Positions 1 to 64,000 of a DNA stretch of 64,000 nt are shown here, piece by piece (positions within the stretch are counted from its first letter, which is position 1; each line of letters begins with the position of its first letter). The notes under the pieces were generated by a model, which was given only the letters and a program-made list of their open reading frames with translations, did not search any database and was not told the DNA's origin. The DNA is taken from NCBI GenBank assembly GCA_016211105.1, contig JACQSX010000016.1, positions 1 through 64,000 of the forward strand, read 5' to 3'. The position numbers were made by a program, and so were the translations under genes. This DNA comes from Acidobacteriota bacterium (GTDB lineage Bacteria; Acidobacteriota; UBA6911; JACQSX01).

Positions 1-36
1 AGTTGATAAGAGGATATCACGCAAATCGTCGCTCAT
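1..36 (-). CDS. 5' end of an unidentified leftward gene (partial)
   Basis: The first 12 codons of a gene running off the left edge read MSDDLRDILLST on the minus strand. The ATG is at 36-34. An AGGAG ribosome-binding site sits about 8 bases upstream (+ strand 45-49), and a consensus promoter lies just beyond it. Twelve residues are too few to assign a family. Only the start, its ribosome-binding site and its promoter are supported. Confidence 0.55.
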   Translation of the reverse strand, partial: MSDDLRDILLST

Positions 37-64
37 GTGCACGCTCCTGCCAATGACTCACAGA

Positions 65-93
65 AGTATGCCATATATGCGTCGGTCTGTCAA
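65..93 (-). promoter_or_regulatory. Sigma-70-type promoter for the leftward partial gene
   Basis: On the minus strand a perfect -35 TTGACA (88-93) is separated by exactly 17 bases from a -10 CATACT (65-70), with the start codon about 30 bases further on. The spacer and -10 contain an AT-rich near-palindrome (CATATATGG), which could be an operator. The promoter call rests on consensus match and position only. Confidence 0.6.
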
Positions 94-131
94 TATAAAT
101 TGTGTCTGCCAGACCTAAATGTATAAACTCC

Positions 132-158
132 AGAGAGACGCGACATGTCGCGCCTCTA
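132..158. repeat. GAGACGC-type palindromic repeat
   Basis: The hairpin GAGACGCGACATGTCGCGCCTC lies just beyond the 3' end of the amidohydrolase gene. The same TAGAGACGC core recurs at 43217-43245, 60399-60418 and 62650-62689, so it is a dispersed REP-like element. Here it may also act as a transcript end or stabiliser for the leftward gene. Confidence 0.6.
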
Positions 159-168
159 CCCCAGTGTT

Positions 169-1611
169 TCACTTCTTGTTCGCCATCCGTTCGACCTCGG
201 CTAGCATGGATTGCAGCGAGAATTTAGAAATCAGTTTGCCGCCCAGCACGACGGCGGCAATCTTCTGCGTGTTGCTGATGTCATCAAGAGGATTGCCCTC
301 TAACAACACCAGGTCCGCGATTTTTCCTTTCTCCACCGTGCCCAGGGAATCCAGTAGGCCGAGGTAGGTCGCCGCGTTGCGTGTCGCAGCCTGCAACGCT
401 TCCATCGGTGTTAATCCGGCGCTTACCAGCAGCCTGAGTTCGTCATGCAGACCGAAGCCTGGAAAAACGTTGGGAGTAGGAGCATCCGTTCCAGCCAGGA
501 ATTTCAGCCCGGCCAGGCGCATAGCGCGCACGATCTCGAGTTCTTTCTGAAACACTTTTTTGCTGTTAGCAAGATCCTCGGGCGTACCATTCTCGGCGCG
601 AAGGTGGCCTTTTGGGTTCCACCTTTCTCTCATGGAGAACGGAATGTATTTAAGCCGCGCGTCATCGGACAAGTCGCTGGCGTCAAGAAATGCAAAGGCG
701 CGCAGTACCACAAGCGTCGGACATTGCCATGTATGGTTTCTGGAAAAGCGCGCAAGAAGTTCCGCTGCCTTTTGGTCACTGAACGTCTCGAGGACCTGGC
801 GCGTCTGAGTCCGGACCAGCTTCGGGAGGGAAGCCGTGGCATCTGCCCTCGTCATTGCCTCTGCCAACGCTTTGCGCAGCTCCGCTTCGGCTGTGGAACA
901 GGCCAGTAAAACTCCGCTCAGGTGCTCGATGCTTGTTTGACCTGCATCGGAAGCTTCCGCCGCGCTGACCGAGTAAGGCACGTGCCCGGAGAATGGAAGT
1001 CCCTGTTTCGTCGCCTCATTCGCGATGGCGAAGTAAACGTCACGTGGAAGCAAAGAATACAATTTAATAAAGTCGACTCCTTGCTCCTTGAGCGAATCCA
1101 CGGTTTGCCGAGCTTCAATTTCATTGGCCACGCCGATGCTGAACGAAGACACTTGTTTCGGACCATCCAAGACCGGCCCGGGCGTCACAATCCGTAGACC
1201 CGGGAGTATTCCATCGGAAATCTGCTTGCGCAGTTGACGGGTCTGCTCCAAGAGGTCGCCCCCCATGTCGCGCACGCCTGTAACTCCGTTGGCCAAGAAC
1301 AAGGGGAAAAACATTTCAGGCCTTCCCTTTCGCAGTGTGTGCACGTGCATGTCCCACAAACCCGGAATCAAGAACTTACCGGTGGCATCGACAACCTGTG
1401 CGTCCCTGGGGACACGAATCTCGCCGGATTTGGCAAGCTGGCGGATGCGATCCCCTGTAATAACCACTGCCATATCTGCCTTGGCCGGCGCGCCGGTGGC
1501 ATCAATGATGGTGATATGGGTAAAAACCAGGGACTTTGATCGAGTCGTCTGCCGGGTCTGAGCCACAAGCAAGCCGGAAAGCATGATGATCCACAACGCT
1601 TGATTTTTCAC
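169..1611 (-). CDS. Secreted metal-dependent amidohydrolase (imidazolonepropionase-like)
   Basis: This is a 480-residue amidohydrolase-superfamily protein with an N-terminal signal-like segment (MLSGLLVAQ), so it is probably periplasmic or secreted. The TIM-barrel metal motif HVH is at residues 89-91. A candidate carboxylated Lys is in FIKLY (183), further His ligands are in SGHVP (210) and IEHL (230), and the catalytic Asp is in AGTDAP (376). The C-terminal KGKIADLVLLEGNPL segment is the usual composite beta domain. Family members hydrolyse cyclic amides or Xaa-Pro dipeptides; the substrate cannot be read here. It is followed after 25 bases by the lipoprotein gene on the same strand, which is transcribed first. 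It is only distantly related to the three amidohydrolases of the island. Confidence 0.88.
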   Translation of the reverse strand: MKNQALWIIMLSGLLVAQTRQTTRSKSLVFTHITIIDATGAPAKADMAVVITGDRIRQLAKSGEIRVPRDAQVVDATGKFLIPGLWDMHVHTLRKGRPEMFFPLFLANGVTGVRDMGGDLLEQTRQLRKQISDGILPGLRIVTPGPVLDGPKQVSSFSIGVANEIEARQTVDSLKEQGVDFIKLYSLLPRDVYFAIANEATKQGLPFSGHVPYSVSAAEASDAGQTSIEHLSGVLLACSTAEAELRKALAEAMTRADATASLPKLVRTQTRQVLETFSDQKAAELLARFSRNHTWQCPTLVVLRAFAFLDASDLSDDARLKYIPFSMRERWNPKGHLRAENGTPEDLANSKKVFQKELEIVRAMRLAGLKFLAGTDAPTPNVFPGFGLHDELRLLVSAGLTPMEALQAATRNAATYLGLLDSLGTVEKGKIADLVLLEGNPLDDISNTQKIAAVVLGGKLISKFSLQSMLAEVERMANKK

Positions 1612-1636
1612 TGCGGCCTCTTGCGCAACTGGTATT

Positions 1637-2179
1637 TTAATTCAGTGAATTGTCAGAATCATCAGGTCCCTGAGAATAGTGATCGAACGTGAACGTAAAA
1701 AGCTCTGGTTTCTCTCCAGAGGGCTTACCGGGAAACCGCAAGAGCACGGTCAGCGTCAGGGGAAATTTCAGTTTTTCGCCGAGCGTGGTCTCCAGGTTAC
1801 GGCTGTCGCGGCTGACTGTTAAGGGCATACCGGGGGGCTCTGGCAGTTCCCCCCAGTAGGCGGTAGCCGTGGTTTCTTGTACGTGGGAGGGGCCCAATGG
1901 TTGCATTCGGGCATCATACAGGTAGATTCGGAAGGTGTCTGGCGCTGTCAGAGTTGCCTCTAGGTGATGTTGGTAATCCAGCGCCATAAAGAACACGCCC
2001 CCGTGTCTGGGGCTGTGCTCGCTGTGTTCCTGCGCCGCTGCTTGTTCAGAATCCTTTTGCGGCGCCATCTTTGTAGCCTGGGGGACTCTGTCGCGGTCGC
2101 AAGAGGCAGAAAGCAATCCTAATGCGACAAGAGAAGCGAAAACTTTTTCCAATCCGGTCAACGTTCCGGTTCGTCTCAT
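1637..2179 (-). CDS. His-rich lipoprotein, unknown function
   Basis: This 180-residue protein has a signal peptide ending in a lipobox-like LLSASC (Cys27), so it is probably a lipoprotein. Just after the Cys comes a His-rich stretch (EHSEHSPRHGG, then DYQHH). The remainder is predicted beta-strand with no recognised domain. His-rich HxxH leaders next to heavy-metal RND operons are often metal-binding, and this gene is divergently arranged with such an operon beginning at 2526. A role in copper or zinc sensing or buffering is inference. It is probably co-transcribed with the amidohydrolase downstream. Confidence 0.7.
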   Translation of the reverse strand: MRRTGTLTGLEKVFASLVALGLLSASCDRDRVPQATKMAPQKDSEQAAAQEHSEHSPRHGGVFFMALDYQHHLEATLTAPDTFRIYLYDARMQPLGPSHVQETTATAYWGELPEPPGMPLTVSRDSRNLETTLGEKLKFPLTLTVLLRFPGKPSGEKPELFTFTFDHYSQGPDDSDNSLN

Positions 2180-2525
2180 TGGTTCGGACGGTTCAATGTA
2201 TCGGAGCCATCCTTAAATGTCTAGCCGCTAGCGATAGCGCGGGTTTTTTCGCGCGCATCGGTGGCTAGATATCCAATCTGACGATATAATTTCCCCGTCT
2301 TTATTATCCTTATGTGGTCGTGATCTTGCATGCAAGGGCGCATGCCAGAAAAACCCAGCTCGGCTAAATCAGTGAGCCACTTATGATGCCGATCCTAGGC
2401 TGTGGCGGAATGTGCAGATGACGGCTCGGTAGTGACAGACGTAGCCCCTGCAGGGTTGACTGGCCGGGACATGGTAGCCGGCAGGCAATGGAAGAACTTT
2501 CAACCAACTAATTCATGAGGTAGTA
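2180..2525. other. Divergent intergenic region with a long imperfect hairpin
   Basis: This 346-bp region separates the leftward lipoprotein gene from the rightward RND operon. It contains an imperfect hairpin at 2220-2269. The outer arms are TCTAGCC and GGCTAGA, the inner arms are CGAT/ATCG and GCGCG/CGCGC, and the loop is T-rich. A TATAAT lies at 2285-2290 without a good -35. A perfect 10-bp palindrome TTGCATGCAA is at 2326-2335. The palindrome could be an operator for a metal-responsive regulator, but no known box is matched. No gene is seen. Confidence 0.45.
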
Positions 2526-3812
2526 ATGAGCTCAAAGAAAGAAATCACCTTCGTTTTGTTGCTGTTGATTTTTATGATTCCCACATTGCTGGCGCAGCAG
2601 CCGTTAACACTGCAGCAGGCGCTGGAACAGGCGCCAAACAACAGCTTCTATCAAGCACTGCTGCAGCGAGCGGAGGCGCTCAAAGGTAAATTGCAGCAAG
2701 CTGGCAAGAGGCCCAATCCCGAACTGGAATCCGAGACCGATAGCAACTCCGATGGGACAGACCACCTGGTCTCGGTTGTCCTGCTGCAGAAGTGGGAACG
2801 CGGAGGCAAACGGGGTCTGCGACAACAGATTGCCCAAGCGGACCTGGAGGAGGCGGAGTTGGCCGCCGAAGATTATCTGCGGGTTTTAAATGCGGAAATT
2901 CGCACGGCGTATCTTGATTTGCTGCGAATTGAGCAGCGGGGCAAGCTTCATGACACCCATATCGAGAAGATCAATACGTTGATCAAACTGGACGAGGCGC
3001 GGGTTCGTGAAGGGGAGATCCCCAATTTGAACCTGGATTACTTACGAGTTCATCTTGCCCGCCGTACGATTCGCCGGCAGAGCAACCAACACAAGCTGAC
3101 CTTGTATCGCCTCAATACCGCAATCGGCGCGCCTTTGGAGACCGAGTACGTCCTGCAGGACAATGGGGAGGGGAAAATTCCACTTCCTCCAGCGGGGCAG
3201 GCCATCAACTTTGCTCTAAAGAATCGTCCTGACTTGAAGAAACTGCGTGCTGCCGTGGAGCGAGCCCAATACGAGATCAACATGCAAAATGCCGTTAGAA
3301 AAAGAGATTGGAATGTCGCTCTGGGCTATCATCGCATTCGGTCGACGATTAGCCGGGACGATATTGTTCCTACAGGGCTTTTGCAAACTATAAAGGACAC
3401 TTCCGATCTGATGGAGCTGAGACTTGCGATCCCGATTCCGTTGTGGGACGATAACTCCGGAAATATATCGGCCGCGCTAACAACAAAGAAAGCCACGCAA
3501 AGCGAGTTGGCGCAGGCAGAAGTCGCGGTCCGGGCAGCGGTCTTGACCGCCTACCAGCAATATGAACTGGCTCAACGCACTGACCAACTTTATCATGAGA
3601 GTTTTCTCCCGAAGGTGGAAGAAACCCTCGGGCGCCTGGAAACTGCGTACCAGTTGACCGGGGAGGGGCTTAGAGACTGGATCAGCGATCAGGGCGAACT
3701 GCTGGACTCGGCTTTGCTGAGAGTGGAAACAGATTTTGAGATGAGAAAAGCAGTGGTAGAATTAGAGAAGCAAATCGGAGGATCGTTACCGCAGATGATG
3801 CAGACGCGTTAG
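2526..3812 (+). CDS. TolC-family outer-membrane efflux protein of the metal RND operon
   Basis: This 428-residue protein has a signal peptide (LLLIFMIPTLLAQQ) followed by LTLQQALEQA, the usual start of TolC/CusC/CzcC channels. Two long coiled-coil halves carry the family's internal repeat (about 50-200 and 230-420). The mature protein would be a trimeric outer-membrane channel and periplasmic tunnel. It is the first gene of a + strand operon with an FMN-binding-like protein, two adaptors and a CusA/CzcA pump, so it is the exit duct of that system. The ATG at 2526 follows TGAGGTAGTA, an acceptable ribosome-binding site. It is unrelated in detail to the larger TolC pair at 14.3-18.1 kb. Confidence 0.9.
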   Translation: MSSKKEITFVLLLLIFMIPTLLAQQPLTLQQALEQAPNNSFYQALLQRAEALKGKLQQAGKRPNPELESETDSNSDGTDHLVSVVLLQKWERGGKRGLRQQIAQADLEEAELAAEDYLRVLNAEIRTAYLDLLRIEQRGKLHDTHIEKINTLIKLDEARVREGEIPNLNLDYLRVHLARRTIRRQSNQHKLTLYRLNTAIGAPLETEYVLQDNGEGKIPLPPAGQAINFALKNRPDLKKLRAAVERAQYEINMQNAVRKRDWNVALGYHRIRSTISRDDIVPTGLLQTIKDTSDLMELRLAIPIPLWDDNSGNISAALTTKKATQSELAQAEVAVRAAVLTAYQQYELAQRTDQLYHESFLPKVEETLGRLETAYQLTGEGLRDWISDQGELLDSALLRVETDFEMRKAVVELEKQIGGSLPQMMQTR

Positions 3813-3858
3813 GCGACAAACAGACGACAAAGAGGTGGCGACAAAGAGGTGAAATGAG

Positions 3859-4416
3859 ATGAGAACAAGGATGATAAGGCTTTGCGTTTTTGGGATTTGC
3901 GCGCTGTGCATGATGGCATTTCCATGGGCCCATGAAGGGGAGCTTTCCATGGATATTCTGAAAAAGCTTTTCCCAGAAGCTGAGAATTTTGTGAGCCGCC
4001 AAAAAGCCCTTTCATCACAGGCAGTTGCAAAAGTGGAACAATCCCTGCAAGGGAAGATTCAAGAGGTCGATAAAAACCTCACTGTTTATGTCGCCGTCGC
4101 AAAAGATCCGCAGACCAAGAAAACTCGATCGATTGGAGCCGTTTTGATGGTAGATGCCAAGGGCGCTCGGGGCCCAATCGATCTGGCCGTCGCGTACAAA
4201 CTGGACGGCTCAGTTAAGAAAGTCTTGGTGATGAAAAACCAAGACGACAAGAGTCTTGAATCCGTGGCTTTCCTGAAACAACTGGAAGGAAGACGCCCCA
4301 CCGATAGTTGGGATCAAAAAAGTTTCAGCCTAGTGGGGAATCCTGTTAGCGCGCGAGAACTGATCCAGGCAGTCCGCCGGGGCATGTACTTGTTCCTGGT
4401 TTTTATGAATCCATGA
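3859..4416 (+). CDS. FMN-binding-domain-like secreted protein
   Basis: This 185-residue protein has a signal peptide ending near FPWAHEGE. The body resembles the FMN-binding domain of RnfG/NosR-type proteins: LFPEAENFVSR at the start, then TRSIGAVLMVD, GPIDLAVAYKLDG and a C-terminal SARELIQAVRRG helix. The canonical S-G-A-T motif that carries covalently bound FMN is not present; the equivalent region reads FSLVGNPVSA. The protein may therefore bind FMN non-covalently or not at all. Its stop overlaps the next gene's ATG by 4 bp, so the two are translationally coupled. The mature N-terminus WAHEGE is shared with the downstream adaptor, which suggests a common metal-binding or targeting feature. 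Its role in metal efflux is unknown. Confidence 0.7.
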   Translation: MRTRMIRLCVFGICALCMMAFPWAHEGELSMDILKKLFPEAENFVSRQKALSSQAVAKVEQSLQGKIQEVDKNLTVYVAVAKDPQTKKTRSIGAVLMVDAKGARGPIDLAVAYKLDGSVKKVLVMKNQDDKSLESVAFLKQLEGRRPTDSWDQKSFSLVGNPVSARELIQAVRRGMYLFLVFMNP

Positions 4417-6023
4417 ACGGATCAATTCTGAGATTTAGAAAAAGGCTCATTTTCCTGGTCCTCATTGGAACACTTCTCAGGCTGAGCTGGGCCCATGAGG
4501 GGGAGGATCATAGCGAGCGCGCGGCTCACTTGGAGGTTCTTAAAGTAGGGCCCAATCAGCTTTTCCAGGTTTCCATCGCACACTTGCCTGACTCACCCAT
4601 CGCTGGCCAAAAGGCGCAATTTTTAGTCCGTCTCGAAGAGGTAACTTCGTCGGATGATCCATTGCTAGGAGGGCGTGGGCCGGTCATGCCTCGCTCTCTC
4701 CAGGTGTCAATGAGTGAGGAGGGCCAGCCTGCGCAGTCGCTTAAAGTTGAAGAAGGGGGAGAAGCCGGCGTCTATCGGTTTCAGCATGTCTTTAGCAAAG
4801 GTGGACCGTCAACGCTCGGATTGCAGTTTGAGAATGCGCAAGGGGTAGGGGGCAAGGCAGAGATGACGATCCCGGTGAAGTCGGCTCCAGGGAATTGGAC
4901 TCTGCTTCTCCTTCAGGGGGTGATTCTACTGGGCTGCTTGGGTCTCGTGGTGCAGCGTTTCGTCGTCTCCCCTCCAGCGAAAGCTCTCCTTTTGTCCCTG
5001 CTTATCTTGTCGGTCGGAGGGGCGGCGTTCGCGTTGTTGACGCGATATTGGCCTTCCGGCGTCCCACCGGTGGATGGGGAACTGGGAGTCGAAGCGCTTA
5101 CGCCTCCTTTAGAGGAAACTCCCGAATTGGCTGCTCTCCCGGCAAAATCTGAGCTTTCTGAAATCGCCTATGAGTCTCCACCGAGTGAGCCTTCGGTTCT
5201 GACCGGCATGGTGATGTACGCCACCAACCGGCTCGTGCAGGTGACCAACCCTTTTCCTGGAACCATTATTTATAAACAGGGAGCGCCCAAGATGGGCGAT
5301 TGGGTTCGCTCCGGGCAGGTCCTGGGTACGATTCAGAACAAGTTTAACCTTCATGACGCCGCTCATCTACTCAACCAGCGTTGGGATTATGTGAAAGAGA
5401 TCCTGCGTACCAAGGAGGAGAAGGTTCAGGCCGAAACGGCTTACCAGAGGGCTACTCGACTATTTGAATTGGGAATTATCTCGCGACGTCAGTTACAGGC
5501 GAGTGAACTACGTTTCAACGCAGCCGCCACGGCATCGAAGGATTCTGAGGAGCGATTGAAATTACACGACAGCCAGATCCAGCAGTCCAACTTGAAGGAG
5601 ACGGAGGTAGCTTCTCCCATTGCTGGCTATATTAATCGCGCCGTTTACTCTTCAGGGCAGATGATATATGCGGGAGATGTGCTTTTTGAAATTGTCGACC
5701 TTTCGGTAGTTTGGGTGGAAGCTTACGCTTATCCCCAGAACTTGCAACAAGTGCAGGAGGACCGCGTCGTCACGTTGCGGTCCAGCGCCTTTTCCGATCG
5801 AACTTTTCAGGGCAAGTTGATTAACGTCAGGTCCGACACAGATCCAACATCGAAGGCGATTCGAGTGCTCTATGAGGTTCAGAATTCCGACCGGGTTCTA
5901 AAAGCCGGCATGCTGTTGTCCGTCCACCTGGGAGAGAATGGATCCGCGAAGCAAGAGGCAGCGGCGCGCGGAAAACTGAATGAGGCGTCTCGCAGGACAG
6001 ACCTTCGCCTGGGAGGTGAATAA
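4413..6023 (+). CDS. RND periplasmic adaptor with extra N-terminal membrane domain
   Basis: This 536-residue protein is longer than a standard adaptor. After a signal peptide and a mature WAHEGEDH start, residues ~30-165 form a beta-rich domain. Residues ~165-220 hold two membrane segments (WTLLLLQGVILLGCLGLVV and ALLLSLLILSVGGAAFALL). A canonical HlyD/CusB adaptor then follows: lipoyl-half (PFPGTIIYKQGAPKMGDWVRSGQ), coiled-coil hairpin, second lipoyl half (EVASPIAGYINRAVYSSGQ) and beta-barrel (LSVVWVEAYAYPQNL). It would link the CusA-like pump to the TolC channel. The start overlaps the preceding gene by 4 bp. The extra domain resembles the YtkA/FixH-like heads seen in some copper-handling adaptors; that assignment is tentative. 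Confidence 0.85.
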   Translation: MNGSILRFRKRLIFLVLIGTLLRLSWAHEGEDHSERAAHLEVLKVGPNQLFQVSIAHLPDSPIAGQKAQFLVRLEEVTSSDDPLLGGRGPVMPRSLQVSMSEEGQPAQSLKVEEGGEAGVYRFQHVFSKGGPSTLGLQFENAQGVGGKAEMTIPVKSAPGNWTLLLLQGVILLGCLGLVVQRFVVSPPAKALLLSLLILSVGGAAFALLTRYWPSGVPPVDGELGVEALTPPLEETPELAALPAKSELSEIAYESPPSEPSVLTGMVMYATNRLVQVTNPFPGTIIYKQGAPKMGDWVRSGQVLGTIQNKFNLHDAAHLLNQRWDYVKEILRTKEEKVQAETAYQRATRLFELGIISRRQLQASELRFNAAATASKDSEERLKLHDSQIQQSNLKETEVASPIAGYINRAVYSSGQMIYAGDVLFEIVDLSVVWVEAYAYPQNLQQVQEDRVVTLRSSAFSDRTFQGKLINVRSDTDPTSKAIRVLYEVQNSDRVLKAGMLLSVHLGENGSAKQEAAARGKLNEASRRTDLRLGGE

Positions 6024-6024
6024 G

Positions 6025-6894
6025 TTGAGCTGGATTCTAAAGAGCATTGGGATGGTGGTGTTCGTGATGGGATGGGTCACGTTCTTCGCTGCTCCTCGGA
6101 ATGGCGCTTTAAACAACACCGATCAAGGAAAATCGGAATTCGCAGGCGAAGTCGTTGCTAAACCCCAATCGATTGTCGATGTGGTCGCTCCCCTGTGGGG
6201 GAAGATGTATCTGGAAGATGGTGTCTACCCCGGCGCCAGGGTGAAAAAAGGGCAAAACCTGGTTCGTATCGTCTTGGAGCTCGACGCGCTGGAGCGACTT
6301 CCACTGGTTGACCGTAATATTGAAGTGAACCAGTTTTTGGAGGTGGCGGCCCAAAAAGTGCGCTTTGCGTTGGACGATTACCGGCGGGCGATGAGAATCG
6401 GCAGCAAGAATGCCGATTTTCAGAAAGAGGTCGAAAGGCGCAAGCAGATCTACGAAAATGCGATCAATGAGTATCAGATGATGACCCAGCAGAAAACGCG
6501 GCAGGAGAACGTAATGCGCAGCCGCGATCCCAGGACTCAGCGAGTGACAGCGCCTTTGGCCGGCTTTGTTGATGAAATCTTCTTCGTGCCGGGGCAGGTG
6601 AACCTGACTGGGGAGTTTCGGAAGCTACTAACCGTTGTGGATCTCTCCAGCGTTTGGGTGCGCGCCGAGATATTCGAAAAAGATATGGCAACCTTCCGCA
6701 ACGCCCGGGAGGCGGTCATCACCACAGACGCGTTTCCTGGCGAGACCTTTCGGGGAAAGTTTCAAGCGTTCGGCAGCGAGATTGACCCAAGGACTCGCAC
6801 CATCCCGGTGTACTACGAAGCGCCCAACCGGGGTGAGAAGCTCAGGATTGGGTTGCGAGTCCGGATCCGGCCACTCCTCAGGAGCACCGGTTAG
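6025..6894 (+). CDS. Second RND periplasmic adaptor subunit
   Basis: This adaptor of about 290 residues has an N-terminal membrane or signal segment (SWILKSIGMVVFVMGWVTFFA). The first lipoyl half is around VDVVAPLWGKMYLEDGVYPGARVKKGQ, a short coiled coil follows, and the second half is TAPLAGFVDEIFFVPGQV. The barrel begins LSSVWVRAEIFEKDM. The preferred start is TTG at 6025, because GGGAGG (6011-6016) lies 8 bases upstream and the signal peptide then begins directly. An in-frame ATG at 5980 overlaps the upstream gene and lacks a good ribosome-binding site. Two adaptors in tandem before one pump is unusual; they may form a hetero-oligomeric collar or handle different ions. Confidence 0.82.
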   Translation: MSWILKSIGMVVFVMGWVTFFAAPRNGALNNTDQGKSEFAGEVVAKPQSIVDVVAPLWGKMYLEDGVYPGARVKKGQNLVRIVLELDALERLPLVDRNIEVNQFLEVAAQKVRFALDDYRRAMRIGSKNADFQKEVERRKQIYENAINEYQMMTQQKTRQENVMRSRDPRTQRVTAPLAGFVDEIFFVPGQVNLTGEFRKLLTVVDLSSVWVRAEIFEKDMATFRNAREAVITTDAFPGETFRGKFQAFGSEIDPRTRTIPVYYEAPNRGEKLRIGLRVRIRPLLRSTG

Positions 6895-7294
6895 GCCCTT
6901 ATGATCAACGAAACAGGAGCTCGGTTCTCCTTCCGGTTAAGCTAGGACCACGACTGCGATGACGACGACGTCCATGCCCGCGGAAACAATCACGGCAGCA
7001 AACCGCTTTGCGCTGAACAGAGCCGAGAGCGTACGTTCGACATGGGCGTAGCCGTACTCGTAGACGGTCTTTAATCAATTGCGGGGATATCAAAGGCGAG
7101 CCCTTGATTGGTTGGCGATCATGGCTGACCGCCCCATGACCGCAAGGGAACAACGAAAAAAACGTGACGATCTTGAAAGCGGCTGTAGAAGTATCAGCGA
7201 TCGATTCTTGTAGTTTTTCTGACTCCTTCAACTGGCTGTTACCGAATTGGGGTTTGCGGTGCATTAGCACCTATTCGCACTTTCCACTCACCCT
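6895..7294. other. Gap inside the RND operon, no confident gene
   Basis: This 400-bp stretch separates the second adaptor from the pump. The minus strand has a 121-codon open frame (7270-6905) of low-complexity, Arg-rich composition with no recognisable domain or ribosome-binding site. A different minus frame near 7050-6940 ends in a hydrophobic Val/Ile-rich run. The stretch may be a decayed insertion; nothing functional is supported. Confidence 0.4.
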
Positions 7295-10200
7295 ATGCTA
7301 AATGCCATCATTCGATTTTCCCTCGAACACCGGGTGCTTGTCGTGGCGACAGCAGCCTTGCTGGTGGTCTATGGGGGCTATCTAATCGTTAACTTTCCCA
7401 TCGATGTACTGCCGGATATTAATCGCCCGGTGGTGACGATCTTGACTGAGGCCGGCGGGCTGGCGCCTGAGGAGGTGGAGCGTCTCGTAACCTTCCGACT
7501 GGAAACCGTGCTTAACGGCGCTACCAACGTCGAGCGCGTGCGTTCCGTGTCGGCGCCGGGGCTCTCCATTGTTTACGTGGAATTCGGTTGGGACACCGAT
7601 ATCTACATTGCGCGGCAAATCGTCAATGAAAAGCTACAGTTGGCTTCCACTCAGCTCCCCGCGGGTGTCATTCCCGTCATGGGACCGATCAGTTCGCTGA
7701 TGGGCGGGATCTATCTACTCAGCGTGCGTGCGGCGGGTCCGGATGTTTCCGATATGGATGTGCGCACCGTTGCCGACTGGGTTATCCGTCCCCGCCTGCT
7801 GGCAGTTCCTGGGGTTTCGCAGGTGATCAATATTGGAGGGGGCGTCAAGCAATATCAGGCCCTGATGAACCCGCAGAAAATGAGAGATTTTTCGATCAGT
7901 CTTGCCGAGGTGGAGCGGGCGCTTCGGCTGTCCAATGCGAGCACGACCGGTGGTTTTCTCAATCGGGGGGATAAAGAGTTCTTGATCCGGAATGTGGCTC
8001 GGATCGAGACGCTCGACGACCTCAGAAATACCGTAGTGGCGGTACGGGGGAGCACGCCCGTCTATGTTAAAGACATCGCCCGCGTTCAGTTTGGTCCCAG
8101 GGTGAAGCGCGGCGAAGGTGCTTACAAAGGGCAGTATGCGGTAATCATGGCGGTTAGCAAACAGCCGAATGCAAATACTGTCGAGCTCAGCAAGCACGCC
8201 GAGGCAGCGCTGGACGAAATTCGAGGCAGCCTGCCTCCCGGGATGGTCATCGATCCGGTTGTGTTCCGCCAGGCTGATTTCATCGAAACCGCTATTGGTA
8301 ACGTGAAAGAAGCCTTGCGCGACGGCTCCGTGCTGGTGCTGATCGTACTGTTTCTGTTCTTGCTGAATTTCAGGACTACGGCAATCACTCTTACCGCCAT
8401 TCCGATGTCTTTTTTGATCAGCGCGGTCTTGATGAAGTCGTTCGGCATCGGAGTCAACACGATGACCTTGGGAGGGCTGGCCATTGCCATTGGGGAGCTG
8501 GTCGATGACGCGATCGTGGATGTCGAAAACGTTTTCCGGCGGCTCCGTGAGAATCGCCAGAAAGACCGTCCGGATTCTCCCCTTACCGTCATTTTCCGGG
8601 CTTCAAGTGAAGTAAGAAATTCGATTGTTTATGCCACGATCATTATCATGTTGGTGTTCATGCCCCTCTTTTTCTTAAGCGGGGTGGAAGGGCGGCTCTT
8701 TTCGCCGTTGGGCATCGCGTACGTGTTCTCAATTTTTGCGTCGCTGGTCGTATCCCTGACTCTAACGCCTGTACTCTGCTATTACTTGCTGAGCCGCGCC
8801 AAGGTTATTGAAAGAAAGGGTGACGGATGGTTGGTGCGTTGGCTGAAACGGCAGGAAACCAAACTGTTGCACGTAACGCTGGCGCACCCGTGGAAGATCC
8901 TGATCGGCGCTGCTGTGCTGGTGCTGGTGGCGGTTTCGCTTGTGCCGCTCATGGGTCGTGAGTTCCTACCTCCGTTTAATGAAGGCAGTTTTACTGTGCT
9001 GGTTCTGGCCAAGCCGGGAACTTCACTTCCAGAATCGGACAAGCTGGGTACGCAGGCGGAGAAGCTCCTGTTGACAGTCCCTGAAATCGTGTCCACGGGC
9101 CGCCGCACCGGCCGGGCAGAGTTGGACGAGCACGCCGAAGGAGTCCATTACAACGAAATTGAAGTTACGATTAGGAAGGGCCGTTCGAAAGACGAGATCA
9201 TGGCCGACCTGCGCAAGAAATTAGCCCAGATTTCGAATGTAGATATCAACATTGGACAACCTATTTCTCATCGCATCGACCATCTCCTGTCAGGAACTTT
9301 CTCGCAGATCGCAATCAAGATTTTTGGGGAAGATCTATCTGTGTTGCGAAACTTGGCTGATCAGGTAAGACAAGTGACCAGCCATGTGCGGGGCGTTGAA
9401 GATTTATACGTGGAGCAACAAGTTCAAATTCCCCAGGTACGGATTGATATAGACCGCGGCGCCGCGGCGGCTTATGGTTTGGATGTGGGAGACGTAACTG
9501 ACGCGCTGGAAACGGCGTTGAACGGAAGAATTATCGTTCCGGTACTGGAGGAACAACGAAGTTTTGATGTTTTTTTGCGCTTGGATGATCCTTGGCGCGA
9601 GGATTTGAACTTCCTGGACGATCTTCCGCTGGATCTTCCTGCAGGAGGAAAGGTCCCGCTTAGCCAGGTGGCGCACATCAAGACGACGAGTGGTCCGAAC
9701 CAGATTTTGAGAGAAAATGGCCTGCGTCGGATTGTAGTGCAGTGCAACGTCGCGGGTCGAGACCTGGCCAGCGTGGTGCAGGAAATTCGCGGCAAGGTGG
9801 CGGCGGAAGTGAAATTTCCGAAAGGCTACTTTGCCAGTTATGGCGGGCAATTCGAAAGCCAGATCGAAGCCACACGGCTGATCCTGTTGCTGTCGATTGT
9901 TTCCATCCTCGCTATTTTTGTCGTCCTTTACAGCCATTTTGGTCTCGCCCGCATCGCTCTGCAGATCATGTCTAACCTCCCCTTGGCATTGATTGGAGCG
10001 GTTGCCGCGATTTTCTTCACTGGAGGCACGCTGTCGGTAGCGTCCATGGTGGGGTTCATCACCCTGTTTGGCATCGCATCTCGAAACGGCATTATGATGA
10101 TCTCGCACTATATGCACCTGATGGAGTTCGAAGGAGAGGTGTTCGATCAGAAGATGATCGTTCGTGGGACTCTGGAACGGCTTGTGCCGGTGCTGATGAC

Positions 10201-10441
10201 GGCGCTGACCGCCTCCATGGGCGTTGTTCCGCTGGTGTTGGCTCGGGGCGTTCCAGGCAAGGAAATTCTCCATCCCGTGGCGGTCGTGATCCTGGGTGGA
10301 CTGATCAGTTCGACGCTCCTGGACATGGTGGTGACGCCGGCTTTATTCCATAAATTCGGGCGGCCGATTTATGAACGCTTGGCGCCCGCGCGCGACGAAG
10401 AGCGGGAAGAGATCCCGGAAAGGTTTGTTGCTCTTAGGTAA
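7295..10441 (+). CDS. CusA/CzcA-type heavy-metal RND efflux pump
   Basis: This is a full-length 1,048-residue RND inner-membrane pump. TM1 begins right after MLNAIIRFSLEHRVLVV, and the first porter loop contains PVVTILTEAGGLAPEEVE. The proton-relay helix TM4 carries GELVDDAIVDVENVFRR, the acidic and Asn-containing signature of the heavy-metal (HME) branch rather than the multidrug HAE1 branch. A second porter domain (~560-850) and TM7-12 follow. With the upstream channel and adaptors it completes a tripartite proton-driven exporter, most likely for Cu(I)/Ag(I) or divalent Zn/Co/Cd. The ion cannot be fixed by eye. It is followed after 45 bases by a small Cys-rich secreted protein gene. Confidence 0.93.
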   Translation: MLNAIIRFSLEHRVLVVATAALLVVYGGYLIVNFPIDVLPDINRPVVTILTEAGGLAPEEVERLVTFRLETVLNGATNVERVRSVSAPGLSIVYVEFGWDTDIYIARQIVNEKLQLASTQLPAGVIPVMGPISSLMGGIYLLSVRAAGPDVSDMDVRTVADWVIRPRLLAVPGVSQVINIGGGVKQYQALMNPQKMRDFSISLAEVERALRLSNASTTGGFLNRGDKEFLIRNVARIETLDDLRNTVVAVRGSTPVYVKDIARVQFGPRVKRGEGAYKGQYAVIMAVSKQPNANTVELSKHAEAALDEIRGSLPPGMVIDPVVFRQADFIETAIGNVKEALRDGSVLVLIVLFLFLLNFRTTAITLTAIPMSFLISAVLMKSFGIGVNTMTLGGLAIAIGELVDDAIVDVENVFRRLRENRQKDRPDSPLTVIFRASSEVRNSIVYATIIIMLVFMPLFFLSGVEGRLFSPLGIAYVFSIFASLVVSLTLTPVLCYYLLSRAKVIERKGDGWLVRWLKRQETKLLHVTLAHPWKILIGAAVLVLVAVSLVPLMGREFLPPFNEGSFTVLVLAKPGTSLPESDKLGTQAEKLLLTVPEIVSTGRRTGRAELDEHAEGVHYNEIEVTIRKGRSKDEIMADLRKKLAQISNVDINIGQPISHRIDHLLSGTFSQIAIKIFGEDLSVLRNLADQVRQVTSHVRGVEDLYVEQQVQIPQVRIDIDRGAAAAYGLDVGDVTDALETALNGRIIVPVLEEQRSFDVFLRLDDPWREDLNFLDDLPLDLPAGGKVPLSQVAHIKTTSGPNQILRENGLRRIVVQCNVAGRDLASVVQEIRGKVAAEVKFPKGYFASYGGQFESQIEATRLILLLSIVSILAIFVVLYSHFGLARIALQIMSNLPLALIGAVAAIFFTGGTLSVASMVGFITLFGIASRNGIMMISHYMHLMEFEGEVFDQKMIVRGTLERLVPVLMTALTASMGVVPLVLARGVPGKEILHPVAVVILGGLISSTLLDMVVTPALFHKFGRPIYERLAPARDEEREEIPERFVALR

Positions 10442-10486
10442 ACGTGACATCGACCGAGCTCTATAAATCAAATTAGGAGGTAAGCA

Positions 10487-10849
10487 ATGCGTAACGTCGT
10501 ATTTGGTGTAGTGATCGGCACCCTCTGTTTTGGCTGGATGACACTCTTTGCGGTTGACACCAGCAAAACGGGCATATTAATTGACATGGAATGCTGCAAG
10601 AGGATTAAAGCGGATCCAAAAGAGGCAGCGAAGCATGAAGTGTCCTGCGCGCTGAAGGATGCTTGCGCGAAAAACGGCTTCGGTTTGATCGCAGATGGAA
10701 AATTTCTTAAGTTTGACAAGGACGGCGACAGCACAGCGTTAGATTTCCTCAAGAAGACCAAGAGGACCGACAACATGGTGGTCACGGTCACGGGTGACTT
10801 TGAGGGCAAGACGGTCAGCGTCGCCAAAATTGAAGACGCGGCCCAGTAA
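10487..10849 (+). CDS. Small Cys-rich secreted protein, possible metal binder
   Basis: This 120-residue protein has a signal peptide (VVIGTLCFGWMTLFA). The mature part is compact and carries Cys36-Cys37, His50, Cys54 and Cys60 (MECCK, KHEVSC, DAC), then AKNGFGLIADGKFLKFDKDGD and a beta-rich tail ending VSVAKIEDAAQ. Similar small proteins occur in Acidobacteriota without assigned function. The ATG has an excellent ribosome-binding site (AGGAGGTAAGCA), and it is the last gene before a terminator, so it belongs to the RND operon. A periplasmic metal-binding or chaperone role is inferred from the Cys/His cluster and context. Confidence 0.8.
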   Translation: MRNVVFGVVIGTLCFGWMTLFAVDTSKTGILIDMECCKRIKADPKEAAKHEVSCALKDACAKNGFGLIADGKFLKFDKDGDSTALDFLKKTKRTDNMVVTVTGDFEGKTVSVAKIEDAAQ

Positions 10850-10856
10850 GATTAGG

Positions 10857-10873
10857 ACCGCTCGGCGGTTTTT
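10857..10873 (+). terminator. Rho-independent terminator of the RND operon
   Basis: The stem ACCGC (10857-10861) pairs with GCGGT (10865-10869) over a 3-base loop and is followed by a T-rich tract (TTTTTGATTTT). It lies 8 bases past the stop of the last operon gene. The stem is short, but position and tail fit an intrinsic terminator. Confidence 0.6.
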
Positions 10874-10935
10874 GATTTTCCACCGGCGCTGGGCCAGGCG
10901 CTATAAGCTTTCCGAGCCGATCTGCCGGGACAAGA

Positions 10936-11040
10936 AGTGGGTCAGTACCACTGGTTGAAGCCGAGGCAGAGATCCTGTTTCAGGTCATTGCCGACCGGGC
11001 GGAACAAGCGGCACTGATTGTAACCGCCAATCTCCCCTGC
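10936..11040 (+). pseudogene. IstB (IS21-family helper ATPase) fragment
   Basis: A 35-codon piece in one frame reads [20 protein letters not shown], then [15 protein letters not shown]. It matches the IstB segment conserved as GYVPL-..-LLF-VI-RYE..-IVT-NLPF, which includes the Walker-B region. There is no start and no Walker A, and the frame dissolves on both sides. It is a relic of an IS21-type element next to the operon end. Confidence 0.6.
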
Positions 11041-11083
11041 TGTCTTTTTTTGGGGGGATTGCCTGCGCGTTTCAAAAGCTCGA

Positions 11084-13267
11084 TTAAAACTCAAACGAAC
11101 GCGTAAATTTTAGCAATATCGCCTTATCACTGAGTTCTGGATTGAGTGTGTTGTGAATGTATTTGTAGACCACGTAGATGTCGTCGCCGGGCCGGTAGAT
11201 ATAGCGCAACCGGAAATTGACTGCTTTTACCTGTGCCGTGATGTTGTTGTACTGAAACACAGTGCTGGTGAGCAGGCGAGTGCTCAGTGAGTAGTTAATC
11301 CCGAAATTTGCGACCTGACTGAGGAATCTCTTCCCACCAAATTCCATGCGATTCAGATCATAGTTCAAATCAAGAATTAACGATGGCGTGGGCTTCCACT
11401 GCGGATTGAAAGAGTAATTCGTTCGCTGGCCGCCAAAATAGTTTGTATAGAAAGCAAGCTTGAAGCTTCCGGCAAGTGCGCGCGAAGGGTCGACAAAATA
11501 CTCAAATACGTGGCTCGTAGACGAATAATCGCCTCGCGGGACGACCACGCTGGGAGCGATCCGGAGTGGTCGCACGAGGCGCTCAAATCGTGGATGCGGG
11601 GCATAACGGAATCGAGCTCCGTTTTGGAACAAAAGCTCGATGTTATAGTGGAAGATCTTCTGTTCCACAACGTTGTGTTGATCAGCCCAGTATTCGAAGA
11701 ACGGTCGAATCTCAATTTGCCGCAGCCAACTGATCTTGGGGCGTGGTTTGAAGGCAAGGTCTACAATGCTCTTGCGCGTGTTCAGACGGTCTGCAAAACC
11801 CAGTTCCGGATTGAAGTTGGGCTCCAGGGTGAGATGCCCCGCCCCTATCTTCCAGAGGTCTGTGCGCCAGTACGCTTGTGCATAATAGGCATTCTGATCA
11901 CTGTTGACGCCGGGAGTGGCCGATTGCATCAGGAAGCCTTCAAAGACAAAGTTGTTCCAGAAGACCAAACGGGTATCCACGCCTGCAGTACGATTAAAGC
12001 TGCCGTCGCCGGAGCGGTTGGTTACTATCGCGCCAACTCTGGAGCGCGAGAACAAGTCGTATCGAGCCCGCATCACGCCAAAGTTGTTGCCCGCGATCGG
12101 TCCCTGATCCTCTGTCTGCATGTTCAGCGCGCCGATGGAAAGGGCGCCGACCTTTCCGGTCAGTTTGCCGCCGCCCCGCACCGGTATCATCTGCCCATCG
12201 GCCGAGAGTCCTATTCGACGGCTGAAGAAGCCGAGGAATGTATTCCGTTGGTTTTCGTCCAATTGCGCGGTGAAATCAAAAAAGCCCGCCCCTTCGAGAA
12301 AGAATTCTCTCTTTTCTGGGAAAAATAGGGCGTTCCGAGGATTGGCAAGGTTGGATTGTTGCGAATCCACTTGTACTTCGGCAAAGTCGGTGTTGTAGGT
12401 CAAGTCGGACGTCAATGTGGGAGTGAGCCTCCACTTGAAATCATCGACGCCAATTTCAGAACGATTTCCCCACCCGCCGGCGCCTTTTCTTCCCACGCCG
12501 CCCAGGCCATAGGGCTTCAGCCGCCAATGGGTTCCCAGTTCAATGTCTTTCAGCCCGATCAGATGGCCCGCCAGAGAGACCTGCTCGAATTGGAAGTTCC
12601 GATCCCACGTGTTCCAGAAATCAAATTCGTTTTTCCGCCGGATGATGCGGCGGAATTCCAGGCCGGTGCGGCCGGTGGTCTCTTTCAGTCGCAGTGTCTT
12701 GAATGGAATTTCAATTTCGGCAGTCCATCCGTTCTCATTACGATTCGCAATGACATCCCAGACACCGTCCCAGTTGATGTTTACGTCCTTCCCCTCGTCT
12801 GTGATCAGGGCGTCATACTGTGTTCCCTGCGCGTTGGTGGCAAACAACAAAGCATTGCGATGATCGTGGTTGGAATCAATCAGGATCCAAATACTGTCAT
12901 CCTTTTGCAAATCCCCATCTCGTCGTAACTCCGAAGCAACTACCTTGTCAGGCGCGGAATCCAAGCAGGTAATTCCGAGAAACAAGCTCTTGGCTGTATA
13001 TACAACTTGCACGGAGGTCGTCTCAGAGGCATCTTCGCCTTCCGTTGGTTCTTTCTGCTTAAAGTTTCTGGTCGGTGGGGCGTTTTTCCATACGTCATCG
13101 CCCAAAACGCCGTCCAATGCAGGAGCGCTTTCAACGCGAATCCCCCGCAGTACTTGCTCGCCGGATTTCACCGGTGCAGATACGGCGCGCGTCCCCAATC
13201 CCACGAGCAAGACAACGAAAAGACTCAGTGCTCTGCTTGCGCTTAATAGTCTGGTTCCTAATAACAT
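11084..13267 (-). CDS. CBM9-like/DUF5916 outer-membrane protein
   Basis: This protein of about 727 residues has a signal peptide ([17 protein letters not shown]). An N-terminal CBM9-like beta-sandwich (~40-250) includes [30 protein letters not shown] and the [13 protein letters not shown] strand. A DUF5916 region then extends to the C-terminus, alternating [16 protein letters not shown] and aromatic beta-hairpins and ending in SFEF, a typical outer-membrane barrel end with a terminal Phe. The start taken is ATG at 13267; a longer TTG start at 13318 is also open. It is a paralogue of the protein at 25807-28014. Such proteins sit next to TonB systems and secreted hydrolases; substrate binding or translocation is inferred. 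Confidence 0.85.
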
Positions 13268-13365
13268 TCTTGTTGGAAATCTCTTGTGAGAGGCGCTCGA
13301 CAATTTATAGCTGCTCAAAAAAAGAAGTCATTATAGATCGTATCGACCTAGCGATCAAGCGTAGG

Positions 13366-13898
13366 TCGAAAATTGGGTGCGCGACATAAATGTGACGGTC
13401 AGGCCGCTGTTCCGTTTTCCCAGTAGTCCTCGAAACTTTCAATCGCTCCGGTGTAACTGGTCGAGGCTTCATCACGCACGGCAGATCTGTTCGTTGACTT
13501 CTACCAGCGACTCGCTCAGTTGCCGGAAACGCTGATACTCGGTCACCTCACGTTGTGCCTTCTACAGCGCGGTCGCAGTGGCAAAATACTCCGATACCGT
13601 CTTGCCCTCGATCTTGTAGGTCAATCGATACGTCAGCCCCTGGCCCGGATGAGCTGGATCATGACAATGACAATTGGCCTTACCGCACCTTCCGCTGGTT
13701 GCTGTAATCGAACCGCGCCGCATATCCCCCACGTGCGCGATCTCTTTGAATAGTTTGCACCGCTGCCGCTCCAGTTCCGCCAGGGTATTGGGCATACGGG
13801 GATACCGCCTTGTCCTCGCGTATCATTACGCTAGGAGAAGATGCAACGCCCACTATCTAGGTACCCCTTCACATTTATGTCGCGCACCCTCGAAAATT
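13366..13898. mobile_element. Dead 515-bp insertion element with 21-bp terminal inverted repeats and 9-bp target duplication
   Basis: Perfect 21-bp inverted repeats lie at 13375-13395 and 13869-13889; the left one begins GGGTGCGCGACATAAATGTG. They are flanked by the identical 9-bp direct repeat TCGAAAATT at 13366-13374 and 13890-13898, which is the target-site duplication. The element between is 515 bp and carries only a DUF6788 pseudogene. It is too short for a transposase, so it is either an internally deleted insertion sequence or a non-autonomous (MITE-like) element that moved in trans. I cannot assign an IS family from the ends alone. Confidence 0.85.
13472..13795 (-). pseudogene. DUF6788-family gene with one in-frame stop
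   Basis: Read leftward from 13795 the frame gives MPNTLAELERQRCKLFKEIA, the small-residue/GS-rich turn, then CGKANCHCHDPAHPGQG. This is the Cys motif and layout of DUF6788 proteins. After ATATAL a single TAG interrupts the frame. The same frame then resumes with the expected family tail KAQREVTEYQRFRQLSESLV and ends at a stop at 13472. Apart from that nonsense codon the 108-codon gene looks intact. It lies entirely within the 515-bp element, so it travelled with it. Confidence 0.75.
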
Positions 13899-14285
13899 GG
13901 CCAAAATTCTTGGAACGATGCGCAGAGTCCTGCCGTCATTATCAGTTTGTGCGCTGCTGGCGTACGAAGTGACAGTCCTTTTCGCGAATGGGCAATGTCC
14001 TGTAACCGAAATATGTGAAAGAAATCAGGCCCGGAGGGCCGCCAGTAGGTAGGCCCGTGCGTAATGCCCTTTCGGCCCTTCAGGCCTGGGGAAATCGCTC
14101 AGCGGCTTCAAATCGGAAAGTCGACATGTTCAGCGGACTTCGCTTACAGGAGACTGCCTACGGTCCCGTCCCGGGAATAACATAGCAATGCCCATCGGCC
14201 CGAAGGTCGCGGGAATGCTAAAAGGCGATTGGGAACCAGGGCTTTTGGACCTTAAAATGAAAGATTCGTTAGAGGAGATGCTTCT
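13899..14285. other. Intergenic region with short GC-rich palindromic repeats
   Basis: No gene is seen. The stretch contains GC-rich partly palindromic units such as GGCCCGGAGGGCC near 14030 and CCCTTTCGGCCCTTCAGGCCTGGGG near 14068-14092, similar in style to dispersed Acidobacteriota repeats. It ends in AGAGGAGATGCTTCT, the ribosome-binding site of the TolC gene at 14286. Confidence 0.4.
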
Positions 14286-16187
14286 ATGAAAGCTAGCTCA
14301 TTTCTGGCCGCCTTTATCTGCATTTGCTGTCTTCTGATTCAAACGCCTCTTGCCGAACAAGCGCCTCAAAAGCAGCAGAAGAGTCAAGAATTTGTCAGGG
14401 ATTACAGCGTTGAACCTAGTTGGTTTCCCAGTGTATTCCGTCCCTATCAAGAGCAACCTTTTGCTCCAACGGTGTTGGAGAACTCGCCTCGACTTCATGA
14501 GCTCATCCGCGACGGAAGATTGCAGCTGTCCTTGGCCGATACTTTGGCGCTGGCGCTTGAGAACAATCTTGACATCGCGGTGCAGCGCTACATCATCCCG
14601 GCGGCACAGGCAGACGTTCTGAGAGCCCGGTCAGGTCAGGCCGCGCGCGGTGTCCAGGGTGCGTTCGTCCCAGGCGGACTCAACGTGGGCGCTATTGGCG
14701 CAGGTGTCAGTGGCGCTGCTGGAGCTGGCGGCGTTGGGTCCGCAGGCGGCATTACCGGCGGGGGTGGAGCGGTTCAAATTGGGCCGTCGGGCACTTTTGA
14801 CCCTAGCGTGAACTTCAATTTTAGCTGGGATCGTGTCTCTTCGCCGTTGAATACGTTGCAGGTGGCGGGTATTCCTGCCGTGACCACCTATTCCACCGCC
14901 TTTACCGGTACGTACACTCAACTGTTTCCCACCGGGACCAGCTACTTTCTCGGAGTCAATGGTTTGCGACAAAGCTCCACCCAGCAGTTCTTACGGTTCA
15001 ATCCCGCCGTGATCAGTCGCTTCGTGTTTGGTTTCCATCAACCGTTGCTCAGTGGTTTCGGCCTTTTGCCCAATGAACGCTTCATGATCGTGGCGCGAAA
15101 CAATCAGAAGGTTTCCGAGGAGGTTTTCCGTCAGCAGGTCATTAATACGGTGGTAAAGGTTGAGAACATGTACTGGGATACGGTGGCTCTGCAAGAAAAT
15201 ATCCGTGTTGCCGAGCAGTCCCTTACTGTGGCGGAGAAGTTATACCGTGACAACAAGATGAAGGCCGAAATCGGAACTCTGGCGCCTCTGGATGTGGTTG
15301 CGGCGGAATCAGAGGTTGCAGCCCGCCAGCGCGATTTGATCGTGGCCAGAACCAACCTGCAACTGCAAGAAGCCACGTTGAAGAACATTTTGAGCAAGAA
15401 GGTGGATCGTGAACTGGATGCTGCGCGCCTTGTCACCACGGATTCCTTGCCCCAAGTTAGGTCCGGTGATATTCCTGACCTTGACAAGACTCTAGCCGAC
15501 GCCCTTGAGGATCGTCCCGAGCTGCGACAGGCGCAATTAAATCTCCAGAACCAGAACGTCGCCTCCCGATATACGGCAAACAACCTGAAACCCAACCTTG
15601 CCCTGTTTGGCCTGTACGCTGGCGCGGGTTTGGAGGGAAACACAAGCAAGTCCTCTGGCGGAGCCGGGGGTTCTCTGGGACAGGCTTTCACGGGCGATTT
15701 CCCCGAACAAGGAGGGGGAATGAGCTTGAGCATCTCGATCCGGAACCGCGCAGCCCAGGCGGATAATCTGCGGGCTCAACTGGAATACAGCCAGCTCCAG
15801 ACCAACCTGCAGCGGTCGCGCAATCAAATCGCCCTGGAGGTTCGGCAAGCCATGATCGGCCTGATTCAAGGCAAAGCCCAAGTGGAGGCCGCGCACCAGG
15901 CAGTCGTTCTCGCTCGCCAGACCCTCGAGGCGGAACAGAAGAAACTGCAGGCAGGAGTGTCAACCTCCTACCAAGTTATCTTGCGCGAGCGCGATCTGGT
16001 GGAGGCCGAGCTTGCCGAGGTGCAAGCGCTGGGCGGTTACGCGAAGGCACGGGTCGAGATGGGTCGTTCGGCTGGCAAAAGTCTTGATCGGAGTGGAATT
16101 CGGCTCTCGGATGCGCTCGCCGGTGCGATTACCAGCATGCCTGCGCCCCCGTTCAGTCTCCCTGGATCTCGCGTCGAGGGCAAGTAG
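14286..16187 (+). CDS. Large TolC-family outer-membrane protein (twin A)
   Basis: This 633-residue TolC-superfamily protein has a signal peptide (FLAAFICICCLLIQTPLA). A short N-terminal extension (DYSVEPSWFPSVFRPYQEQP) precedes the first coiled coil beginning LSLADTLALALENNLDIAV. Residues ~115-165 are a Gly/Ala-rich, probably extracellular insertion. Two coiled-coil repeats follow (ENMYWDTVALQENIRVAEQS, then NQIALEVRQAMIGLIQGKAQ). It is much longer than the channel at 2526. It is followed after 8 bases by a close paralogue, and no adaptor or pump gene is adjacent. It may serve an exporter encoded elsewhere, such as the FtsX-type ABC transporter at 48.3 kb, but that is speculation. Confidence 0.88.
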   Translation: MKASSFLAAFICICCLLIQTPLAEQAPQKQQKSQEFVRDYSVEPSWFPSVFRPYQEQPFAPTVLENSPRLHELIRDGRLQLSLADTLALALENNLDIAVQRYIIPAAQADVLRARSGQAARGVQGAFVPGGLNVGAIGAGVSGAAGAGGVGSAGGITGGGGAVQIGPSGTFDPSVNFNFSWDRVSSPLNTLQVAGIPAVTTYSTAFTGTYTQLFPTGTSYFLGVNGLRQSSTQQFLRFNPAVISRFVFGFHQPLLSGFGLLPNERFMIVARNNQKVSEEVFRQQVINTVVKVENMYWDTVALQENIRVAEQSLTVAEKLYRDNKMKAEIGTLAPLDVVAAESEVAARQRDLIVARTNLQLQEATLKNILSKKVDRELDAARLVTTDSLPQVRSGDIPDLDKTLADALEDRPELRQAQLNLQNQNVASRYTANNLKPNLALFGLYAGAGLEGNTSKSSGGAGGSLGQAFTGDFPEQGGGMSLSISIRNRAAQADNLRAQLEYSQLQTNLQRSRNQIALEVRQAMIGLIQGKAQVEAAHQAVVLARQTLEAEQKKLQAGVSTSYQVILRERDLVEAELAEVQALGGYAKARVEMGRSAGKSLDRSGIRLSDALAGAITSMPAPPFSLPGSRVEGK

Positions 16188-16195
16188 GAAAACCA

Positions 16196-18121
16196 ATGGC
16201 AAGGATGATGCGACCGAGGAGGCACAAAGAGTTTTGCCGGCTGGCAGGATTGCCCGTGATCGCTAAGGCGGGCGGGAAAACCTGTGGACTCTTACTCGTA
16301 TTTCTTCTGGCTGGCGGCCGGGGGATGGCGCAACAGCCGAATCGGGAGCCGCGCGACTATAGCAAGAGTTCGGAATGGTTTCCTCGCTTCTACAGGCCTT
16401 ATATGCGGCAGGAGGTGCCTGCGGTTGAGCCGGCCGATACCGCGATCATCTCTCGCATGATCCGCGACGGAAAAATAATGCTATCTCTGGCCGATCTGTT
16501 GTCCGCGGTCGTTGAGAACAACCTGGATGTTGCGGTTGCTCGGTACCTCAACTCGGCGGCTGAAACCGATATTTTGAGAGCCAAGGCGGGCCAGGCGCCA
16601 CGCGGCGTGGAGGGCGCCCCAATTCCCAGCGGCCTTTTTGCCGGGGCGATTGGAGCGGGAGTGGGTGAGGGAGGCGGCGGGGCGGGCGGCCTCGGCGGTG
16701 GAGGCGGCATCAGTGGACAAGCGCGCGCCGTCTCGCTTTCTCCGCGTGGCGCTTTCGACCCGACCCTCGTTTTGAATTTCAGCCTGGGCCACACCTCCAG
16801 TCCATTGAACACGGTACGGATTGCCGGTGTGCCCGTAGTCACGACGTCAACCACCTCTTTCCAGGCTAGGTACCAGCAGGCATTTACCAGTGGCACTACG
16901 TTGAGCCTCACATTCAGCAGCCAGCGGCAGGGCTCAACCCAGCAGTCGCTCCTGTTCAATCCTTCGCTTGTGTCCCGCTATTCCCTGTCCGTTACGCAGA
17001 ATTTGCTAAGCGGTTTCGGATTTGCCGTCAACCGCCGTTTCTTAGAGGTAGCCCGGAACAACCAACAGACCGCTCATGAAGTGTTCCGGCAACGTGTAAT
17101 CGGCGTAGTGGCGCAGGCGCAAAATCTTTACTGGGATCTTATTGCATCTCGCGAGAACGTCCAAAATGCAGAGCGCTCCTTGGCGGTGGCAGAGCAGTTG
17201 TACGAAGACAACAGAAAGCGAGTCACAATTGGCACCATGGCCCCCGTGGACCTGATCCCGGCGGAGTCTGAGGTGGCAAGCCGACGACGGGACCTGGTCA
17301 TCGCGCAGACTGACTTCCAGACCCAAGAACTTGCCTTGAAAAATCTTTTCGGCAAACAGATGGATCCCCAACTTGCGGCTGCTCCGATTGAAGCGACCGA
17401 TGCGCTCCCCGAACCCAAAGATACCGACATTCCCAAACTGGACGAGGTTCTGCTGGCGGCAATGCAGAACCGTCCAGAGTTGCGCCAGGCGGAGCGAAGC
17501 CTTGTCAACCAAAGAACCGTCGTGCGTTTTACCAGAAACAGTCTGAGACCTACGCTCACGTTGTTTGGGCTTTTGGCCAGCGCGGGACTTGCCGGAGACC
17601 ACGTGATCCCTAACCCTGCGGGAGGACCTCCAATTGTGATCCGGGAAGGTCTGGGTGAAGCCTTGAGGCAGGTGGGCCGTCTGAGTTTTCCCGAGTACGC
17701 GTTCGGGTTCACCTTGAGCGTTCCCATCAAGAACAGGGATGCCCAGGCGGACCATGTGCGCGCCCGGCTTGACGAGCAACAAGCGCAAACTTCGCTACAG
17801 CAGACTGGAACTCAGATCGCGTTAGAGGTGCAGAAAGCCATTATCAGCCTGGTACAAAACCAAGCTCGTGTCGAGGCGGCGCGGAGAGCCGTGAAGCTGA
17901 GCGAACAGGCATTGGATGCCGAAGAGAAGAAACTTCGCGCCGGGATCTCCACTCCGTATGACGTAATTCGGTTGCAGCGCGACCTCGTAGCGAGCCAACG
18001 CGCGGAGGTGCAAGCCCGGGTCAACTATGCAAAAGCATTGGTGGAGATGGCCCGCGCAACGGGGACCTCTCTGGACCAAGCGAACATTAGTTTGGAAAAG
18101 GTTCTCCGCGGGATCTCCTGA
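16196..18121 (+). CDS. Large TolC-family outer-membrane protein (twin B)
   Basis: This 641-residue paralogue of the preceding gene has the same layout: signal peptide (TCGLLLVFLLAGGRGMAQQ), the DYSKSSEWFPRFYRPYMRQE extension, LSLADLLSAVVENNLDVAV, a Gly-rich insertion (GAGVGEGGGGAGGLGGGGG) and two coiled-coil halves. The pair arose by tandem duplication and probably forms one transcript. Heteromeric trimers are possible but untested. ATG at 16196 is taken as start. The leader before the signal peptide is Arg/Lys-rich and rather long (about 30 residues), so a later start cannot be excluded. Confidence 0.87.
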   Translation: MARMMRPRRHKEFCRLAGLPVIAKAGGKTCGLLLVFLLAGGRGMAQQPNREPRDYSKSSEWFPRFYRPYMRQEVPAVEPADTAIISRMIRDGKIMLSLADLLSAVVENNLDVAVARYLNSAAETDILRAKAGQAPRGVEGAPIPSGLFAGAIGAGVGEGGGGAGGLGGGGGISGQARAVSLSPRGAFDPTLVLNFSLGHTSSPLNTVRIAGVPVVTTSTTSFQARYQQAFTSGTTLSLTFSSQRQGSTQQSLLFNPSLVSRYSLSVTQNLLSGFGFAVNRRFLEVARNNQQTAHEVFRQRVIGVVAQAQNLYWDLIASRENVQNAERSLAVAEQLYEDNRKRVTIGTMAPVDLIPAESEVASRRRDLVIAQTDFQTQELALKNLFGKQMDPQLAAAPIEATDALPEPKDTDIPKLDEVLLAAMQNRPELRQAERSLVNQRTVVRFTRNSLRPTLTLFGLLASAGLAGDHVIPNPAGGPPIVIREGLGEALRQVGRLSFPEYAFGFTLSVPIKNRDAQADHVRARLDEQQAQTSLQQTGTQIALEVQKAIISLVQNQARVEAARRAVKLSEQALDAEEKKLRAGISTPYDVIRLQRDLVASQRAEVQARVNYAKALVEMARATGTSLDQANISLEKVLRGIS

Positions 18122-18288
18122 GATTCTTCGGGTCAGGAAATCACTTCGTGCTGAGACTTGGGGGCCACCGAGCCTGGGCAGAGTTTTGTGCCCCGTGCTG
18201 TCTCCGCGTCTTTACTGCCTCTGGGGTGGGTGGACGCCAAGTTGTTTAGCGCCCTCGATCCAGTTTTTCCCTTAGGTCGGGTGCGCGC

Positions 18289-18317
18289 TTGACAAGCCCC
18301 GCAGGGACTGCAATGAT
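18289..18317 (+). promoter_or_regulatory. Promoter upstream of the SauS-like gene
   Basis: A perfect TTGACA (18289-18294) is followed after exactly 17 bases by AATGAT (18312-18317) with an extended-10 TG two bases before it. It lies about 80 bases upstream of the GTG start at 18396. The rest of the 274-bp gap after the TolC pair shows no gene. Confidence 0.55.
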
Positions 18318-18395
18318 GTAGGGCATTCCGACTCAAAATGAGATGAATGGCACAATAACATTGGCTGCTAAAACCCGTGCAGGAGGTACAAGTAC

Positions 18396-19832
18396 GTGAA
18401 TGAAGCCGAAACTATCATGCCCGCAATTGAGAAAGAAAGCGTATCGGATGCAGTGCGCAAATTGCTAGAGAAGGCCAGAGCTGCCCAGCAGGCGTACGAA
18501 CGTTACAATCAGGCGCAGGTCGACGAAGTGGTCACAGCAGTGGCTTGGGTGGTGGTCAATCCAAAGAATAATCCCGAGCTGGCTGAACTTGCTGTTGCCG
18601 AAACGGGGCTAGGTAAAGTGGAAGACAAGATCGGCAAGAATCGGCGCAAGACTATGGGCTTATTGCGTGATTTGCGGGAGGCTAAGTCGGTAGGGGTGGT
18701 TGCCGAATATCCCGATCGCGGCATTACTGAAATCGCCCGTCCCGTCGGCGTCGTCGGCGCCGTGCTGCCGGCAACCAACCCCGTAGCTACTCCGATCAAC
18801 AACGCGATGAATGCCTTGAAGGGGCGGAATGCGATCCTCTATTCGCCGTCTCCGTCCGGACAACGCACCTGTGCAAGGGTTGTGGAATTGATCCACCAGG
18901 AGCTCTCCAGGATAGGCGCGCCGGTGGAGCTAGTGCAGCCACTCCCACCGCCGGCGGGTAAGGCGATGATGCTGGAAATGATGCGTCAAGTCGACTTGGT
19001 CGTAGTGACGGGCTCGCAGAACAACGTTCGGGCTGCGTATTCCAGTGGTACGCCGGCCATCGGCGTCGGCAGGGGCAATGCCACTGTGATTGTAGACGAG
19101 AGCGCGGATCTGAGCGATGCCGCCACGAAGATCGCGCGTTCCAAATGCTATGATCATGCAACCAGTTGTTCCTCGGATAACAGTCTGGTGATTTTGAATG
19201 CCATATATGAGCCGATGCTGAAGGCATTGGAAGGCGAAGGTGGCGCGCTGTTGACGCCAGTTGAGAAGCAGAAGCTCCAGCAAGTCATGTGGATGGATGG
19301 GAGACTGAGCGGGCAAATCATCGCAAAGCCAGCGGCGACAATTTGTCAAGTCGCAGGGCTGATGCGGCCCGAGTTGCTTGCGGCCCGCTTTCTCATGGTA
19401 GAGGAGGACGGCTTCGGCCCAGCTTATCCCTTCTCGGGCGAGAAACTCTCGCCGGTGCTCACGTTGTATCGCGCGCGAGACTTTGGCGCAGCTTTCGAAA
19501 TTACTCAGGGTATCTTGGAATACCAGGGTAAAGGTCATTCCTGCGGGATATACACCAAGAACGATGAACATATCATGCGACTGGGTCTTGAAATGCCGGT
19601 TTGCCGCGTCCTCGTGAATCAGGCCCATGTATTTGCTACCGGCGGCAGCTTTGACAACGGGCTACCCTTCTCCTTATCTATGGGCTGTGGCACTTGGGGT
19701 AGAAATAGTATTTCCAACAACCTGAATTACCGGCATTACCTCAACATCACGCGAATTTCTAGAACGATACCGCCAAGAGAAGTTACCGAGGAAGAGTTGT
19801 TTGCTTCCTTCCGCGCCAAGTACGGGATATAG
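18396..19832 (+). CDS. sauS: Acylating sulfoacetaldehyde dehydrogenase (SauS-like)
   Basis: This 478-residue member of the CoA-acylating aldehyde dehydrogenase superfamily has its catalytic Cys at 258 in ATSCSSDNS. Nucleotide-binding elements are GVVGAVLPATNPVATPINN and VVTGSQNNVRAAYSSGTPAIGVG. SauS reduces sulfoacetyl-CoA to sulfoacetaldehyde with NADPH. The alternatives EutE/PduP (acetaldehyde or propionaldehyde) share the fold. SauS is preferred because a convergent CoA ligase pair lies 50 bases away and the same island encodes Xsc, the enzyme that consumes sulfoacetaldehyde. No microcompartment targeting peptide or shell genes are present. The GTG start has a strong AGGAGGTACAAGTAC ribosome-binding site. 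Confidence 0.75.
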   Translation: MNEAETIMPAIEKESVSDAVRKLLEKARAAQQAYERYNQAQVDEVVTAVAWVVVNPKNNPELAELAVAETGLGKVEDKIGKNRRKTMGLLRDLREAKSVGVVAEYPDRGITEIARPVGVVGAVLPATNPVATPINNAMNALKGRNAILYSPSPSGQRTCARVVELIHQELSRIGAPVELVQPLPPPAGKAMMLEMMRQVDLVVVTGSQNNVRAAYSSGTPAIGVGRGNATVIVDESADLSDAATKIARSKCYDHATSCSSDNSLVILNAIYEPMLKALEGEGGALLTPVEKQKLQQVMWMDGRLSGQIIAKPAATICQVAGLMRPELLAARFLMVEEDGFGPAYPFSGEKLSPVLTLYRARDFGAAFEITQGILEYQGKGHSCGIYTKNDEHIMRLGLEMPVCRVLVNQAHVFATGGSFDNGLPFSLSMGCGTWGRNSISNNLNYRHYLNITRISRTIPPREVTEEELFASFRAKYGI

Positions 19833-19881
19833 ATGCCCGCCGGAAGAAAAAACGATTTACCCAAAGAGAGTATAGGTGCCT

Positions 19882-20754
19882 TCAGCAGGCAAGGGCCTTG
19901 GGAAGCGCCTCCCCGATCTGCGAGGGTACATCGACCACGTGGACCCCGGCCCTCTCAAGCGCTGCGCGTTTTGATCGATACGTTCCGCGGTTGCCAATAA
20001 CGATCGCCCCGGCGTGACCCATTCTCTTGCGCTCTGGAGCAGCAGCGCCCGCCACGAAAGCGACCACCGGTTTGTTCATGCCGGCTGCATATTCGGCGGC
20101 ATCTTCTTCCGCGGTGCCACCGATTTCACCGACTAGGAGGATCGCTTCGGTGGTAGGGTCTTCGTCAAGCTCCCGCAGCGCCTCGCGCATCGTAGTCCCA
20201 ACGATGGCGTCGCCCCCGATTCCGATGAAAGCGCTTTGGCCGTAACCGGCGCGCACCAGGTCAAGACAAATCAGTGCACCAAGACTGCCACTGCGAGAGA
20301 CTACGCCGACCTTGCCCTGGCGGAAAATGTTGGGATTGAAGGCAGGCATGATGCCGACGAAGCACTCGCCCGGGGTAACTTGACCGGCCGTGTTGGGGCC
20401 AAGAATGGACGTGCCATGGGCTCTGGCCAAAGCGATAATCTCCATCACGTCCTGAGCTGGAATATGTTCGGTCAGAATAACGAGCTTCTTGATACCAGAT
20501 TCGATCGCATCAATCGCGGCGTCCTTTGCAGCCATCGGCGGAATAAACATGACCGCCACGTCGCAAGCGACTTCCTTTGCCGCCTCCCTAGCGGAGGCAA
20601 ACACCGGCAGGTTGCAGTGAATGCTGCCGGCCTTGTTCGGATTGACGCCACCCATCACATGCGTGCCATACTCCACCATGCGCTCCGTCCAGAAGGTCCC
20701 TTGCTTCCCGGTGATCCCCTGCACAAGGACCTTTTCTCCCTTGCGGACGATCAT
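19882..20754 (-). CDS. CoA ligase alpha subunit, SucD-like; probable sulfoacetate-CoA ligase SauD
   Basis: This 290-residue protein has the N-terminal CoA-binding Rossmann motif GITGKQG (13-19), VSRSGSLGALICLDLVRAGY and the phosphohistidine motif KRMGHAGAIV (His247). These are all the hallmarks of the succinyl-CoA synthetase alpha subunit. Its ATG overlaps the stop of the beta-subunit gene (ATGA), so the two are coupled. Two-subunit ADP-forming ligases of this fold are reported to activate sulfoacetate in some anaerobes (SauCD). Next to a SauS-like gene and in an island with Xsc, this role fits better than a housekeeping TCA role. A succinyl-CoA or malyl-CoA ligase remains possible. Confidence 0.75.
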   Translation of the reverse strand: MIVRKGEKVLVQGITGKQGTFWTERMVEYGTHVMGGVNPNKAGSIHCNLPVFASAREAAKEVACDVAVMFIPPMAAKDAAIDAIESGIKKLVILTEHIPAQDVMEIIALARAHGTSILGPNTAGQVTPGECFVGIMPAFNPNIFRQGKVGVVSRSGSLGALICLDLVRAGYGQSAFIGIGGDAIVGTTMREALRELDEDPTTEAILLVGEIGGTAEEDAAEYAAGMNKPVVAFVAGAAAPERKRMGHAGAIVIGNRGTYRSKRAALERAGVHVVDVPSQIGEALPKALAC

Positions 20755-21881
20755 TGCGCGGCCTCCACGGCAGCCTTGACCGCGTCGTCCATGCGGTCGT
20801 ACGGTTCGTAACCCAGGCGCGTTCGCACCAGAGCGATCGCTTCTTCCTCGCCCGTGCCGTGGATCGAAAAAGCGACCGGTAGCGTCGGCTTGAGTTCCTC
20901 CCAGGCGGCAACCACGCCGGCCGCCATCACGTCGGTACGAGCGAAGGCGCCGCAGAAATTGATCACGAGGCTCTTGACGTTCCGGTTTGCCAGGACCAGA
21001 GCCAGAGCCGCGGTGGCTTTCGTGTAGGCTTCTCCCCCAATCTCAAGGAAGTTAGCAGGACTCCCGCCGTAGTAACGGATCGCATCCATCGTGGTCATGG
21101 TTAGGCCAGCCCCGTTGGCCAGCACACCGACATTCCCATCCAGCTCGATGTAACAGAGACTGAGCTCGCGGCCGCGGCGCTCGAGTTCAGTGGCGGATTC
21201 CGGCGACCCGAGCGCTGCGAGTTCCGGCTGTCGAGTCTTGGCGGCGTCATCCAGAGTAAACTTGCAATCCAATGCAACCAAATCTCCCGTGCTGATCATG
21301 CCGAGCGGATTGATTTCCAAGAGTTCGGCATCTTTTTCTCGATAAACTCGGTAGAGGGAGGAGAGCACGGAAGCCAGCCTCTCAGGTTCAAGGTTACCCA
21401 GTTCCAAGCCGGCAAGCATGGCCGACGCAGCGGAGCGATTGAAACCTCGGCAGAGATCGACATGATACTGGCGAATCGCGTCTGGATTAGCAGCAAAGAT
21501 CTCTTCAATCTCCATGCCACCTTCTGCCGAAAATAGCACGACGGGTCCTTTGGATCCCGGGTCGTTCATGACGGCGGCATAGAACTCGCGGACAAGCTGG
21601 ACAGGTTCTTCAATCAACAAGCGCTTGACTGGATAGCCGCCGATCTCCATTCCAAGAATTTTTGTTGCGGCGCTTCTTGCCTCCTGCGGTGCATTGACCA
21701 ACTGGATGCCACCCGCTTTGCCGCGCTTGCCCGTGGGCACTTGCGCCTTTACGACTGCCTTGCCGCCGAGCTCCTGAGCCGCGGTTGCCGCAGCATCTGC
21801 GCAGGTTACCAGCAGACCTTTAGGTACCGGAATTCCGGCGCTAGCAAGCAGTTGTTTTGCAGGATATTCCTCAAAATTCAT
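20751..21881 (-). CDS. CoA ligase beta subunit (ATP-grasp), SucC-like; probable SauC
   Basis: This 376-residue ATP-grasp protein begins MNFEEYPAKQLLASAGIPVP as SucC proteins do. It carries VVKAQVPTGKRGKAGGIQLV (ATP-grasp Lys and Gly-rich loop), LLEINPLGMI (metal and nucleotide site), NGAGLTMTTMDAIRYYGGSP and the C-terminal NFCGAFARTDVMAAGV. With the alpha subunit it would form acyl-CoA from an acid, ATP and CoA. It starts only 3 bases after the stop of a CFFYMH protein gene, so the order is CFFYMH protein, beta, alpha. Sulfoacetate as substrate is inferred from context. Confidence 0.76.
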   Translation of the reverse strand: MNFEEYPAKQLLASAGIPVPKGLLVTCADAAATAAQELGGKAVVKAQVPTGKRGKAGGIQLVNAPQEARSAATKILGMEIGGYPVKRLLIEEPVQLVREFYAAVMNDPGSKGPVVLFSAEGGMEIEEIFAANPDAIRQYHVDLCRGFNRSAASAMLAGLELGNLEPERLASVLSSLYRVYREKDAELLEINPLGMISTGDLVALDCKFTLDDAAKTRQPELAALGSPESATELERRGRELSLCYIELDGNVGVLANGAGLTMTTMDAIRYYGGSPANFLEIGGEAYTKATAALALVLANRNVKSLVINFCGAFARTDVMAAGVVAAWEELKPTLPVAFSIHGTGEEEAIALVRTRLGYEPYDRMDDAVKAAVEAAQ

Positions 21882-21884
21882 AAT

Positions 21885-22463
21885 TCAGTGCATATAAAAG
21901 AAACAGCTACTCAGGGGCGTCTTCTCGGGGAAAATCATAATAACCCCATCCATGCCTCGTGCTTGAATTGCCCTTCCCTCCACCGAACGGACCGTCTGCT
22001 TCAAGTTTTTCAACTTGACCACCTGGTAGACCTCCGCCTCTTTGGACACTTCGAATGCGAGCTTGAGTAACTCTCCTTGGGGAATTCCCTTGGCAGCGGA
22101 AATGTCAACCCGCAGGAGATTTTGTTCGGCTTGATTCCGTGGATTTTCCACTCTCGCTTTAACTTCACCTGATGTTGTCGTCGCGCTTTGGATCGCCTTC
22201 TTAAATGAGATTAGTTTTCCCGGAAAAGATATTTCAAGGAGAACTTCCGCCATTGGAGAGTGATCGGTCGTAGAGAGCGTAACCGCTAATAATGCATGTT
22301 CCCCGGGCGCCGCGCTGCCACTCCCAAGGTTTACGCTCGCCGCAGGTGATTCCTGAGCAGACGCAAACGGATTCGCGAGCAAAACGAACGAGGCACGGAC
22401 GATCCATCGGATAAGACCTACCGCTTCCTTTTGCGCGCGATCAGAAAAGAAATAGCTCCTCAC
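21885..22463 (-). CDS. Secreted cohesin-like protein ending in CFFYMH (copy 1)
   Basis: This protein has a signal peptide (RWIVRASFVLLANPFASAQE) and one cohesin-like beta-sandwich of about 140 residues (VNLGSGSAAPGEHALLAVTL, then ISFPGKLISFKKAI, LLRVDIS, LLKLAFEV). It ends KTPLSSCFFYMH-stop. The GTG at 22463 is preferred because GGAGAAGAG lies upstream; an earlier in-frame GTG at 22481 has no ribosome-binding site. Cohesin domains are binding modules, and none of the paralogues carries a dockerin or visible enzymatic motif. The invariant hexapeptide tail is shared with copies at 24686, 43337 and 45780. It is co-transcribed with the CoA ligase genes, with a 3-base gap. Function unknown. Confidence 0.8.
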   Translation of the reverse strand: MRSYFFSDRAQKEAVGLIRWIVRASFVLLANPFASAQESPAASVNLGSGSAAPGEHALLAVTLSTTDHSPMAEVLLEISFPGKLISFKKAIQSATTTSGEVKARVENPRNQAEQNLLRVDISAAKGIPQGELLKLAFEVSKEAEVYQVVKLKNLKQTVRSVEGRAIQARGMDGVIMIFPEKTPLSSCFFYMH

Positions 22464-22571
22464 GTTGGATCTCTTCTCCACTCGTTATTTTCGATAAAGC
22501 AATTCAGACAGATACGAACCAACTTGAATAAATCTATCAAAATTCAATGTTGAATGTAAATAGTGAGAAAT

Positions 22572-22700
22572 CATAAATTTTATGTTGACAACCTGTCCGC
22601 ACGAGAGATATACCGACGCCATACTGTGGGACGGGAGACCCACGCAGTGTTTTTATCCATAGGCGCACTTGTGATTTTTAGTCCCGTTTTAGTTGTCCCC
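22572..22700 (+). promoter_or_regulatory. Conserved promoter plus structured leader, copy A
   Basis: This ~129-bp block recurs at 28705-28831 with long identical stretches. It starts CATAAATTTTATGTTGACAA, giving -35 TTGACA (22585-22590), a 17-base spacer and -10 ATATAC (22608-22613). The transcribed part has a hairpin GTGGG (22626-22630)/CCCAC (22639-22643) with an 8-base loop ACGGGAGA. A downstream GTCCC (22695-22699) could pair instead with GGGAC (22628-22632), so two exclusive structures are possible. It drives the amidohydrolase at 22786. The remaining ~110 bp to 22463 serves the divergent leftward gene. I match it to no riboswitch class I know. Confidence 0.65.
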
Positions 22701-22785
22701 GAGACGTGTGGTAGTCGAAGAAGACACACAAGAAAAGGAACTTTGGTTTTGTCGAATATGAGTCGAATATGAAAGGAAGGACAAA

Positions 22786-24684
22786 ATGAGAAGCAGGAAA
22801 ACAGTGGAATGGATTGTGCGAGCAATTTCGTTGGTTGCTTTTCTGGAAGTCGGATATGGGCAGAGCGCCGCCGAATTGCAGAAGAAACTCGATATGCTGA
22901 ACGGTTATCCGGACATGGTCGTGTTCAATGGCAAGATAGCGACCATGGATCCGAAGTTGACCAACGTCCAGGCGATGGCCATTAAGAATCAGAGGATCTT
23001 GGCGGTTGGGACCAATGCGGATATGAAATTTTTAGCCGGTCCCAAGACCGAGATGGTTGATGTAAAAGGCAGAACGGTTTTACCAGGTCTCATCGAAGTC
23101 CACGACCATGCCCACACTTTTGCCGAGTTGCATCAGTTGACCGACGGCTCTTTGGTTAAGAAATTTGGTCCTGAAGCAGAGATGACATTTGCCAGGAGCG
23201 CCACCGTAGATGGGATGGTCAAGGCGGTGGAGGCGGAGGTCAAGAGGCGGGCCGATGAGTTGGGTCCTGGCAAGTGGGTCATCGTGGCGATGTGGTCAGA
23301 GAAGGGCACGCCTTCGGAAAGTCTTTACTTGACGCGTGAAGTGGCCCGGGCCGTGCTCGGCCGGGGGCTGATCAGCGAAGCTTTGCTGGATAAAGTGGCG
23401 CCGAATAATCCGGTTCTCGTGCGGGCGGCAGGCCAGGTTCCAGTGAGCATTTACAACAGCAAGGCTGCCGCGATTGTAAACGAGAAGATGGGGCCCACCA
23501 CGGTCGATAACAAGGGCCAAACCAAGGCCTCGATCCAGGAATATTTTCTCTTTGATATCCTGCTCAATGGAGATCGCGAGGCGGCGGCCTACGTGCTGAA
23601 GGAGGAGCTTGACAGTTGTTTTGCGCCGTATGGGATCACCAGCCTCAGAACACGTATGGCCTCGCCCGCTGTGATGGAGGCTTTAAGTTGGATGGATCAG
23701 CGGAAAGAACTGGCTGTCCGATGGGCCTGGGTAAACTCGATCGGCTATGATGTAGGCCATACTTCTCAGGACGTAATTGATTACTACAAGACCTTCCCTG
23801 ATATGCGGGGTCATGGCAGCGACTATGTGTGGTACATCGGGTCAGGCACCGAAGGCGATCCATATAAATGCACCCAGGCGGGGAAACCGAGAGATCCGAA
23901 CAAGAGTCCTTCCGAGCTGTATACGGTGCCTTGCGGCGCTGATCCCGAGCATGTCGACTATTCCAGTAACCCAACTTTTCAGAAGATGCAGGGTCTGTTT
24001 GAACACCATACAAGAGTGGATCAGATGCACGGGCTGACCGACGGCGCCTACGACTCGGTATTCTTCATGATCGAGAAAGCCATCCGCGAAGGGAAAATCA
24101 CCGAGCAGCAGGTCAGGGACATGAGGATCGGTTTGGAGCATGATGCCGAAACCAGGCCGGATCAATTGGCCAAACTGGCAAAGTATAACATTTACCTGGC
24201 GCTGCAGCCGTTTCACTATTTTCGCGACACGTTAGCGTTTGTGCGAGATTATGGCGAGCAGTTCATGACTTGGGGACAGCCTGTAAAGAGTTTTGTCGAT
24301 TCCGGGGTAAAGTTCACTATCAATACCGCCTATCATCTGACTGCGGGCAAGCCGGAACAGATCGGCCAGCCGGCCCCCGACAGCTTCCGGAACAACAGTA
24401 TTTGGCCTCATCTGGCCTTCTATGTCACTCGCGAGGTTGACGGAAAGAAATATTTAGCGGAACAGGCGATTGATCGGGTGCAGGTGATGAAGGCCATTAC
24501 AAACACGCCGTCCGAGCTCATACTCCGAGAAAAAGAACTGGGTTCCTTAGAGGTGGGGAAGCTGGCTGATTTCATCGTTATTGACAAGGACTATTTTACG
24601 ATTCCCGCGAACGAGATTGAGAAGATCACCACGCTAATGACGGTAATAGGCGGAAAGACAAGCTATCGCAGCCCGAAGTTCTAA
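22786..24684 (+). CDS. Secreted YtcJ-type amidohydrolase (island copy 1)
   Basis: This 632-residue amidohydrolase (amidohydrolase_3/YtcJ branch) has a signal peptide (AISLVAFLEVGYGQ). The first barrel metal motif is HDHAH in GLIEVHDHAHTFAELHQLTD. Other family segments are MVVFNGKIATMDPK, a conserved NTAYHLTAGKPEQIGQPAP block, and the terminal LGSLEVGKLADFIVIDKDYF. Family members hydrolyse C-N bonds of formamides, cyclic amides or N-acyl compounds outside the cytoplasm. It is nearly identical in many blocks to the proteins at 32287 and 41104, but lacks their ~10-16-residue insertion after the MWS motif. It has an ideal upstream promoter and leader, and a CFFYMH gene begins 1 base after its stop. 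Confidence 0.88.
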   Translation: MRSRKTVEWIVRAISLVAFLEVGYGQSAAELQKKLDMLNGYPDMVVFNGKIATMDPKLTNVQAMAIKNQRILAVGTNADMKFLAGPKTEMVDVKGRTVLPGLIEVHDHAHTFAELHQLTDGSLVKKFGPEAEMTFARSATVDGMVKAVEAEVKRRADELGPGKWVIVAMWSEKGTPSESLYLTREVARAVLGRGLISEALLDKVAPNNPVLVRAAGQVPVSIYNSKAAAIVNEKMGPTTVDNKGQTKASIQEYFLFDILLNGDREAAAYVLKEELDSCFAPYGITSLRTRMASPAVMEALSWMDQRKELAVRWAWVNSIGYDVGHTSQDVIDYYKTFPDMRGHGSDYVWYIGSGTEGDPYKCTQAGKPRDPNKSPSELYTVPCGADPEHVDYSSNPTFQKMQGLFEHHTRVDQMHGLTDGAYDSVFFMIEKAIREGKITEQQVRDMRIGLEHDAETRPDQLAKLAKYNIYLALQPFHYFRDTLAFVRDYGEQFMTWGQPVKSFVDSGVKFTINTAYHLTAGKPEQIGQPAPDSFRNNSIWPHLAFYVTREVDGKKYLAEQAIDRVQVMKAITNTPSELILREKELGSLEVGKLADFIVIDKDYFTIPANEIEKITTLMTVIGGKTSYRSPKF

Positions 24685-24685
24685 G

Positions 24686-25345
24686 ATGAGACCGGCATGC
24701 CGGTGGGCGAGGTTTTGCGGCGGATTTGGAATAGCTGAAGATGATACTTGCACCGGCGCCTGGGCTTCCCGCGTGAAAGGATGCCGGGTGCCCCACGCTC
24801 CGGTCTTACTCATGGTGTTGGCGATTTTACACTGTGGTGCGAACGCCCAGAGTGGGACTCTGCGTGTAGAGTTGGGGTCCGGCATATTAACCTTCAGCAC
24901 GACTAATAATGCGCCCAGCGAAAGCCCAGTTTTGGTTCCTCTGTCACTTGTGGCGGAAGGCGGGGAGGGGGCGGAAGGTGAGACAGAGGTCATGAAGCTT
25001 CAGACGGAGATCGTTTTTCCCAACAAGTACCTCTCCTTTTCTAGATTGCTCGTCAAGTCGGAGGACGTAAAGTTCGAGACCACCTTGAGGGAGGACCCAG
25101 ACGACGTTGAGAAATCCCGAGTGCTGGTTTTGATTTCAGCGGGAAAATCCGGTCGGCCGATCCAGCCTGGGATCATTGCCGAAGTGGAGTTTAAGGCCTC
25201 AGCGTTCGTGCCGGAGGGCGTCATCGAGCTACCGCATTACCCTGAAGTGTATTCTCCGGCGGGCCGTTTGGATAACGTCAAGGCGGAATCCGGATTCATC
25301 ACAGTCACGACACCACTATCGGCCTGCTTCTTTTATATGCATTAG
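24686..25345 (+). CDS. Secreted cohesin-like protein ending in CFFYMH (copy 2)
   Basis: The protein is up to 219 residues from ATG at 24686. A GTG at 24773 gives a more normal start before the signal sequence APVLLMVLAILHCGANAQS. The body is a cohesin-like sandwich (LRVELGSGILTFS, LQTEIVFPNKYLSFSRLLVK, VLVLISAGKSGRPIQPGIIA, EVEFKASAFVPEGVIELPH) ending ITVTTPLSACFFYMH-stop. It is close to copy 3 (43337) in sequence, and both follow an amidohydrolase gene, so the pair amidohydrolase-CFFYMH was duplicated as a unit. Function unknown; a periplasmic or surface binding protein with a processed tail is a guess. Confidence 0.8.
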   Translation: MRPACRWARFCGGFGIAEDDTCTGAWASRVKGCRVPHAPVLLMVLAILHCGANAQSGTLRVELGSGILTFSTTNNAPSESPVLVPLSLVAEGGEGAEGETEVMKLQTEIVFPNKYLSFSRLLVKSEDVKFETTLREDPDDVEKSRVLVLISAGKSGRPIQPGIIAEVEFKASAFVPEGVIELPHYPEVYSPAGRLDNVKAESGFITVTTPLSACFFYMH

Positions 25346-25346
25346 T

Positions 25347-25635
25347 CCCTCTGGAGGCGGCCGATAGTCGAATTGTTGGGAGATTTTGCGGGCGCCATCC
25401 TTCACCAGTTCCGCGACTCTCGGAAGGTCCGCCTTATGTAGCTGGTTGGTGGTGCCGGTCACGCCAATGCTGGCCAGCACTCTTCCCTGAGCATCGAAAA
25501 GCGGCACAGCGACACAGCGCACGCCCACGCTGTTCTCCTCATCATCCACTGCGTAACCGTGCGCGCGAACCTTCTCTAACTCGCGTAGAAATCTGGAGCG
25601 GACCGTTATTGTCTTCTGTCCAAACTCCAGGAACC
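25347..25635 (-). pseudogene. Truncated IclR-family regulator (effector domain only)
   Basis: On the minus strand the frame reads FGQKTITVRSRFLRELEKVR, GYAVDDEENSVGVRCVAVPL, FDAQGRVLASIGVTG and ISQQFDYRPP. This is the C-terminal half of the IclR effector-binding domain. The N-terminal HTH and the first half of the domain are missing, and the natural stop is lost: the frame runs on into the antisense of the upstream CFFYMH tail. It is a dead fragment of what was probably the local regulator. Confidence 0.7.
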
Positions 25636-25639
25636 GACT

Positions 25640-25675
25640 CCGTCTGCGTGTACTTGTTTTTTGATATGCATTAGT
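25640..25675 (+). pseudogene. Decayed tail of a fifth CFFYMH gene
   Basis: ACTCCGTCTGCG, then TGTTTTTTGATATGCATTAG (25656-25675), resembles the 3' end of copy 2, whose tail is TGCTTCTTTTATATGCATTAG minus one base. It is preceded by codons for Thr-Pro-Ser-Ala, as in TPLSA. One base is deleted and two codons are inserted, so it cannot encode the tail. With the IclR fragment it suggests a past duplication or deletion at this spot. From 25676 to 25806 I see only a CCCCCGAGGGGG palindrome near 25760 and the start region of the next gene. Confidence 0.45.
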
Positions 25676-25806
25676 GCGGACGGGTTTTGATTCCTCTCCT
25701 GCCGTCGGTGTACAAGAAATACAGATTGTGGAGATTCAAAAGGTGGATATTTCCCCCGAGGGGGTATGTTACATTTCAAGTTCGTAAGCATTTTGGAGCA
25801 TGATGG

Positions 25807-28014
25807 ATGGATAGTGCTCTGCTGATTCGACCCATTGAAAACCGGTCAAATTACTACACTCTCTGGCACATTTTCTTTGTTTTGAATCTTGTTGCGATTT
25901 CACCTTTAGGCTGGGGCCAGTCCTCTCCCACAGCAAGAAAGGTGATATATGCCCAGTACGTTCAGGACAACATTACGATTGACGGCCTGTTAGATGAGCC
26001 CGCGTGGCAAATGGCGCAACCGGCCAAAGACTTCATCCAGAAAGAACCAACAGAGGGAGACCCAGCTTCGGAGTGGACCGAAGTGAAAATTCTCTACGAC
26101 AATCAGAACTTTTATATTGGTATTTATTGCCACGATCGGATGCCTGAGAAGATCGTGATCGCGGATATCCGCAGAGACTTTGAGGCGGGCGAGCAAGACT
26201 ATGTTGCAATTGTACTGGACACCTTCAACGACAAAAGCAACGGATACTACTTTGCAACCACGCCAGCAGGTGGCTTGCGGGATCAGCAGATTTTCAACGA
26301 GGGCAGATATGTCAATTTAAGCTGGGATGGCGTCTGGCATGCCCAAGGCCGTGTCCATCAGGAGGGCTGGTCGGTCGAACTTGCCATCCCTTTCAAGACC
26401 CTCCGGTTCAGCAGAGAGAAGAAGCAGGTTTGGGGATTTCAGGTCCTTCGTCAGATTCGCCGCAACAATGAAGCGACTTATTGGTCTCCTATCCCGCGGA
26501 GATACACTGTGACCCGCGCGTTGCCTTACACCGGGGAGTTGCGAGGTTTTGAAAACGTGGAACCGGGGAGAAATCTTACGGTGAAACCTTACATTCTAGG
26601 CGGGGTAGAGCGGTTTTCGTCGCGCGGAAAGGGAACGGAGGGCGATTTCGACGGGGGCCTGGACGTCAAATACGGGCTGACCTCGGGTCTCACCTTAGAT
26701 CTTACTCTCAACACCGATTTCTCCCACGTGGAAGCAGATGCAGAGCAGGTCAATCTTACCCGCTTCCCTCTTTTCTTTCCCGAAAAACGAGAGTTCTTCC
26801 TCGAAAACTCCGGCATCTTCGAATTTGGAGCCCCAGACCGCAACGAGGCCCTTTTGTTTCATAGCCGCAAGATTGGGTTGGTCGGTGGGGACCCTATCCC
26901 CATTCTTGGAGGAGTACGGCTGACCGGCCGGGCAGGGAGGAATTATGTGGGGCTTATGAACATTCAAGCCCGCTCGGAAGCCTCGGTTCCTGCCACCAAT
27001 TTTACAGCTACACGCTTTCGCCGCGATATTTTCTCCAGTTCGAATGTGGGGCTCATCGTTCTGAACCGACAATCCGGACAGCCCAATAACTCCAACCAGG
27101 GTTACGGTGCCGACGCTAACTTTTTGTTTTTCCAAACCGATCTCCGATTCAACACGACCCTTGCCAGGACCCTGACCCCTGGGATTGTCGGAAACGACTG
27201 GCTCCGCCGGGTTGAGGGGGAATGGCAAAGCGGTCTGGTCCGCGTGTTGAGCTCCTATGTAGATATCCAGAAAAACTTCAATCCGGAAATGGGGTTTGTG
27301 CGGCGGCCTGGCCGGCGGATCCTCCACAGCGAATTCGAGTTGAGACCCCGTCTGCGCTATGAAAGCCGCCTTGGGTCCTTCATGCGCGACATTTTTCTTT
27401 CACTGCAATCTGAGCACACGTTGTTTTCCGAAGGCTCAACCGAGACCAAGTTGCTCCGTCCCCAGCTCCAAATCGACTTTCAGAACGGAAGCTCCTTCCA
27501 GGCCCGACACACCCAGAACTTCGAACGGCTTCTCAAGCCCTTTGAGATCAGCCCCGGCGTTGTGATTTCCAGAGGGGACTATCCTTTTAACGATTCCTAC
27601 CTTTCCTATTCGTCAAATCAGAGCAGGCCACTTTCCGGAACGCTCGCGTACAATTGGGGAGACTTTTTTGGCGGCAAAAAGAAAACTCTGGAAGTCAGCG
27701 CAAAATTCCGATCCAGTTATCGGCTATCAACCAGTATCAGCTATGCGAGAAACAACGTGGACTTGGTGGCAGGAACCTTCTCAACGGATCTGGTCGGCTT
27801 TCGAGTGAACTATTCCTTCAGTGCCACGATGTTCTTGGATTCTTTTATCCAATACAGCAGCGACGCGGACAGAGTCAGTTCCAACATTCGTTTTCGCTAT
27901 ATCCACCGGCCGTTGAGCGATGTTTACATCGTTTACAACGAACAGCGCGACACTTTTCTGAACAGGAATGACCGGAGCCTGACCCTCAAATATACGCACC
28001 TGCTGAATTTCTAA
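25807..28014 (+). CDS. CBM9-like/DUF5916 outer-membrane protein (island copy)
   Basis: This 735-residue protein has a signal segment (FFVLNLVAISPLGWGQSS). A CBM9-like domain includes TIDGLLDEPAWQMAQPAKDF, IQKEPTEGDPASEW and the WSVELAIPFKTLRFS strand. A DUF5916 beta-rich region contains [17 protein letters not shown] and ends KYTHLLNF, a barrel-type C-terminal Phe. It is a paralogue of the protein at 11084-13267. Lying between an amidohydrolase/CFFYMH pair and the TonB receptor run, it probably contributes an outer-membrane binding or translocation step for the island substrate. The ATG at 25807 has a weak ribosome-binding site (GGAGCATGATGG). Confidence 0.86.
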   Translation: MDSALLIRPIENRSNYYTLWHIFFVLNLVAISPLGWGQSSPTARKVIYAQYVQDNITIDGLLDEPAWQMAQPAKDFIQKEPTEGDPASEWTEVKILYDNQNFYIGIYCHDRMPEKIVIADIRRDFEAGEQDYVAIVLDTFNDKSNGYYFATTPAGGLRDQQIFNEGRYVNLSWDGVWHAQGRVHQEGWSVELAIPFKTLRFSREKKQVWGFQVLRQIRRNNEATYWSPIPRRYTVTRALPYTGELRGFENVEPGRNLTVKPYILGGVERFSSRGKGTEGDFDGGLDVKYGLTSGLTLDLTLNTDFSHVEADAEQVNLTRFPLFFPEKREFFLENSGIFEFGAPDRNEALLFHSRKIGLVGGDPIPILGGVRLTGRAGRNYVGLMNIQARSEASVPATNFTATRFRRDIFSSSNVGLIVLNRQSGQPNNSNQGYGADANFLFFQTDLRFNTTLARTLTPGIVGNDWLRRVEGEWQSGLVRVLSSYVDIQKNFNPEMGFVRRPGRRILHSEFELRPRLRYESRLGSFMRDIFLSLQSEHTLFSEGSTETKLLRPQLQIDFQNGSSFQARHTQNFERLLKPFEISPGVVISRGDYPFNDSYLSYSSNQSRPLSGTLAYNWGDFFGGKKKTLEVSAKFRSSYRLSTSISYARNNVDLVAGTFSTDLVGFRVNYSFSATMFLDSFIQYSSDADRVSSNIRFRYIHRPLSDVYIVYNEQRDTFLNRNDRSLTLKYTHLLNF

Positions 28015-28179
28015 AGGTAATGCGCGCGACGGTCAACGACCAGGAGCCGTTCTTCGGATCATGGCCAGACGGCAAGGCAAGCCCCCCTGAGGGGCATAAG
28101 TCTTCGAGACGCGGATCACATGGCCCCACACTTCCAACCGATCCCAGTTTTTCCCGGTAACCAGGGATGTATCCACGCT

Positions 28180-28470
28180 TTTCTGCTGCTGCATGTAAGC
28201 GTGGTGCTTTTCTAAAAACTCCACCTGCATCACCAGGTTCACGACCTTGTCCTTCAGATGCTCGTTTTCCGCCAGCGCCCTCTCCCGGGCTGAGGGCGCC
28301 ACTCGGAGCTGCACTACGCTTGCCTGTTGGCCACCACCTGCTGATGAACGTGGCGGGAACCTGGTATTCCCGAGCGGCCTGTGAAACCGCCTTCTTGGCC
28401 GGCGGTAACCTCGGCCACCACCTGCTGGTTTGAATTCGAGTGAAAACTTCCGGAGAATTTTTCCATGGCT
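28180..28470 (-). pseudogene. IS3-family transposase OrfA remnant, frameshifted
   Basis: Two overlapping minus-strand frames contain pieces of an IS3/IS150-type OrfA. One gives AKKAVSQAAREYQVPATFIS, the HTH region. The other gives ARERALAENEHLKDKVVNLV plus MQVEFLEKHH, the leucine-zipper region. They are linked only through a frameshift. No OrfB, no terminal repeats and no target duplication were found, so this is a decayed fragment. The rest of 28015-28700 shows no gene. Confidence 0.6.
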
Positions 28471-28704
28471 CACTGGTTCCTGATATCGGCAAGCCCGCTG
28501 CTACCGGCTTACCCGAAGACCCAACCAGCCCTGTTCTCTAATCTGATGAGAATCTGTCCATGAGAGGGGCACAGTCGGCTCAGCCTTTCCTCGCGGCTTG
28601 CCCTGGTCGCTTGTGGTGCTTTTGTCGTGGGTGGTCTTTTTCAGGCGGGTATTTGTACGTCAATTCGTTTCTAGAACGGGATCTTGGAGCAACGAAAATT
28701 TTTT

Positions 28705-28831
28705 CATAAATTTTATGTTGACAAGCTCTCAGCATGAGAGATATACCGACACCACACTGTGGGACGAGAGGCCCACTTCTCAGTTTATTTAGAAGCGTAC
28801 TTATAATTTTTGATCCCGTTTTAGTTGTCCC
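28705..28831 (+). promoter_or_regulatory. Conserved promoter plus structured leader, copy B
   Basis: This is the second copy of the block at 22572. It has -35 TTGACA (28718-28723), a 17-base spacer, -10 ATATAC (28741-28746), hairpin GTGGG (28759-28763)/CCCAC (28772-28776) with an 8-base loop, and the conserved end TCCCGTTTTAGTTGTCCC. Unlike copy A, its GTCCC (28826-28830) can also fold with a following GGGAC (28835-28839) around TAGT. It stands 109 bases before the first TonB receptor and is the only strong promoter seen ahead of the 28.9-55.1 kb run, so it may drive much of the island. Confidence 0.65.
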
Positions 28832-28939
28832 TAGTGGGACAGGCGGGGGGCATGTGGGCGAACGCCACGTTCGTCATGACTTTCTGGCTTCTTCTGAATC
28901 TTTGGAAAGCTTTCATCTAAACAAGGGGAGGGGACGTGT

Positions 28940-31900
28940 ATGTCTAAAGTAGGAGCCTACTCGATTGGAATCGTAGTCGTGGTCGCTTGTCTTTGGGCGG
29001 CAACTTTGGGGCAGGGGACGAGCGTGAGCATTCTTGGAACCGTCTACGATCAGTCCCAAGCAATTCTTCCTGGTGTCTTGGTAACCGCGACCGATAAGAA
29101 CACCGGACAGAAACGGACGGCTATTACCGACGATCAGGGGCGCTACATCATGGCGCAAATGAAAGTAGGTAACTATGTCGTCCAGGCAGAGCTACCCGGT
29201 TTTCAAACGGCGACGCGGGAAACCACACTGACGCTGGAAGGAGACGGTGTGATTAATTTTACGCTCACCGTGGGAGCGGCGGCAACCGAGGTGACTGTTA
29301 CTTCGGAAGCTCCTTTGGTGGAGACAACCACGAGTTCCGTCAGGAGTTTGGTAGACCACCAGCAGATACGGGATTTGCCCCTCAATGGGCGGAGCTTCAC
29401 GGATCTGGCCACTCTGCAGACCGGAGTGCTCGTAAATTACTGGGGCATGACTGCCCAGACTCAGACCGGCGCCGAGGGAATCAAGATTTCCATTGCTGGA
29501 ACCCGCGTTACCAGGAGTTCCTTCCTGTTGGATGGGACCGATATTCGCAACCTGCGCGGTGGGAGTCCCGGATCTGTCGCCGGGGTCCAGTTGGGAGTAG
29601 ACACGGTTCAGGAGTTCAGCGTCATCACCAGTGTAGCCAGTGCTGAGTATGGAAATTTTGCAGGCGGGGTAGTTAACGCCGTTACTAAATCGGGAACCAA
29701 TGGTTTTCACGGAAGCCTTTTTGAATTTCATCGTAACAGCGCGTTGGATGCGCGAAACTTTTTCGACCGGGACGTGGCAAATCCACTCACCAGAAGCAAT
29801 CCTCCGCCGTTTAAACGCAATCAGTATGGATTCACTCTGGGAGGACCGATCAAGAAAGACAAGCTGTTTTTCTTTGCCAGCCTGGAACGGCTCCACGACC
29901 GGCTGACAACCACCCGGACCAGCGTTGTTCCCAGCCTGGACGCGCGCCGGGGGTTCATTCCTAACCAGGGTCAGTTCACCGTAAGCCCGATTACCAAGCC
30001 GATCTTGGACACCTACCCACTTCCCAATGGGCCCGCTCGGCCAGATGGTACTGCGGATCGTATTTCTCCGGCGCGCTATACCAGTGACGAGACCTATTTC
30101 GTCAGCAAAGTAGATTGGCAGTTGAGTGAGAAGGATATGTTCGCCGCTCGGTATCTCATCGATATTGGCGACAAGTTTTCGCCCTCGCCGACGACCCTGG
30201 ATGTTGTCTATTCGGATGCGTTCAGCCGAGCCCATTTTATCGTGCTGGAGTGGAAGAGATTGTTCTCTGCCAAGCTTATCAATGAAGCTCGCGTGTCCAT
30301 GAATCGGACGTACAACGGCAATGAGGCCGTGGAACAGACTCCCTTGCCGCCAGCGATGCATTTTAATCCCTTCATGTTCCGGCCCACGGGCAGGCCGAGT
30401 TTTGGTCAGCTCAGTGTCCCGTCGATAGACACGCTGGGGTTCTTCGATAGCCAACTGCAAACCTATGTGCAGAACCGGTTCCAGTATATTGACAACTTGA
30501 GCTACGCCAGTGGCGCGCATTCTTTCAAAGTGGGCTTCAACATTCATCGAATCCAGCTCAACGTGTACAGCCCGCTGTCCATGGGAGGGACTTACAGTTT
30601 CGTGAGTCTGAAGGATTTGATCACCGGAGCCACTCCCAGAAGATACAGCGGGGGTGTCACAGGTTACATGCCCCGCGGTATGCGGCAGGTCCTCATGGGA
30701 TTTTACGCCCAGGACGACTGGAGAATTCGCCCTAACTTCACCCTCAACGCAGGGGTGCGCTACGAGCCGATTACCCTCCCAGTGGAGGTTGCAGGAAGGT
30801 TGAGTAACTTGAGCTTTCCCAGCGACAGCGCCGTGACCCTTGGAAATCCCTGGGTTAAAGTCAATACATCGCTGCGGAACTTTGCGCCGCGACTGGGAAT
30901 GGCGTGGGATTTGTTCGGGGACGGAAAGACGTCGATTCGCGCGGGCTATGGGGTGTTCTATGAGCTATTCGCTCCCCTTTTCTACTTTAATGCGGTAAAT
31001 GGAAATACGCCGTTTGAACTCTTAATTACCCGAGATCGCCCTCCGTTCCCGAATCCGGTGGCAGATCTGGGCGGGGATTTCAGCCGGTTCCCTGTCTCTG
31101 TGAGAACTATGTCCGATGAAATAAAACAGGGAGGCGTTCACCAGTTCAACCTCTCCCTTCAACACGAGCTCCTTTCAGGGCTCGTAGGAGAGCTTACCTA
31201 TACGGGATCGCGCGGGTACAATCTGGTACGCAAGGTGGAGCGAAACGCGGCCATTGCGCAAAGAGACGGGGAAGGACGTTACCCTTTCTTTCCCGCCAAT
31301 GCTGTCCGGCGTAACCCTTCCTTTCAAGGGATCAGTGACCTGATGTGGGACGGAGATTCTCTCTATAATGCTCTTGGCATGACGGTGCGAAAGCGCTTCA
31401 GCCAGGGTTACAGTTTTCAATTGTCTTATACCTTTGGCAAGTTCATCGATGATGCGACGACGCATGTGGGCGGGGAAGACTATGGCGCCTCAGGACAAAA
31501 TGCCCTCTTTCCGGACGACCCGCATTTTAATCGCTCCTTGTCGACTCTGAATATCCGCAACCGCCTTTCAGTCAATGGATCTTGGATTCTTCCGTTCGGA
31601 TCCGGGCAAGCCGTTGGTAGCAACTGGAGCGGCATTACCGAGAAAGTTCTGGGGGGGTGGACACTGAACGGTATTCTCACTGCATCGGACGGGACCTGGA
31701 TGACTGTGGTGATTCCATCCCTGGATTGGAGCCGGAGCCGCGAACGTGGGACCGAGCGGCCCAGCCTGATTCCTGGGGGAAACCAGAATCCGGTGCTGTC
31801 CGGCGGCCGCGACCCCAACAAGTATTTTGATACCACTCAGTTTGTGCTCGGTCCGCAAGGTTACTATGGAACCTTGGGGCGCAACACACTCAATAGGCCT

Positions 31901-32131
31901 GGAGTGCTTACGGTCGATTTTTCCATCCAGAAGAACTTTAATTTTACTGAAGAAAAATACTTCCAGATCAAGGCGGAGATGTTCAACGTTGCCAATCGCG
32001 CCAATTTCGATTCGCCGAATACTCAGGTCATCCTGGATGAAGCGGGCCGGCGCGATTTGACCGCAGGACGGATCACGGCGACGGTTACGACATCGCGGCA
32101 GATCCAGTTTGCCGCGAAGTTTTATTTCTAA
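28940..32131 (+). CDS. Oar-type TonB-dependent outer-membrane receptor (1)
   Basis: This 1,063-residue protein has a signal peptide (IGIVVVVACLWAATLGQG). A carboxypeptidase-regulatory-like beta-sandwich (~28-110: SILGTVYDQSQAILPGVLVT) precedes a plug domain (LVDHQQIRDLPLNGRSFTDL, then FLLDGTDIRN and GVVNAVTKSGTNGFHGSLFE). A large barrel ends TTSRQIQFAAKFYF. This is the Oar/Cna-B receptor type that is massively expanded in Acidobacteriota. It would import a large ligand in a TonB/ExbBD-dependent way; no TonB-ExbBD genes lie in the window. The ATG follows AAGGGGAGGGGACGTGT. It diverges more from the other two receptors than they do from each other. Confidence 0.92.
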   Translation: MSKVGAYSIGIVVVVACLWAATLGQGTSVSILGTVYDQSQAILPGVLVTATDKNTGQKRTAITDDQGRYIMAQMKVGNYVVQAELPGFQTATRETTLTLEGDGVINFTLTVGAAATEVTVTSEAPLVETTTSSVRSLVDHQQIRDLPLNGRSFTDLATLQTGVLVNYWGMTAQTQTGAEGIKISIAGTRVTRSSFLLDGTDIRNLRGGSPGSVAGVQLGVDTVQEFSVITSVASAEYGNFAGGVVNAVTKSGTNGFHGSLFEFHRNSALDARNFFDRDVANPLTRSNPPPFKRNQYGFTLGGPIKKDKLFFFASLERLHDRLTTTRTSVVPSLDARRGFIPNQGQFTVSPITKPILDTYPLPNGPARPDGTADRISPARYTSDETYFVSKVDWQLSEKDMFAARYLIDIGDKFSPSPTTLDVVYSDAFSRAHFIVLEWKRLFSAKLINEARVSMNRTYNGNEAVEQTPLPPAMHFNPFMFRPTGRPSFGQLSVPSIDTLGFFDSQLQTYVQNRFQYIDNLSYASGAHSFKVGFNIHRIQLNVYSPLSMGGTYSFVSLKDLITGATPRRYSGGVTGYMPRGMRQVLMGFYAQDDWRIRPNFTLNAGVRYEPITLPVEVAGRLSNLSFPSDSAVTLGNPWVKVNTSLRNFAPRLGMAWDLFGDGKTSIRAGYGVFYELFAPLFYFNAVNGNTPFELLITRDRPPFPNPVADLGGDFSRFPVSVRTMSDEIKQGGVHQFNLSLQHELLSGLVGELTYTGSRGYNLVRKVERNAAIAQRDGEGRYPFFPANAVRRNPSFQGISDLMWDGDSLYNALGMTVRKRFSQGYSFQLSYTFGKFIDDATTHVGGEDYGASGQNALFPDDPHFNRSLSTLNIRNRLSVNGSWILPFGSGQAVGSNWSGITEKVLGGWTLNGILTASDGTWMTVVIPSLDWSRSRERGTERPSLIPGGNQNPVLSGGRDPNKYFDTTQFVLGPQGYYGTLGRNTLNRPGVLTVDFSIQKNFNFTEEKYFQIKAEMFNVANRANFDSPNTQVILDEAGRRDLTAGRITATVTTSRQIQFAAKFYF

Positions 32132-32286
32132 GGAAATCGTGTTTGGCTTACGGAGGATTCATGACGTGAGACTAGTGACACTAGGTTATGGGAAGTGCTG
32201 GCAGGATTGGATTTTCGAGGGGCTGTTATACGGAGAAGACAGCGGACCGCAGGATTGAATTAATCGAAAGGAAAGAGATAGGAATC

Positions 32287-34212
32287 ATGAAGACCAAAAC
32301 GACAGGATGGATTGCTTTATTGATTTTGTTTATTCCCTTTCTTGGAGCCGGGTATGGACAGGGGGCCGGAGATTTACAGAAAAAGCTGGACTTACTAAGC
32401 GCCTATCCAGACCTGATTGTGTTCAATGGCAAGATTGCTACCCTGGACGTAAAGACGACAACTGTGCAGGCGATGGCGATCAAGAATCACAGGATCCTGG
32501 CCGTGGGAACCAATGACGAGATGAAGTTCTTGGCCGGTCCCAAAACCGAGATGCTGGATGTAAAAGGGAGAACGGTCTTACCAGGCCTCATCGAAGTACA
32601 CGATCACGTCCATACGTTTGCCGAACTGCATCGGTTGACGGACGGTTCCCTTGTTCAGAAGTTTGGCCCTGAAGCTCAAATTACCTTTGCCAAGAGCAAC
32701 ACGATTGATGGGATGGTCAAGGCAGTGGAAGCGGAGGTCAAGAAAAGAGCCGATGAGCTGGGCCCAGGGAAGTGGGTCATCGTGGCCATGTGGTCAGAAA
32801 GGGATCCGTCCCAACCCCGCGAAGGGATCAGTTGGTCCTCGCCTGCGGGTCAAGATCTTTACCAAACGCGCGCGGTGGCCAGGGCGGTGATCGGAAGAGA
32901 TCTAGTCAGCAAAGCTTCGCTGGACAAAATAGCGCCCAACAATCCCGTGCTGGTGCGGGCGGCAGGGCAGGTTCCCACAAGTGTTTACAATACCAAGGCC
33001 ATCGAAGTGGTGAGAGCGTTGATGGGACCCGCCGGTGCGCCGGATGATGGAAAGATCGGCGGCACGGTACAGGAATATTTTCTTTTTGACATCTTGCTGA
33101 AGGGGAGGGCCGAGGCAGGGGCTGATGTCCTGAAGATGGAGCTGGAGAACTGCCTAACGCCCTACGGCGTTACCAGCCTCAGAACCCGCATGGCCTCTCC
33201 GTCTGTCTTGGAAGCTTTGAATCTGCTGGAGCAACGAAAGGAGCTCAATGCCCGGTGGGCCTGGGTCAATTCGATCGGCTTTGATTTTGCTCCCAATGTA
33301 GTGGATTACTACAAAACCTTTCCTGACTTTCGAGGTCATGGCTCTGAGTATCTGTGGTATATCGGATCCGGTACTGAGAGTGATCCGTACCGATGCACTC
33401 AGGCCGGAAAGCCCAGAGACCCGAACCGCAATCCTGCTGAACTATACACGCTGCCTTGCGACGCGCCGGATCCAGAACATATCAACTATTCCGCATCGGA
33501 AAACTGGCGAGATACGCAAGGCATGCTGGAGAGCAGGGTTCGAATCGACCAAATGCATGGGCAGACCGATGGCACCTACGATGCAATGTTTTACATGATC
33601 GAAAAGGCCATCAAAGAAGGAAAGATTACGGAGCAGGAAGTCAGAGACATGAGGATCGGCCTGGAGCACAACGCCATCACCCGGCCGGATCAAATGGCGA
33701 AGCTGGCAAAGTACGGCATTTACTTGACGTTGCAGCCATTTCACTATTTCCGGGACACACTGCAGTTTGTGCGAGACTATGGCGAGCGGTTCTTGGAGTG
33801 GGGACAACCCGCAAAGGCCTTCACGAGTGCTGGTGTAAAGTTCACGATCAACACTGCGTATCATTTGACCAACGGGAGGCCGGAACAGATTGGGCAGCCG
33901 GCTCCAGCCAGCTTCCGGAACAACAGCATCTGGCCGCATCTGGCTTTCTATGTCACTCGTGAGGTTGATGGAAGGACCTACTTGCCGGAGCAGGGCCTCG
34001 ATCGAGTCGCGGTGATCCGGGCAATCACAAACACTCCGGCCGAGCTCATGTTCAAAGAAAAGGAGTTAGGTTCTTTGGAGGTGGGGAAGTTGGCGGACTT
34101 CATTGTCATTGATAAAGATTATTTCACGATCCCTGCGGACCAAATCGAGACGATCACGACGTTGATGACCGCAGTGGGAGGAAAAGTTGTTTATCGTAAC
34201 AGCAAGTTCTAA
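32287..34212 (+). CDS. Secreted YtcJ-type amidohydrolase (island copy 2)
   Basis: This 641-residue protein starts at ATG 32287. An upstream in-frame ATG at 32188 would add 33 residues ahead of the obvious signal peptide (TTGWIALLILFIPFLGAGYG). It has the same architecture as the protein at 22786: NGKIATLDVK, GLIEVHDHVHTFAELHRLTD with HDHVH as metal motif, an insertion (PSQPREGISWSSPAGQDLY) after MWS, NTAYHLTNGRPEQIGQPAP and LGSLEVGKLADFIVIDKDYF. The second residue after the HDH motif is Val-His rather than Ala-His. It sits between two TonB receptor genes, which supports periplasmic processing of an imported substrate. Confidence 0.88.
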   Translation: MKTKTTGWIALLILFIPFLGAGYGQGAGDLQKKLDLLSAYPDLIVFNGKIATLDVKTTTVQAMAIKNHRILAVGTNDEMKFLAGPKTEMLDVKGRTVLPGLIEVHDHVHTFAELHRLTDGSLVQKFGPEAQITFAKSNTIDGMVKAVEAEVKKRADELGPGKWVIVAMWSERDPSQPREGISWSSPAGQDLYQTRAVARAVIGRDLVSKASLDKIAPNNPVLVRAAGQVPTSVYNTKAIEVVRALMGPAGAPDDGKIGGTVQEYFLFDILLKGRAEAGADVLKMELENCLTPYGVTSLRTRMASPSVLEALNLLEQRKELNARWAWVNSIGFDFAPNVVDYYKTFPDFRGHGSEYLWYIGSGTESDPYRCTQAGKPRDPNRNPAELYTLPCDAPDPEHINYSASENWRDTQGMLESRVRIDQMHGQTDGTYDAMFYMIEKAIKEGKITEQEVRDMRIGLEHNAITRPDQMAKLAKYGIYLTLQPFHYFRDTLQFVRDYGERFLEWGQPAKAFTSAGVKFTINTAYHLTNGRPEQIGQPAPASFRNNSIWPHLAFYVTREVDGRTYLPEQGLDRVAVIRAITNTPAELMFKEKELGSLEVGKLADFIVIDKDYFTIPADQIETITTLMTAVGGKVVYRNSKF

Positions 34213-34320
34213 ATGAGAGATAAGTCGGCAAATTTGGGAGGGGAGACGTACTTCCTCCAGATTTTTCACTCGAACACTTAGTGGCACTGGAGTCCCCTCT
34301 CAGTCAATAGACTGGAGGCA

Positions 34321-37300
34321 ATGATGCAAGGAAAGGCAAGGTTCTTCTCGCTTTTTGTTCTTTGTTTAATGTGCGTTGGATTCCCTGGGAGCCAACGCCT
34401 CACGTTTGCACAGGTAACCACGGGTACGATTCAGGGAACGGTCAAGGATGAGCAAGGGGCCATTATACCCGGCGTGGAGATCACGATCAGGAACCTGGAT
34501 ACCGGGGTGGCGAGGACCCTGGTGAGCGATGACCAAGGCAGATATCTAGCCTCGGATTTGGGTCTGGGAAATTTTGAGGTGCGGGCGGAGCTGGCTGGAT
34601 TTCAAGCGGCCGTCCGCAGGGGCATCACGCTCACCATTGGTCAGGTGGCCGCAGTGGATCTTGCTCTTCAAGTGGGGGAGGTGACTGAAGAGGTTGTGGT
34701 GATGGGGGAGGCGCCCCTGGTGGAGACCACGCAGTCCTCGATCGCGCAAGTAGTCGACGACAAGAAGATTCGGGATCTACCCTTAAACGTGCGCAGCTAT
34801 GCAGAGCTGGCCACTCTACAAGTGGGAGTCACGAAATTTAAGATCTTTTCTGGCCCCATGAATGGTATTGGCGTTCAACTTTCCTTTGCTGGTTCCCGTC
34901 CCGATTCCAACGCTTACCTGCTTGACGGCGCCGACATCAACAACGTTTATAACAAGGCTCCGAACAGCGGTACCGGAGGAATCATCGGGGTGGAGGCGGT
35001 CCGGGAATTTCAAGTTCTCACCAACACCTATTCGGCTCAGTTCGGCCGCAGCATGGGGGGACAGTTGGTTGCGGTAACCAGGTCCGGAACCAATGCTTTT
35101 CACGGTTCGGCTTACGAGTTTTACCGCAATGACAATCTGGATGCGAGAAATTTTTTTGACGACGAAAAGCCGGAATTCAAGCGAAATCAGTTTGGTTTTT
35201 CTCTGGGTGGACCGATTATTAAGGATAAGACGTTTTTCTTCGGCAACTATGAAGGGTTCCGCGAGGCACTGGGTGTGACCACGATTTCCACAGTTCCAGA
35301 CGAACGAGCCCGGCAGGGAATCCTTCCAGGAAGGTCGCCATTTGAGGTCCACCCGGCTGTTAAGCCTTACTTGGCCAATCTTGACTTGTTTCCCCTGCCC
35401 AACGGGAGAAACTTCAACAACGGGTTGGCAGAGTACATCTTCGATCAGACGCAACCGACCAGCGAGGACATGTTTATGGCTCGGGTGGACCATAATTTTT
35501 CGGACGCGGATTCCTTTTTCGTGCGTCATTCTTTCAATGATGGGGAAAGACTCGTGCCTGCGGCTCGCGCTAATTTTGGGAGGGAAGAGACTGGGGTCCG
35601 AAACTACTTTACTACCCTTGAGGAAAAGCACATCTTCTCACCTCAAACGCTCAACATCTTCAGATTTTCATTCAACCGGCAACTGTATACTCTGATAGAT
35701 CCAGACCAGGTCAAGATCCCGCGGGAGCTCTGGTTTAATGATCTGGCAAAACCGCCCCAGCAGCCGATGGGGACCATTAGCATCACCGGAGGCGGGGGTG
35801 TCTCGAGCGGGATCTGGTATCCAAGATTTTTTGCTCTCAACTTGTTTGAGTTCTCCAATGACCTCAGCTATGTCACAGGCGGTCATTCACTCAAGTTTGG
35901 AGGGCTGGCTAAGAGGATCCAGTACAATTTTCGGTCGGCTTTGTATTTGAAGGGCGAATACCAGTTCAACAGTATCGAAGATTTCCTGCGAGGTCGGCCG
36001 GCACGCACCTTCAGATCACAGCGCCCCGACGCCGATGGGTATCGAGGGATGCGAATGAGTCTGTTTGGATTCTACATCCAGGACGACTATAAGATGCGCC
36101 CCAATTTAACGTGGAACCTGGGGCTACGCTACGAATTTATTACCGTACCTACCGAAGTCAATGGCAAGGTGGCCAACTTGCACAATATCTTGGATCCGGA
36201 GCCCACCGTAGGGGATCCTTTCTTTGAAAATCCCTCGCTGCGGAGCTTTGCTCCACGCATCGGATTTGCCTGGGATCCTTTCGCGGATGGCAAGACGTCC
36301 ATTCGGGGAGGGTACGGCATTTACTTCAATCAGATTCTTTACAATGTTTGGAATCACGCTTCTTATAGCCAGCCGCCATTCTTTTTGACAGGGTTTATCA
36401 ATAACGCCCGTTTTCCGGACGCTTTCAAAGATATTCTCGCAGGGGGAACACTTAGAACGGCCGAGACCGTGGAGGGGAAATTTGGACCGACCTATTTGCA
36501 GCAGTGGAATTTGAGTGTAGAGCGGCAGTTGTTGTCCCAAACCGCGGTGCAACTTGGATACGTTGGGGCTCGGGGGGTCCACCTGGGACGTCTCACGGAC
36601 AATCTAGCTTATCCTGCTCGAACGTCGGACGGGAGATGGTTTATCCCAGTTGAAAATCAAAACAAGCGCCGCAACCCGGGCTTTGCCGAGATCCGGCAGA
36701 GAAAAATGGATGCAAACTCTTTCTATAACGCGCTGGTGGCCGGCTTCAGGAAAAGATACAGCCAGGGTTTTGACATGCAGGTTTCCTACACTTTGTCCAA
36801 GTCCATTGACGATGCTTCCACGCTCATTGGCGGCGCCGAAGTCAGCGGCGGGCAATCCCAGTGGACTACTCTTATAGAGAACCCGGCATTTGACCGCGGG
36901 TTCTCGTTGTTCCACACTGCCCACAATTTTGTTTTCAACACTACTTGGGAGCTTCCCTTTGGCCCTGGCCGGCCGTTCGGATCGAATCTATCCGGACTGA
37001 GCGCAAAGCTGCTTGGTGGATGGGCAATGAGTAATATTGTTTCGCTGGCATCAGGCTCGCCGGTAACCATAGAGATTGGATTTAACAATCCCCGGGACGG
37101 GCGAAACGGAGGACAAGCGATTCGTCCAGACCTAGTCCACGGAAGAAGCAACAACCCTGTCCTTGGCGGTCCGGACCGCTATTTCGATGTTAGTTCTTTT
37201 ACGCTCCCGCCGGTAGGATTTTACGGCAACCTGGCAAAGGGTACTCTCATTGGCCCCGGGGACGCGACCTGGGATGTGTCATTGGTCAAGAACACGCGCT

Positions 37301-37497
37301 TATCGAACATTTCGGAGGAGTTTAACATCCAGTTCCGGGCGGAGTTTTTCAACATTTTGAATCGCGCAAACTTCGCTTATCCTGAAAGAACGGTTTTCCC
37401 CACCGCCAATGGCATCCCGAATCCGATTGCCGGCCGTATCACGGACACCAGCACTTCATCTCGGCAGATTCAGTTTGCGCTGAAACTTCTCTGGTAA
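34321..37497 (+). CDS. Oar-type TonB-dependent outer-membrane receptor (2)
   Basis: This 1,058-residue receptor has a signal peptide (FFSLFVLCLMCVGFPGS). The regulatory-like sandwich begins VTTGTIQGTVKDEQGAIIPG, the plug begins IAQVVDDKKIRDLPLNVRSY with LLDGADINNVYNKAP, and the barrel ends SSRQIQFALKLLW. It is very similar over its whole length to the next receptor, 319 bases downstream, so the two are a recent tandem duplication. A deviation from the usual LPLNGRS plug motif (LPLNVRS here) is visible. It lies 109 bases after an amidohydrolase gene, with ribosome-binding site TGGAGGCA. Confidence 0.92.
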   Translation: MMQGKARFFSLFVLCLMCVGFPGSQRLTFAQVTTGTIQGTVKDEQGAIIPGVEITIRNLDTGVARTLVSDDQGRYLASDLGLGNFEVRAELAGFQAAVRRGITLTIGQVAAVDLALQVGEVTEEVVVMGEAPLVETTQSSIAQVVDDKKIRDLPLNVRSYAELATLQVGVTKFKIFSGPMNGIGVQLSFAGSRPDSNAYLLDGADINNVYNKAPNSGTGGIIGVEAVREFQVLTNTYSAQFGRSMGGQLVAVTRSGTNAFHGSAYEFYRNDNLDARNFFDDEKPEFKRNQFGFSLGGPIIKDKTFFFGNYEGFREALGVTTISTVPDERARQGILPGRSPFEVHPAVKPYLANLDLFPLPNGRNFNNGLAEYIFDQTQPTSEDMFMARVDHNFSDADSFFVRHSFNDGERLVPAARANFGREETGVRNYFTTLEEKHIFSPQTLNIFRFSFNRQLYTLIDPDQVKIPRELWFNDLAKPPQQPMGTISITGGGGVSSGIWYPRFFALNLFEFSNDLSYVTGGHSLKFGGLAKRIQYNFRSALYLKGEYQFNSIEDFLRGRPARTFRSQRPDADGYRGMRMSLFGFYIQDDYKMRPNLTWNLGLRYEFITVPTEVNGKVANLHNILDPEPTVGDPFFENPSLRSFAPRIGFAWDPFADGKTSIRGGYGIYFNQILYNVWNHASYSQPPFFLTGFINNARFPDAFKDILAGGTLRTAETVEGKFGPTYLQQWNLSVERQLLSQTAVQLGYVGARGVHLGRLTDNLAYPARTSDGRWFIPVENQNKRRNPGFAEIRQRKMDANSFYNALVAGFRKRYSQGFDMQVSYTLSKSIDDASTLIGGAEVSGGQSQWTTLIENPAFDRGFSLFHTAHNFVFNTTWELPFGPGRPFGSNLSGLSAKLLGGWAMSNIVSLASGSPVTIEIGFNNPRDGRNGGQAIRPDLVHGRSNNPVLGGPDRYFDVSSFTLPPVGFYGNLAKGTLIGPGDATWDVSLVKNTRLSNISEEFNIQFRAEFFNILNRANFAYPERTVFPTANGIPNPIAGRITDTSTSSRQIQFALKLLW

Positions 37498-37815
37498 GAG
37501 GCTGAATCGGCTGATCAGTGCCTTTTCTTGGCGTCGGACATCACGCGGTGGTCAGGTCCAAGCCCCGCAGGGGCCCCGAGAGTTGTAGCCCGGGGCAAGC
37601 GGAGCGCAGCCCTGGGTTCTGGAATGTATTCAAATGTGCCGGCAGCCCGCCTCAGGCGGGCGACAAAGTGCGAATTGAGCGGTTATGGAAGGGGAAATAT
37701 CTCTCGCCCCTGCCGGGGCTGCTGTTTCTTTATAGATGTCCCGGTACCCCGGACTGCGGGTCGCTTATCCGGGGCTAACAATTGTGGCGTCCCGCCGGGA
37801 CGCAGGTATGAAGCA
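37498..37815. repeat. Cluster of GC-rich palindromes between duplicated receptor genes
   Basis: This 318-bp gap holds an array of short perfect or near-perfect palindromes: CCCCGCAGGGG near 37563, CCCGCCTCAGGCGGG near 37647, CGCCCCTGCCGGGGC near 37708, CCCCGGACTGCGGG near 37747 and GCGTCCCGCCGGGACGC at 37787-37803. Their spacing and wording (AGTTGTAGCCCGGGGC-type blocks) resemble a dispersed repeat family I have seen in Acidobacteriota and similar genomes; that recollection is not a search. The frame upstream of the receptor reads through it, but the composition shows it is not coding. Confidence 0.6.
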
Positions 37816-40800
37816 ATGGAACACAAGGTAAAGGTTTTGTCATTTCTGTGTATATTTTCTTTGGTGTTCACCGTCTCACCTAACACGTTGTTTCTAACTT
37901 TCGCCCAAGTGACAACGGGGACTGTCCAGGGAACCGTAAAGGACAGCCAGGGGGCCGTTATTCCCGGAGTTGAGGTCACTATTCGGAACTTGGAAACCGG
38001 TGTCCCCAGGACCACGATCACGGATGACCAGGGTCGATATTTGGCGACAAACTTGGATTTGGGAACGTATGAGGTGCGTGGGGCATTGGCTGGATTTCAA
38101 ACCGCAGTGCGAAGGGGTATCACGCTTACGATTGGGCTGGTGGCGGTTGTGGATCTGGTGCTTCAAATTGGGGAGGTGACTGAAGAGGTCGTTGTCACCG
38201 GGGAGGCGCCATTGGTCGAAACTACCCAGTCATCCATCGCGGAAGTGGTGGACGAGCGGAAGATTCGAGAGCTGCCTCTCAATGGGCGAAGCTTTTCGGA
38301 ACTTGCCCTCCTGCAAGTTGGTGTGACAAAGGTTAGAAGCAGGGGGGACATCGCGATGAGAACGGGCGTTGGTGACCAGCTATCCTTTGCTGGTTCCCGT
38401 CCTGATGCAAACACTTACTCGTTAGATGGGGCGGACATCAATAACCCGTATAACAAGGCCCCTAACAGTGGAAGTGGCGGAATTCTTGGCGTAGAGGCGG
38501 TACGAGAGTTTCAAGTTCTCACCAACACCTATTCTGCTCAATATGGTCGCAGCATGGGTGGACAACTGATCGCAGTGACGCGTTCGGGAACCAACGAATT
38601 CCACGGCTCCGTCTACGAGTTTCACCGCAACGACAACCTGGATGCGGCCAACTTTTTTGATCGTTTCGACGCCGCCTCAGGAGAAAAACAGAAGCCTGAG
38701 TTCAAACGCAATCAGTTTGGGTTCGCCCTGGGGGGGCCCATTGTCAAGGACAAGACCTTCTTTTTTGGCAATTATGAGGGATTTCGGGAAAGGCTGGGGT
38801 TAACCACCATCAGCGCGGTTCCCGATGAAAATGCAAGAAGAGGGATTCTTCCAGGACGCCAACCTATCAATGTGCACCCGGCGACCCAGGCATACCTGGC
38901 AAACTATGACCTTTACCCTTTGCCCAACGGACAAAATCTCGGTGATGGCCGCGCCGACTATATTTTCAGACAGACCCAGCCGGTTGATGAAGACGGTTTC
39001 ATGGTACGAGTGGATCATAACTTTGCGCAAAGCGACGCTCTGTTCGTGCGCCAGGCGTTTAATGATGGTGAGAGGCTGTCTCCGGCGAGTAGAGCCAACT
39101 TTGGACGTGAGCGTGTCACGGTAGGCAACCGCTTCACAACCTTGGAGGAACGGCATATCTTTTCCCCCAAGACCCTGAACACTCTTAGGTTTTCATTCAA
39201 TCGCAGCCTGTACTTTTTAATCGATCCCGAGCTTGTCAAGATTCCATCCCAGCTTTGGTTGACGTCTGGCGTCAATCTCGCAGTTCCCGGCCAACAGCCG
39301 ATGGGGGGAATCTTCAGCGTGAGCTCCGGTACCTTCTTCCCGAGGTTCTTCACTGTGAATCTGTTTCAGTGGTCCGATGACGTTGCCTACGTACTGGGGG
39401 ATCATTCCTTGAAGTTTGGGGCGTTGGCGGAGCGCATCCAGTACAACATGCTTGGCGGACAGCGCTTCAAGGGCGACTATGGATTCGACACCCTTGAGGA
39501 CTTTTTAATCGGCAGACCGCGCAACTTTCGAATTACGGTGCCCGGCTCGGATGGAAATCGAGGCATGCGGCTGAACCTGTTCGGTTTCTACATTCAAGAT
39601 GATTATCAGATGCGCCCTGGCCTCACGTGGAACCTCGGCCTGCGCTACGAATTTATTACTGTGCCTACGGAAGTGAATGGGAAAGTGGCTAATTTGCACA
39701 GTCACCTGGATCCCCAGGTGACTGTGGGTGATCCTTTTTTCGAAAATCCGTCGCTGAAAAACTTCGCCCCACGCATTGGCTTTGCCTGGGATCCATTTGG
39801 CGGTGGTCGGACGTCAGTCCGCGGAGGATACGGCATTTACTACAACCAGATTCTCTATAATTACTGGAACCAGGCTGCACATCTCCAGCCGCCGTTTGTG
39901 CGCATCGCGACGATTGTCAGGCCGCGGTTTCCCGATGCCTTTAGGGATATCGTAGGAGGTAGCGGCGCTGGGGCCCTGCAATCCGTGGAGACCCTGCAGG
40001 GGAAATTTGGTCAAACCTATCTGCAGCAATGGAACTTGAGCATTCAGAGAGAGCTCTTCCCACAGGCCGCCCTATCCGTTGGGTACGTGGCAACTCGAGG
40101 GGCTCATTTGCCGCGGATCATTGATAATGTCGCCTATTCCGCTGTGCGATCGGATGGCCGAGTTTTTATTCCGGTGGAAAATAGAGGGAAGCGACGCAAT
40201 CCAAACTTTGGAGAAATCAGACAGAGAACTATGGATGCGAACTCCTTCTATCACGGTCTTGTCATCGATTTTAAGAAAAGATATCAGCATGGCTTCAACC
40301 TACAACTTTCCTACACCTTTTCGAAGGCTATCGATGATGCTTCTATCAACATAGGCGCGTCTGAGGCGACTACCGAGACCCACTGGACCAGCCTTCCGGA
40401 GGATCCGTCCTTTGACCGGGGCTTATCTCTCTTTCACACGTCCCATGACTTTACGTTGAACGGTAGTTGGGAGCTTCCCTTTGGCCCTGGTAAGCCGTTT
40501 GCTGGTGGAGCAGGCAGTTTTGTCGGAAAGTGTGTAGGGGGATGGAGCATAAGTAGTATCGTGACGTTCGCCACCGGCAGTCCGTTGACACCCACGGTGG
40601 GCATCGACACGTTGAACAATGGTAGCGTCGGAGGAGGCCCGAATAGGGCGGACTTGGTAGTGGGAAGAGACGCGAATCCTGTTCTAGGCGGACCGGATCG
40701 ATATTTTGACCCCACGGCGTTTGCCTTACCTGAAACGGGAGTGTTCGGGAATTTGGGTCGGAACACAATTATTGGGCCGGGCTTTGCCGGCTGGGACCTG

Positions 40801-41007
40801 TCGTTAGTTAAGAGCACTCCAGTATCAGAAAGATCGAGTGTTCAGTTTCGGGCCGAGTTCTTCAATGTCTTTAATCGCGCCAACTTCGGCACGCCTTCGA
40901 GGGCGCTCTTTAGAGAGGGAGGCGCTCGAGTCGGGAGTGCGGGCCGCATCACGTCCACGGATGGCACCTCCAGACAGATTCAGCTTGCGCTCAAGTTCAT
41001 CTGGTGA
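37816..41007 (+). CDS. Oar-type TonB-dependent outer-membrane receptor (3)
   Basis: This 1,063-residue receptor starts at ATG 37816 (MEHKVKVLSFLCIFSLVFTV), directly before the signal peptide. The open frame extends 96 codons further upstream but only through repeat DNA. The sandwich begins VTTGTVQGTVKDSQGAVIPG, the plug contains IAEVVDERKIRELPLNGRSF and YSLDGADINNPYNKAP, and the barrel ends TSRQIQLALKFIW. It is a near duplicate of receptor 2. Duplicated receptors can tune affinity for related ligands. It is followed after 96 bases by amidohydrolase copy 3. Confidence 0.92.
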   Translation: MEHKVKVLSFLCIFSLVFTVSPNTLFLTFAQVTTGTVQGTVKDSQGAVIPGVEVTIRNLETGVPRTTITDDQGRYLATNLDLGTYEVRGALAGFQTAVRRGITLTIGLVAVVDLVLQIGEVTEEVVVTGEAPLVETTQSSIAEVVDERKIRELPLNGRSFSELALLQVGVTKVRSRGDIAMRTGVGDQLSFAGSRPDANTYSLDGADINNPYNKAPNSGSGGILGVEAVREFQVLTNTYSAQYGRSMGGQLIAVTRSGTNEFHGSVYEFHRNDNLDAANFFDRFDAASGEKQKPEFKRNQFGFALGGPIVKDKTFFFGNYEGFRERLGLTTISAVPDENARRGILPGRQPINVHPATQAYLANYDLYPLPNGQNLGDGRADYIFRQTQPVDEDGFMVRVDHNFAQSDALFVRQAFNDGERLSPASRANFGRERVTVGNRFTTLEERHIFSPKTLNTLRFSFNRSLYFLIDPELVKIPSQLWLTSGVNLAVPGQQPMGGIFSVSSGTFFPRFFTVNLFQWSDDVAYVLGDHSLKFGALAERIQYNMLGGQRFKGDYGFDTLEDFLIGRPRNFRITVPGSDGNRGMRLNLFGFYIQDDYQMRPGLTWNLGLRYEFITVPTEVNGKVANLHSHLDPQVTVGDPFFENPSLKNFAPRIGFAWDPFGGGRTSVRGGYGIYYNQILYNYWNQAAHLQPPFVRIATIVRPRFPDAFRDIVGGSGAGALQSVETLQGKFGQTYLQQWNLSIQRELFPQAALSVGYVATRGAHLPRIIDNVAYSAVRSDGRVFIPVENRGKRRNPNFGEIRQRTMDANSFYHGLVIDFKKRYQHGFNLQLSYTFSKAIDDASINIGASEATTETHWTSLPEDPSFDRGLSLFHTSHDFTLNGSWELPFGPGKPFAGGAGSFVGKCVGGWSISSIVTFATGSPLTPTVGIDTLNNGSVGGGPNRADLVVGRDANPVLGGPDRYFDPTAFALPETGVFGNLGRNTIIGPGFAGWDLSLVKSTPVSERSSVQFRAEFFNVFNRANFGTPSRALFREGGARVGSAGRITSTDGTSRQIQLALKFIW

Positions 41008-41103
41008 TTCGGCCATCGTCGAGCCTCGAATTTACTTTTGAGGCGGCGCGCTGAAGGAAGATGAAGATATAAAATGCCAGTATAACAAGATTAGGAGGCA
41101 ATC

Positions 41104-43080
41104 ATGAGAGACCGTAAGGTTCAGAAAACGCATCTTCTAATGGGAAAGATCTGCAAGATGGGGAGTTTATCTCTGCTAGGGATTCTCCTTTTACTAAGCT
41201 TCCTGCCGATAGGGCATGGCCAAGATTTGGCCTCGCTGCAGAAGAAGCTTGATATGCTCAATGCTTATCCAGACCTGATCGTATTCAACGGCAAGATTGC
41301 TACGATGGATCCATCGATGACAACGGTTCAGGCGATGGCAATCAGGAATCGCAGGCTTGTGGCGCTGGGGACCAATGACGACGTCAAATTTCTCGCCGGT
41401 CCCAAGACCGAGATGCTGGATGTAAAGGGCAGAACGGTCTTACCAGGTCTGATCGAAGTCCACGACCACGCCCATACGTTTGCCGAGCTGCATCGGTTGA
41501 CCGACGGCTCTCTGGTTGCCAAGTACGGTCCCGAAGCGCAGATGACCTTTGCCAGAAGCGCGACCGTTGACGGAATGGTCAAGGCGGTGGAAGCGGAGGT
41601 GAAGAAAAGAGCCAATGAGTTGGGTCCGGGCAAGTGGGTGATCGTGGCCATGTGGTCAGGAAGGGATTCTTCACAGCCGCGCGATGTGACGGGGCCGGCA
41701 ACTTGGGCATCGCCTGCGAGTCTGGATCTTTACGAAACGCGTGCCATAGCCAGGGCTGTGATTGGGAGAGGATTGATCAGCTTGGCCTCACTGGATAAGG
41801 TGGCACCCGATAATCCGGTCCTGGTGCGAGCGGCGGGTCAGGTTCCGGTGAGCATTTACAATAGCCGGGCTGTCCAGATTGTAAGAGAAAGGATGGGGCC
41901 CCACGGTGCAACAGATGATGGCAAAAGTGGTGGAGGCGTACAGGAATATTTTCTCTTTGACATCTTGCTCAAGGGGAAAACCGAGGCAGTGGCGGATGTC
42001 CTGAAAATGGAGATGGAAAATTGTCTTGCGCCCTATGGCATCACCTCTCTGAGAACCCGCATGGCATCACCGGCTGTCATGAAGGCCGCAAATTGGCTGG
42101 ATCACCGCAATGACTTAGCGGTACGGTGGGCCTGGATCAACTCGATCGGTTTCAGTTTCGCTGAGAATGTAGTGGATTTCTACAAGCTATTCCCAGACTT
42201 CAGAGGCCACGGCTCCGAATACTTGTGGTACATAGCATCCAGCAGCGAAGGGGATCCATTCCGATGCACGCAGGCGGGGAAACCTAGAGACCCAAACCGT
42301 AACCCGGCGGATTTATATACCGAACCCTGTAACGCCGATCCGGAGCATGTTGACTATGCCACATCCGAACAATGGAAGCGGCTACAAGGTTTAATAGAAC
42401 GCGGGATAAGAGTGGATCAAATGCATGGGCAGACCGATGGCGCGTACGATTCAATGTTTTTCATGATCGAAAAAGCCATCCGCGAAGGGAAGATTACCGA
42501 GCAGGAGATCAGGGACATGCGGATCGGTCTGGAGCACAATGCCATTACGCGGCCGGATCAGAAGGCCAAACTGGAAAAGTATAATATTTATCTAACATTG
42601 CAACCGTTCCATTATTTCCGCGATACCCTGCAGTTTGTGCGCGATTATGGCGAGCAGTACCTGACCTGGGGACAGGCCGCCAAGGATTTCACCGATACGA
42701 AGGTGAAATTCACCATTAATACTGCCTACCATTTGACCAAGGGAAAACCAGAACAGATTGGCCAGCCTGCACCGGCCAGTTTCCAGAACAACAGCATCTG
42801 GCCGCACTTGGATTTCTACGTCACTCGCGAGGTTGATGGAAAGACTTACTTGCCAGAGCAGGCCATTGATCGCGTTCAGGTGATTAGTGCCATCACGAGA
42901 ACGCCCTCCGAGCTTATGCTGCGGGAAAATGAACTGGGTTCCTTAGAGGTGGGGAAGCTGGCGGATTTCATCGTCATCGACAAGGACTATTTCTCAATCC
43001 CTGCCAATCAGATTCGCACGATTACTACATTGCTGACAGTAGTGGGAGGCAAGGTTACTTATCGTAATGCGAGATTTTGA
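41104..43080 (+). CDS. Secreted YtcJ-type amidohydrolase (island copy 3)
   Basis: This 658-residue protein has a near-ideal start (TTAGGAGGCAATC-ATG) and a signal peptide (LLGILLLLSFLPIGHGQD). The catalytic layout matches copies 1 and 2: NGKIATMDPSMTTVQAMAIR, GLIEVHDHAHTFAELHRLTD, NTAYHLTKGKPEQIGQPAP and LGSLEVGKLADFIVIDKDYF. It carries the longest insertion after MWS (DSSQPRDVTGPATWASPASL). Like copy 1 it is followed by a CFFYMH gene. The three paralogues share so many identical blocks that they must act on similar substrates. The specific amide is not predictable. Confidence 0.88.
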   Translation: MRDRKVQKTHLLMGKICKMGSLSLLGILLLLSFLPIGHGQDLASLQKKLDMLNAYPDLIVFNGKIATMDPSMTTVQAMAIRNRRLVALGTNDDVKFLAGPKTEMLDVKGRTVLPGLIEVHDHAHTFAELHRLTDGSLVAKYGPEAQMTFARSATVDGMVKAVEAEVKKRANELGPGKWVIVAMWSGRDSSQPRDVTGPATWASPASLDLYETRAIARAVIGRGLISLASLDKVAPDNPVLVRAAGQVPVSIYNSRAVQIVRERMGPHGATDDGKSGGGVQEYFLFDILLKGKTEAVADVLKMEMENCLAPYGITSLRTRMASPAVMKAANWLDHRNDLAVRWAWINSIGFSFAENVVDFYKLFPDFRGHGSEYLWYIASSSEGDPFRCTQAGKPRDPNRNPADLYTEPCNADPEHVDYATSEQWKRLQGLIERGIRVDQMHGQTDGAYDSMFFMIEKAIREGKITEQEIRDMRIGLEHNAITRPDQKAKLEKYNIYLTLQPFHYFRDTLQFVRDYGEQYLTWGQAAKDFTDTKVKFTINTAYHLTKGKPEQIGQPAPASFQNNSIWPHLDFYVTREVDGKTYLPEQAIDRVQVISAITRTPSELMLRENELGSLEVGKLADFIVIDKDYFSIPANQIRTITTLLTVVGGKVTYRNARF

Positions 43081-43216
43081 TTGTTGATAACTCCTAGGCA
43101 GCATGACAGCATGAATGTTTCGTTGCGTGAGAAGGTGTGAAAAAATTCGAGCCTCGACCGCTAGAACATGTGAAAAAATTGCCATAGCATCTCTGCCGCG
43201 CGAGGTTGTCGCGACT

Positions 43217-43245
43217 GTAGAGACGCCCCGGCGGGGCGTCTCTAC
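43217..43245. repeat. GAGACGC-type palindromic repeat
   Basis: A perfect hairpin pairs GTAGAGACGCCCC with GGGGCGTCTCTAC over a 3-base loop, in the 256-bp gap between amidohydrolase copy 3 and CFFYMH copy 3. The core is shared with the repeats near 140, 60400 and 62670. It could act as an mRNA stabiliser or partial terminator inside the run. Confidence 0.65.
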
Positions 43246-43336
43246 GAACCGATGGCATCGATTTCGAATTTTTTACATGTTCTTAAGGGAGCCGACAAGT
43301 AATTGTGGAATTCGGAGTGCGGAATTGGAGGACCTT

Positions 43337-43921
43337 ATGGTCAAGCCTGTCGGTGAGAAGCCGTCGCGTGGCGCTTTCATGAAGGCGGCAGTCGGACGAG
43401 TCGTTTTCACGATTAGCTTTCTGCTGGCGGCTTCACTATGCGCGGGAAAAGCCGAAGAAGGGCAAGTGCATGTAGACTTGGGCTCCGTCGTTCTGACGGC
43501 TACTACCGACAAGGAAAGTCTGGTCCTACTGCCACTTTCGCTTTTGGCTGGACCCGATGCGGAGATCGTTAAGATTCAGACAGAAATCATATTTCCAAAC
43601 ACGTATCTTTCATTTAGCCGGGGACTCGCCAAGTCTCAGGAAGTGAAAATTGAAGCCACGGTGAGCGAGAATCCGGAGGATCTGGATAAATCCCGCTTGC
43701 TGGTCGTTGTTTTTCCTGCCGGCTCGAGCCAGTCTATCCGGCCGGGCATCTTCGCGGATTTAGAGTTCAAAGTGTCACAATACGTGCCCGATGGCGCTAT
43801 AGAGCTGCCCCATCGGCCTAAGGCCTATTCCGCGTCCCATCTTTTGGCCGAAGTAGAAGGACAACCGGGTCTTATTACGGTAACTACGCCGATCGTAGCC
43901 TGCTTCTTCTACATGCATTAG
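43337..43921 (+). CDS. Secreted cohesin-like protein ending in CFFYMH (copy 3)
   Basis: This 194-residue protein starts at ATG 43337, chosen for GGAGG 8 bases upstream and because it directly precedes the signal peptide (RVVFTISFLLAASLCAGKAE). An upstream in-frame extension to 43115 crosses the palindromic repeat and is rejected. The body is cohesin-like (VHVDLGSVVLTATTDKES, IQTEIIFPNTYLSFSRGLAK, LLVVVFPAGSSQSIRPGIFA, DLEFKVSQYVPDGAIELPH), ending ITVTTPIVACFFYMH-stop. It is closest to copy 2. It lies between amidohydrolase copy 3 and the first M29-like gene. Confidence 0.82.
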   Translation: MVKPVGEKPSRGAFMKAAVGRVVFTISFLLAASLCAGKAEEGQVHVDLGSVVLTATTDKESLVLLPLSLLAGPDAEIVKIQTEIIFPNTYLSFSRGLAKSQEVKIEATVSENPEDLDKSRLLVVVFPAGSSQSIRPGIFADLEFKVSQYVPDGAIELPHRPKAYSASHLLAEVEGQPGLITVTTPIVACFFYMH

Positions 43922-44052
43922 GGCTGGATCAGGGGACTGAAAAGAAAGCGGCCGACTATCATCAGCAGTCCTGCGTGATCGTTTGGGATTTCTCATCGGG
44001 ACGCAAGACCGAACACGCAGTGGGCTGCCCTTAACTGGGGGAGGATGCAAAT

Positions 44053-45717
44053 ATGCGGAAGGCGAGATTTTACGGATATAGCGTCGTTGTTGTGTTGCTT
44101 GGCCTTTTATCTCTTACCGCCATCGACTGGGTGAATGAGGCTTTCTTTAAAGCCAGGTTTTCTTACCCCGCTCCCCGGATTCCGGAGTGGTCCTTGCCGG
44201 GCAGGCAGTACACGCGCGAGGAACTTCTGCCTTATGCTCGGAAACTGGTAGAGCGAACTCACGGCAGATTTGGGATGGGTCCTATCAATCCGGGCGATAA
44301 GATCCTGGTGATTGCGGCCCAATCTCAGGACCCGGTTACGTTTGAGGCCGTAAAGACTGCGATGCGCGAAAAGGGGGCTGCGCAGGTGGATTTGATCACC
44401 TATGACCAACTTCCCAGAATCGGGCGTAACCCTGGGTCAGCAGAACCGAATCCGGACCCCCACGTTCGCAATTTTGGGAGACTGCTTCGGTACGGAAAGG
44501 ATGGTTACCTGGAGTGGGAACGACTAGTACTCAACGAGCCCGGCGCAGCGACGGCCCAGCGCAATATGGGCGCTTGGTTCATGCTCAACTGGGCCAAACA
44601 AGATCCGAATAGATGGCAGCAATACGATAAGATTTACGCGCTGGAGGCTGGCCCGTTTGGCGAGTACATCTGGGGTAAGAAGTTCAGAGGCTATTGGCTC
44701 CTCGAGAAACCGAACGACCTGTTATTCCCGTTCAATCACTTCCCCTCCGACTTGTATTCTCTGGTCGATGATAAGGTCACGAGTTTAAAACAGGGAGGTG
44801 TCGCCGAGGTGAGACACACGGATCCAGAAGGAACCGATCTTAGAGCGGTAATGAATGAGGAGCAATCGCGGCTTTTTGCAAAATTTGGAAACCAGACGCC
44901 GGGACATCTCCAAGTCATGCCGCGGGGTTACAATGCTGAGAAGTTCGAAGGTGTGATTGCCGGGACATCGAACCACTGGGGCTTCTTTCCCTATATGAAG
45001 CTCTATGTCAAGGATGGAGTGGTCACCAAGGCAGAGGGAGGCGGAGAGTTTGGTAGAAAGTTTAATGAATATATCGAGAGGTACCAGAACGTGCAGTGGC
45101 CCGGTTTTGCAAAACCCGGGTACTTTTGGGTCGGGGAAGACTCCTTAGGGACCAATCCCAAGGGTGCAAGGCCTTACTGGCGGCTGGTCGGTGGAACCGG
45201 TACGGTCTATCCCAATGTAGACGAGAGGAACCGATCGGGTGTGATTCACTTTGGCATCGGCATCGAGTGTAGCGCCTCTGGGGTGGGTGAGGAACAGTGT
45301 ATGCAGTGGGCCGCCGAAAATAGGATGCCGTTTACGCATGCGCCTCACGTGCATATCCAGTTCAGCACGATTCAATACAAGATGCGGGAAACCGGCCAAT
45401 GGGTCACCGTAGTGGATAAAGGGTGGGTGACGGCCAACGATGATCCTGAGGTGCGGGCGCTAGCGGCCAAGTACGGCAGGCCGGAAGAGGTTCTAAGCTA
45501 TGAGTGGATTCCTGTAAAACCGACGATCAACTATCCTGGAAACTGGGAGGACTATGTAAAGGATCCCTGGAAATATGTGGAGATGGAAGCGAACGGCAAG
45601 ATATCCGGGATGCCGAGATTGTCTTGGAGTATCGGTGTCATAGTGATTTTTTGGATTCTCCTTGGAGGGATTTGGTGGCTGATGTACCGGGCATATCGCA
45701 GGTCTTTGAGCTCCTAA
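44053..45717 (+). CDS. Membrane-anchored M29-aminopeptidase-like protein (copy 1)
   Basis: This 554-residue protein has one N-terminal membrane segment (YSVVVVLLGLLSLTAIDWV) and one C-terminal segment (IGVIVIFWILLGGIWWLMY), so the ~480-residue middle is probably periplasmic. The middle resembles the aminopeptidase T (M29)/NicX-like fold. It shows AEVRHTDPEGTDLRAVMNEE, FEGVIAGTSNHWGFFPYMKL, EGGGEFGRKFNEY, VDERNRSGVIHFGIGIE and HAPHVHIQF, with candidate Glu and His ligands and an H-x-H in place of the H-x-D of M29. Whether it is a peptidase or another metalloenzyme is open. It lies 131 bases after CFFYMH copy 3 and has a near duplicate at 46616. Confidence 0.7.
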   Translation: MRKARFYGYSVVVVLLGLLSLTAIDWVNEAFFKARFSYPAPRIPEWSLPGRQYTREELLPYARKLVERTHGRFGMGPINPGDKILVIAAQSQDPVTFEAVKTAMREKGAAQVDLITYDQLPRIGRNPGSAEPNPDPHVRNFGRLLRYGKDGYLEWERLVLNEPGAATAQRNMGAWFMLNWAKQDPNRWQQYDKIYALEAGPFGEYIWGKKFRGYWLLEKPNDLLFPFNHFPSDLYSLVDDKVTSLKQGGVAEVRHTDPEGTDLRAVMNEEQSRLFAKFGNQTPGHLQVMPRGYNAEKFEGVIAGTSNHWGFFPYMKLYVKDGVVTKAEGGGEFGRKFNEYIERYQNVQWPGFAKPGYFWVGEDSLGTNPKGARPYWRLVGGTGTVYPNVDERNRSGVIHFGIGIECSASGVGEEQCMQWAAENRMPFTHAPHVHIQFSTIQYKMRETGQWVTVVDKGWVTANDDPEVRALAAKYGRPEEVLSYEWIPVKPTINYPGNWEDYVKDPWKYVEMEANGKISGMPRLSWSIGVIVIFWILLGGIWWLMYRAYRRSLSS

Positions 45718-45779
45718 TTGGAAAGAGAGCGTGATCACGAAGCGCCCACTCCACGACTTTTTGTACTACCTGATCCTTC

Positions 45780-46382
45780 ATGCTGCTGGAAGAAGACAAG
45801 TTGTCTAAACTCACGTCCTTCCGATTGACTATACTCGCAGTGGCAGTACTTGTATCGGATCCGCTTTTTACGGCAACAGCCCGCGCTCAACGAGACTTGG
45901 TGGGGCCGCGCTTGGATTTAAGTTTTGCCGCGCAAACTCCGGGAAGCGAAGTTTCTTTGGTTCTTTACTTAAGTGTTCCCCCCGATGTCAAAATTGGGAC
46001 CGCCATAAGCAAGATCACATTTCCTAATCGTGTGCTTTCATTTCAAAGAGTAGTGAAGGGTCTATCATCTGAGCTGGTGAATGCAGAAGTAACAGCCGTT
46101 GTGAACGTGGATAGTGATAACTTACAGAATTCAGTAGTGACAGTGGCCGTGTCCAGCAGAGAGCGGAAGGCCATTCCCGGAGGTGCGGTGGCCGATCTTA
46201 GATTCAAAATCTATGAGCGCACCCAGACGGGTCAGACCATAAGGTTGAAGAATGTAATTACCGCGCTGACCACCGACGATCCTCCCAAACCAGTAAAGCC
46301 GATCATGGGTGAAAATGGGGAGATCCGAGTCACCGCGACTGTGCCGAGTCCAGTGTTCTCCTGTTTCTTTTACATGCACTAA
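45780..46382 (+). CDS. Secreted cohesin-like protein ending in CFFYMH (copy 4)
   Basis: This 200-residue protein has a signal segment (LTILAVAVLVSDPLFTATARA). The cohesin-like body (LDLSFAAQTPGSEVSLVLYL, ISKITFPNRVLSFQRVVKGL, VVTVAVSSRERKAIPGGAVA, DLRFKIYERTQTGQTIRLKN) ends VTATVPSPVFSCFFYMH-stop. The body is closer to copy 1 than to copies 2 and 3, yet the last six residues are identical in all four. It is placed 62 bases after M29-like copy 1 and 233 bases before M29-like copy 2, so CFFYMH and M29-like genes alternate. Confidence 0.8.
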   Translation: MLLEEDKLSKLTSFRLTILAVAVLVSDPLFTATARAQRDLVGPRLDLSFAAQTPGSEVSLVLYLSVPPDVKIGTAISKITFPNRVLSFQRVVKGLSSELVNAEVTAVVNVDSDNLQNSVVTVAVSSRERKAIPGGAVADLRFKIYERTQTGQTIRLKNVITALTTDDPPKPVKPIMGENGEIRVTATVPSPVFSCFFYMH

Positions 46383-46615
46383 TTCAAGATGCGAGATCAT
46401 ACGCGCTTGACTCGCTTGAGTTCGCTGCCGTCCGCGAGAATAGCGAAAGGAGTATGGATCTTGTTGTCGACAGTCTTTGAGGCACATTTACTTTACGCGG
46501 TCATACCCCTGGGCCGTATTTCTATCAGGGTCTCGTCGCGAGAGTGTGGAGAAGGCGATTCCACGGGCGCGACCGTGGGCCCCCGCAGGCATTTCGTTGT
46601 TGGAGGATAGTAATT

Positions 46616-48307
46616 ATGGGGAAGGCGAGATTTTACGGATACAGCATGGTTCTCCTGTTGCTTGGCCTATTGTCCCTTACGACGATTGACTGGGTCAATC
46701 AAGCTTTCTTTAAGGCGAGGTTCTCCTATCCGGCCCCTTTGATTCCCGAATGGTCCTTGCCGGCTAAGGAATATACGGTTGAAGACCTTCTACCTTATGC
46801 AATGAGAGCGGTGGAGCAGACGTATGGGAGATCGGCCATTGGCCCGATTAACCAAGGAGATAAGATTCTAGTGATCGCAGCTCAATCGCAAGACAAGATT
46901 GCCTGGGAGGCGATGAAGACTGCGATGCTCAAGAAGGGCGCCGCTCAGGCGGATCTAATCACTTACGACCAGCTTCCACGAATCGGTCGCAATCCAGGCT
47001 GGACGGAACCTCACCCAGATCCTCAGGTCCGTAACTTTGGGAGAGCGTTGCGGTACGGAAAAGATGGTTATCTGGAGTGGGAGAGACTGATCGTCAATGA
47101 GCCGGGGGCAGATATCGGGCAGAGGAACATGTCTGCATGGTTGTTGCTCAACTGGACCAGGTCAGACCCCAATACGACTAAACCAGACCCAAACCTCTGG
47201 AAGCAGTACGACAAGATCTATGCATTGGACGCAGGGCCATTTGCGCGGCGATATCTGGCTCCTAAGTGGAAGGCGTACTGGTTGTACGAAAGACCTCAGG
47301 ATCTATTATTCCCATACAACTCATTCCCGGCTGACGTGTGGAAGCTGATCGACGATAAGGTCTATGGTTACATTCAAGGCGGCGTGGCCGAAATAAGACA
47401 CACCGATCCGGAAGGCACCGATATCAGCGTGGTGTTGAATGAGGCACAGTCGATGTTGTTTGCGGCAGAGGAAAAGAATCCTGGGCACCATTTTATGTTG
47501 CCCCGGCCCCCTTATTTTGCCGACAAGTTTGAAGGGGTAATTGCGGGGACTTCAAACCATTGGGGATTTTTTCCTTTGCTAAAGCTCTATTTTAAGGATG
47601 CGCGAATCTACAAAGTAGAAGGGGGAGGCAAATTCGGAGAGAAGTTTAAAGAGTACATAAAGAAATATGAGAATATACAGTGGCCCGGCTATCGAGTGCC
47701 TGGCTTTTTCTTTGTTACAGAAGACGCGCTGGGGACCAATCCTAAAGGGGGCCGACCCTATTGGAGGCTGGTGAACGGTACGGGTACGGTGTATCCAAAC
47801 GTGGATGAAAGAAACCGGTCTGGGGTGATTCACTTTGGCATCGGTCTTGAGTGTGAGCGCTCTGCGGTAGGTGATGAAGCGTGCATGAAGTGGGCAGCAG
47901 ACAATAGGATGCCCTTCACGCATGCGCCTCATGTCCATATTCAGTTCAGCACCATCCAGTACAAGATGCGGGAGACCGCCCAATGGATCACGATGGTGGA
48001 TAAGGGATGGGTGACCACCAACGATGATCCTGAGGTAAGGGCACTGGCGGCAAAATACGGCAGCCCGGAGGAAGTCCTCAAATATGAATGGATTCCGATC
48101 AAACCCACCATTAACTATCCTGGGAGCTGGGAAGACTACCAGCAAGATCCCTGGAAGTACGTGGAACTGGAAGCGGCGGGCAGGATATCGCGAGTATCAC
48201 CGTGGAGTGTAGCGAGCATCGTCATCTTCTGGATGCTACTGGCGTTGATTTGGTGGCTCATGTACCGGAGCTATCGCAAGTTTAAGACCGCTTCATTGGG
48301 GATATAG
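46616..48307 (+). CDS. Membrane-anchored M29-aminopeptidase-like protein (copy 2)
   Basis: This 563-residue protein starts at ATG 46616, with GGAGG 8 bases upstream and MGKARFYGYS matching copy 1 (MRKARFYGYS). The membrane segments are YSMVLLLLGLLSLTTIDWV and VASIVIFWMLLALIWWLMY. It has the same middle motifs as copy 1: AEIRHTDPEGTDISVVLNEA, FEGVIAGTSNHWGFFPLLKL, VDERNRSGVIHFGIGLE and HAPHVHIQF. It carries a small insertion (RSDPNTTKPDPNLW). It ends 2 bases before the ABC permease gene, so the two are translationally linked and probably work together. Confidence 0.7.
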   Translation: MGKARFYGYSMVLLLLGLLSLTTIDWVNQAFFKARFSYPAPLIPEWSLPAKEYTVEDLLPYAMRAVEQTYGRSAIGPINQGDKILVIAAQSQDKIAWEAMKTAMLKKGAAQADLITYDQLPRIGRNPGWTEPHPDPQVRNFGRALRYGKDGYLEWERLIVNEPGADIGQRNMSAWLLLNWTRSDPNTTKPDPNLWKQYDKIYALDAGPFARRYLAPKWKAYWLYERPQDLLFPYNSFPADVWKLIDDKVYGYIQGGVAEIRHTDPEGTDISVVLNEAQSMLFAAEEKNPGHHFMLPRPPYFADKFEGVIAGTSNHWGFFPLLKLYFKDARIYKVEGGGKFGEKFKEYIKKYENIQWPGYRVPGFFFVTEDALGTNPKGGRPYWRLVNGTGTVYPNVDERNRSGVIHFGIGLECERSAVGDEACMKWAADNRMPFTHAPHVHIQFSTIQYKMRETAQWITMVDKGWVTTNDDPEVRALAAKYGSPEEVLKYEWIPIKPTINYPGSWEDYQQDPWKYVELEAAGRISRVSPWSVASIVIFWMLLALIWWLMYRSYRKFKTASLGI

Positions 48308-48309
48308 CG

Positions 48310-51231
48310 ATGCCTTTTTTGTTCCGGCTCCTGGGAGGGAAGGCACTCCTCGCCTTTGCACTCACAAGTTTAAGTATTCTCCTGATTCTCACAGCCACCA
48401 ACGTCTCATCTCAGCACGGATTGAAGCAATACGTTGAAGAGCAGGTGGGAAAGCTCCCCTGGGACATCACGATCTACCAGCAAGACAACCTTGGCGCGTG
48501 GAAGCAGTTAAGGGACCAATTGCGCAGTTTAAGGCATGTGAAACAGGTCGAGAGTCTGGTCCTCGTCACGATACCTGGCATCCCCGAATTGAAGGTTCAC
48601 GTGGATGGAAAGGAGATCTTCTTTCCGTGGGTCACGATCGTATCCGCAACCCAGCCGGCTCTCCTGCCGCCCGAGTTGGCGCTCGCGAAGTTAGCCGAGG
48701 GATCAGCGTCTGTCGTGACGTTCGGACCTCAAGGGTTCATTCAGTCCTTTGGCGCGCGCGTTGGAAGCCAGATTGACGTAGGACTGAGTCTCCAGTCCGA
48801 AACGTCGGCGACACATAACGGCTATCATTTCCAAGCGGGAAGTTATGAGTCCAAACTACTCTCTACGCGGGTCTCCACCCTCAGTCAAGTGGACCGGTCT
48901 CAGTTCCTTAAGTGGTTGCTTTCCAAGACCGGCTCTATATCCTTTATCTCGCCTTACGCCCTTACATTGTATGTCCCGCCGGCAGATGTCCCGGACTTTC
49001 TTAGCAGACTTTTCGCCAACGAGTACGTGTTCAGTGTAGGTCATGCAGATTCCCCCATCATCCCGGAGGTAACCCACCTGATTTCGGTGGATAGAAGCGC
49101 ACTCGTGTCCGGGTGGGATCTTGCAGGTTCAAGCGCAGGAGTTCAGGCGACGATTGGTTCTGCTAAGGCGGTCGCAAACAGGGTGACTCCGTTTAACTAT
49201 ATCAACAGTGACCTCGGCCTCACACTAAGTAAACTTGCAGCCGTTTCAAGATTAGTGAGACTGGCCAGCGTCGCCGTCGCATTTCCTCTCCTGTGGGTGA
49301 CGTGGATATTCACCAGTACGCTCGCCGGACTCGTAGCCCTGAATCAGAGGAGGACGATAGGACTGCTGAGACTCAGGGGGGTGCCGGGAGCGACCATACG
49401 AAGGGGATTCTCCAGCATCATGCTCTTCAGTAGTCTAGGCGGAGCGCTAGGCGGTCTGATCCTCGGTGTGTATTTACCAGTCTCCATTTATCGATTCACG
49501 GCCGGGGAGCGGGTGCCCTCCCATTTAATTCCCAAGATTCAAGACCCACTTTCGTCAGTACTCTATGTAGCTGTAGCCGGGTTGTTGACGTGGATCATGG
49601 CTAGAAAAGTCTTGTCCTACGTTATGAGCCGGACTCCGGTTGAGGCGGTGGTACGGGTCTCCGAACACGAAGCCAGCAGCTTTGCGCCCAGAATCTCAGA
49701 GTTGCAGATCGTTCCTCTTTTGCTTGGAAGTTACAAGCTCATCGCATGGCTCGTCGGTTTTCGACTCGAAGGCAGGATCGGGAGACTTCCTCCCTTGACA
49801 GGGTACATCCTGTTGCTCGGTGATAGCGCGTTGAATCTTATCGGTCCCGCGCTTTTTTTGTACGGGATCATCTCCATCCTGGCGGCGAAATTTGGAGTCA
49901 TGCAACGAGTGCTGCTTCCATTCGGACGGCTTGTTGGAGGACGCCTGTCGAAGGTGATGATTCGCTCTCTGGCTTTGAAGTATCACCGGGTTGCCCAGGT
50001 CGTCTTGACGGCAGCGTTGCTGCTGAGCGTATCCCTGTATCCTCAAGTCTCTTTGGATACCTTTAATGATCACGTTTCCGGCGCCGCTAAGGTAGCGGTT
50101 GGTGCGTCCATGGGATTAGTGTTTGACGCTGGTAGGCTGACCGGGCATTCCAATCCAGGTCTTGGTGAAGTCGCCACGATAGCGAAGTCCCTCGTGGCCA
50201 GGGCGGGGCACGTAAAAGAAGTGGAGGAGGTCACACCCATCATTGGTTTCATGCCCACGATCTCGCTCACAGGCGCAAGCGGGCATACCCTGTATTTCTT
50301 GGATCCAACACAGTATTTGAGGACGGTAAACCGAGATGATGGTCTCGGTATAGGGAAGCCGTTTCATGAAGTCATCGGCGGTTTGACCCACGGAGTGGCG
50401 ATCTCGAAGGGTTTTGCCGACAGGCTTCCCTTAAAGCAGGGTGATCAGGTTCCCATAGGCAGATCTTTCTCGGGCGACAGGATAAGCTCAGAAATGGAAG
50501 GTATCGTCTCCTATTTGCCCGGCATACCTAGTCTGGCGCCTGATTTTCGGGAGGGCTATGCAGCGGCAGAAATCGAATATCTCACCTCCCTGTTCGCTAG
50601 CAACCCTTATATGGTCGCGAGCATGGATACCGGCTCGACATCTTCCATCGCAGGGACCGTGAGTGATGTGACCTTGCTGGTGAAACTGAGACCGAATGTC
50701 GATCTTGCAGCGGCTCGGTCTAGTGTCCTGCATGTGCTTCCATTTGACCCAGACAGAATTCGCACCGTACCCGAAGAGATGTCTGCCCTGGGTAAAGATA
50801 TGTTTATCCACCTCTCCACAGGCAATATGAGGCTCATTATGTGGGCGGGTATCCTTATATCTTTATCTGGCATCCTGGTTCTTTTTTTAGTGAATTATGC
50901 AGAGAGCAAGAGGATCTTTTCGCTGCTCCGGCTGAGAGGCGCTTCCCCCAGTCAGATCATTCGACTGTCCTCTTCAGAAGTCATTACAACGGCTTTCGTG
51001 GGGGTGCTGATTGGCTCAGCGGTAGGGATCGTTTCGGGATACGGCGTCGCCAATCATCTGAGGACCATTTCTCTTGCGATGACGACGATGGCTACTCTTC
51101 CATCCAGGATTATATGGTCTTCATCCGTTTTTGCCATCATCTTGGGATTAACTTCGCTTTTAATCTTAATATCGATTGTGTTAGGAGCTTATGTCTTTAG
51201 AAGAACGGCAAGAGAAAGTTTGCAGATTTAG
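48310..51231 (+). CDS. FtsX-type ABC transporter permease
   Basis: This 973-residue permease of the MacB/FtsX/LolC type has TM1 near residues 10-30 (ALLAFALTSLSILLILTA) and a large periplasmic domain (~35-310). A first FtsX domain contains LVALNQRRTIGLLRLRGVPG. Further TM segments and a second periplasmic domain (~600-840) follow, then a second FtsX domain with NYAESKRIFSLLRLRGASPS and terminal TMs. Two FtsX copies in one chain mean one polypeptide may serve as both half-transporters. Such systems move lipoproteins, peptides or lipids out of the inner membrane instead of importing. It is coupled to M29-like copy 2 (2-base gap) and to its ATPase (29 bases). Confidence 0.88.
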   Translation: MPFLFRLLGGKALLAFALTSLSILLILTATNVSSQHGLKQYVEEQVGKLPWDITIYQQDNLGAWKQLRDQLRSLRHVKQVESLVLVTIPGIPELKVHVDGKEIFFPWVTIVSATQPALLPPELALAKLAEGSASVVTFGPQGFIQSFGARVGSQIDVGLSLQSETSATHNGYHFQAGSYESKLLSTRVSTLSQVDRSQFLKWLLSKTGSISFISPYALTLYVPPADVPDFLSRLFANEYVFSVGHADSPIIPEVTHLISVDRSALVSGWDLAGSSAGVQATIGSAKAVANRVTPFNYINSDLGLTLSKLAAVSRLVRLASVAVAFPLLWVTWIFTSTLAGLVALNQRRTIGLLRLRGVPGATIRRGFSSIMLFSSLGGALGGLILGVYLPVSIYRFTAGERVPSHLIPKIQDPLSSVLYVAVAGLLTWIMARKVLSYVMSRTPVEAVVRVSEHEASSFAPRISELQIVPLLLGSYKLIAWLVGFRLEGRIGRLPPLTGYILLLGDSALNLIGPALFLYGIISILAAKFGVMQRVLLPFGRLVGGRLSKVMIRSLALKYHRVAQVVLTAALLLSVSLYPQVSLDTFNDHVSGAAKVAVGASMGLVFDAGRLTGHSNPGLGEVATIAKSLVARAGHVKEVEEVTPIIGFMPTISLTGASGHTLYFLDPTQYLRTVNRDDGLGIGKPFHEVIGGLTHGVAISKGFADRLPLKQGDQVPIGRSFSGDRISSEMEGIVSYLPGIPSLAPDFREGYAAAEIEYLTSLFASNPYMVASMDTGSTSSIAGTVSDVTLLVKLRPNVDLAAARSSVLHVLPFDPDRIRTVPEEMSALGKDMFIHLSTGNMRLIMWAGILISLSGILVLFLVNYAESKRIFSLLRLRGASPSQIIRLSSSEVITTAFVGVLIGSAVGIVSGYGVANHLRTISLAMTTMATLPSRIIWSSSVFAIILGLTSLLILISIVLGAYVFRRTARESLQI

Positions 51232-51260
51232 ACGAAACTTCCAGTGGATACAAAAAGACT

Positions 51261-51959
51261 ATGAATGGTGATGGTTTTTTTGTTGGCGGTGGTGTAACAA
51301 TTAAAGTGAGTGGGCTCACCAAGCTCTACAGAACGTCTGCCGAAGAGGTGCGAGCTCTCAAAGGAATCCAATGGGAAGTACGGGCGGGAGAAGCGGTGGC
51401 TCTGATGGGGCCATCGGGCTGCGGCAAGACGACCCTGCTTAATCTTTTAGGCGGAGTGGATCGTCCCACCGAGGGAAAGATTGTTGTCGGCGATCAGGAG
51501 CTGACCACGCTGAAGGAACGAGATTTGGAAAAGTATCGGCTGGTTGGAGTGGGCTTTGTTTTTCAATTCTTTAATCTGATCCCCACACTCACGGCGTTGG
51601 AAAATGTGGAGTTCCCTATGTTGATTTCAGGCGCTACTTCAGAAAAACACTATCGAAGGGCTGAAGGACTCCTTCAGATGGTGGGACTTGGAGAGAAACT
51701 TCATAAGAGACCGGAAGAGCTGAGCGGGGGAGAACAGCAGCGCGTTGCTGTGGCTGTGGCCCTGGCGAATGACCCATCCCTGATCCTCGCGGATGAACCT
51801 ACCGGCAATCTTGACAGTGAAAATACTCAGGCGATCGCCAACCTCTTTGCGTCGCTGGCAGGGAGCTACGGCAAGACAGTAGTGATGGCGAGCCACGATC
51901 CAAAAGCGCTGGAGCAGTTTGATAAGGTATTCCGCATGCGGGACGGTCAGTTTGTTTAA
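51261..51959 (+). CDS. LolD/MacB-type ABC transporter ATPase
   Basis: This 232-residue ABC ATPase has Walker [10 protein letters not shown]-loop [20 protein letters not shown], signature [20 protein letters not shown], Walker [14 protein letters not shown] and switch His in [10 protein letters not shown]. The [16 protein letters not shown] stretch is typical of LolD/MacB/FtsE-like partners of FtsX permeases. It energises the permease at 48310. The next gene, xsc, begins 12 bases later, so exporter and sulfonate enzyme share a transcript. Confidence 0.92.
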
Positions 51960-51971
51960 CAGAAGGAGGAA

Positions 51972-53744
51972 ATGATGGCAAAGATCGCAGAAGCAACGCA
52001 GATGGTTGGAATCGCAAAGGGAAAAATCAAAATGACGCCGAGTGAGGCTTTGGTCGAAACGATGGCGGCCGAGGGTGTGAAGGTGTGCTTTGGGCTGGTG
52101 GGTTCGGCATTCATGGATGCACTGGATCTTTTCCCGGACGCGGGTATTCGCTTCATTTACACCGCCCATGAGCAAGCCGCCTGCCATGCGGCGGACGGAC
52201 TGGCGCGAGTCACAGGTCGTCCTCAAACATGTATCGCCCAAAATGGCCCTGGCGCAGCCAATTTTGTTTCCGCTCTTACGGCGGCTTTTTGGGCGCATTC
52301 TCCCGTAGTCGCCATCACACCGGAAACTGGTTCCAAAGGCATTGGCACAGGGGGTTTCCAGGAGTTAGACCAGATGCCAATGTTTGAAAAGAGTGTCAAG
52401 TACCAGGTGCGCGTAAACCGCCCGGATCGCATGGCCGAATTGGCGCGCCGCTGTTTTTTCATCGCCAAGGCTGAGAGTGGGCCGACCCAGTTGAATATCC
52501 CTCGCGACTACTTTTATGGTGTCTGCGAGGATGAAATCTACCCGACCCCGAACCTATCGAGAGGTTTTGGCTCACGAGAGGTTCTGGAGGAGGCCACTCG
52601 ACTGCTGCTGGACGCCAAGTACCCGGTGATCTTGGCCGGCGGAGGTGTTTCTATGGGCGCCGCGCTGGAAGAAACAAAGGCCCTGGCAGAGTACTTGACC
52701 GCTCCTGTGTGTAATAGTTACCTTCATAATGATTCGTTTCCTGCCGGCCACCCGCTGTCGGTAGGCCCTCTGGGATATTGTGGCTCGAAAGCTGCAATGC
52801 GTACGGTTGCCAAAGCCGACGTTATCCTCGCGCTAGGCTGCCGGCTCGGACCTTTCGGCACGTTGCCCCAGTACGGTATCGACTACTGGCCGAAAGATGC
52901 CAAAGTGATCCAGGTTGATATTGACCACCGGGTTTTAGGTTTAAGCCGGAGAGTCGAGGTTGCAGCCTTGGCGGATGTTAAGGAGTTCGCCAGAGAAGTG
53001 TTTCAAATACTAAAATCCAGGTCAAACCTTAAGCCGGATCGCGCGCGCTTGGAAGATGTGAAGCGGGAAAATGCGATATGGGAAGAGGAATTGGAGAAAT
53101 TGTCCACTTCAACCGCAAAATTGATGCATCCGCGGCGCTTGCTCCGGGAATTTTCGCGGGCCATTCCGGGGAATTCCATTGTCACTACGGACGTCGGCAA
53201 TAACTCATCGATGTGCAATAGTTATCTGAAGTTTGGCGGTGTCCGCCAGTTCTTGGCAGCGTTGAGCTGGGGTAACTGTGGTTTTGCGTATGGCGCTGCT
53301 TTAGGGGCAAAGATCGGCCGCCCGGAGGTTCCCGTTTTTGCGCTGCAGGGTGACGGCGCCTGGGGTATAAGCGGTCTCTCTGAAGTCATGACAGCAGTCC
53401 GAGAAAATATCCCCGTCATCGCAGTCATTTTCCAAAACTACGAGTGGGGCGCCGAGAAGAAAAACCAGATTGACTATTATAATAACCGCTTTGTCGGCAC
53501 CAACCTGAGGGAAAATCCGAGCTTCGCGAAGCTGGCAGAAGATATGGGCGGCCGAGGATTCCGGATTGAAAATTATGGCGATGTCCAAGACGTGGTAAGG
53601 ACTGCCATATCTTCGGCCAAACCTTGTGTAATCGAGGCGGTCATTGAAGGTGGCGCCAATGTTCTGGCGGAGCCGTTTCGAAGGGATGCCCTCAATAAAC
53701 CGGTTCGGTATCTTCCAAAGTACGCGCATCTCAATGCCAAGTGA
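51972..53744 (+). CDS. xsc: Sulfoacetaldehyde acetyltransferase (Xsc)
   Basis: This 590-residue ThDP enzyme has the ThDP-activating Glu67 in YTAHEQAACHAADGLARVTG. It shows the Xsc-specific run VNRPDRMAELARRCF then GPTQLNIPRDYFYG, and the ThDP motif GDG (~460) with the following N (~489, FQNYEW). The typical Xsc end is EPFRRDALNKPVRYLPKY. It converts sulfoacetaldehyde plus phosphate to acetyl phosphate and sulfite in the cytoplasm, the desulfonation step of C2-sulfonate catabolism. An N-terminal extension of ~20 residues precedes MTPSEALVE. The ribosome-binding site is AAGGAGG (51964-51969). No phosphotransacetylase, sulfite dehydrogenase or TauE-type exporter is adjacent. Acetolactate synthase is the main look-alike; the motifs above favour Xsc. 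Confidence 0.9.
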   Translation: MMAKIAEATQMVGIAKGKIKMTPSEALVETMAAEGVKVCFGLVGSAFMDALDLFPDAGIRFIYTAHEQAACHAADGLARVTGRPQTCIAQNGPGAANFVSALTAAFWAHSPVVAITPETGSKGIGTGGFQELDQMPMFEKSVKYQVRVNRPDRMAELARRCFFIAKAESGPTQLNIPRDYFYGVCEDEIYPTPNLSRGFGSREVLEEATRLLLDAKYPVILAGGGVSMGAALEETKALAEYLTAPVCNSYLHNDSFPAGHPLSVGPLGYCGSKAAMRTVAKADVILALGCRLGPFGTLPQYGIDYWPKDAKVIQVDIDHRVLGLSRRVEVAALADVKEFAREVFQILKSRSNLKPDRARLEDVKRENAIWEEELEKLSTSTAKLMHPRRLLREFSRAIPGNSIVTTDVGNNSSMCNSYLKFGGVRQFLAALSWGNCGFAYGAALGAKIGRPEVPVFALQGDGAWGISGLSEVMTAVRENIPVIAVIFQNYEWGAEKKNQIDYYNNRFVGTNLRENPSFAKLAEDMGGRGFRIENYGDVQDVVRTAISSAKPCVIEAVIEGGANVLAEPFRRDALNKPVRYLPKYAHLNAK

Positions 53745-53781
53745 TTCTCAATAGATCCGTCCCGCTGAAAGGAAAAGAGGT

Positions 53782-55083
53782 ATGAGACGTCTCTTCAGGG
53801 TCCGCTATTTGATGCTTTTCATTCTCTGTCTCATGTACTTCATCGCGTACATCGATAGGGTCAATATTTCGGTGGCTGGTCCCTTGATGAGAAAGGAGAT
53901 GGGACTGAGTCCGTCCCAACTTGGATTAATCTTTTCCGCCTTCGCTTACCCGTATGCCGCGATGCAAATCTTTGGCGGATGGCTCGCGGACAGGATCGGC
54001 CCTCGACTGGTGCTCGCCACGCTCAGCGTCGTATGGGCCGTAGCAACGGTTATGACCGGGCTCTCCTGGGGAGTGGCCTCACTGGTGGTCTTCCGCCTTC
54101 TCGTCGGCGTGGGAGAGGGCGGCGCGTTCCCGACAGCCACTCGAGCATTTACCTATTGGATGCCCGTCAGCGAGCGTGGTTTCGCTCAGGGCATCACGCA
54201 CAGTTTTGCACGACTTGGCGGGGCGGTTACGCCTCCGATCGTGCTGGCAATCGTGATGGCGCGCGGCTGGCGAGCATCCTTTGTCGTGCTTGGCCTCGTC
54301 AGCTTAGTCTGGACATTTTTATGGCTGTTGATGTTTCGCAATAGTCCCACTGAGCACAAATGGGTGGAGCCCATTGAGCTGGCGGAGATCGGTATCCAAC
54401 CTTCAGAAATGAAGGAGGCCGCACGCGAAAAGATACCCTGGAACCTAATGATCAGGCGAATGTGGCTGGTGACTTTCGTGGACTTTTGCTACGGTTGGTC
54501 GCTCTGGGTATTCCTTACGTGGCTTCCTTCGTATCTATCGGAAGCCCGCGGTTTCAAGCTCAATCAGATGGCCCTGATGACGATGCTGCCGCTCATGGCG
54601 GGCGTTATTGGCGACACGCTGGGCGGGGTGACGTCTGACTTCATCTTCAAGCGGACAAAAAATCTCCGGCTGGCCCGCCAAGCCCTCCTGGTTCCGGGCC
54701 TATCGGGAGCCCTCATTTTCATTCTGCCCGCCATCTACACGCCCAGCCCACTTCATGCTGTCTGGTATCTGGCAGCGTCGTTCTTTTGTTTGGAACTCAC
54801 CAACGCCGTTCTCTGGACGCTTCCGATCGACATCGCGGGCAAGTTCGCCGGAACCGCAGGCGGTTTCATGAACACTGGATTCGGCGTTGCGGGGATGATC
54901 TCTCCGGCGGTATTTGGTTTTCTTATCCAGGCAACCGGCACTTATAGGATTCCGTTCTTTATCTCCGCCGGACTCCTGCTCATCGGGGCGCTTTGCTCGC
55001 TACGTATTGATCCCACAAGGCGGCTTGAGGAGCCTAGATCGGGGGCACTGGGCCTCACAGAAAGCATTTCTCTGGCGAAATAA
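53782..55083 (+). CDS. MFS anion symporter, candidate sulfonate importer
   Basis: This 433-residue MFS protein has 12 predicted membrane helices. The first contains LMLFILCLMYFIAYIDRVNI, with the N-terminal DRVNIS motif of the anion:cation symporter family (ExuT/GudP/SauU relatives). The A-motif-like loop is GGWLADRIGPRL and the second-half equivalent is DTLGGVTSDFIFKR. It lies 37 bases after xsc with ribosome-binding site AAAGGAAAAGAGG. In Cupriavidus the sulfoacetate transporter SauU is an MFS protein, so uptake of sulfoacetate or a related small anion is the favoured role. It is the last gene of the + strand run. Confidence 0.85.
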   Translation: MRRLFRVRYLMLFILCLMYFIAYIDRVNISVAGPLMRKEMGLSPSQLGLIFSAFAYPYAAMQIFGGWLADRIGPRLVLATLSVVWAVATVMTGLSWGVASLVVFRLLVGVGEGGAFPTATRAFTYWMPVSERGFAQGITHSFARLGGAVTPPIVLAIVMARGWRASFVVLGLVSLVWTFLWLLMFRNSPTEHKWVEPIELAEIGIQPSEMKEAAREKIPWNLMIRRMWLVTFVDFCYGWSLWVFLTWLPSYLSEARGFKLNQMALMTMLPLMAGVIGDTLGGVTSDFIFKRTKNLRLARQALLVPGLSGALIFILPAIYTPSPLHAVWYLAASFFCLELTNAVLWTLPIDIAGKFAGTAGGFMNTGFGVAGMISPAVFGFLIQATGTYRIPFFISAGLLLIGALCSLRIDPTRRLEEPRSGALGLTESISLAK

Positions 55084-55173
55084 CGGCCCAGATTTTTTTG
55101 GCTATCGGTGGAAACTCTCTCTTCTTGCTTAAGATAGGTCCTTGGAAAAGTCACAGACTCGAAAATAGGATTT

Positions 55174-56451
55174 TTACCGGGTCGTAGCACGCATTGATTC
55201 TCGACTCTGCCGCTGTTCTCCAACCGCGATTCCCTTTAGCGCAGAACGCCGGGCCGCCTTGTCGAGAATCGCGCGCACAACTCTTTCATCGGCGCCGTCG
55301 ACGTTTGCTCCTTTTGCGCTTTTGGCAGAAAGTGGGGTTAATTTCAGAGGTTCCACCTGCTGGGGGTCAACGGGGTTGTCGTAGTTAAATACGAGCGAGT
55401 ATCCAACGTCCTCAAAAAACACGACGAGTCGCTGCCTCATAGCGGGAAACTTTTCCTTCGTGCCCTGCACGTCAAAGATCAGCACATCCCTTCGATACAA
55501 CTTGAGTTTGCTCGAAATCAGGCGATTGTCTAGATACAATCGAGCGCCGCCATCAGCGCGCTTCGGGAAGCGACCGTAAACCGCGAAGGCGTCGGGTGCA
55601 AAATCCTCGTAAAGCACCCAAAGCTCCGCTTCGTCAATTACCGGAGAACCGATTCGGCCCGCAAAGCCATATTCACCGATCCACACATCAAAGCGACTGA
55701 TCGCGATGGTTCTCCGGCTGGTATTAATGAGCCTGACCTCAATATTGTACTGTCCTTTTTGTGGCGCCTCACCCAGCCCCTCCTCATAGAGAACCGCGTT
55801 GGTTGAAGGAGCGAATTTGTTTCCAAACACATTTTTCGAGAACGTACCAATCCAGTCGTCCGGTCGTCTGACCGTGAAGTTCAGAGTGAAATTACCTGCC
55901 AGTTCCTGGCGAAATATGCCCTTGAGTCTGAGCATTTCGCCTGGCAGCGCGTCAAGAAAATTCCGCTCAGCAATAATGTCGACTGGTTGATTTTGCAGAA
56001 TCGGAAGCTCGGTTGGGTCGGTGACAGTAATCATTTCCCCCAACACGCCATACCTCGGCACTTTTCCGCTTTTCTCGTCGGTAAAGAACACCGAGGTGAC
56101 ACCAGGCCGCTTTAACTTCATGCCGTAATCCCCTGTTTTTTCGTCTGTGACTGTGATATCCGCGATGGTGGCATCCTTCGTGTGGGCCTTGTAGCCCTGG
56201 ATACCCTGCACTCCGTACACTTTCCCAGTGCTTGGGCACCAGTAATCTTTGAAAGCCTTTCCGCTGATGGAAGAGTAAACATCAAACGCGAAGTCATTGA
56301 CGTTAGCGTTTGGCCCAAGTAAGACGTCATCAGGGCCGGGGACGGGTGGTGGCGTGTCCGCCGCAGCAAGTAGGGGAGCTTGAGTGGAGAGTAGGAAAAG
56401 CACAAACCATAGCATTAAATCCCAACCTATAAACTTTGGATTCCGGTTCAT
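55174..56451 (-). CDS. Secreted beta-rich protein, unknown function
   Basis: This 425-residue protein has a signal peptide (LMLWFVLFLLSTQAPLLAAA), a Pro-rich linker and several beta-rich segments, such as DYWCPSTGKVYGVQGIQGYK and YNIEVRLINTSRRTIAISRF. The C-terminus is basic and low complexity (ARRSALKGIAVGEQRQSRES). No catalytic motif or known domain was recognised. The ATG has a perfect AGGAGG seven bases upstream. It converges on the MFS gene and marks the right border of the island; GC content and codon use look ordinary. A periplasmic or surface scaffold is possible. Confidence 0.7.
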   Translation of the reverse strand: MNRNPKFIGWDLMLWFVLFLLSTQAPLLAAADTPPPVPGPDDVLLGPNANVNDFAFDVYSSISGKAFKDYWCPSTGKVYGVQGIQGYKAHTKDATIADITVTDEKTGDYGMKLKRPGVTSVFFTDEKSGKVPRYGVLGEMITVTDPTELPILQNQPVDIIAERNFLDALPGEMLRLKGIFRQELAGNFTLNFTVRRPDDWIGTFSKNVFGNKFAPSTNAVLYEEGLGEAPQKGQYNIEVRLINTSRRTIAISRFDVWIGEYGFAGRIGSPVIDEAELWVLYEDFAPDAFAVYGRFPKRADGGARLYLDNRLISSKLKLYRRDVLIFDVQGTKEKFPAMRQRLVVFFEDVGYSLVFNYDNPVDPQQVEPLKLTPLSAKSAKGANVDGADERVVRAILDKAARRSALKGIAVGEQRQSRESMRATTR

Positions 56452-56849
56452 ACTTCATCCTCCTAGAGATTTCGCTGATTGGGTACTGGAGACAGAGAGC
56501 ACCAGAGGAAATGTGTCCATACATAGCCGGCGCTCCCACGAGAACGGCACGATTGCAAGAACCGGCTTGAACTGCCCAATGTGCACATTTCTGTCCCCCG
56601 CTTATGGAAATAGCATCGAGGATTTTTCCCGCGGGCGGTTAGGGAGGGATTATCTCCGCTTGTAGTATCAACAAATACTGTTTCTCACTGAGAGAGCAGA
56701 CGCAAAAGAGCCTGACGATAAACGCAAGATCACTCATTCCAATCAACTAGAGGTCCTGATCGGAAAAGGCGCCCAAGAGGAAGGTTGTTGAGAAAATACG
56801 GTTGCGTAGACAGGGTAAGTACCAAATTCATGGTATTGACTGAAACATC
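56452..56849. other. Intergenic region, nothing recognised
   Basis: This 398-bp stretch lies between the start of the secreted-protein gene and the end of the small membrane protein gene, both leftward. It should contain the promoter of the former, but I found no good -35/-10 pair. There is no coding frame, tRNA-like fold or repeat that I can defend. Confidence 0.4.
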
Positions 56850-57206
56850 CTATGACAGGTCGATTGATAGAGATGGTAATGGGTTTGTGTCACGTGCTGC
56901 GACCAGTTCCAGCACTATCTCCAGGCCGATGATGCCGTAAAGCAAAGAGAACAGGTAGTCGATACCTTGCGAGATGCGTGCCACACCCCTAGCACGCTCG
57001 ATCTCCGCCTCTGTATCGATCACCTCTCCCATCGCCTTGTGCTTCAGGCTCTCGGCGACCGATTTTGCCTCTGCCTGATCGCTGTCGAACGGGTCGACCG
57101 TGCGTGCGATCTCTGCTTGCACCTCCCTGCGCACTTCGCCCTTGACCGCCTCGTGTTGAGCTATTCTGTGCGATTCATCGACAGCTAGCTTGTCGTGCTC
57201 ATCCAT
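56850..57206 (-). CDS. Small membrane protein, YggT-like C-terminal helix
   Basis: This 118-residue protein has a charged, probably cytoplasmic N-terminal half (MDEHDKLAVDESHRI.., many Glu/Arg). One hydrophobic helix (GIDYLFSLLYGIIGLEIVLE) resembles the first helix of YggT-family proteins (ARxVxxIDYLFGLLEALLAI-type). A full YggT domain would continue with a second helix pair; here the protein stops soon after (LPSLSIDLS). It is therefore either a half-size variant or truncated. The start has a GGGGAGA ribosome-binding site. Function unknown. Confidence 0.65.
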   Translation of the reverse strand: MDEHDKLAVDESHRIAQHEAVKGEVRREVQAEIARTVDPFDSDQAEAKSVAESLKHKAMGEVIDTEAEIERARGVARISQGIDYLFSLLYGIIGLEIVLELVAARDTNPLPSLSIDLS

Positions 57207-57299
57207 AGTTTTCTGTCTCCCCTCTACGTGTCGGTCAGCCGTCGCAATTCAGCGAATTCCATATCCTGAATCTTAGGTTCTATCATGCGGCAATCGCCC

Positions 57300-57410
57300 T
57301 CATTCCTCGCGGATGGCCGCGAGGATTCCACGAATGATTGACGGGACGAGGAGCAAAACCAGACCCAGATAAAAGAGGAAAAAGAGACTAAAGAAAATCA
57401 ATGCAAGCAT
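57300..57410 (-). CDS. 36-residue single-pass membrane protein
   Basis: This very small gene encodes MLALIFFSLFFLFYLGLVLL, then LVPSIIRGILAAIREE. It is almost entirely one membrane helix with a short basic/acidic C-terminal tail. The ATG at 57410 has GGAG 10 bases upstream (CTGGAGAAAACAATATG). The frame is open further upstream to 57584, but that extension has no hydrophobic or domain signal. It lies next to the YggT-like gene on the same strand and may belong to a membrane-stress set. Confidence 0.5.
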   Translation of the reverse strand: MLALIFFSLFFLFYLGLVLLLVPSIIRGILAAIREE

Positions 57411-57821
57411 ATTGTTTTCTCCAGTTGCTACGTTTGGATGTTGTACCGATAAGTTATGAAGAGTTGCTTCACCGGATTTAATCCGTCCAATAAACAATTT
57501 GAGCGACCATAGTTCTCTATCAACCCCCTGAATACCGAGTGCGCATTCCGCTCTATTGCAGCTTGTGATCGAATGTCTTGGCACTCATCTTGAATGAAAC
57601 TAGCGCGGTGCTGGCCTGAAGAAAATACGGTAAGCCCCGTATTGTCGATCGGTAATTTACTCTAGGCGGCAAATCCGTGCTCCAGGCGATGTACGGATCA
57701 ACGACGGTCTGAAACAACACCTCGTGTTTTGATTCTTACTAAGATTTCGTGCTCCACCGTCTACTGAATTGCATCGTATTTAGGTGGGGAACAGTTCAAT
57801 AACTTTTAAAAGGAGCAAGGT
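57411..57821. other. Divergent intergenic region, nothing specific
   Basis: This 411-bp gap lies between the leftward 36-residue gene and the rightward basic secreted protein gene. It ends in AAAAGGAGCAAGGT, the ribosome-binding site of the latter. A short imperfect palindrome surrounds TACGGTAAGCCCCGTA near 57625-57640. No coding frame is supported. Confidence 0.4.
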
Positions 57822-58262
57822 ATGAAAAAAATACTGGCCGTTTTAAGTGTGCTGATTGTTTCAGTGGTCAGCCTGGAAGCCGAGGGGCGCGCCCGAGGCC
57901 ACGCACGTAAGAGCAGGCCACCCGCGTCTACCAGAGCCGTTCTTCAGAGTAATGCGCCATGGTCCGCAGACCGCGATTTCGGCCGTGACCGCGCCGAGGA
58001 TGTGGGCCGTGGCAAGAAAAAGGGGCTAAAGAAAAACACAGGATCGTTGTTGTCCACAACTAAGGTCGAGTGCAAAGAACTGAGAGAGCGTTTTCATGAA
58101 GGGATGCAGCGTCTTCGGCAACAGCAAAAGGAGGATCTTGCGAGATGCCGGAGTATCCATCTGTCGAATCCAAAAAATTGTAAGGAGTTGAGGGAGCGCC
58201 AAAAACGAGCAGTCGAGGACCTGAGAGAACATCAGAAAAGCAAACTTGCAAACTGCAGTTGA
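57822..58262 (+). CDS. Basic secreted protein with coiled-coil repeats
   Basis: This 146-residue protein has a signal peptide (ILAVLSVLIVSVVSLEAEG). A strongly basic, disordered middle (RARGHARKSRPPAST, GRGKKKGLKKN) is followed by two similar helical units, each starting CKELRER: VECKELRERFHEGMQRLRQQ and NCKELRERQKRAVEDLREHQ. Each unit is flanked by Cys residues (4 in all, the last in NCS-stop). This suggests a small disulfide-linked helical hairpin. It has an excellent ribosome-binding site (AAAAGGAGC). No known family recognised. Confidence 0.68.
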   Translation: MKKILAVLSVLIVSVVSLEAEGRARGHARKSRPPASTRAVLQSNAPWSADRDFGRDRAEDVGRGKKKGLKKNTGSLLSTTKVECKELRERFHEGMQRLRQQQKEDLARCRSIHLSNPKNCKELRERQKRAVEDLREHQKSKLANCS

Positions 58263-58328
58263 GTCTATGGCAAAGGATAACCGGAAAACATCGCGGACCA
58301 TGCCCCCTGCCAAGGGAAGCGTTCCATT

Positions 58329-58349
58329 TTCTGGCAATATTTGCCAGAA
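58329..58349. terminator. Perfect hairpin, probable bidirectional transcript end
   Basis: TTCTGGCAA (58329-58337) pairs perfectly with TTGCCAGAA (58341-58349) over a TAT loop and is followed by TTTCATT. It lies 67 bases after the basic secreted protein gene and 81 before the SLC13 gene. The tail is weakly T-rich, so a terminator is likely, but an operator cannot be excluded. Confidence 0.5.
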
Positions 58350-58429
58350 TTTCATTGGCCGTCTGGGTCCAGATTAAGGTTTAGGTCTTTCATCGTATTG
58401 GGAATTGCCGCAGATCGCTACTGGTAGCC

Positions 58430-60199
58430 ATGACCTCTCAAATAGGCCTAGCATTCATAATCGGCGCTTCACTAATTTTGTTTTCCCTCGAATGGGTATC
58501 AGCGGATGTGGTTGCTCTGGGTGTGCTACTCACGCTGGTCCTGACAGGACTTTTGCCCGCCGAACAGGCGTTCGCTGGATTTGGCAGTGACACGGTGATA
58601 TTGATCCTGGGCCTGCTCATTCTTACCGCAGCCCTGATGCGCACCGGAGTAGTCGAAGTGGTAGTGCGTGCGATTTTAAGGTACACGGGTGAGGACCCCA
58701 ACCGGCTACTCGTAGTGGTCATGATGGCATCGGCGACTTTGGGCGCTTTTGTGAGCAATACCGCCTCCACTGCTTTCTTTCTTCCTATCGTTGCTGGCAT
58801 TGCGAGACGCACACGGGTAAGCTCCTCCAAACTTCTTTTACCCTTGGCCTTTTCCTCAATCCTAACCAGTTCGGTAACTTTGATCAGCACGTCTACCAAT
58901 ATACTGGTCAGCGGTTTGATGGTCGGCAATGGCTTGGAGCCTCTGGGTATGTTTGAGTTGGCGCCGGTGGGGATTCCGATCGCCGTGATCGGCCTGGTCT
59001 ACATGATGACTTTGGGAAGGCGGCTGATGCCCGCAGGTCGTGGAGAGCAAGATCTGACCGAAGAGTTCGGACTACGTTCCTACCTCTCGGAGATTTTGAT
59101 TCTTCCCAATTCCGCGTGGGTCGGGAAAACTCTGAAACAGTCGGGTCTGGGCCGTGACCTAGATTTGACCGTGCTACGAATCATCCGTGATAAAAACCAG
59201 AACCTAGCTCCTTCGGCCAATGTGGGCCTGCAGCCTGGCGACGTGCTGTTGGTGGAGGGACAGAGCGAAGATATACTTAAGATCAAGGATACCGCAGGGA
59301 TTGAAATAAAGGCTGATGCGAAGCTATCCGATCCAGAGCTTGGAACTGAAGATGTCGGGCTGGTTGAAGCGATTCTTCTTCCTCCGTCACCTCTGATTGG
59401 GACCACACTGAAAGCACACAGGTTTCGAGAGCGTTACGGATTACAGGTTTTGGCTATTAATCGTCACGGCGAAGCGATCCGCAGCAAGATCAGCCGGCTT
59501 CGACTAAGAATGGGCGACGTGCTGCTGGTCCAGGGCGCCCGGGCAAGAATTGCAGCGCTGAAAGGGGATATCTTCCGGATCCTGGGAGCTGTGGAGGAGA
59601 CTCGTCCCAATTTGCGGCGCGCTCCGATTGCTGTGCTGGTGTTCGCAGCAGCCGTGGCAGTGGGAACGCTGAAACTATTGCCTCTGCCAGTTGCCATACT
59701 TTTGGGAGCCCTGGCGACTTTTCTCACTGGCTGTATTCGTCCCGAGGAGGCGTACAGGGAAGTCGATTGGAAAGTGCTGATTCTGGTAGGCAGTATGTTG
59801 GGGTTGGCTGGCGCGATGGAACAAACAGGAACGGCCAAATTTCTTGCTTCGCAGATTGCGAATTGGACCGGCCATTCAGGGCCAGGCCCTCTTCTGACCG
59901 GTTTTTTCGCACTCACTGTTCTGCTCACCCAACCGATGTCCAACCAGGCAGCGGCTGCGGTGATTGTACCGGTGGCTATTGAAACAGCGCGGCACCTCGG
60001 CTTCAATCCACGCGCGTTTGCAGTCATGGTTGCGCTAGGCGCCAGTTGTTCGTATCTAACTCCTTTGGAACCGTCGTGTCTCATGGTCTATGGTCCTGGC
60101 CATTACCGGTTTATAGACTTCCTCAAGGTCGGTCTCGTGCTGACCATCCTGATCTATTTTGTCTCCATAATTCTTGTTCCGAAAATCTGGCCTGTGTAG
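58430..60199 (+). CDS. SLC13/DASS-family anion permease with two RCK_C (TrkA-C) domains
   Basis: This 589-residue transporter has two membrane halves (~1-190 and ~395-589) flanking a cytoplasmic pair of TrkA-C domains (~205-285 and ~295-375). The domains are visible as SEILILPNSAWVGKTLKQSG..LQPGDVLLVEG and VEAILLPPSPLIGTTLKAHR..LRMGDVLLVQG. The family hairpin motifs appear as FVSNTASTAFFLPIVAGIA and LTQPMSNQAAAAVIVPVAIE, the SNT and SNQ sodium/substrate sites. Members with this layout carry sulfate or dicarboxylates. Sulfate from sulfite oxidation would be a tempting link to xsc, but the gene lies outside the island and its substrate is not readable. Confidence 0.87.
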   Translation: MTSQIGLAFIIGASLILFSLEWVSADVVALGVLLTLVLTGLLPAEQAFAGFGSDTVILILGLLILTAALMRTGVVEVVVRAILRYTGEDPNRLLVVVMMASATLGAFVSNTASTAFFLPIVAGIARRTRVSSSKLLLPLAFSSILTSSVTLISTSTNILVSGLMVGNGLEPLGMFELAPVGIPIAVIGLVYMMTLGRRLMPAGRGEQDLTEEFGLRSYLSEILILPNSAWVGKTLKQSGLGRDLDLTVLRIIRDKNQNLAPSANVGLQPGDVLLVEGQSEDILKIKDTAGIEIKADAKLSDPELGTEDVGLVEAILLPPSPLIGTTLKAHRFRERYGLQVLAINRHGEAIRSKISRLRLRMGDVLLVQGARARIAALKGDIFRILGAVEETRPNLRRAPIAVLVFAAAVAVGTLKLLPLPVAILLGALATFLTGCIRPEEAYREVDWKVLILVGSMLGLAGAMEQTGTAKFLASQIANWTGHSGPGPLLTGFFALTVLLTQPMSNQAAAAVIVPVAIETARHLGFNPRAFAVMVALGASCSYLTPLEPSCLMVYGPGHYRFIDFLKVGLVLTILIYFVSIILVPKIWPV

Positions 60200-60526
60200 G
60201 CTGCTGAACGAGCCTGTCACCTGCATCATCCTTCTGACTGTGCGGTTGTCCGAACTGATCTCGTATGCCGCGATCCAAGCGCTCGCTGTGGCCGCGGGCG
60301 CTTCCAGGAAAGTGATCCCTCGGGCAAATACCGCGGTGGCTGAAAGAAGGAACGCGGGTGATTTGTCTCACGCTGGAAGATCCGAAGGGCATCGAGAATA
60401 GAGACGCGACATGTCGCAAAACGAGTGCGCCTGTATGTCTTGACTGTCCGACATCCGTTGCTAATATTTAGAGTGTGAAGAAGGAGGTGAGGAGAGTCCA
60501 AGAATACGTACATTAGGGAGGGCAGT
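60200..60526. other. Intergenic region with half of a GAGACGC repeat
   Basis: This 327-bp gap contains one arm of the dispersed palindromic repeat (TAGAGACGCGACATGTCGC, 60399-60418) without its second TAGAG arm. Close to the next gene are Shine-Dalgarno-like AAGGAGGTGAGGAG at 60480-60493, which is too far from the ATG at 60527 to serve it, and GGGAGGGCAGT at 60514-60524, which fits that start. No gene is supported. Confidence 0.45.
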
Positions 60527-62209
60527 ATGAGAGTTGCCGCAATACAGAAGTTCTTCTTGCCTGTTGTAATTACATTTTGTGCTCTATCGGTTCCAATTCT
60601 TGCCCAGAATCTGAATAACAATGAAGTAGAGTTCACAGGGGTGATCTCGTCCGTTGTTGTAAATGGCGAAGGAGTGGGAGCTTTATTTGTTCACGTTGAA
60701 AATACGCGCATGCGGGTGGTGATCAATTCCTCCACAACCTTGGAAAACCAAGGTGGCCAGCCGATCGCCATGTCAGATCTGGATGTGGGCGAGACGGTGA
60801 AAATAACAGGAAAGTTTTCCGCAGCCGGCATTCTCGCGTCTGAGGTCCGGCTGCTGATTGCGCCGGCTGACGATTTCCAACTGCGAGGTCACATCACCAA
60901 TGTGCAGATCTTCGGCGACGACACGCTGATTTCACTCCTAGGCATCCCAGTGGTTGTCAACGCCGGTACTCAAATTCAGTCCGATGGCGCTCCTGTTCCC
61001 GCTTCCGATTTGCAGGTTGGCGCGTTTGTTCGGGTAACCGGGAAGATTGTGGGGAACACATGGGCAGCTACCTTCGTCGAAATTCTCTCCGAAGAGGAGA
61101 AAATTCAGGTCAGTTTCGAAGGAATCATCCGGTCCGTTACGCCGCAGTTGATCAGCGTATTGGTGGATGGGACTACCGGAACAGCGACGGTCCGCCTGGA
61201 TGAGAATACGCGGATCCGGGGAACTCTGGCCTCCGGAGTACTCATACTGGTGAGAGGAACATTGAATTCGGATCTGTCGGTGACGGCCAAAGACGTGCGC
61301 GTGCTGCAGGCGTTGGAAATCAAGCCTGATGAGCGCAAAATGAGGGTTGATGGTACGGCAACCTTCACTGTGAAGCTGCGCGAAAGCGCGCCGGCCGATG
61401 TTACGGTTTTGTTGACGTCAAGCGATGCGGGGGTGCTAACTTTGTCTGCGAACTCCGTGACCATTCAAAAGGGAAGCAAGGCCGCCGATTTTTCGGCCAC
61501 GGCTCTAAAGATCGGTACGGCGGTCATTACTGCGGAAGGTCTAGGTCAGAAAGCGACAGCCCAAGTCACCGTGGGTCGGCTCTCCGAGGAGGAAGGCGAG
61601 GATGAGAGTCCGACAGCGGTTCGAGTTCTTTTCGCCCCGGATCATATTCGAATGAATCTGAACGACACCCGCGATGTTGTGTTGATCATCCAACCACCAC
61701 AGAAATCGACGGTTTCTGTACAATTCACTGTCAGCAACAACATCGTAAATATTGCTGGAAGTCGTGACTTCAACAATGGCGCGGCGGCTTTGAAAGTCGC
61801 CATTCAGTCCGGATCGCAAGAGGGCACTGCCTCGGTGATCGCCACACTTCCGGCATCTCTTGGAGGGGGCAAGGCAGAATTGCTGGTCGAAGTCTCCGGG
61901 AGGATCGGTGAACAGGAAAGAGCTCAAATTAATTTCCGTCCGGACGACCTGAAACTGTTTGTGAATGAGAGTCGCACGGTCAATTTGTTTTTAGGCCAGC
62001 CGCTCGCTACCGACGTGGCCGTCAATATCAGCGGCGGTGGCTCTGTGGTCCAGGTCCCAGCGGCGGTTGTGGTTCCTGCGGGAAGCAGGCAGGCTCAAGT
62101 ATCGGTCATCGGAAAATCCGCAGGGAAAGTCAACGTGATTGCCGCTCTTCCTGCTTCTTTGGGTGGCGCCGGAGCGAAGCTCGAGGTGGAGGTAAAGAAC
62201 AGGAAGTAA
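60527..62209 (+). CDS. Secreted DUF5666 and Ig-like domain protein
   Basis: This 560-residue protein has a signal peptide (VVITFCALSVPILAQN). Three DUF5666-type OB-like repeats follow (~30-110, ~115-185, ~190-265), each built on a pattern such as GVISSVVV..LFVHVENTRMRVVINSSTTLE..DLDVGETVKITGKF. The C-terminal half has Ig/BIG2-like repeats around VTVLLTSSDAGVLTLSANSV, VSVQFTVSNNIVNIAGS and VAVNISGGGSVVQVPAAVVV, each ending in A-A-LPASLGG or similar. Probably cell-surface or periplasmic. No enzymatic motif is seen. It is a stand-alone gene. Confidence 0.8.
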   Translation: MRVAAIQKFFLPVVITFCALSVPILAQNLNNNEVEFTGVISSVVVNGEGVGALFVHVENTRMRVVINSSTTLENQGGQPIAMSDLDVGETVKITGKFSAAGILASEVRLLIAPADDFQLRGHITNVQIFGDDTLISLLGIPVVVNAGTQIQSDGAPVPASDLQVGAFVRVTGKIVGNTWAATFVEILSEEEKIQVSFEGIIRSVTPQLISVLVDGTTGTATVRLDENTRIRGTLASGVLILVRGTLNSDLSVTAKDVRVLQALEIKPDERKMRVDGTATFTVKLRESAPADVTVLLTSSDAGVLTLSANSVTIQKGSKAADFSATALKIGTAVITAEGLGQKATAQVTVGRLSEEEGEDESPTAVRVLFAPDHIRMNLNDTRDVVLIIQPPQKSTVSVQFTVSNNIVNIAGSRDFNNGAAALKVAIQSGSQEGTASVIATLPASLGGGKAELLVEVSGRIGEQERAQINFRPDDLKLFVNESRTVNLFLGQPLATDVAVNISGGGSVVQVPAAVVVPAGSRQAQVSVIGKSAGKVNVIAALPASLGGAGAKLEVEVKNRK

Positions 62210-62753
62210 CAACGGCGAGGAAACTGGGCTGCGCAGGGCGTCACAGCCTCCGGGCTGGCGCAGCAGGACTGCGTAGTGGGCAAACATGGGCGGCAACCGC
62301 CGCCGTTACCCGCCGCGCATTCCTGTTGAAGACGACCAATATTTATGCTCTCTTCAGGGACGGGGTGATACCCGGCTCGGACTTGGAACCTCCACTGCCA
62401 AGGGTCACATCCTACCCTTTAACAGACTCAATACCAAGCAATTTTTCACGAGTCTTCCGACTCTACGGAATTGCAGCGCGGCTGGCGAACGAGACAACTG
62501 CGATCGTTTTGGATGGTAACACCTCCCCTCTTTGCGCTCCTCACTAGGAGAAAACCTTAGGAATACCTACTGGATCTCTTGAATTGTAGTGCCTTTCCAA
62601 TCGAGACATAGTTTATACATCTATGGAACGCCGCCGTTAGGAAGGTCCGGCACTTGTAGAGACGCTCTGCCGGCGTCTCTACAAGTGCTCTTGGATGTCT
62701 GCTATCGGCCTGTTATGTTGTCGAAGAAAATAGCTCCCTGGAGGAGATAGAAA
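62210..62753. other. 544-bp intergenic region with a long perfect hairpin
   Basis: The main feature is a perfect 16-bp inverted repeat at 62650-62689 (GCACTTGTAGAGACGC and its complement, 8-base loop), the fourth copy of the GAGACGC repeat. Overlapping + strand open frames of 73-77 codons (62286-62547) show no domain, ribosome-binding site or codon signal. GAGGAG (62741-62746) serves the M48 gene. Confidence 0.5.
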
Positions 62754-64000
62754 ATGGCTCACAGGACCCATTGCCACGCATCCAAATTCAGTGTCGGGCT
62801 CGCAGTGGTTGTCGCTCTCGCAATGGCGACGGTTGCCTTGGCGCAGACGAAAATCACAGCGCCGAAAAATAACTATAGCGTTGCTCAAGATGTAGAGTTA
62901 GGTCGACAGGCGGCCGCGGAGGCAGAGAGACAAATGCCCATCTTGCGTGATGAGGAGGTGGCTTCCTATGTGGAGCGTATCGGCAGGAGCCTGGTAGAAG
63001 CAATCCCGCCGGAGTTTGAAAATCGTGAATTTAGATATTCTTTCAAGGTTGTGAATGCGCGAGACATCAACGCTTTCGCGTTGCCGGGTGGGCCGACATT
63101 TGTCAATCGCGGCATGATTGAGGCCGCCCGCACGGAGGGTGAAATTGCGGGTGTGGTGGCGCACGAGCTAAGCCATGTCGCTCTGCGCCATGGGACGGCT
63201 CAGGCGACCAAAGGGGAAAAATTGCAGTTTGGAGCGATTGCCGGCGCCATTGTTGGCTCCATCATCGGGGGTAACGTCGGCAGCATCGTTGCACAAGGAA
63301 GCCAATTTGGACTTGGCGCTGTATTTCTCAGATTCAGCCGCGATTACGAGAAGCAGGCCGACATTCTCGGCTCTCACATCATGGCAGGAGCGGGCTATGA
63401 CCCGCATGACATGGCAAACATGTTTCAGACCATCGAGCGGCAGAGTGGATCCAGCGGGCCACAGTGGCTGAGTGACCACCCAAATCCCGGAAATCGCTAC
63501 GCGTACATCAGTAAAGAAGCCCGGTACTTGGATATTGAGAATCCAATTCGCAACACAAGGGACTTTGATGGTATTCAAGCGCGCCTTCGAGGAATGGCGC
63601 CTGCCCGGTCAACGGAAGAGATTATGCGCAGCGGCCAGAGAAGTCCCCAGGATCGTCGCGGCGGGCGATATCCCCAGGCTGGTCGCATTGACAAGCGCGT
63701 CGAATATCCCTCGTCACGGTATCAAACTTACACGGAAGGCAATCTCTTTCGTGTGAGCGTTCCTGAAAATTGGCGGGAACTTCCAGGCAACAACTCTGTG
63801 ACCTTTGCTCCCGAAGGAGCGTACGGCCAGATGGAAGGCCAAGATATCTTTACGCATGGTGTAGAAATTGGAGAGACTCGAAACGAAACTCATACCCTAA
63901 AGGAAGCAACAGACGAGTTTATCAATGCTTTGACCCAGGGCAATCGAAACTTGCGTCGCGAAAGCGGCTACGACCGCAGCAGCATTGCGGGACGCTCGGC
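62754..64000 (+). CDS. Secreted M48-family metalloprotease (3' end beyond window)
   Basis: The frame is open from ATG 62754 through the window end (415 codons, no stop). It has a signal peptide (LAVVVALAMATVALAQ), a family N-terminal segment DVELGRQAAAEAERQMPIL and FALPGGPTFVNRGMIEAA. The zinc motif HELSH is at 137-141, with the third ligand Glu199 in RDYEKQADILG. A Gly-rich hydrophobic loop lies between them, and the DHPNPGNRYAYI substrate region follows. This is the periplasmic BepA/LoiP-like branch that degrades misfolded outer-membrane proteins. After ~300 the chain continues with an unrelated beta-rich C-terminal domain (FRVSVPENWRELPGNNSVTF). Ribosome-binding site GAGGAG. Confidence 0.9.
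   Translation, partial: MAHRTHCHASKFSVGLAVVVALAMATVALAQTKITAPKNNYSVAQDVELGRQAAAEAERQMPILRDEEVASYVERIGRSLVEAIPPEFENREFRYSFKVVNARDINAFALPGGPTFVNRGMIEAARTEGEIAGVVAHELSHVALRHGTAQATKGEKLQFGAIAGAIVGSIIGGNVGSIVAQGSQFGLGAVFLRFSRDYEKQADILGSHIMAGAGYDPHDMANMFQTIERQSGSSGPQWLSDHPNPGNRYAYISKEARYLDIENPIRNTRDFDGIQARLRGMAPARSTEEIMRSGQRSPQDRRGGRYPQAGRIDKRVEYPSSRYQTYTEGNLFRVSVPENWRELPGNNSVTFAPEGAYGQMEGQDIFTHGVEIGETRNETHTLKEATDEFINALTQGNRNLRRESGYDRSSIAGRS

Follow-up and report, generated by a model that had tools for sequence, protein, structure and literature searches.

Why should secreted proteins with strongly diverged bodies end in one and the same hexapeptide, CFFYMH, and what in the cell would read it? The question is raised by four genes in a window of 64,000 nucleotides, by which we mean the whole stretch of DNA analysed from an Acidobacteriota bacterium (contig JACQSX010000016.1, positions 1 to 64,000). 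They encode the secreted cohesin-like proteins 1 (21885..22463, minus strand, tail and stop at 21885-21905), 2 (24686..25345, plus strand, 25325-25345), 3 (43337..43921, plus strand, 43901-43921; the mechanical open reading frame is open from 43115, and 43337 is a chosen start) and 4 (45780..46382, plus strand, 46362-46382). The first-pass annotation had all of them ending in CFFYMH followed by a stop, which is exact in 4/4 open reading frames. The synonymous differences that it had reported affect four of the six tail codons (Cys, second Phe, Tyr and His), the stops of genes 1 to 4 being TGA, TAG, TAG and TAA, and its view that selection acts on the peptide and not on the DNA gains weight from a wider set of 86 tag proteins whose tails are written in 66 distinct 21-mers.

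The tag is not confined to the window. Thirteen matches to the back-translated tail with its stop lie on seven contigs of the same genome, nine of them on six contigs other than that of the window, against 0 for the reversed-pattern control, so that the motif stands above chance frequency. A search with the tail-less bodies recovered 13 members, the same 13 tag genes. Nor is the tag restricted to an island, its 13 genes being spread over seven contigs. The exact tag was found in 8/396 genomes of the phylum and, with relaxed tails, in 9/38 genomes of the class; the other 29 gave 0 matches, the reversed control giving one match in the 38 genomes. In a species-genome collection, 49 of 74 matching stretches fell in Acidobacteria records (eight assemblies), and the other 25 were treated as chance, 21 being open frames of 6-73 codons and four having no true stop; four matches on viral contigs, in frames of 8 or 14 codons and two of them without a terminal stop, were treated likewise. 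We found nothing on the CFFYMH tag in the open-licence literature.

Within the nine tag genomes, some form of the tag closes 85/94 rows of the body model. Of the nine rows that we did not count as tagged, three run off the contig (L146, L185 and L198), two are one 610-aa protein (L163), two are short or stop-containing stretches (L165; G330:C250), and L147 (a 506-aa open reading frame) and L162 are complete proteins without the tag. Conversely, L292, a member so diverged that the body model misses it, still carries the tag. One combination had been named at the outset as damaging to a functional tag, namely untagged homologues elsewhere together with the lack of any neighbourhood correlation. 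The former is found, since the class does hold cohesin-like relatives without the tag (15 open reading frames with ends read); the latter is not, since absence tracks the clade and two enzyme families. The tag is restricted to one clade, with tolerated variants present in sister genomes.

That these are exported proteins with diverged cohesin-like bodies, as first claimed, is supported from several sides. A signal-peptide-like stretch precedes the body in 70/80 proteins, compared with 14/80 inside the body. Pfam Cohesin (PF00963) matches 38/58 members at E<=0.1 (best 3.1e-13); in the window, protein 4 scores 23.3 bits, just below the curated cut-off of 24.1, and the other three have no Cohesin match at E<=1. 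A sequence-profile search of the PDB returned cohesin chains as best matches (4uyp, 3.8e-10), and an NCBIfam scan of the 58 members gave ten families at E<=0.1, each matching one member only. The AlphaFold model of protein 4, the one member modelled, predicts a cohesin-type beta-sandwich with a pLDDT of 89, falling to 74 over the last 10 residues from 95-98 in the body. The top fold match of this model is cohesin 6kgc (4.8e-11; TM-score by target up to 0.80 among the matches), and the 50 PDB matches listed are cohesins or cohesin-containing chains, including 2zf9 ScaE. Column identity of the bodies is about 18% and the linker between body and tail varies widely in length. Dockerin (PF00404) gave 0 matches in the genome of the window and six further tag genomes, and one match each in tag genomes G001 and G123.

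The tail itself sits exactly at the C-terminus and is preceded by a pattern reminiscent of a lipobox, with a small residue before the Cys in 79/86 proteins, I, V or L at Cys-3 in 68/86 and F at Cys-2 in 44/86. No other Cys occurs in the preceding 150 residues or so of 77/86 proteins. Cys and His are fixed among the 86, a count that itself selected for both; independently of it, the C-termini that we read from the body-only search include no tag in which either residue is replaced. The four middle positions admit few, mostly conservative changes, Met giving way to Leu or Ile in 9/86. None of the 86 proteins has K or R in its last six residues, and only 4/86 reach a 19-residue hydropathy of at least 1.6 within the last 40. 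The tag does not show the sortase-, exosortase- or myxosortase-type design of motif, transmembrane helix and basic cluster; the absence of such a helix and cluster is an observation that speaks against anchoring.

The distribution of the variants is telling. Their share differs between genomes to a degree that 0/20,000 shuffles equalled, the changed position is the same for 24 pairs of variants from one genome, where 14.1 would be expected (p 0.005, or 0.0035 once two orthologs are left out), and the tree requires 18 switches between exact and variant tails; some genomes carry several variants mixed. G306 has CLFYMH and CFFFMH among its tails, and G132 has CFFYLH. In G306, CLFYMH occurs four times, each time as a different 21-mer, so that these tails are not recent copies. 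Since the variants are concerted by genome, they suggest one reader acting in trans, and we infer that a single component per genome reads the tag.

What lies next to the tag genes offers candidate partners. All on the plus strand of the window, exported amidohydrolases of the Amidohydro_3 type are encoded at 22786..24684, adjoining tag genes 1 and 2 (gene 2 starts one base past its end), at 32188..34212, and at 41104..43080, directly upstream of gene 3. An exported or membrane protein at 44053..45717, without Pfam match and tentatively M29-aminopeptidase/NicX-like, lies between genes 3 and 4, and a second member of its family follows gene 4 (46544..48307); the same cluster encodes Oar-like TonB-dependent receptors at 28940..32131, 34321..37497 and 37528..41007. 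Tabulating the neighbours, as had been proposed, bore this out: an exported amidohydrolase adjoins 37/66 tag genes, compared with 0/112 open reading frames in control loci and 30/249 more distant ones in tag loci. Both the amidohydrolase family (E<=1e-40) and the M29-like family (E<=1e-10) were detected in each of the nine tag genomes and in none of the other 29 genomes of the class, a co-distribution that could merely reflect one clade. For the 32/60 tag genes with an amidohydrolase of at least 350 aa within 400 bp, divergence of the tag protein only weakly mirrors that of the enzyme (rho 0.157 within genomes, p 0.03; p 0.08 for same-strand pairs), a signal that we do not count among the main evidence. 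MoxR and VWA genes stand beside tag proteins at three loci in two genomes. We recognised nothing shared by the tag loci that would serve as receptor, transporter or maturation gene.

The search for the reader returned neither a modifying enzyme nor another protein that would recognise the tag, which weighs against anchoring. One subfamily of CPBP/Rce1-like proteases (motif EE[IV]QRAF) is present in 9/9 tag genomes, the match in G123 being in two parts, each on a contig of its own. It looked promising, but 22/29 tagless class relatives have clear orthologs of it too (206-300 bits), so it is not a dedicated enzyme, and it could have been co-opted for the tag. Exosortase (PF09721) was found in 0/9 tag genomes, some of them incomplete, and in 9/14 other class genomes searched (9/12 excluding genus g17). 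Neither exosortase as reader nor dockerin as partner showed the expected distribution.

The four proteins belong to a family of exported proteins, each with a single cohesin, that is specific to the clade. We favour, with a probability of roughly 0.4, the reading that their short tag would be a Cys-centred signal for anchoring or processing in the envelope, a step less certain than the single reader in trans. To judge by its appearance, the tag is an address or attachment signal of a kind not yet described, through which a common partner would read about a dozen proteins. Tag proteins would be exported by Sec and fold, after which an enzyme would recognise [IVL]-F-[ASG]-C-F-F-Y-M-H-COOH and modify the Cys, probably with a lipid, while FFYMH may be cut off. 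That would leave the cohesin-like domain exposed at the membrane or at the surface of the cell, where it could bind partners without dockerins, most often the adjacent amidohydrolase or M29-like enzyme.

Other explanations have to be weighed against this one. Chance or recent DNA copying, which has nothing but the small copy number in the window to commend it, is already refuted by the counts: 13/13 members tagged against none in the control, 66 different 21-mers, no relaxed match in 29 relatives. A more serious, if doubtful, possibility is that the free hexapeptide is a docking peptide that acts unmodified and non-covalently, inserting into a hydrophobic pocket that also holds the carboxylate, on an envelope protein shared by all of them, be it a PDZ-like, VWA or TPR component or a protein of the outer membrane. 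The free C-terminal carboxylate, the strong conservation of side chains past the Cys and the MoxR/VWA neighbours agree with it, and conservative drift concerted by genome is what co-evolution of peptide and receptor would produce; however, no common receptor was found, and docking does not obviously require a constant Cys or the mostly small residue before it.

Improbable, in our view, is a tail that binds metal or haem through Cys, His and carboxylate, or that forms a disulphide from its Cys to a partner enzyme. It draws on the ends read, where no tag has lost Cys or His, on the lack of other nearby Cys in most tag proteins, and on neighbours (amidohydrolases, M29-like and metallo-beta-lactamase-like proteins) which we take to be metalloenzyme families. 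Yet replacement of Met in 9/86 tails means that Met is not a required ligand. As for a disulphide partner, only two columns of 41 amidohydrolases hold Cys in at least 30%, at 21/41 each (possibly paired in a disulphide of their own), and 11 M29-like proteins have no such column. That the tail is the closing strand of the cohesin-like fold, conserved for folding, would suit a tag seen on this family only; it is rendered quite improbable by the highly variable linker, by the lower modelled confidence of the last 10 residues, by a tail nearly constant on bodies so diverged, and by variants concerted by genome, which folding would not lead one to expect. Even less credible is a cleavage behind the small residue, just ahead of the Cys, that releases the hexapeptide as a signal or metallophore, the cohesin proteins being its carriers. 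A small residue before the cut is a trait of signal-peptidase-type sites, in keeping with the 79/86 proteins above, and 13 unlike carriers would yield the same peptide; against it stand the mixture of variants in some genomes and tag loci in which we recognised no common receptor, transporter or maturation gene.

Returning to the tag as a Cys-centred anchoring or processing signal, LPXTG, PEP-CTERM and MYXO-CTERM have a common design of helix plus basic cluster, and a conserved hexapeptide lacking both would have to be recognised in another way, probably by an undescribed enzyme or receptor. A sorting tag would also give a function to dockerin-less cohesin-like proteins. The tag is short and perhaps portable, and its natural variants predict which residues the reader tolerates.

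How does it compare with known systems? The initial statement that it resembles none of PEP-CTERM, LPXTG or type IX signals agrees with the missing basic tail residue, the rarity of a helix-like stretch (4/86), the absence of any NCBIfam family matching more than one of 58 members and the lack of exosortase matches in tag genomes; LPXTG and type IX signals are not known to look like it. PEP-CTERM, like the tag, recurs at the C-termini of exported proteins in Gram-negative bacteria, but the tag has no PEP motif, helix or basic end, and 9/9 tag genomes lack an exosortase match. General sorting signals sit on many families and this tag was seen on one, an observation against anchoring. The lipobox of bacterial lipoproteins, [LVI][ASTVI][GAS]C, is echoed by [IVL]-x-[ASG]-C around the constant Cys, whereas the tag lies at the C-terminus, mostly without a preceding hydrophobic stretch of signal-peptide length, and favours Phe at Cys-2 and then a conserved FFYMH; a plain lipobox leaves this conservation after the Cys unexplained, which also counts against anchoring. 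As in the CaaX box of cytosolic proteins, a Cys near the free C-terminus is followed by hydrophobic residues, but there three residues follow it, and here five, the last being His, on exported proteins. Cys-containing C-terminal signals are reportedly the subject of a 2024 study by Haft.

MYXO-CTERM with its myxosortase, as described in PMC11980579, likewise marks the C-termini of exported proteins, in dozens of copies per genome; it has an invariant Cys, for which lipidation is proposed, and a CPBP protease. MYXO-CTERM runs on into a transmembrane helix and then an Arg-rich terminus, whereas CFFYMH ends the protein without helix or basic cluster, was seen on cohesin-like proteins only and has no dedicated CPBP enzyme among those found. 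Lastly, ScaE of Ruminococcus flavefaciens, according to PMC5301203, joins a single cohesin to a C-terminal attachment signal, as the tag proteins do, and is anchored covalently via LPXTG. Scaffoldins of that type use sortase, LPXTG and dockerin, while the tag proteins lack a C-terminal LPXTG and, unlike cellulosome-type cohesin-dockerin systems, reside in genomes of which seven of nine have no dockerin match. Anchored tag proteins would then play, in a Gram-negative bacterium, the part of the single-cohesin scaffoldins that serve as anchors. It is tempting, if unlikely in its full extent, to go further and picture a new class of helix-free, six-residue targeting tag, read by an enzyme of one Acidobacteriota clade, that would covalently anchor a dozen dockerin-free cohesin-like proteins to the envelope, where a large arsenal of exported amidohydrolases and M29-like enzymes would dock on them as an amide- or peptide-degrading counterpart of the cellulosome.

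The four window genes for exported cohesin-like proteins (21885-22463 on the minus strand; 24686-25345, 43337-43921 and 45780-46382 on the plus strand, the second separated by one base from the amidohydrolase gene before it) all translate as the first-pass annotation described, each closing in CFFYMH and a stop. Its observation that the tails differ synonymously also holds, four of the six codons and the stop varying between the copies. In the 3.5 Mb, 52-contig genome to which the window belongs, the back-translated tail plus stop occurs at 13 places on seven contigs, all terminating open frames of the same kind, and the reversed pattern at none. An alignment of 58 tag proteins, tail included, has a mean column identity of 19%, a body-to-tail linker of variable length, and the tail columns as its sole invariant ones, which is guaranteed by the selection of rows. 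Because these rows were picked by their tails, we searched genomes with a second alignment of 55 of the 58 bodies from which the tail was removed (L064, L072 and L106 excluded; mean column identity 18%). This tail-less model recovered 13 members in the own genome, identical to the 13 found by tail pattern. In total, 94 rows came from the nine tag-bearing genomes of the class: 85 terminate in C-[FLY]-[FLYM]-[YFG]-[MLI]-H, three run off a contig end and six (five proteins or pieces) are tagless or unread; no tag with Cys or His replaced was seen among the C-termini read after this body-only search. The relaxed pattern occurs at 87 places in the same genomes, 81 of them beside a body-model member; among the other six, three have TGG and not a stop, a contig end truncates one, another stands at the end of a broken cohesin-like remnant, and the last, in G123, belongs to a cohesin-like protein with the tail CFFFIH that is too diverged for the model. 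Tag and family therefore go together nearly one to one.

In a sample of 396 genomes from the phylum, the exact tag was found in eight, every one a member of the same class (one match for the reversed control), and the relaxed tag was found in nine of 38 class genomes, at 6-13 places per genome, with none in the other 29 and one match for the reversed control. Weaker cohesin-like matches occur in nine further class genomes; the 15 such open frames read are larger proteins without the tag at their ends, and three run off the fetched stretch. Two genomes of genus g17 (72% and 65% complete), which share a family with some tag genomes, were negative for the tag as well as for the CPBP subfamily and both enzyme families considered below. 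We conclude that this C-terminal tag is real and strongly conserved, that a single Acidobacteriota clade bears it on dockerin-free cohesin-like proteins, and that it is undescribed within the literature searched. At G274:C225, G063:C204, G009:C138, G149:C1, G001:C16 and G038:C44, dockerin matches and cohesin-like matches are no more than a few kb apart, which suggests small cohesin-dockerin pairs that are non-cellulosomal and lack the tag.

The anatomy of the tag was read from 86 distinct proteins, 85 from the nine genomes and one from a further assembly. Cys and His are present in all 86, partly owing to selection by the relaxed pattern; at positions 2 to 5, F, F, Y and M occur in 77, 82, 83 and 77. 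The residue before Cys is A, S or G in 79, with F at Cys-2 in 44 and I, V or L at Cys-3 in 68, and in 77 proteins the tag Cys stands alone, with no other in the preceding 150 or so residues. None has a basic residue within the last six, and only four have a helix-like hydrophobic stretch within the last 40. By a crude hydropathy test rather than a signal-peptide program, a signal-peptide-like stretch lies ahead of the body in 70 of 80 testable proteins, versus 14 of 80 inside it. In the single structure model, the cohesin fold is predicted with confidence and the tail with less certainty. At L150, L154, L155 and L164 the tag module forms the rear part of a fusion, behind repeats judged by eye to be TPR-like.

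ORF picking over the window and the extended loci retained 66 tag genes, and 37 of these have an amidohydrolase as direct neighbour; the corresponding figures are 0 of 112 for the ORFs of nine control loci and 30 of 249 for ORFs at a distance of at least three genes within the tag loci. M29-like proteins adjoin seven of the 66 and TonB receptors five. At E<=1e-40, amidohydrolases were found in all nine tag genomes (4-24 per genome, with at most 33 candidates scored in each) and in none of the other 29 class genomes, a distribution shared by the M29-like family, with 2-23 members per tag genome at E<=1e-10. It is worth mentioning that exported Amidohydro_3-type enzymes are expanded in tag genomes (up to 77 loose first-look candidates), that M29/NicX-like proteins accompany the expansion, and that the window enzymes at 22786-24684, 32188-34212 and 41104-43080 belong to it. 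The M29-like assignment is tentative: the model has a mean pLDDT of 69, its fold matches (PepS, AmpS, AmpT and 2,5-dihydroxypyridine dioxygenase) reach E 3e-11 with a TM by query of only 0.29-0.35, and PDB sequences gave no match of note. At three loci in two genomes, from two families of the clade, MoxR and VWA genes stand with a tag protein instead (L066/L275, L164/L113, L155/L266); two of these tag proteins sit as fusions behind TPR-like repeats, one of the loci also has DUF58 and DUF4381, and at L256 a tag gene lies a few genes from DUF58 and DUF4381. In the window, a succinyl-CoA-ligase-like pair (19882-21881, minus strand) lies directly downstream of the first tag gene on the same strand and is perhaps co-transcribed with it. 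Upstream of the cluster, at 2526-18121, lie efflux-type genes (an OEP, two HlyD-like, an AcrB-like) together with two more OEP proteins, 633 and 641 aa long.

The question arises as to how the tag might be read. Exact tags make up 13/13 of all tags in G000 (the own genome), 6/6 in G001, 9/11 in G123 (excluding the CFFFIH protein, found later), 4/8 in G132, 9/10 in G141, 10/11 in G212, 7/8 in G226, 0/6 in G306 and 6/12 in G330. All six readable tails of G306 are variants (four CLFYMH, two CFFFMH), scattered, most beside CFFYMH relatives, over a quick tree in which support is weak for 33 of the 83 inner branches; G132 has four CFFYLH tails, and five of the six G330 variants are altered at position 5. 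None of 20,000 shuffles was as uneven across genomes, and same-genome variant pairs share the changed position 24 times versus 14.1 in shuffles (p 0.005), the paralogs being only partly independent. Such concerted variants may also arise if some genomes have biased mutation or relaxed selection, and gene conversion is argued against because the codons differ; the simplest reading of these sequences would be one reader per genome, drifting together with its targets. Since the variants drift in concert, reading of the tag in trans is supported.

As for the reader itself, exosortase is ruled out as a dedicated candidate, with no match in any of the nine tag genomes, and so is the CPBP subfamily, present in all nine and also in 22 of the 29 class genomes without the tag; in the own genome a CPBP-like membrane domain (C4:99217-99549, minus strand, in locus L201) ends a 592-aa protein about 35 kb beyond the window. 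The main rival is that the tag serves for docking without being modified. Judging from sequence context, it seems reasonable to argue instead that the reader would modify the Cys and anchor the cohesin-like protein, for the residues around this usually lone Cys resemble a lipobox, and anchored single cohesins offer a parallel to the tag-bearing proteins.
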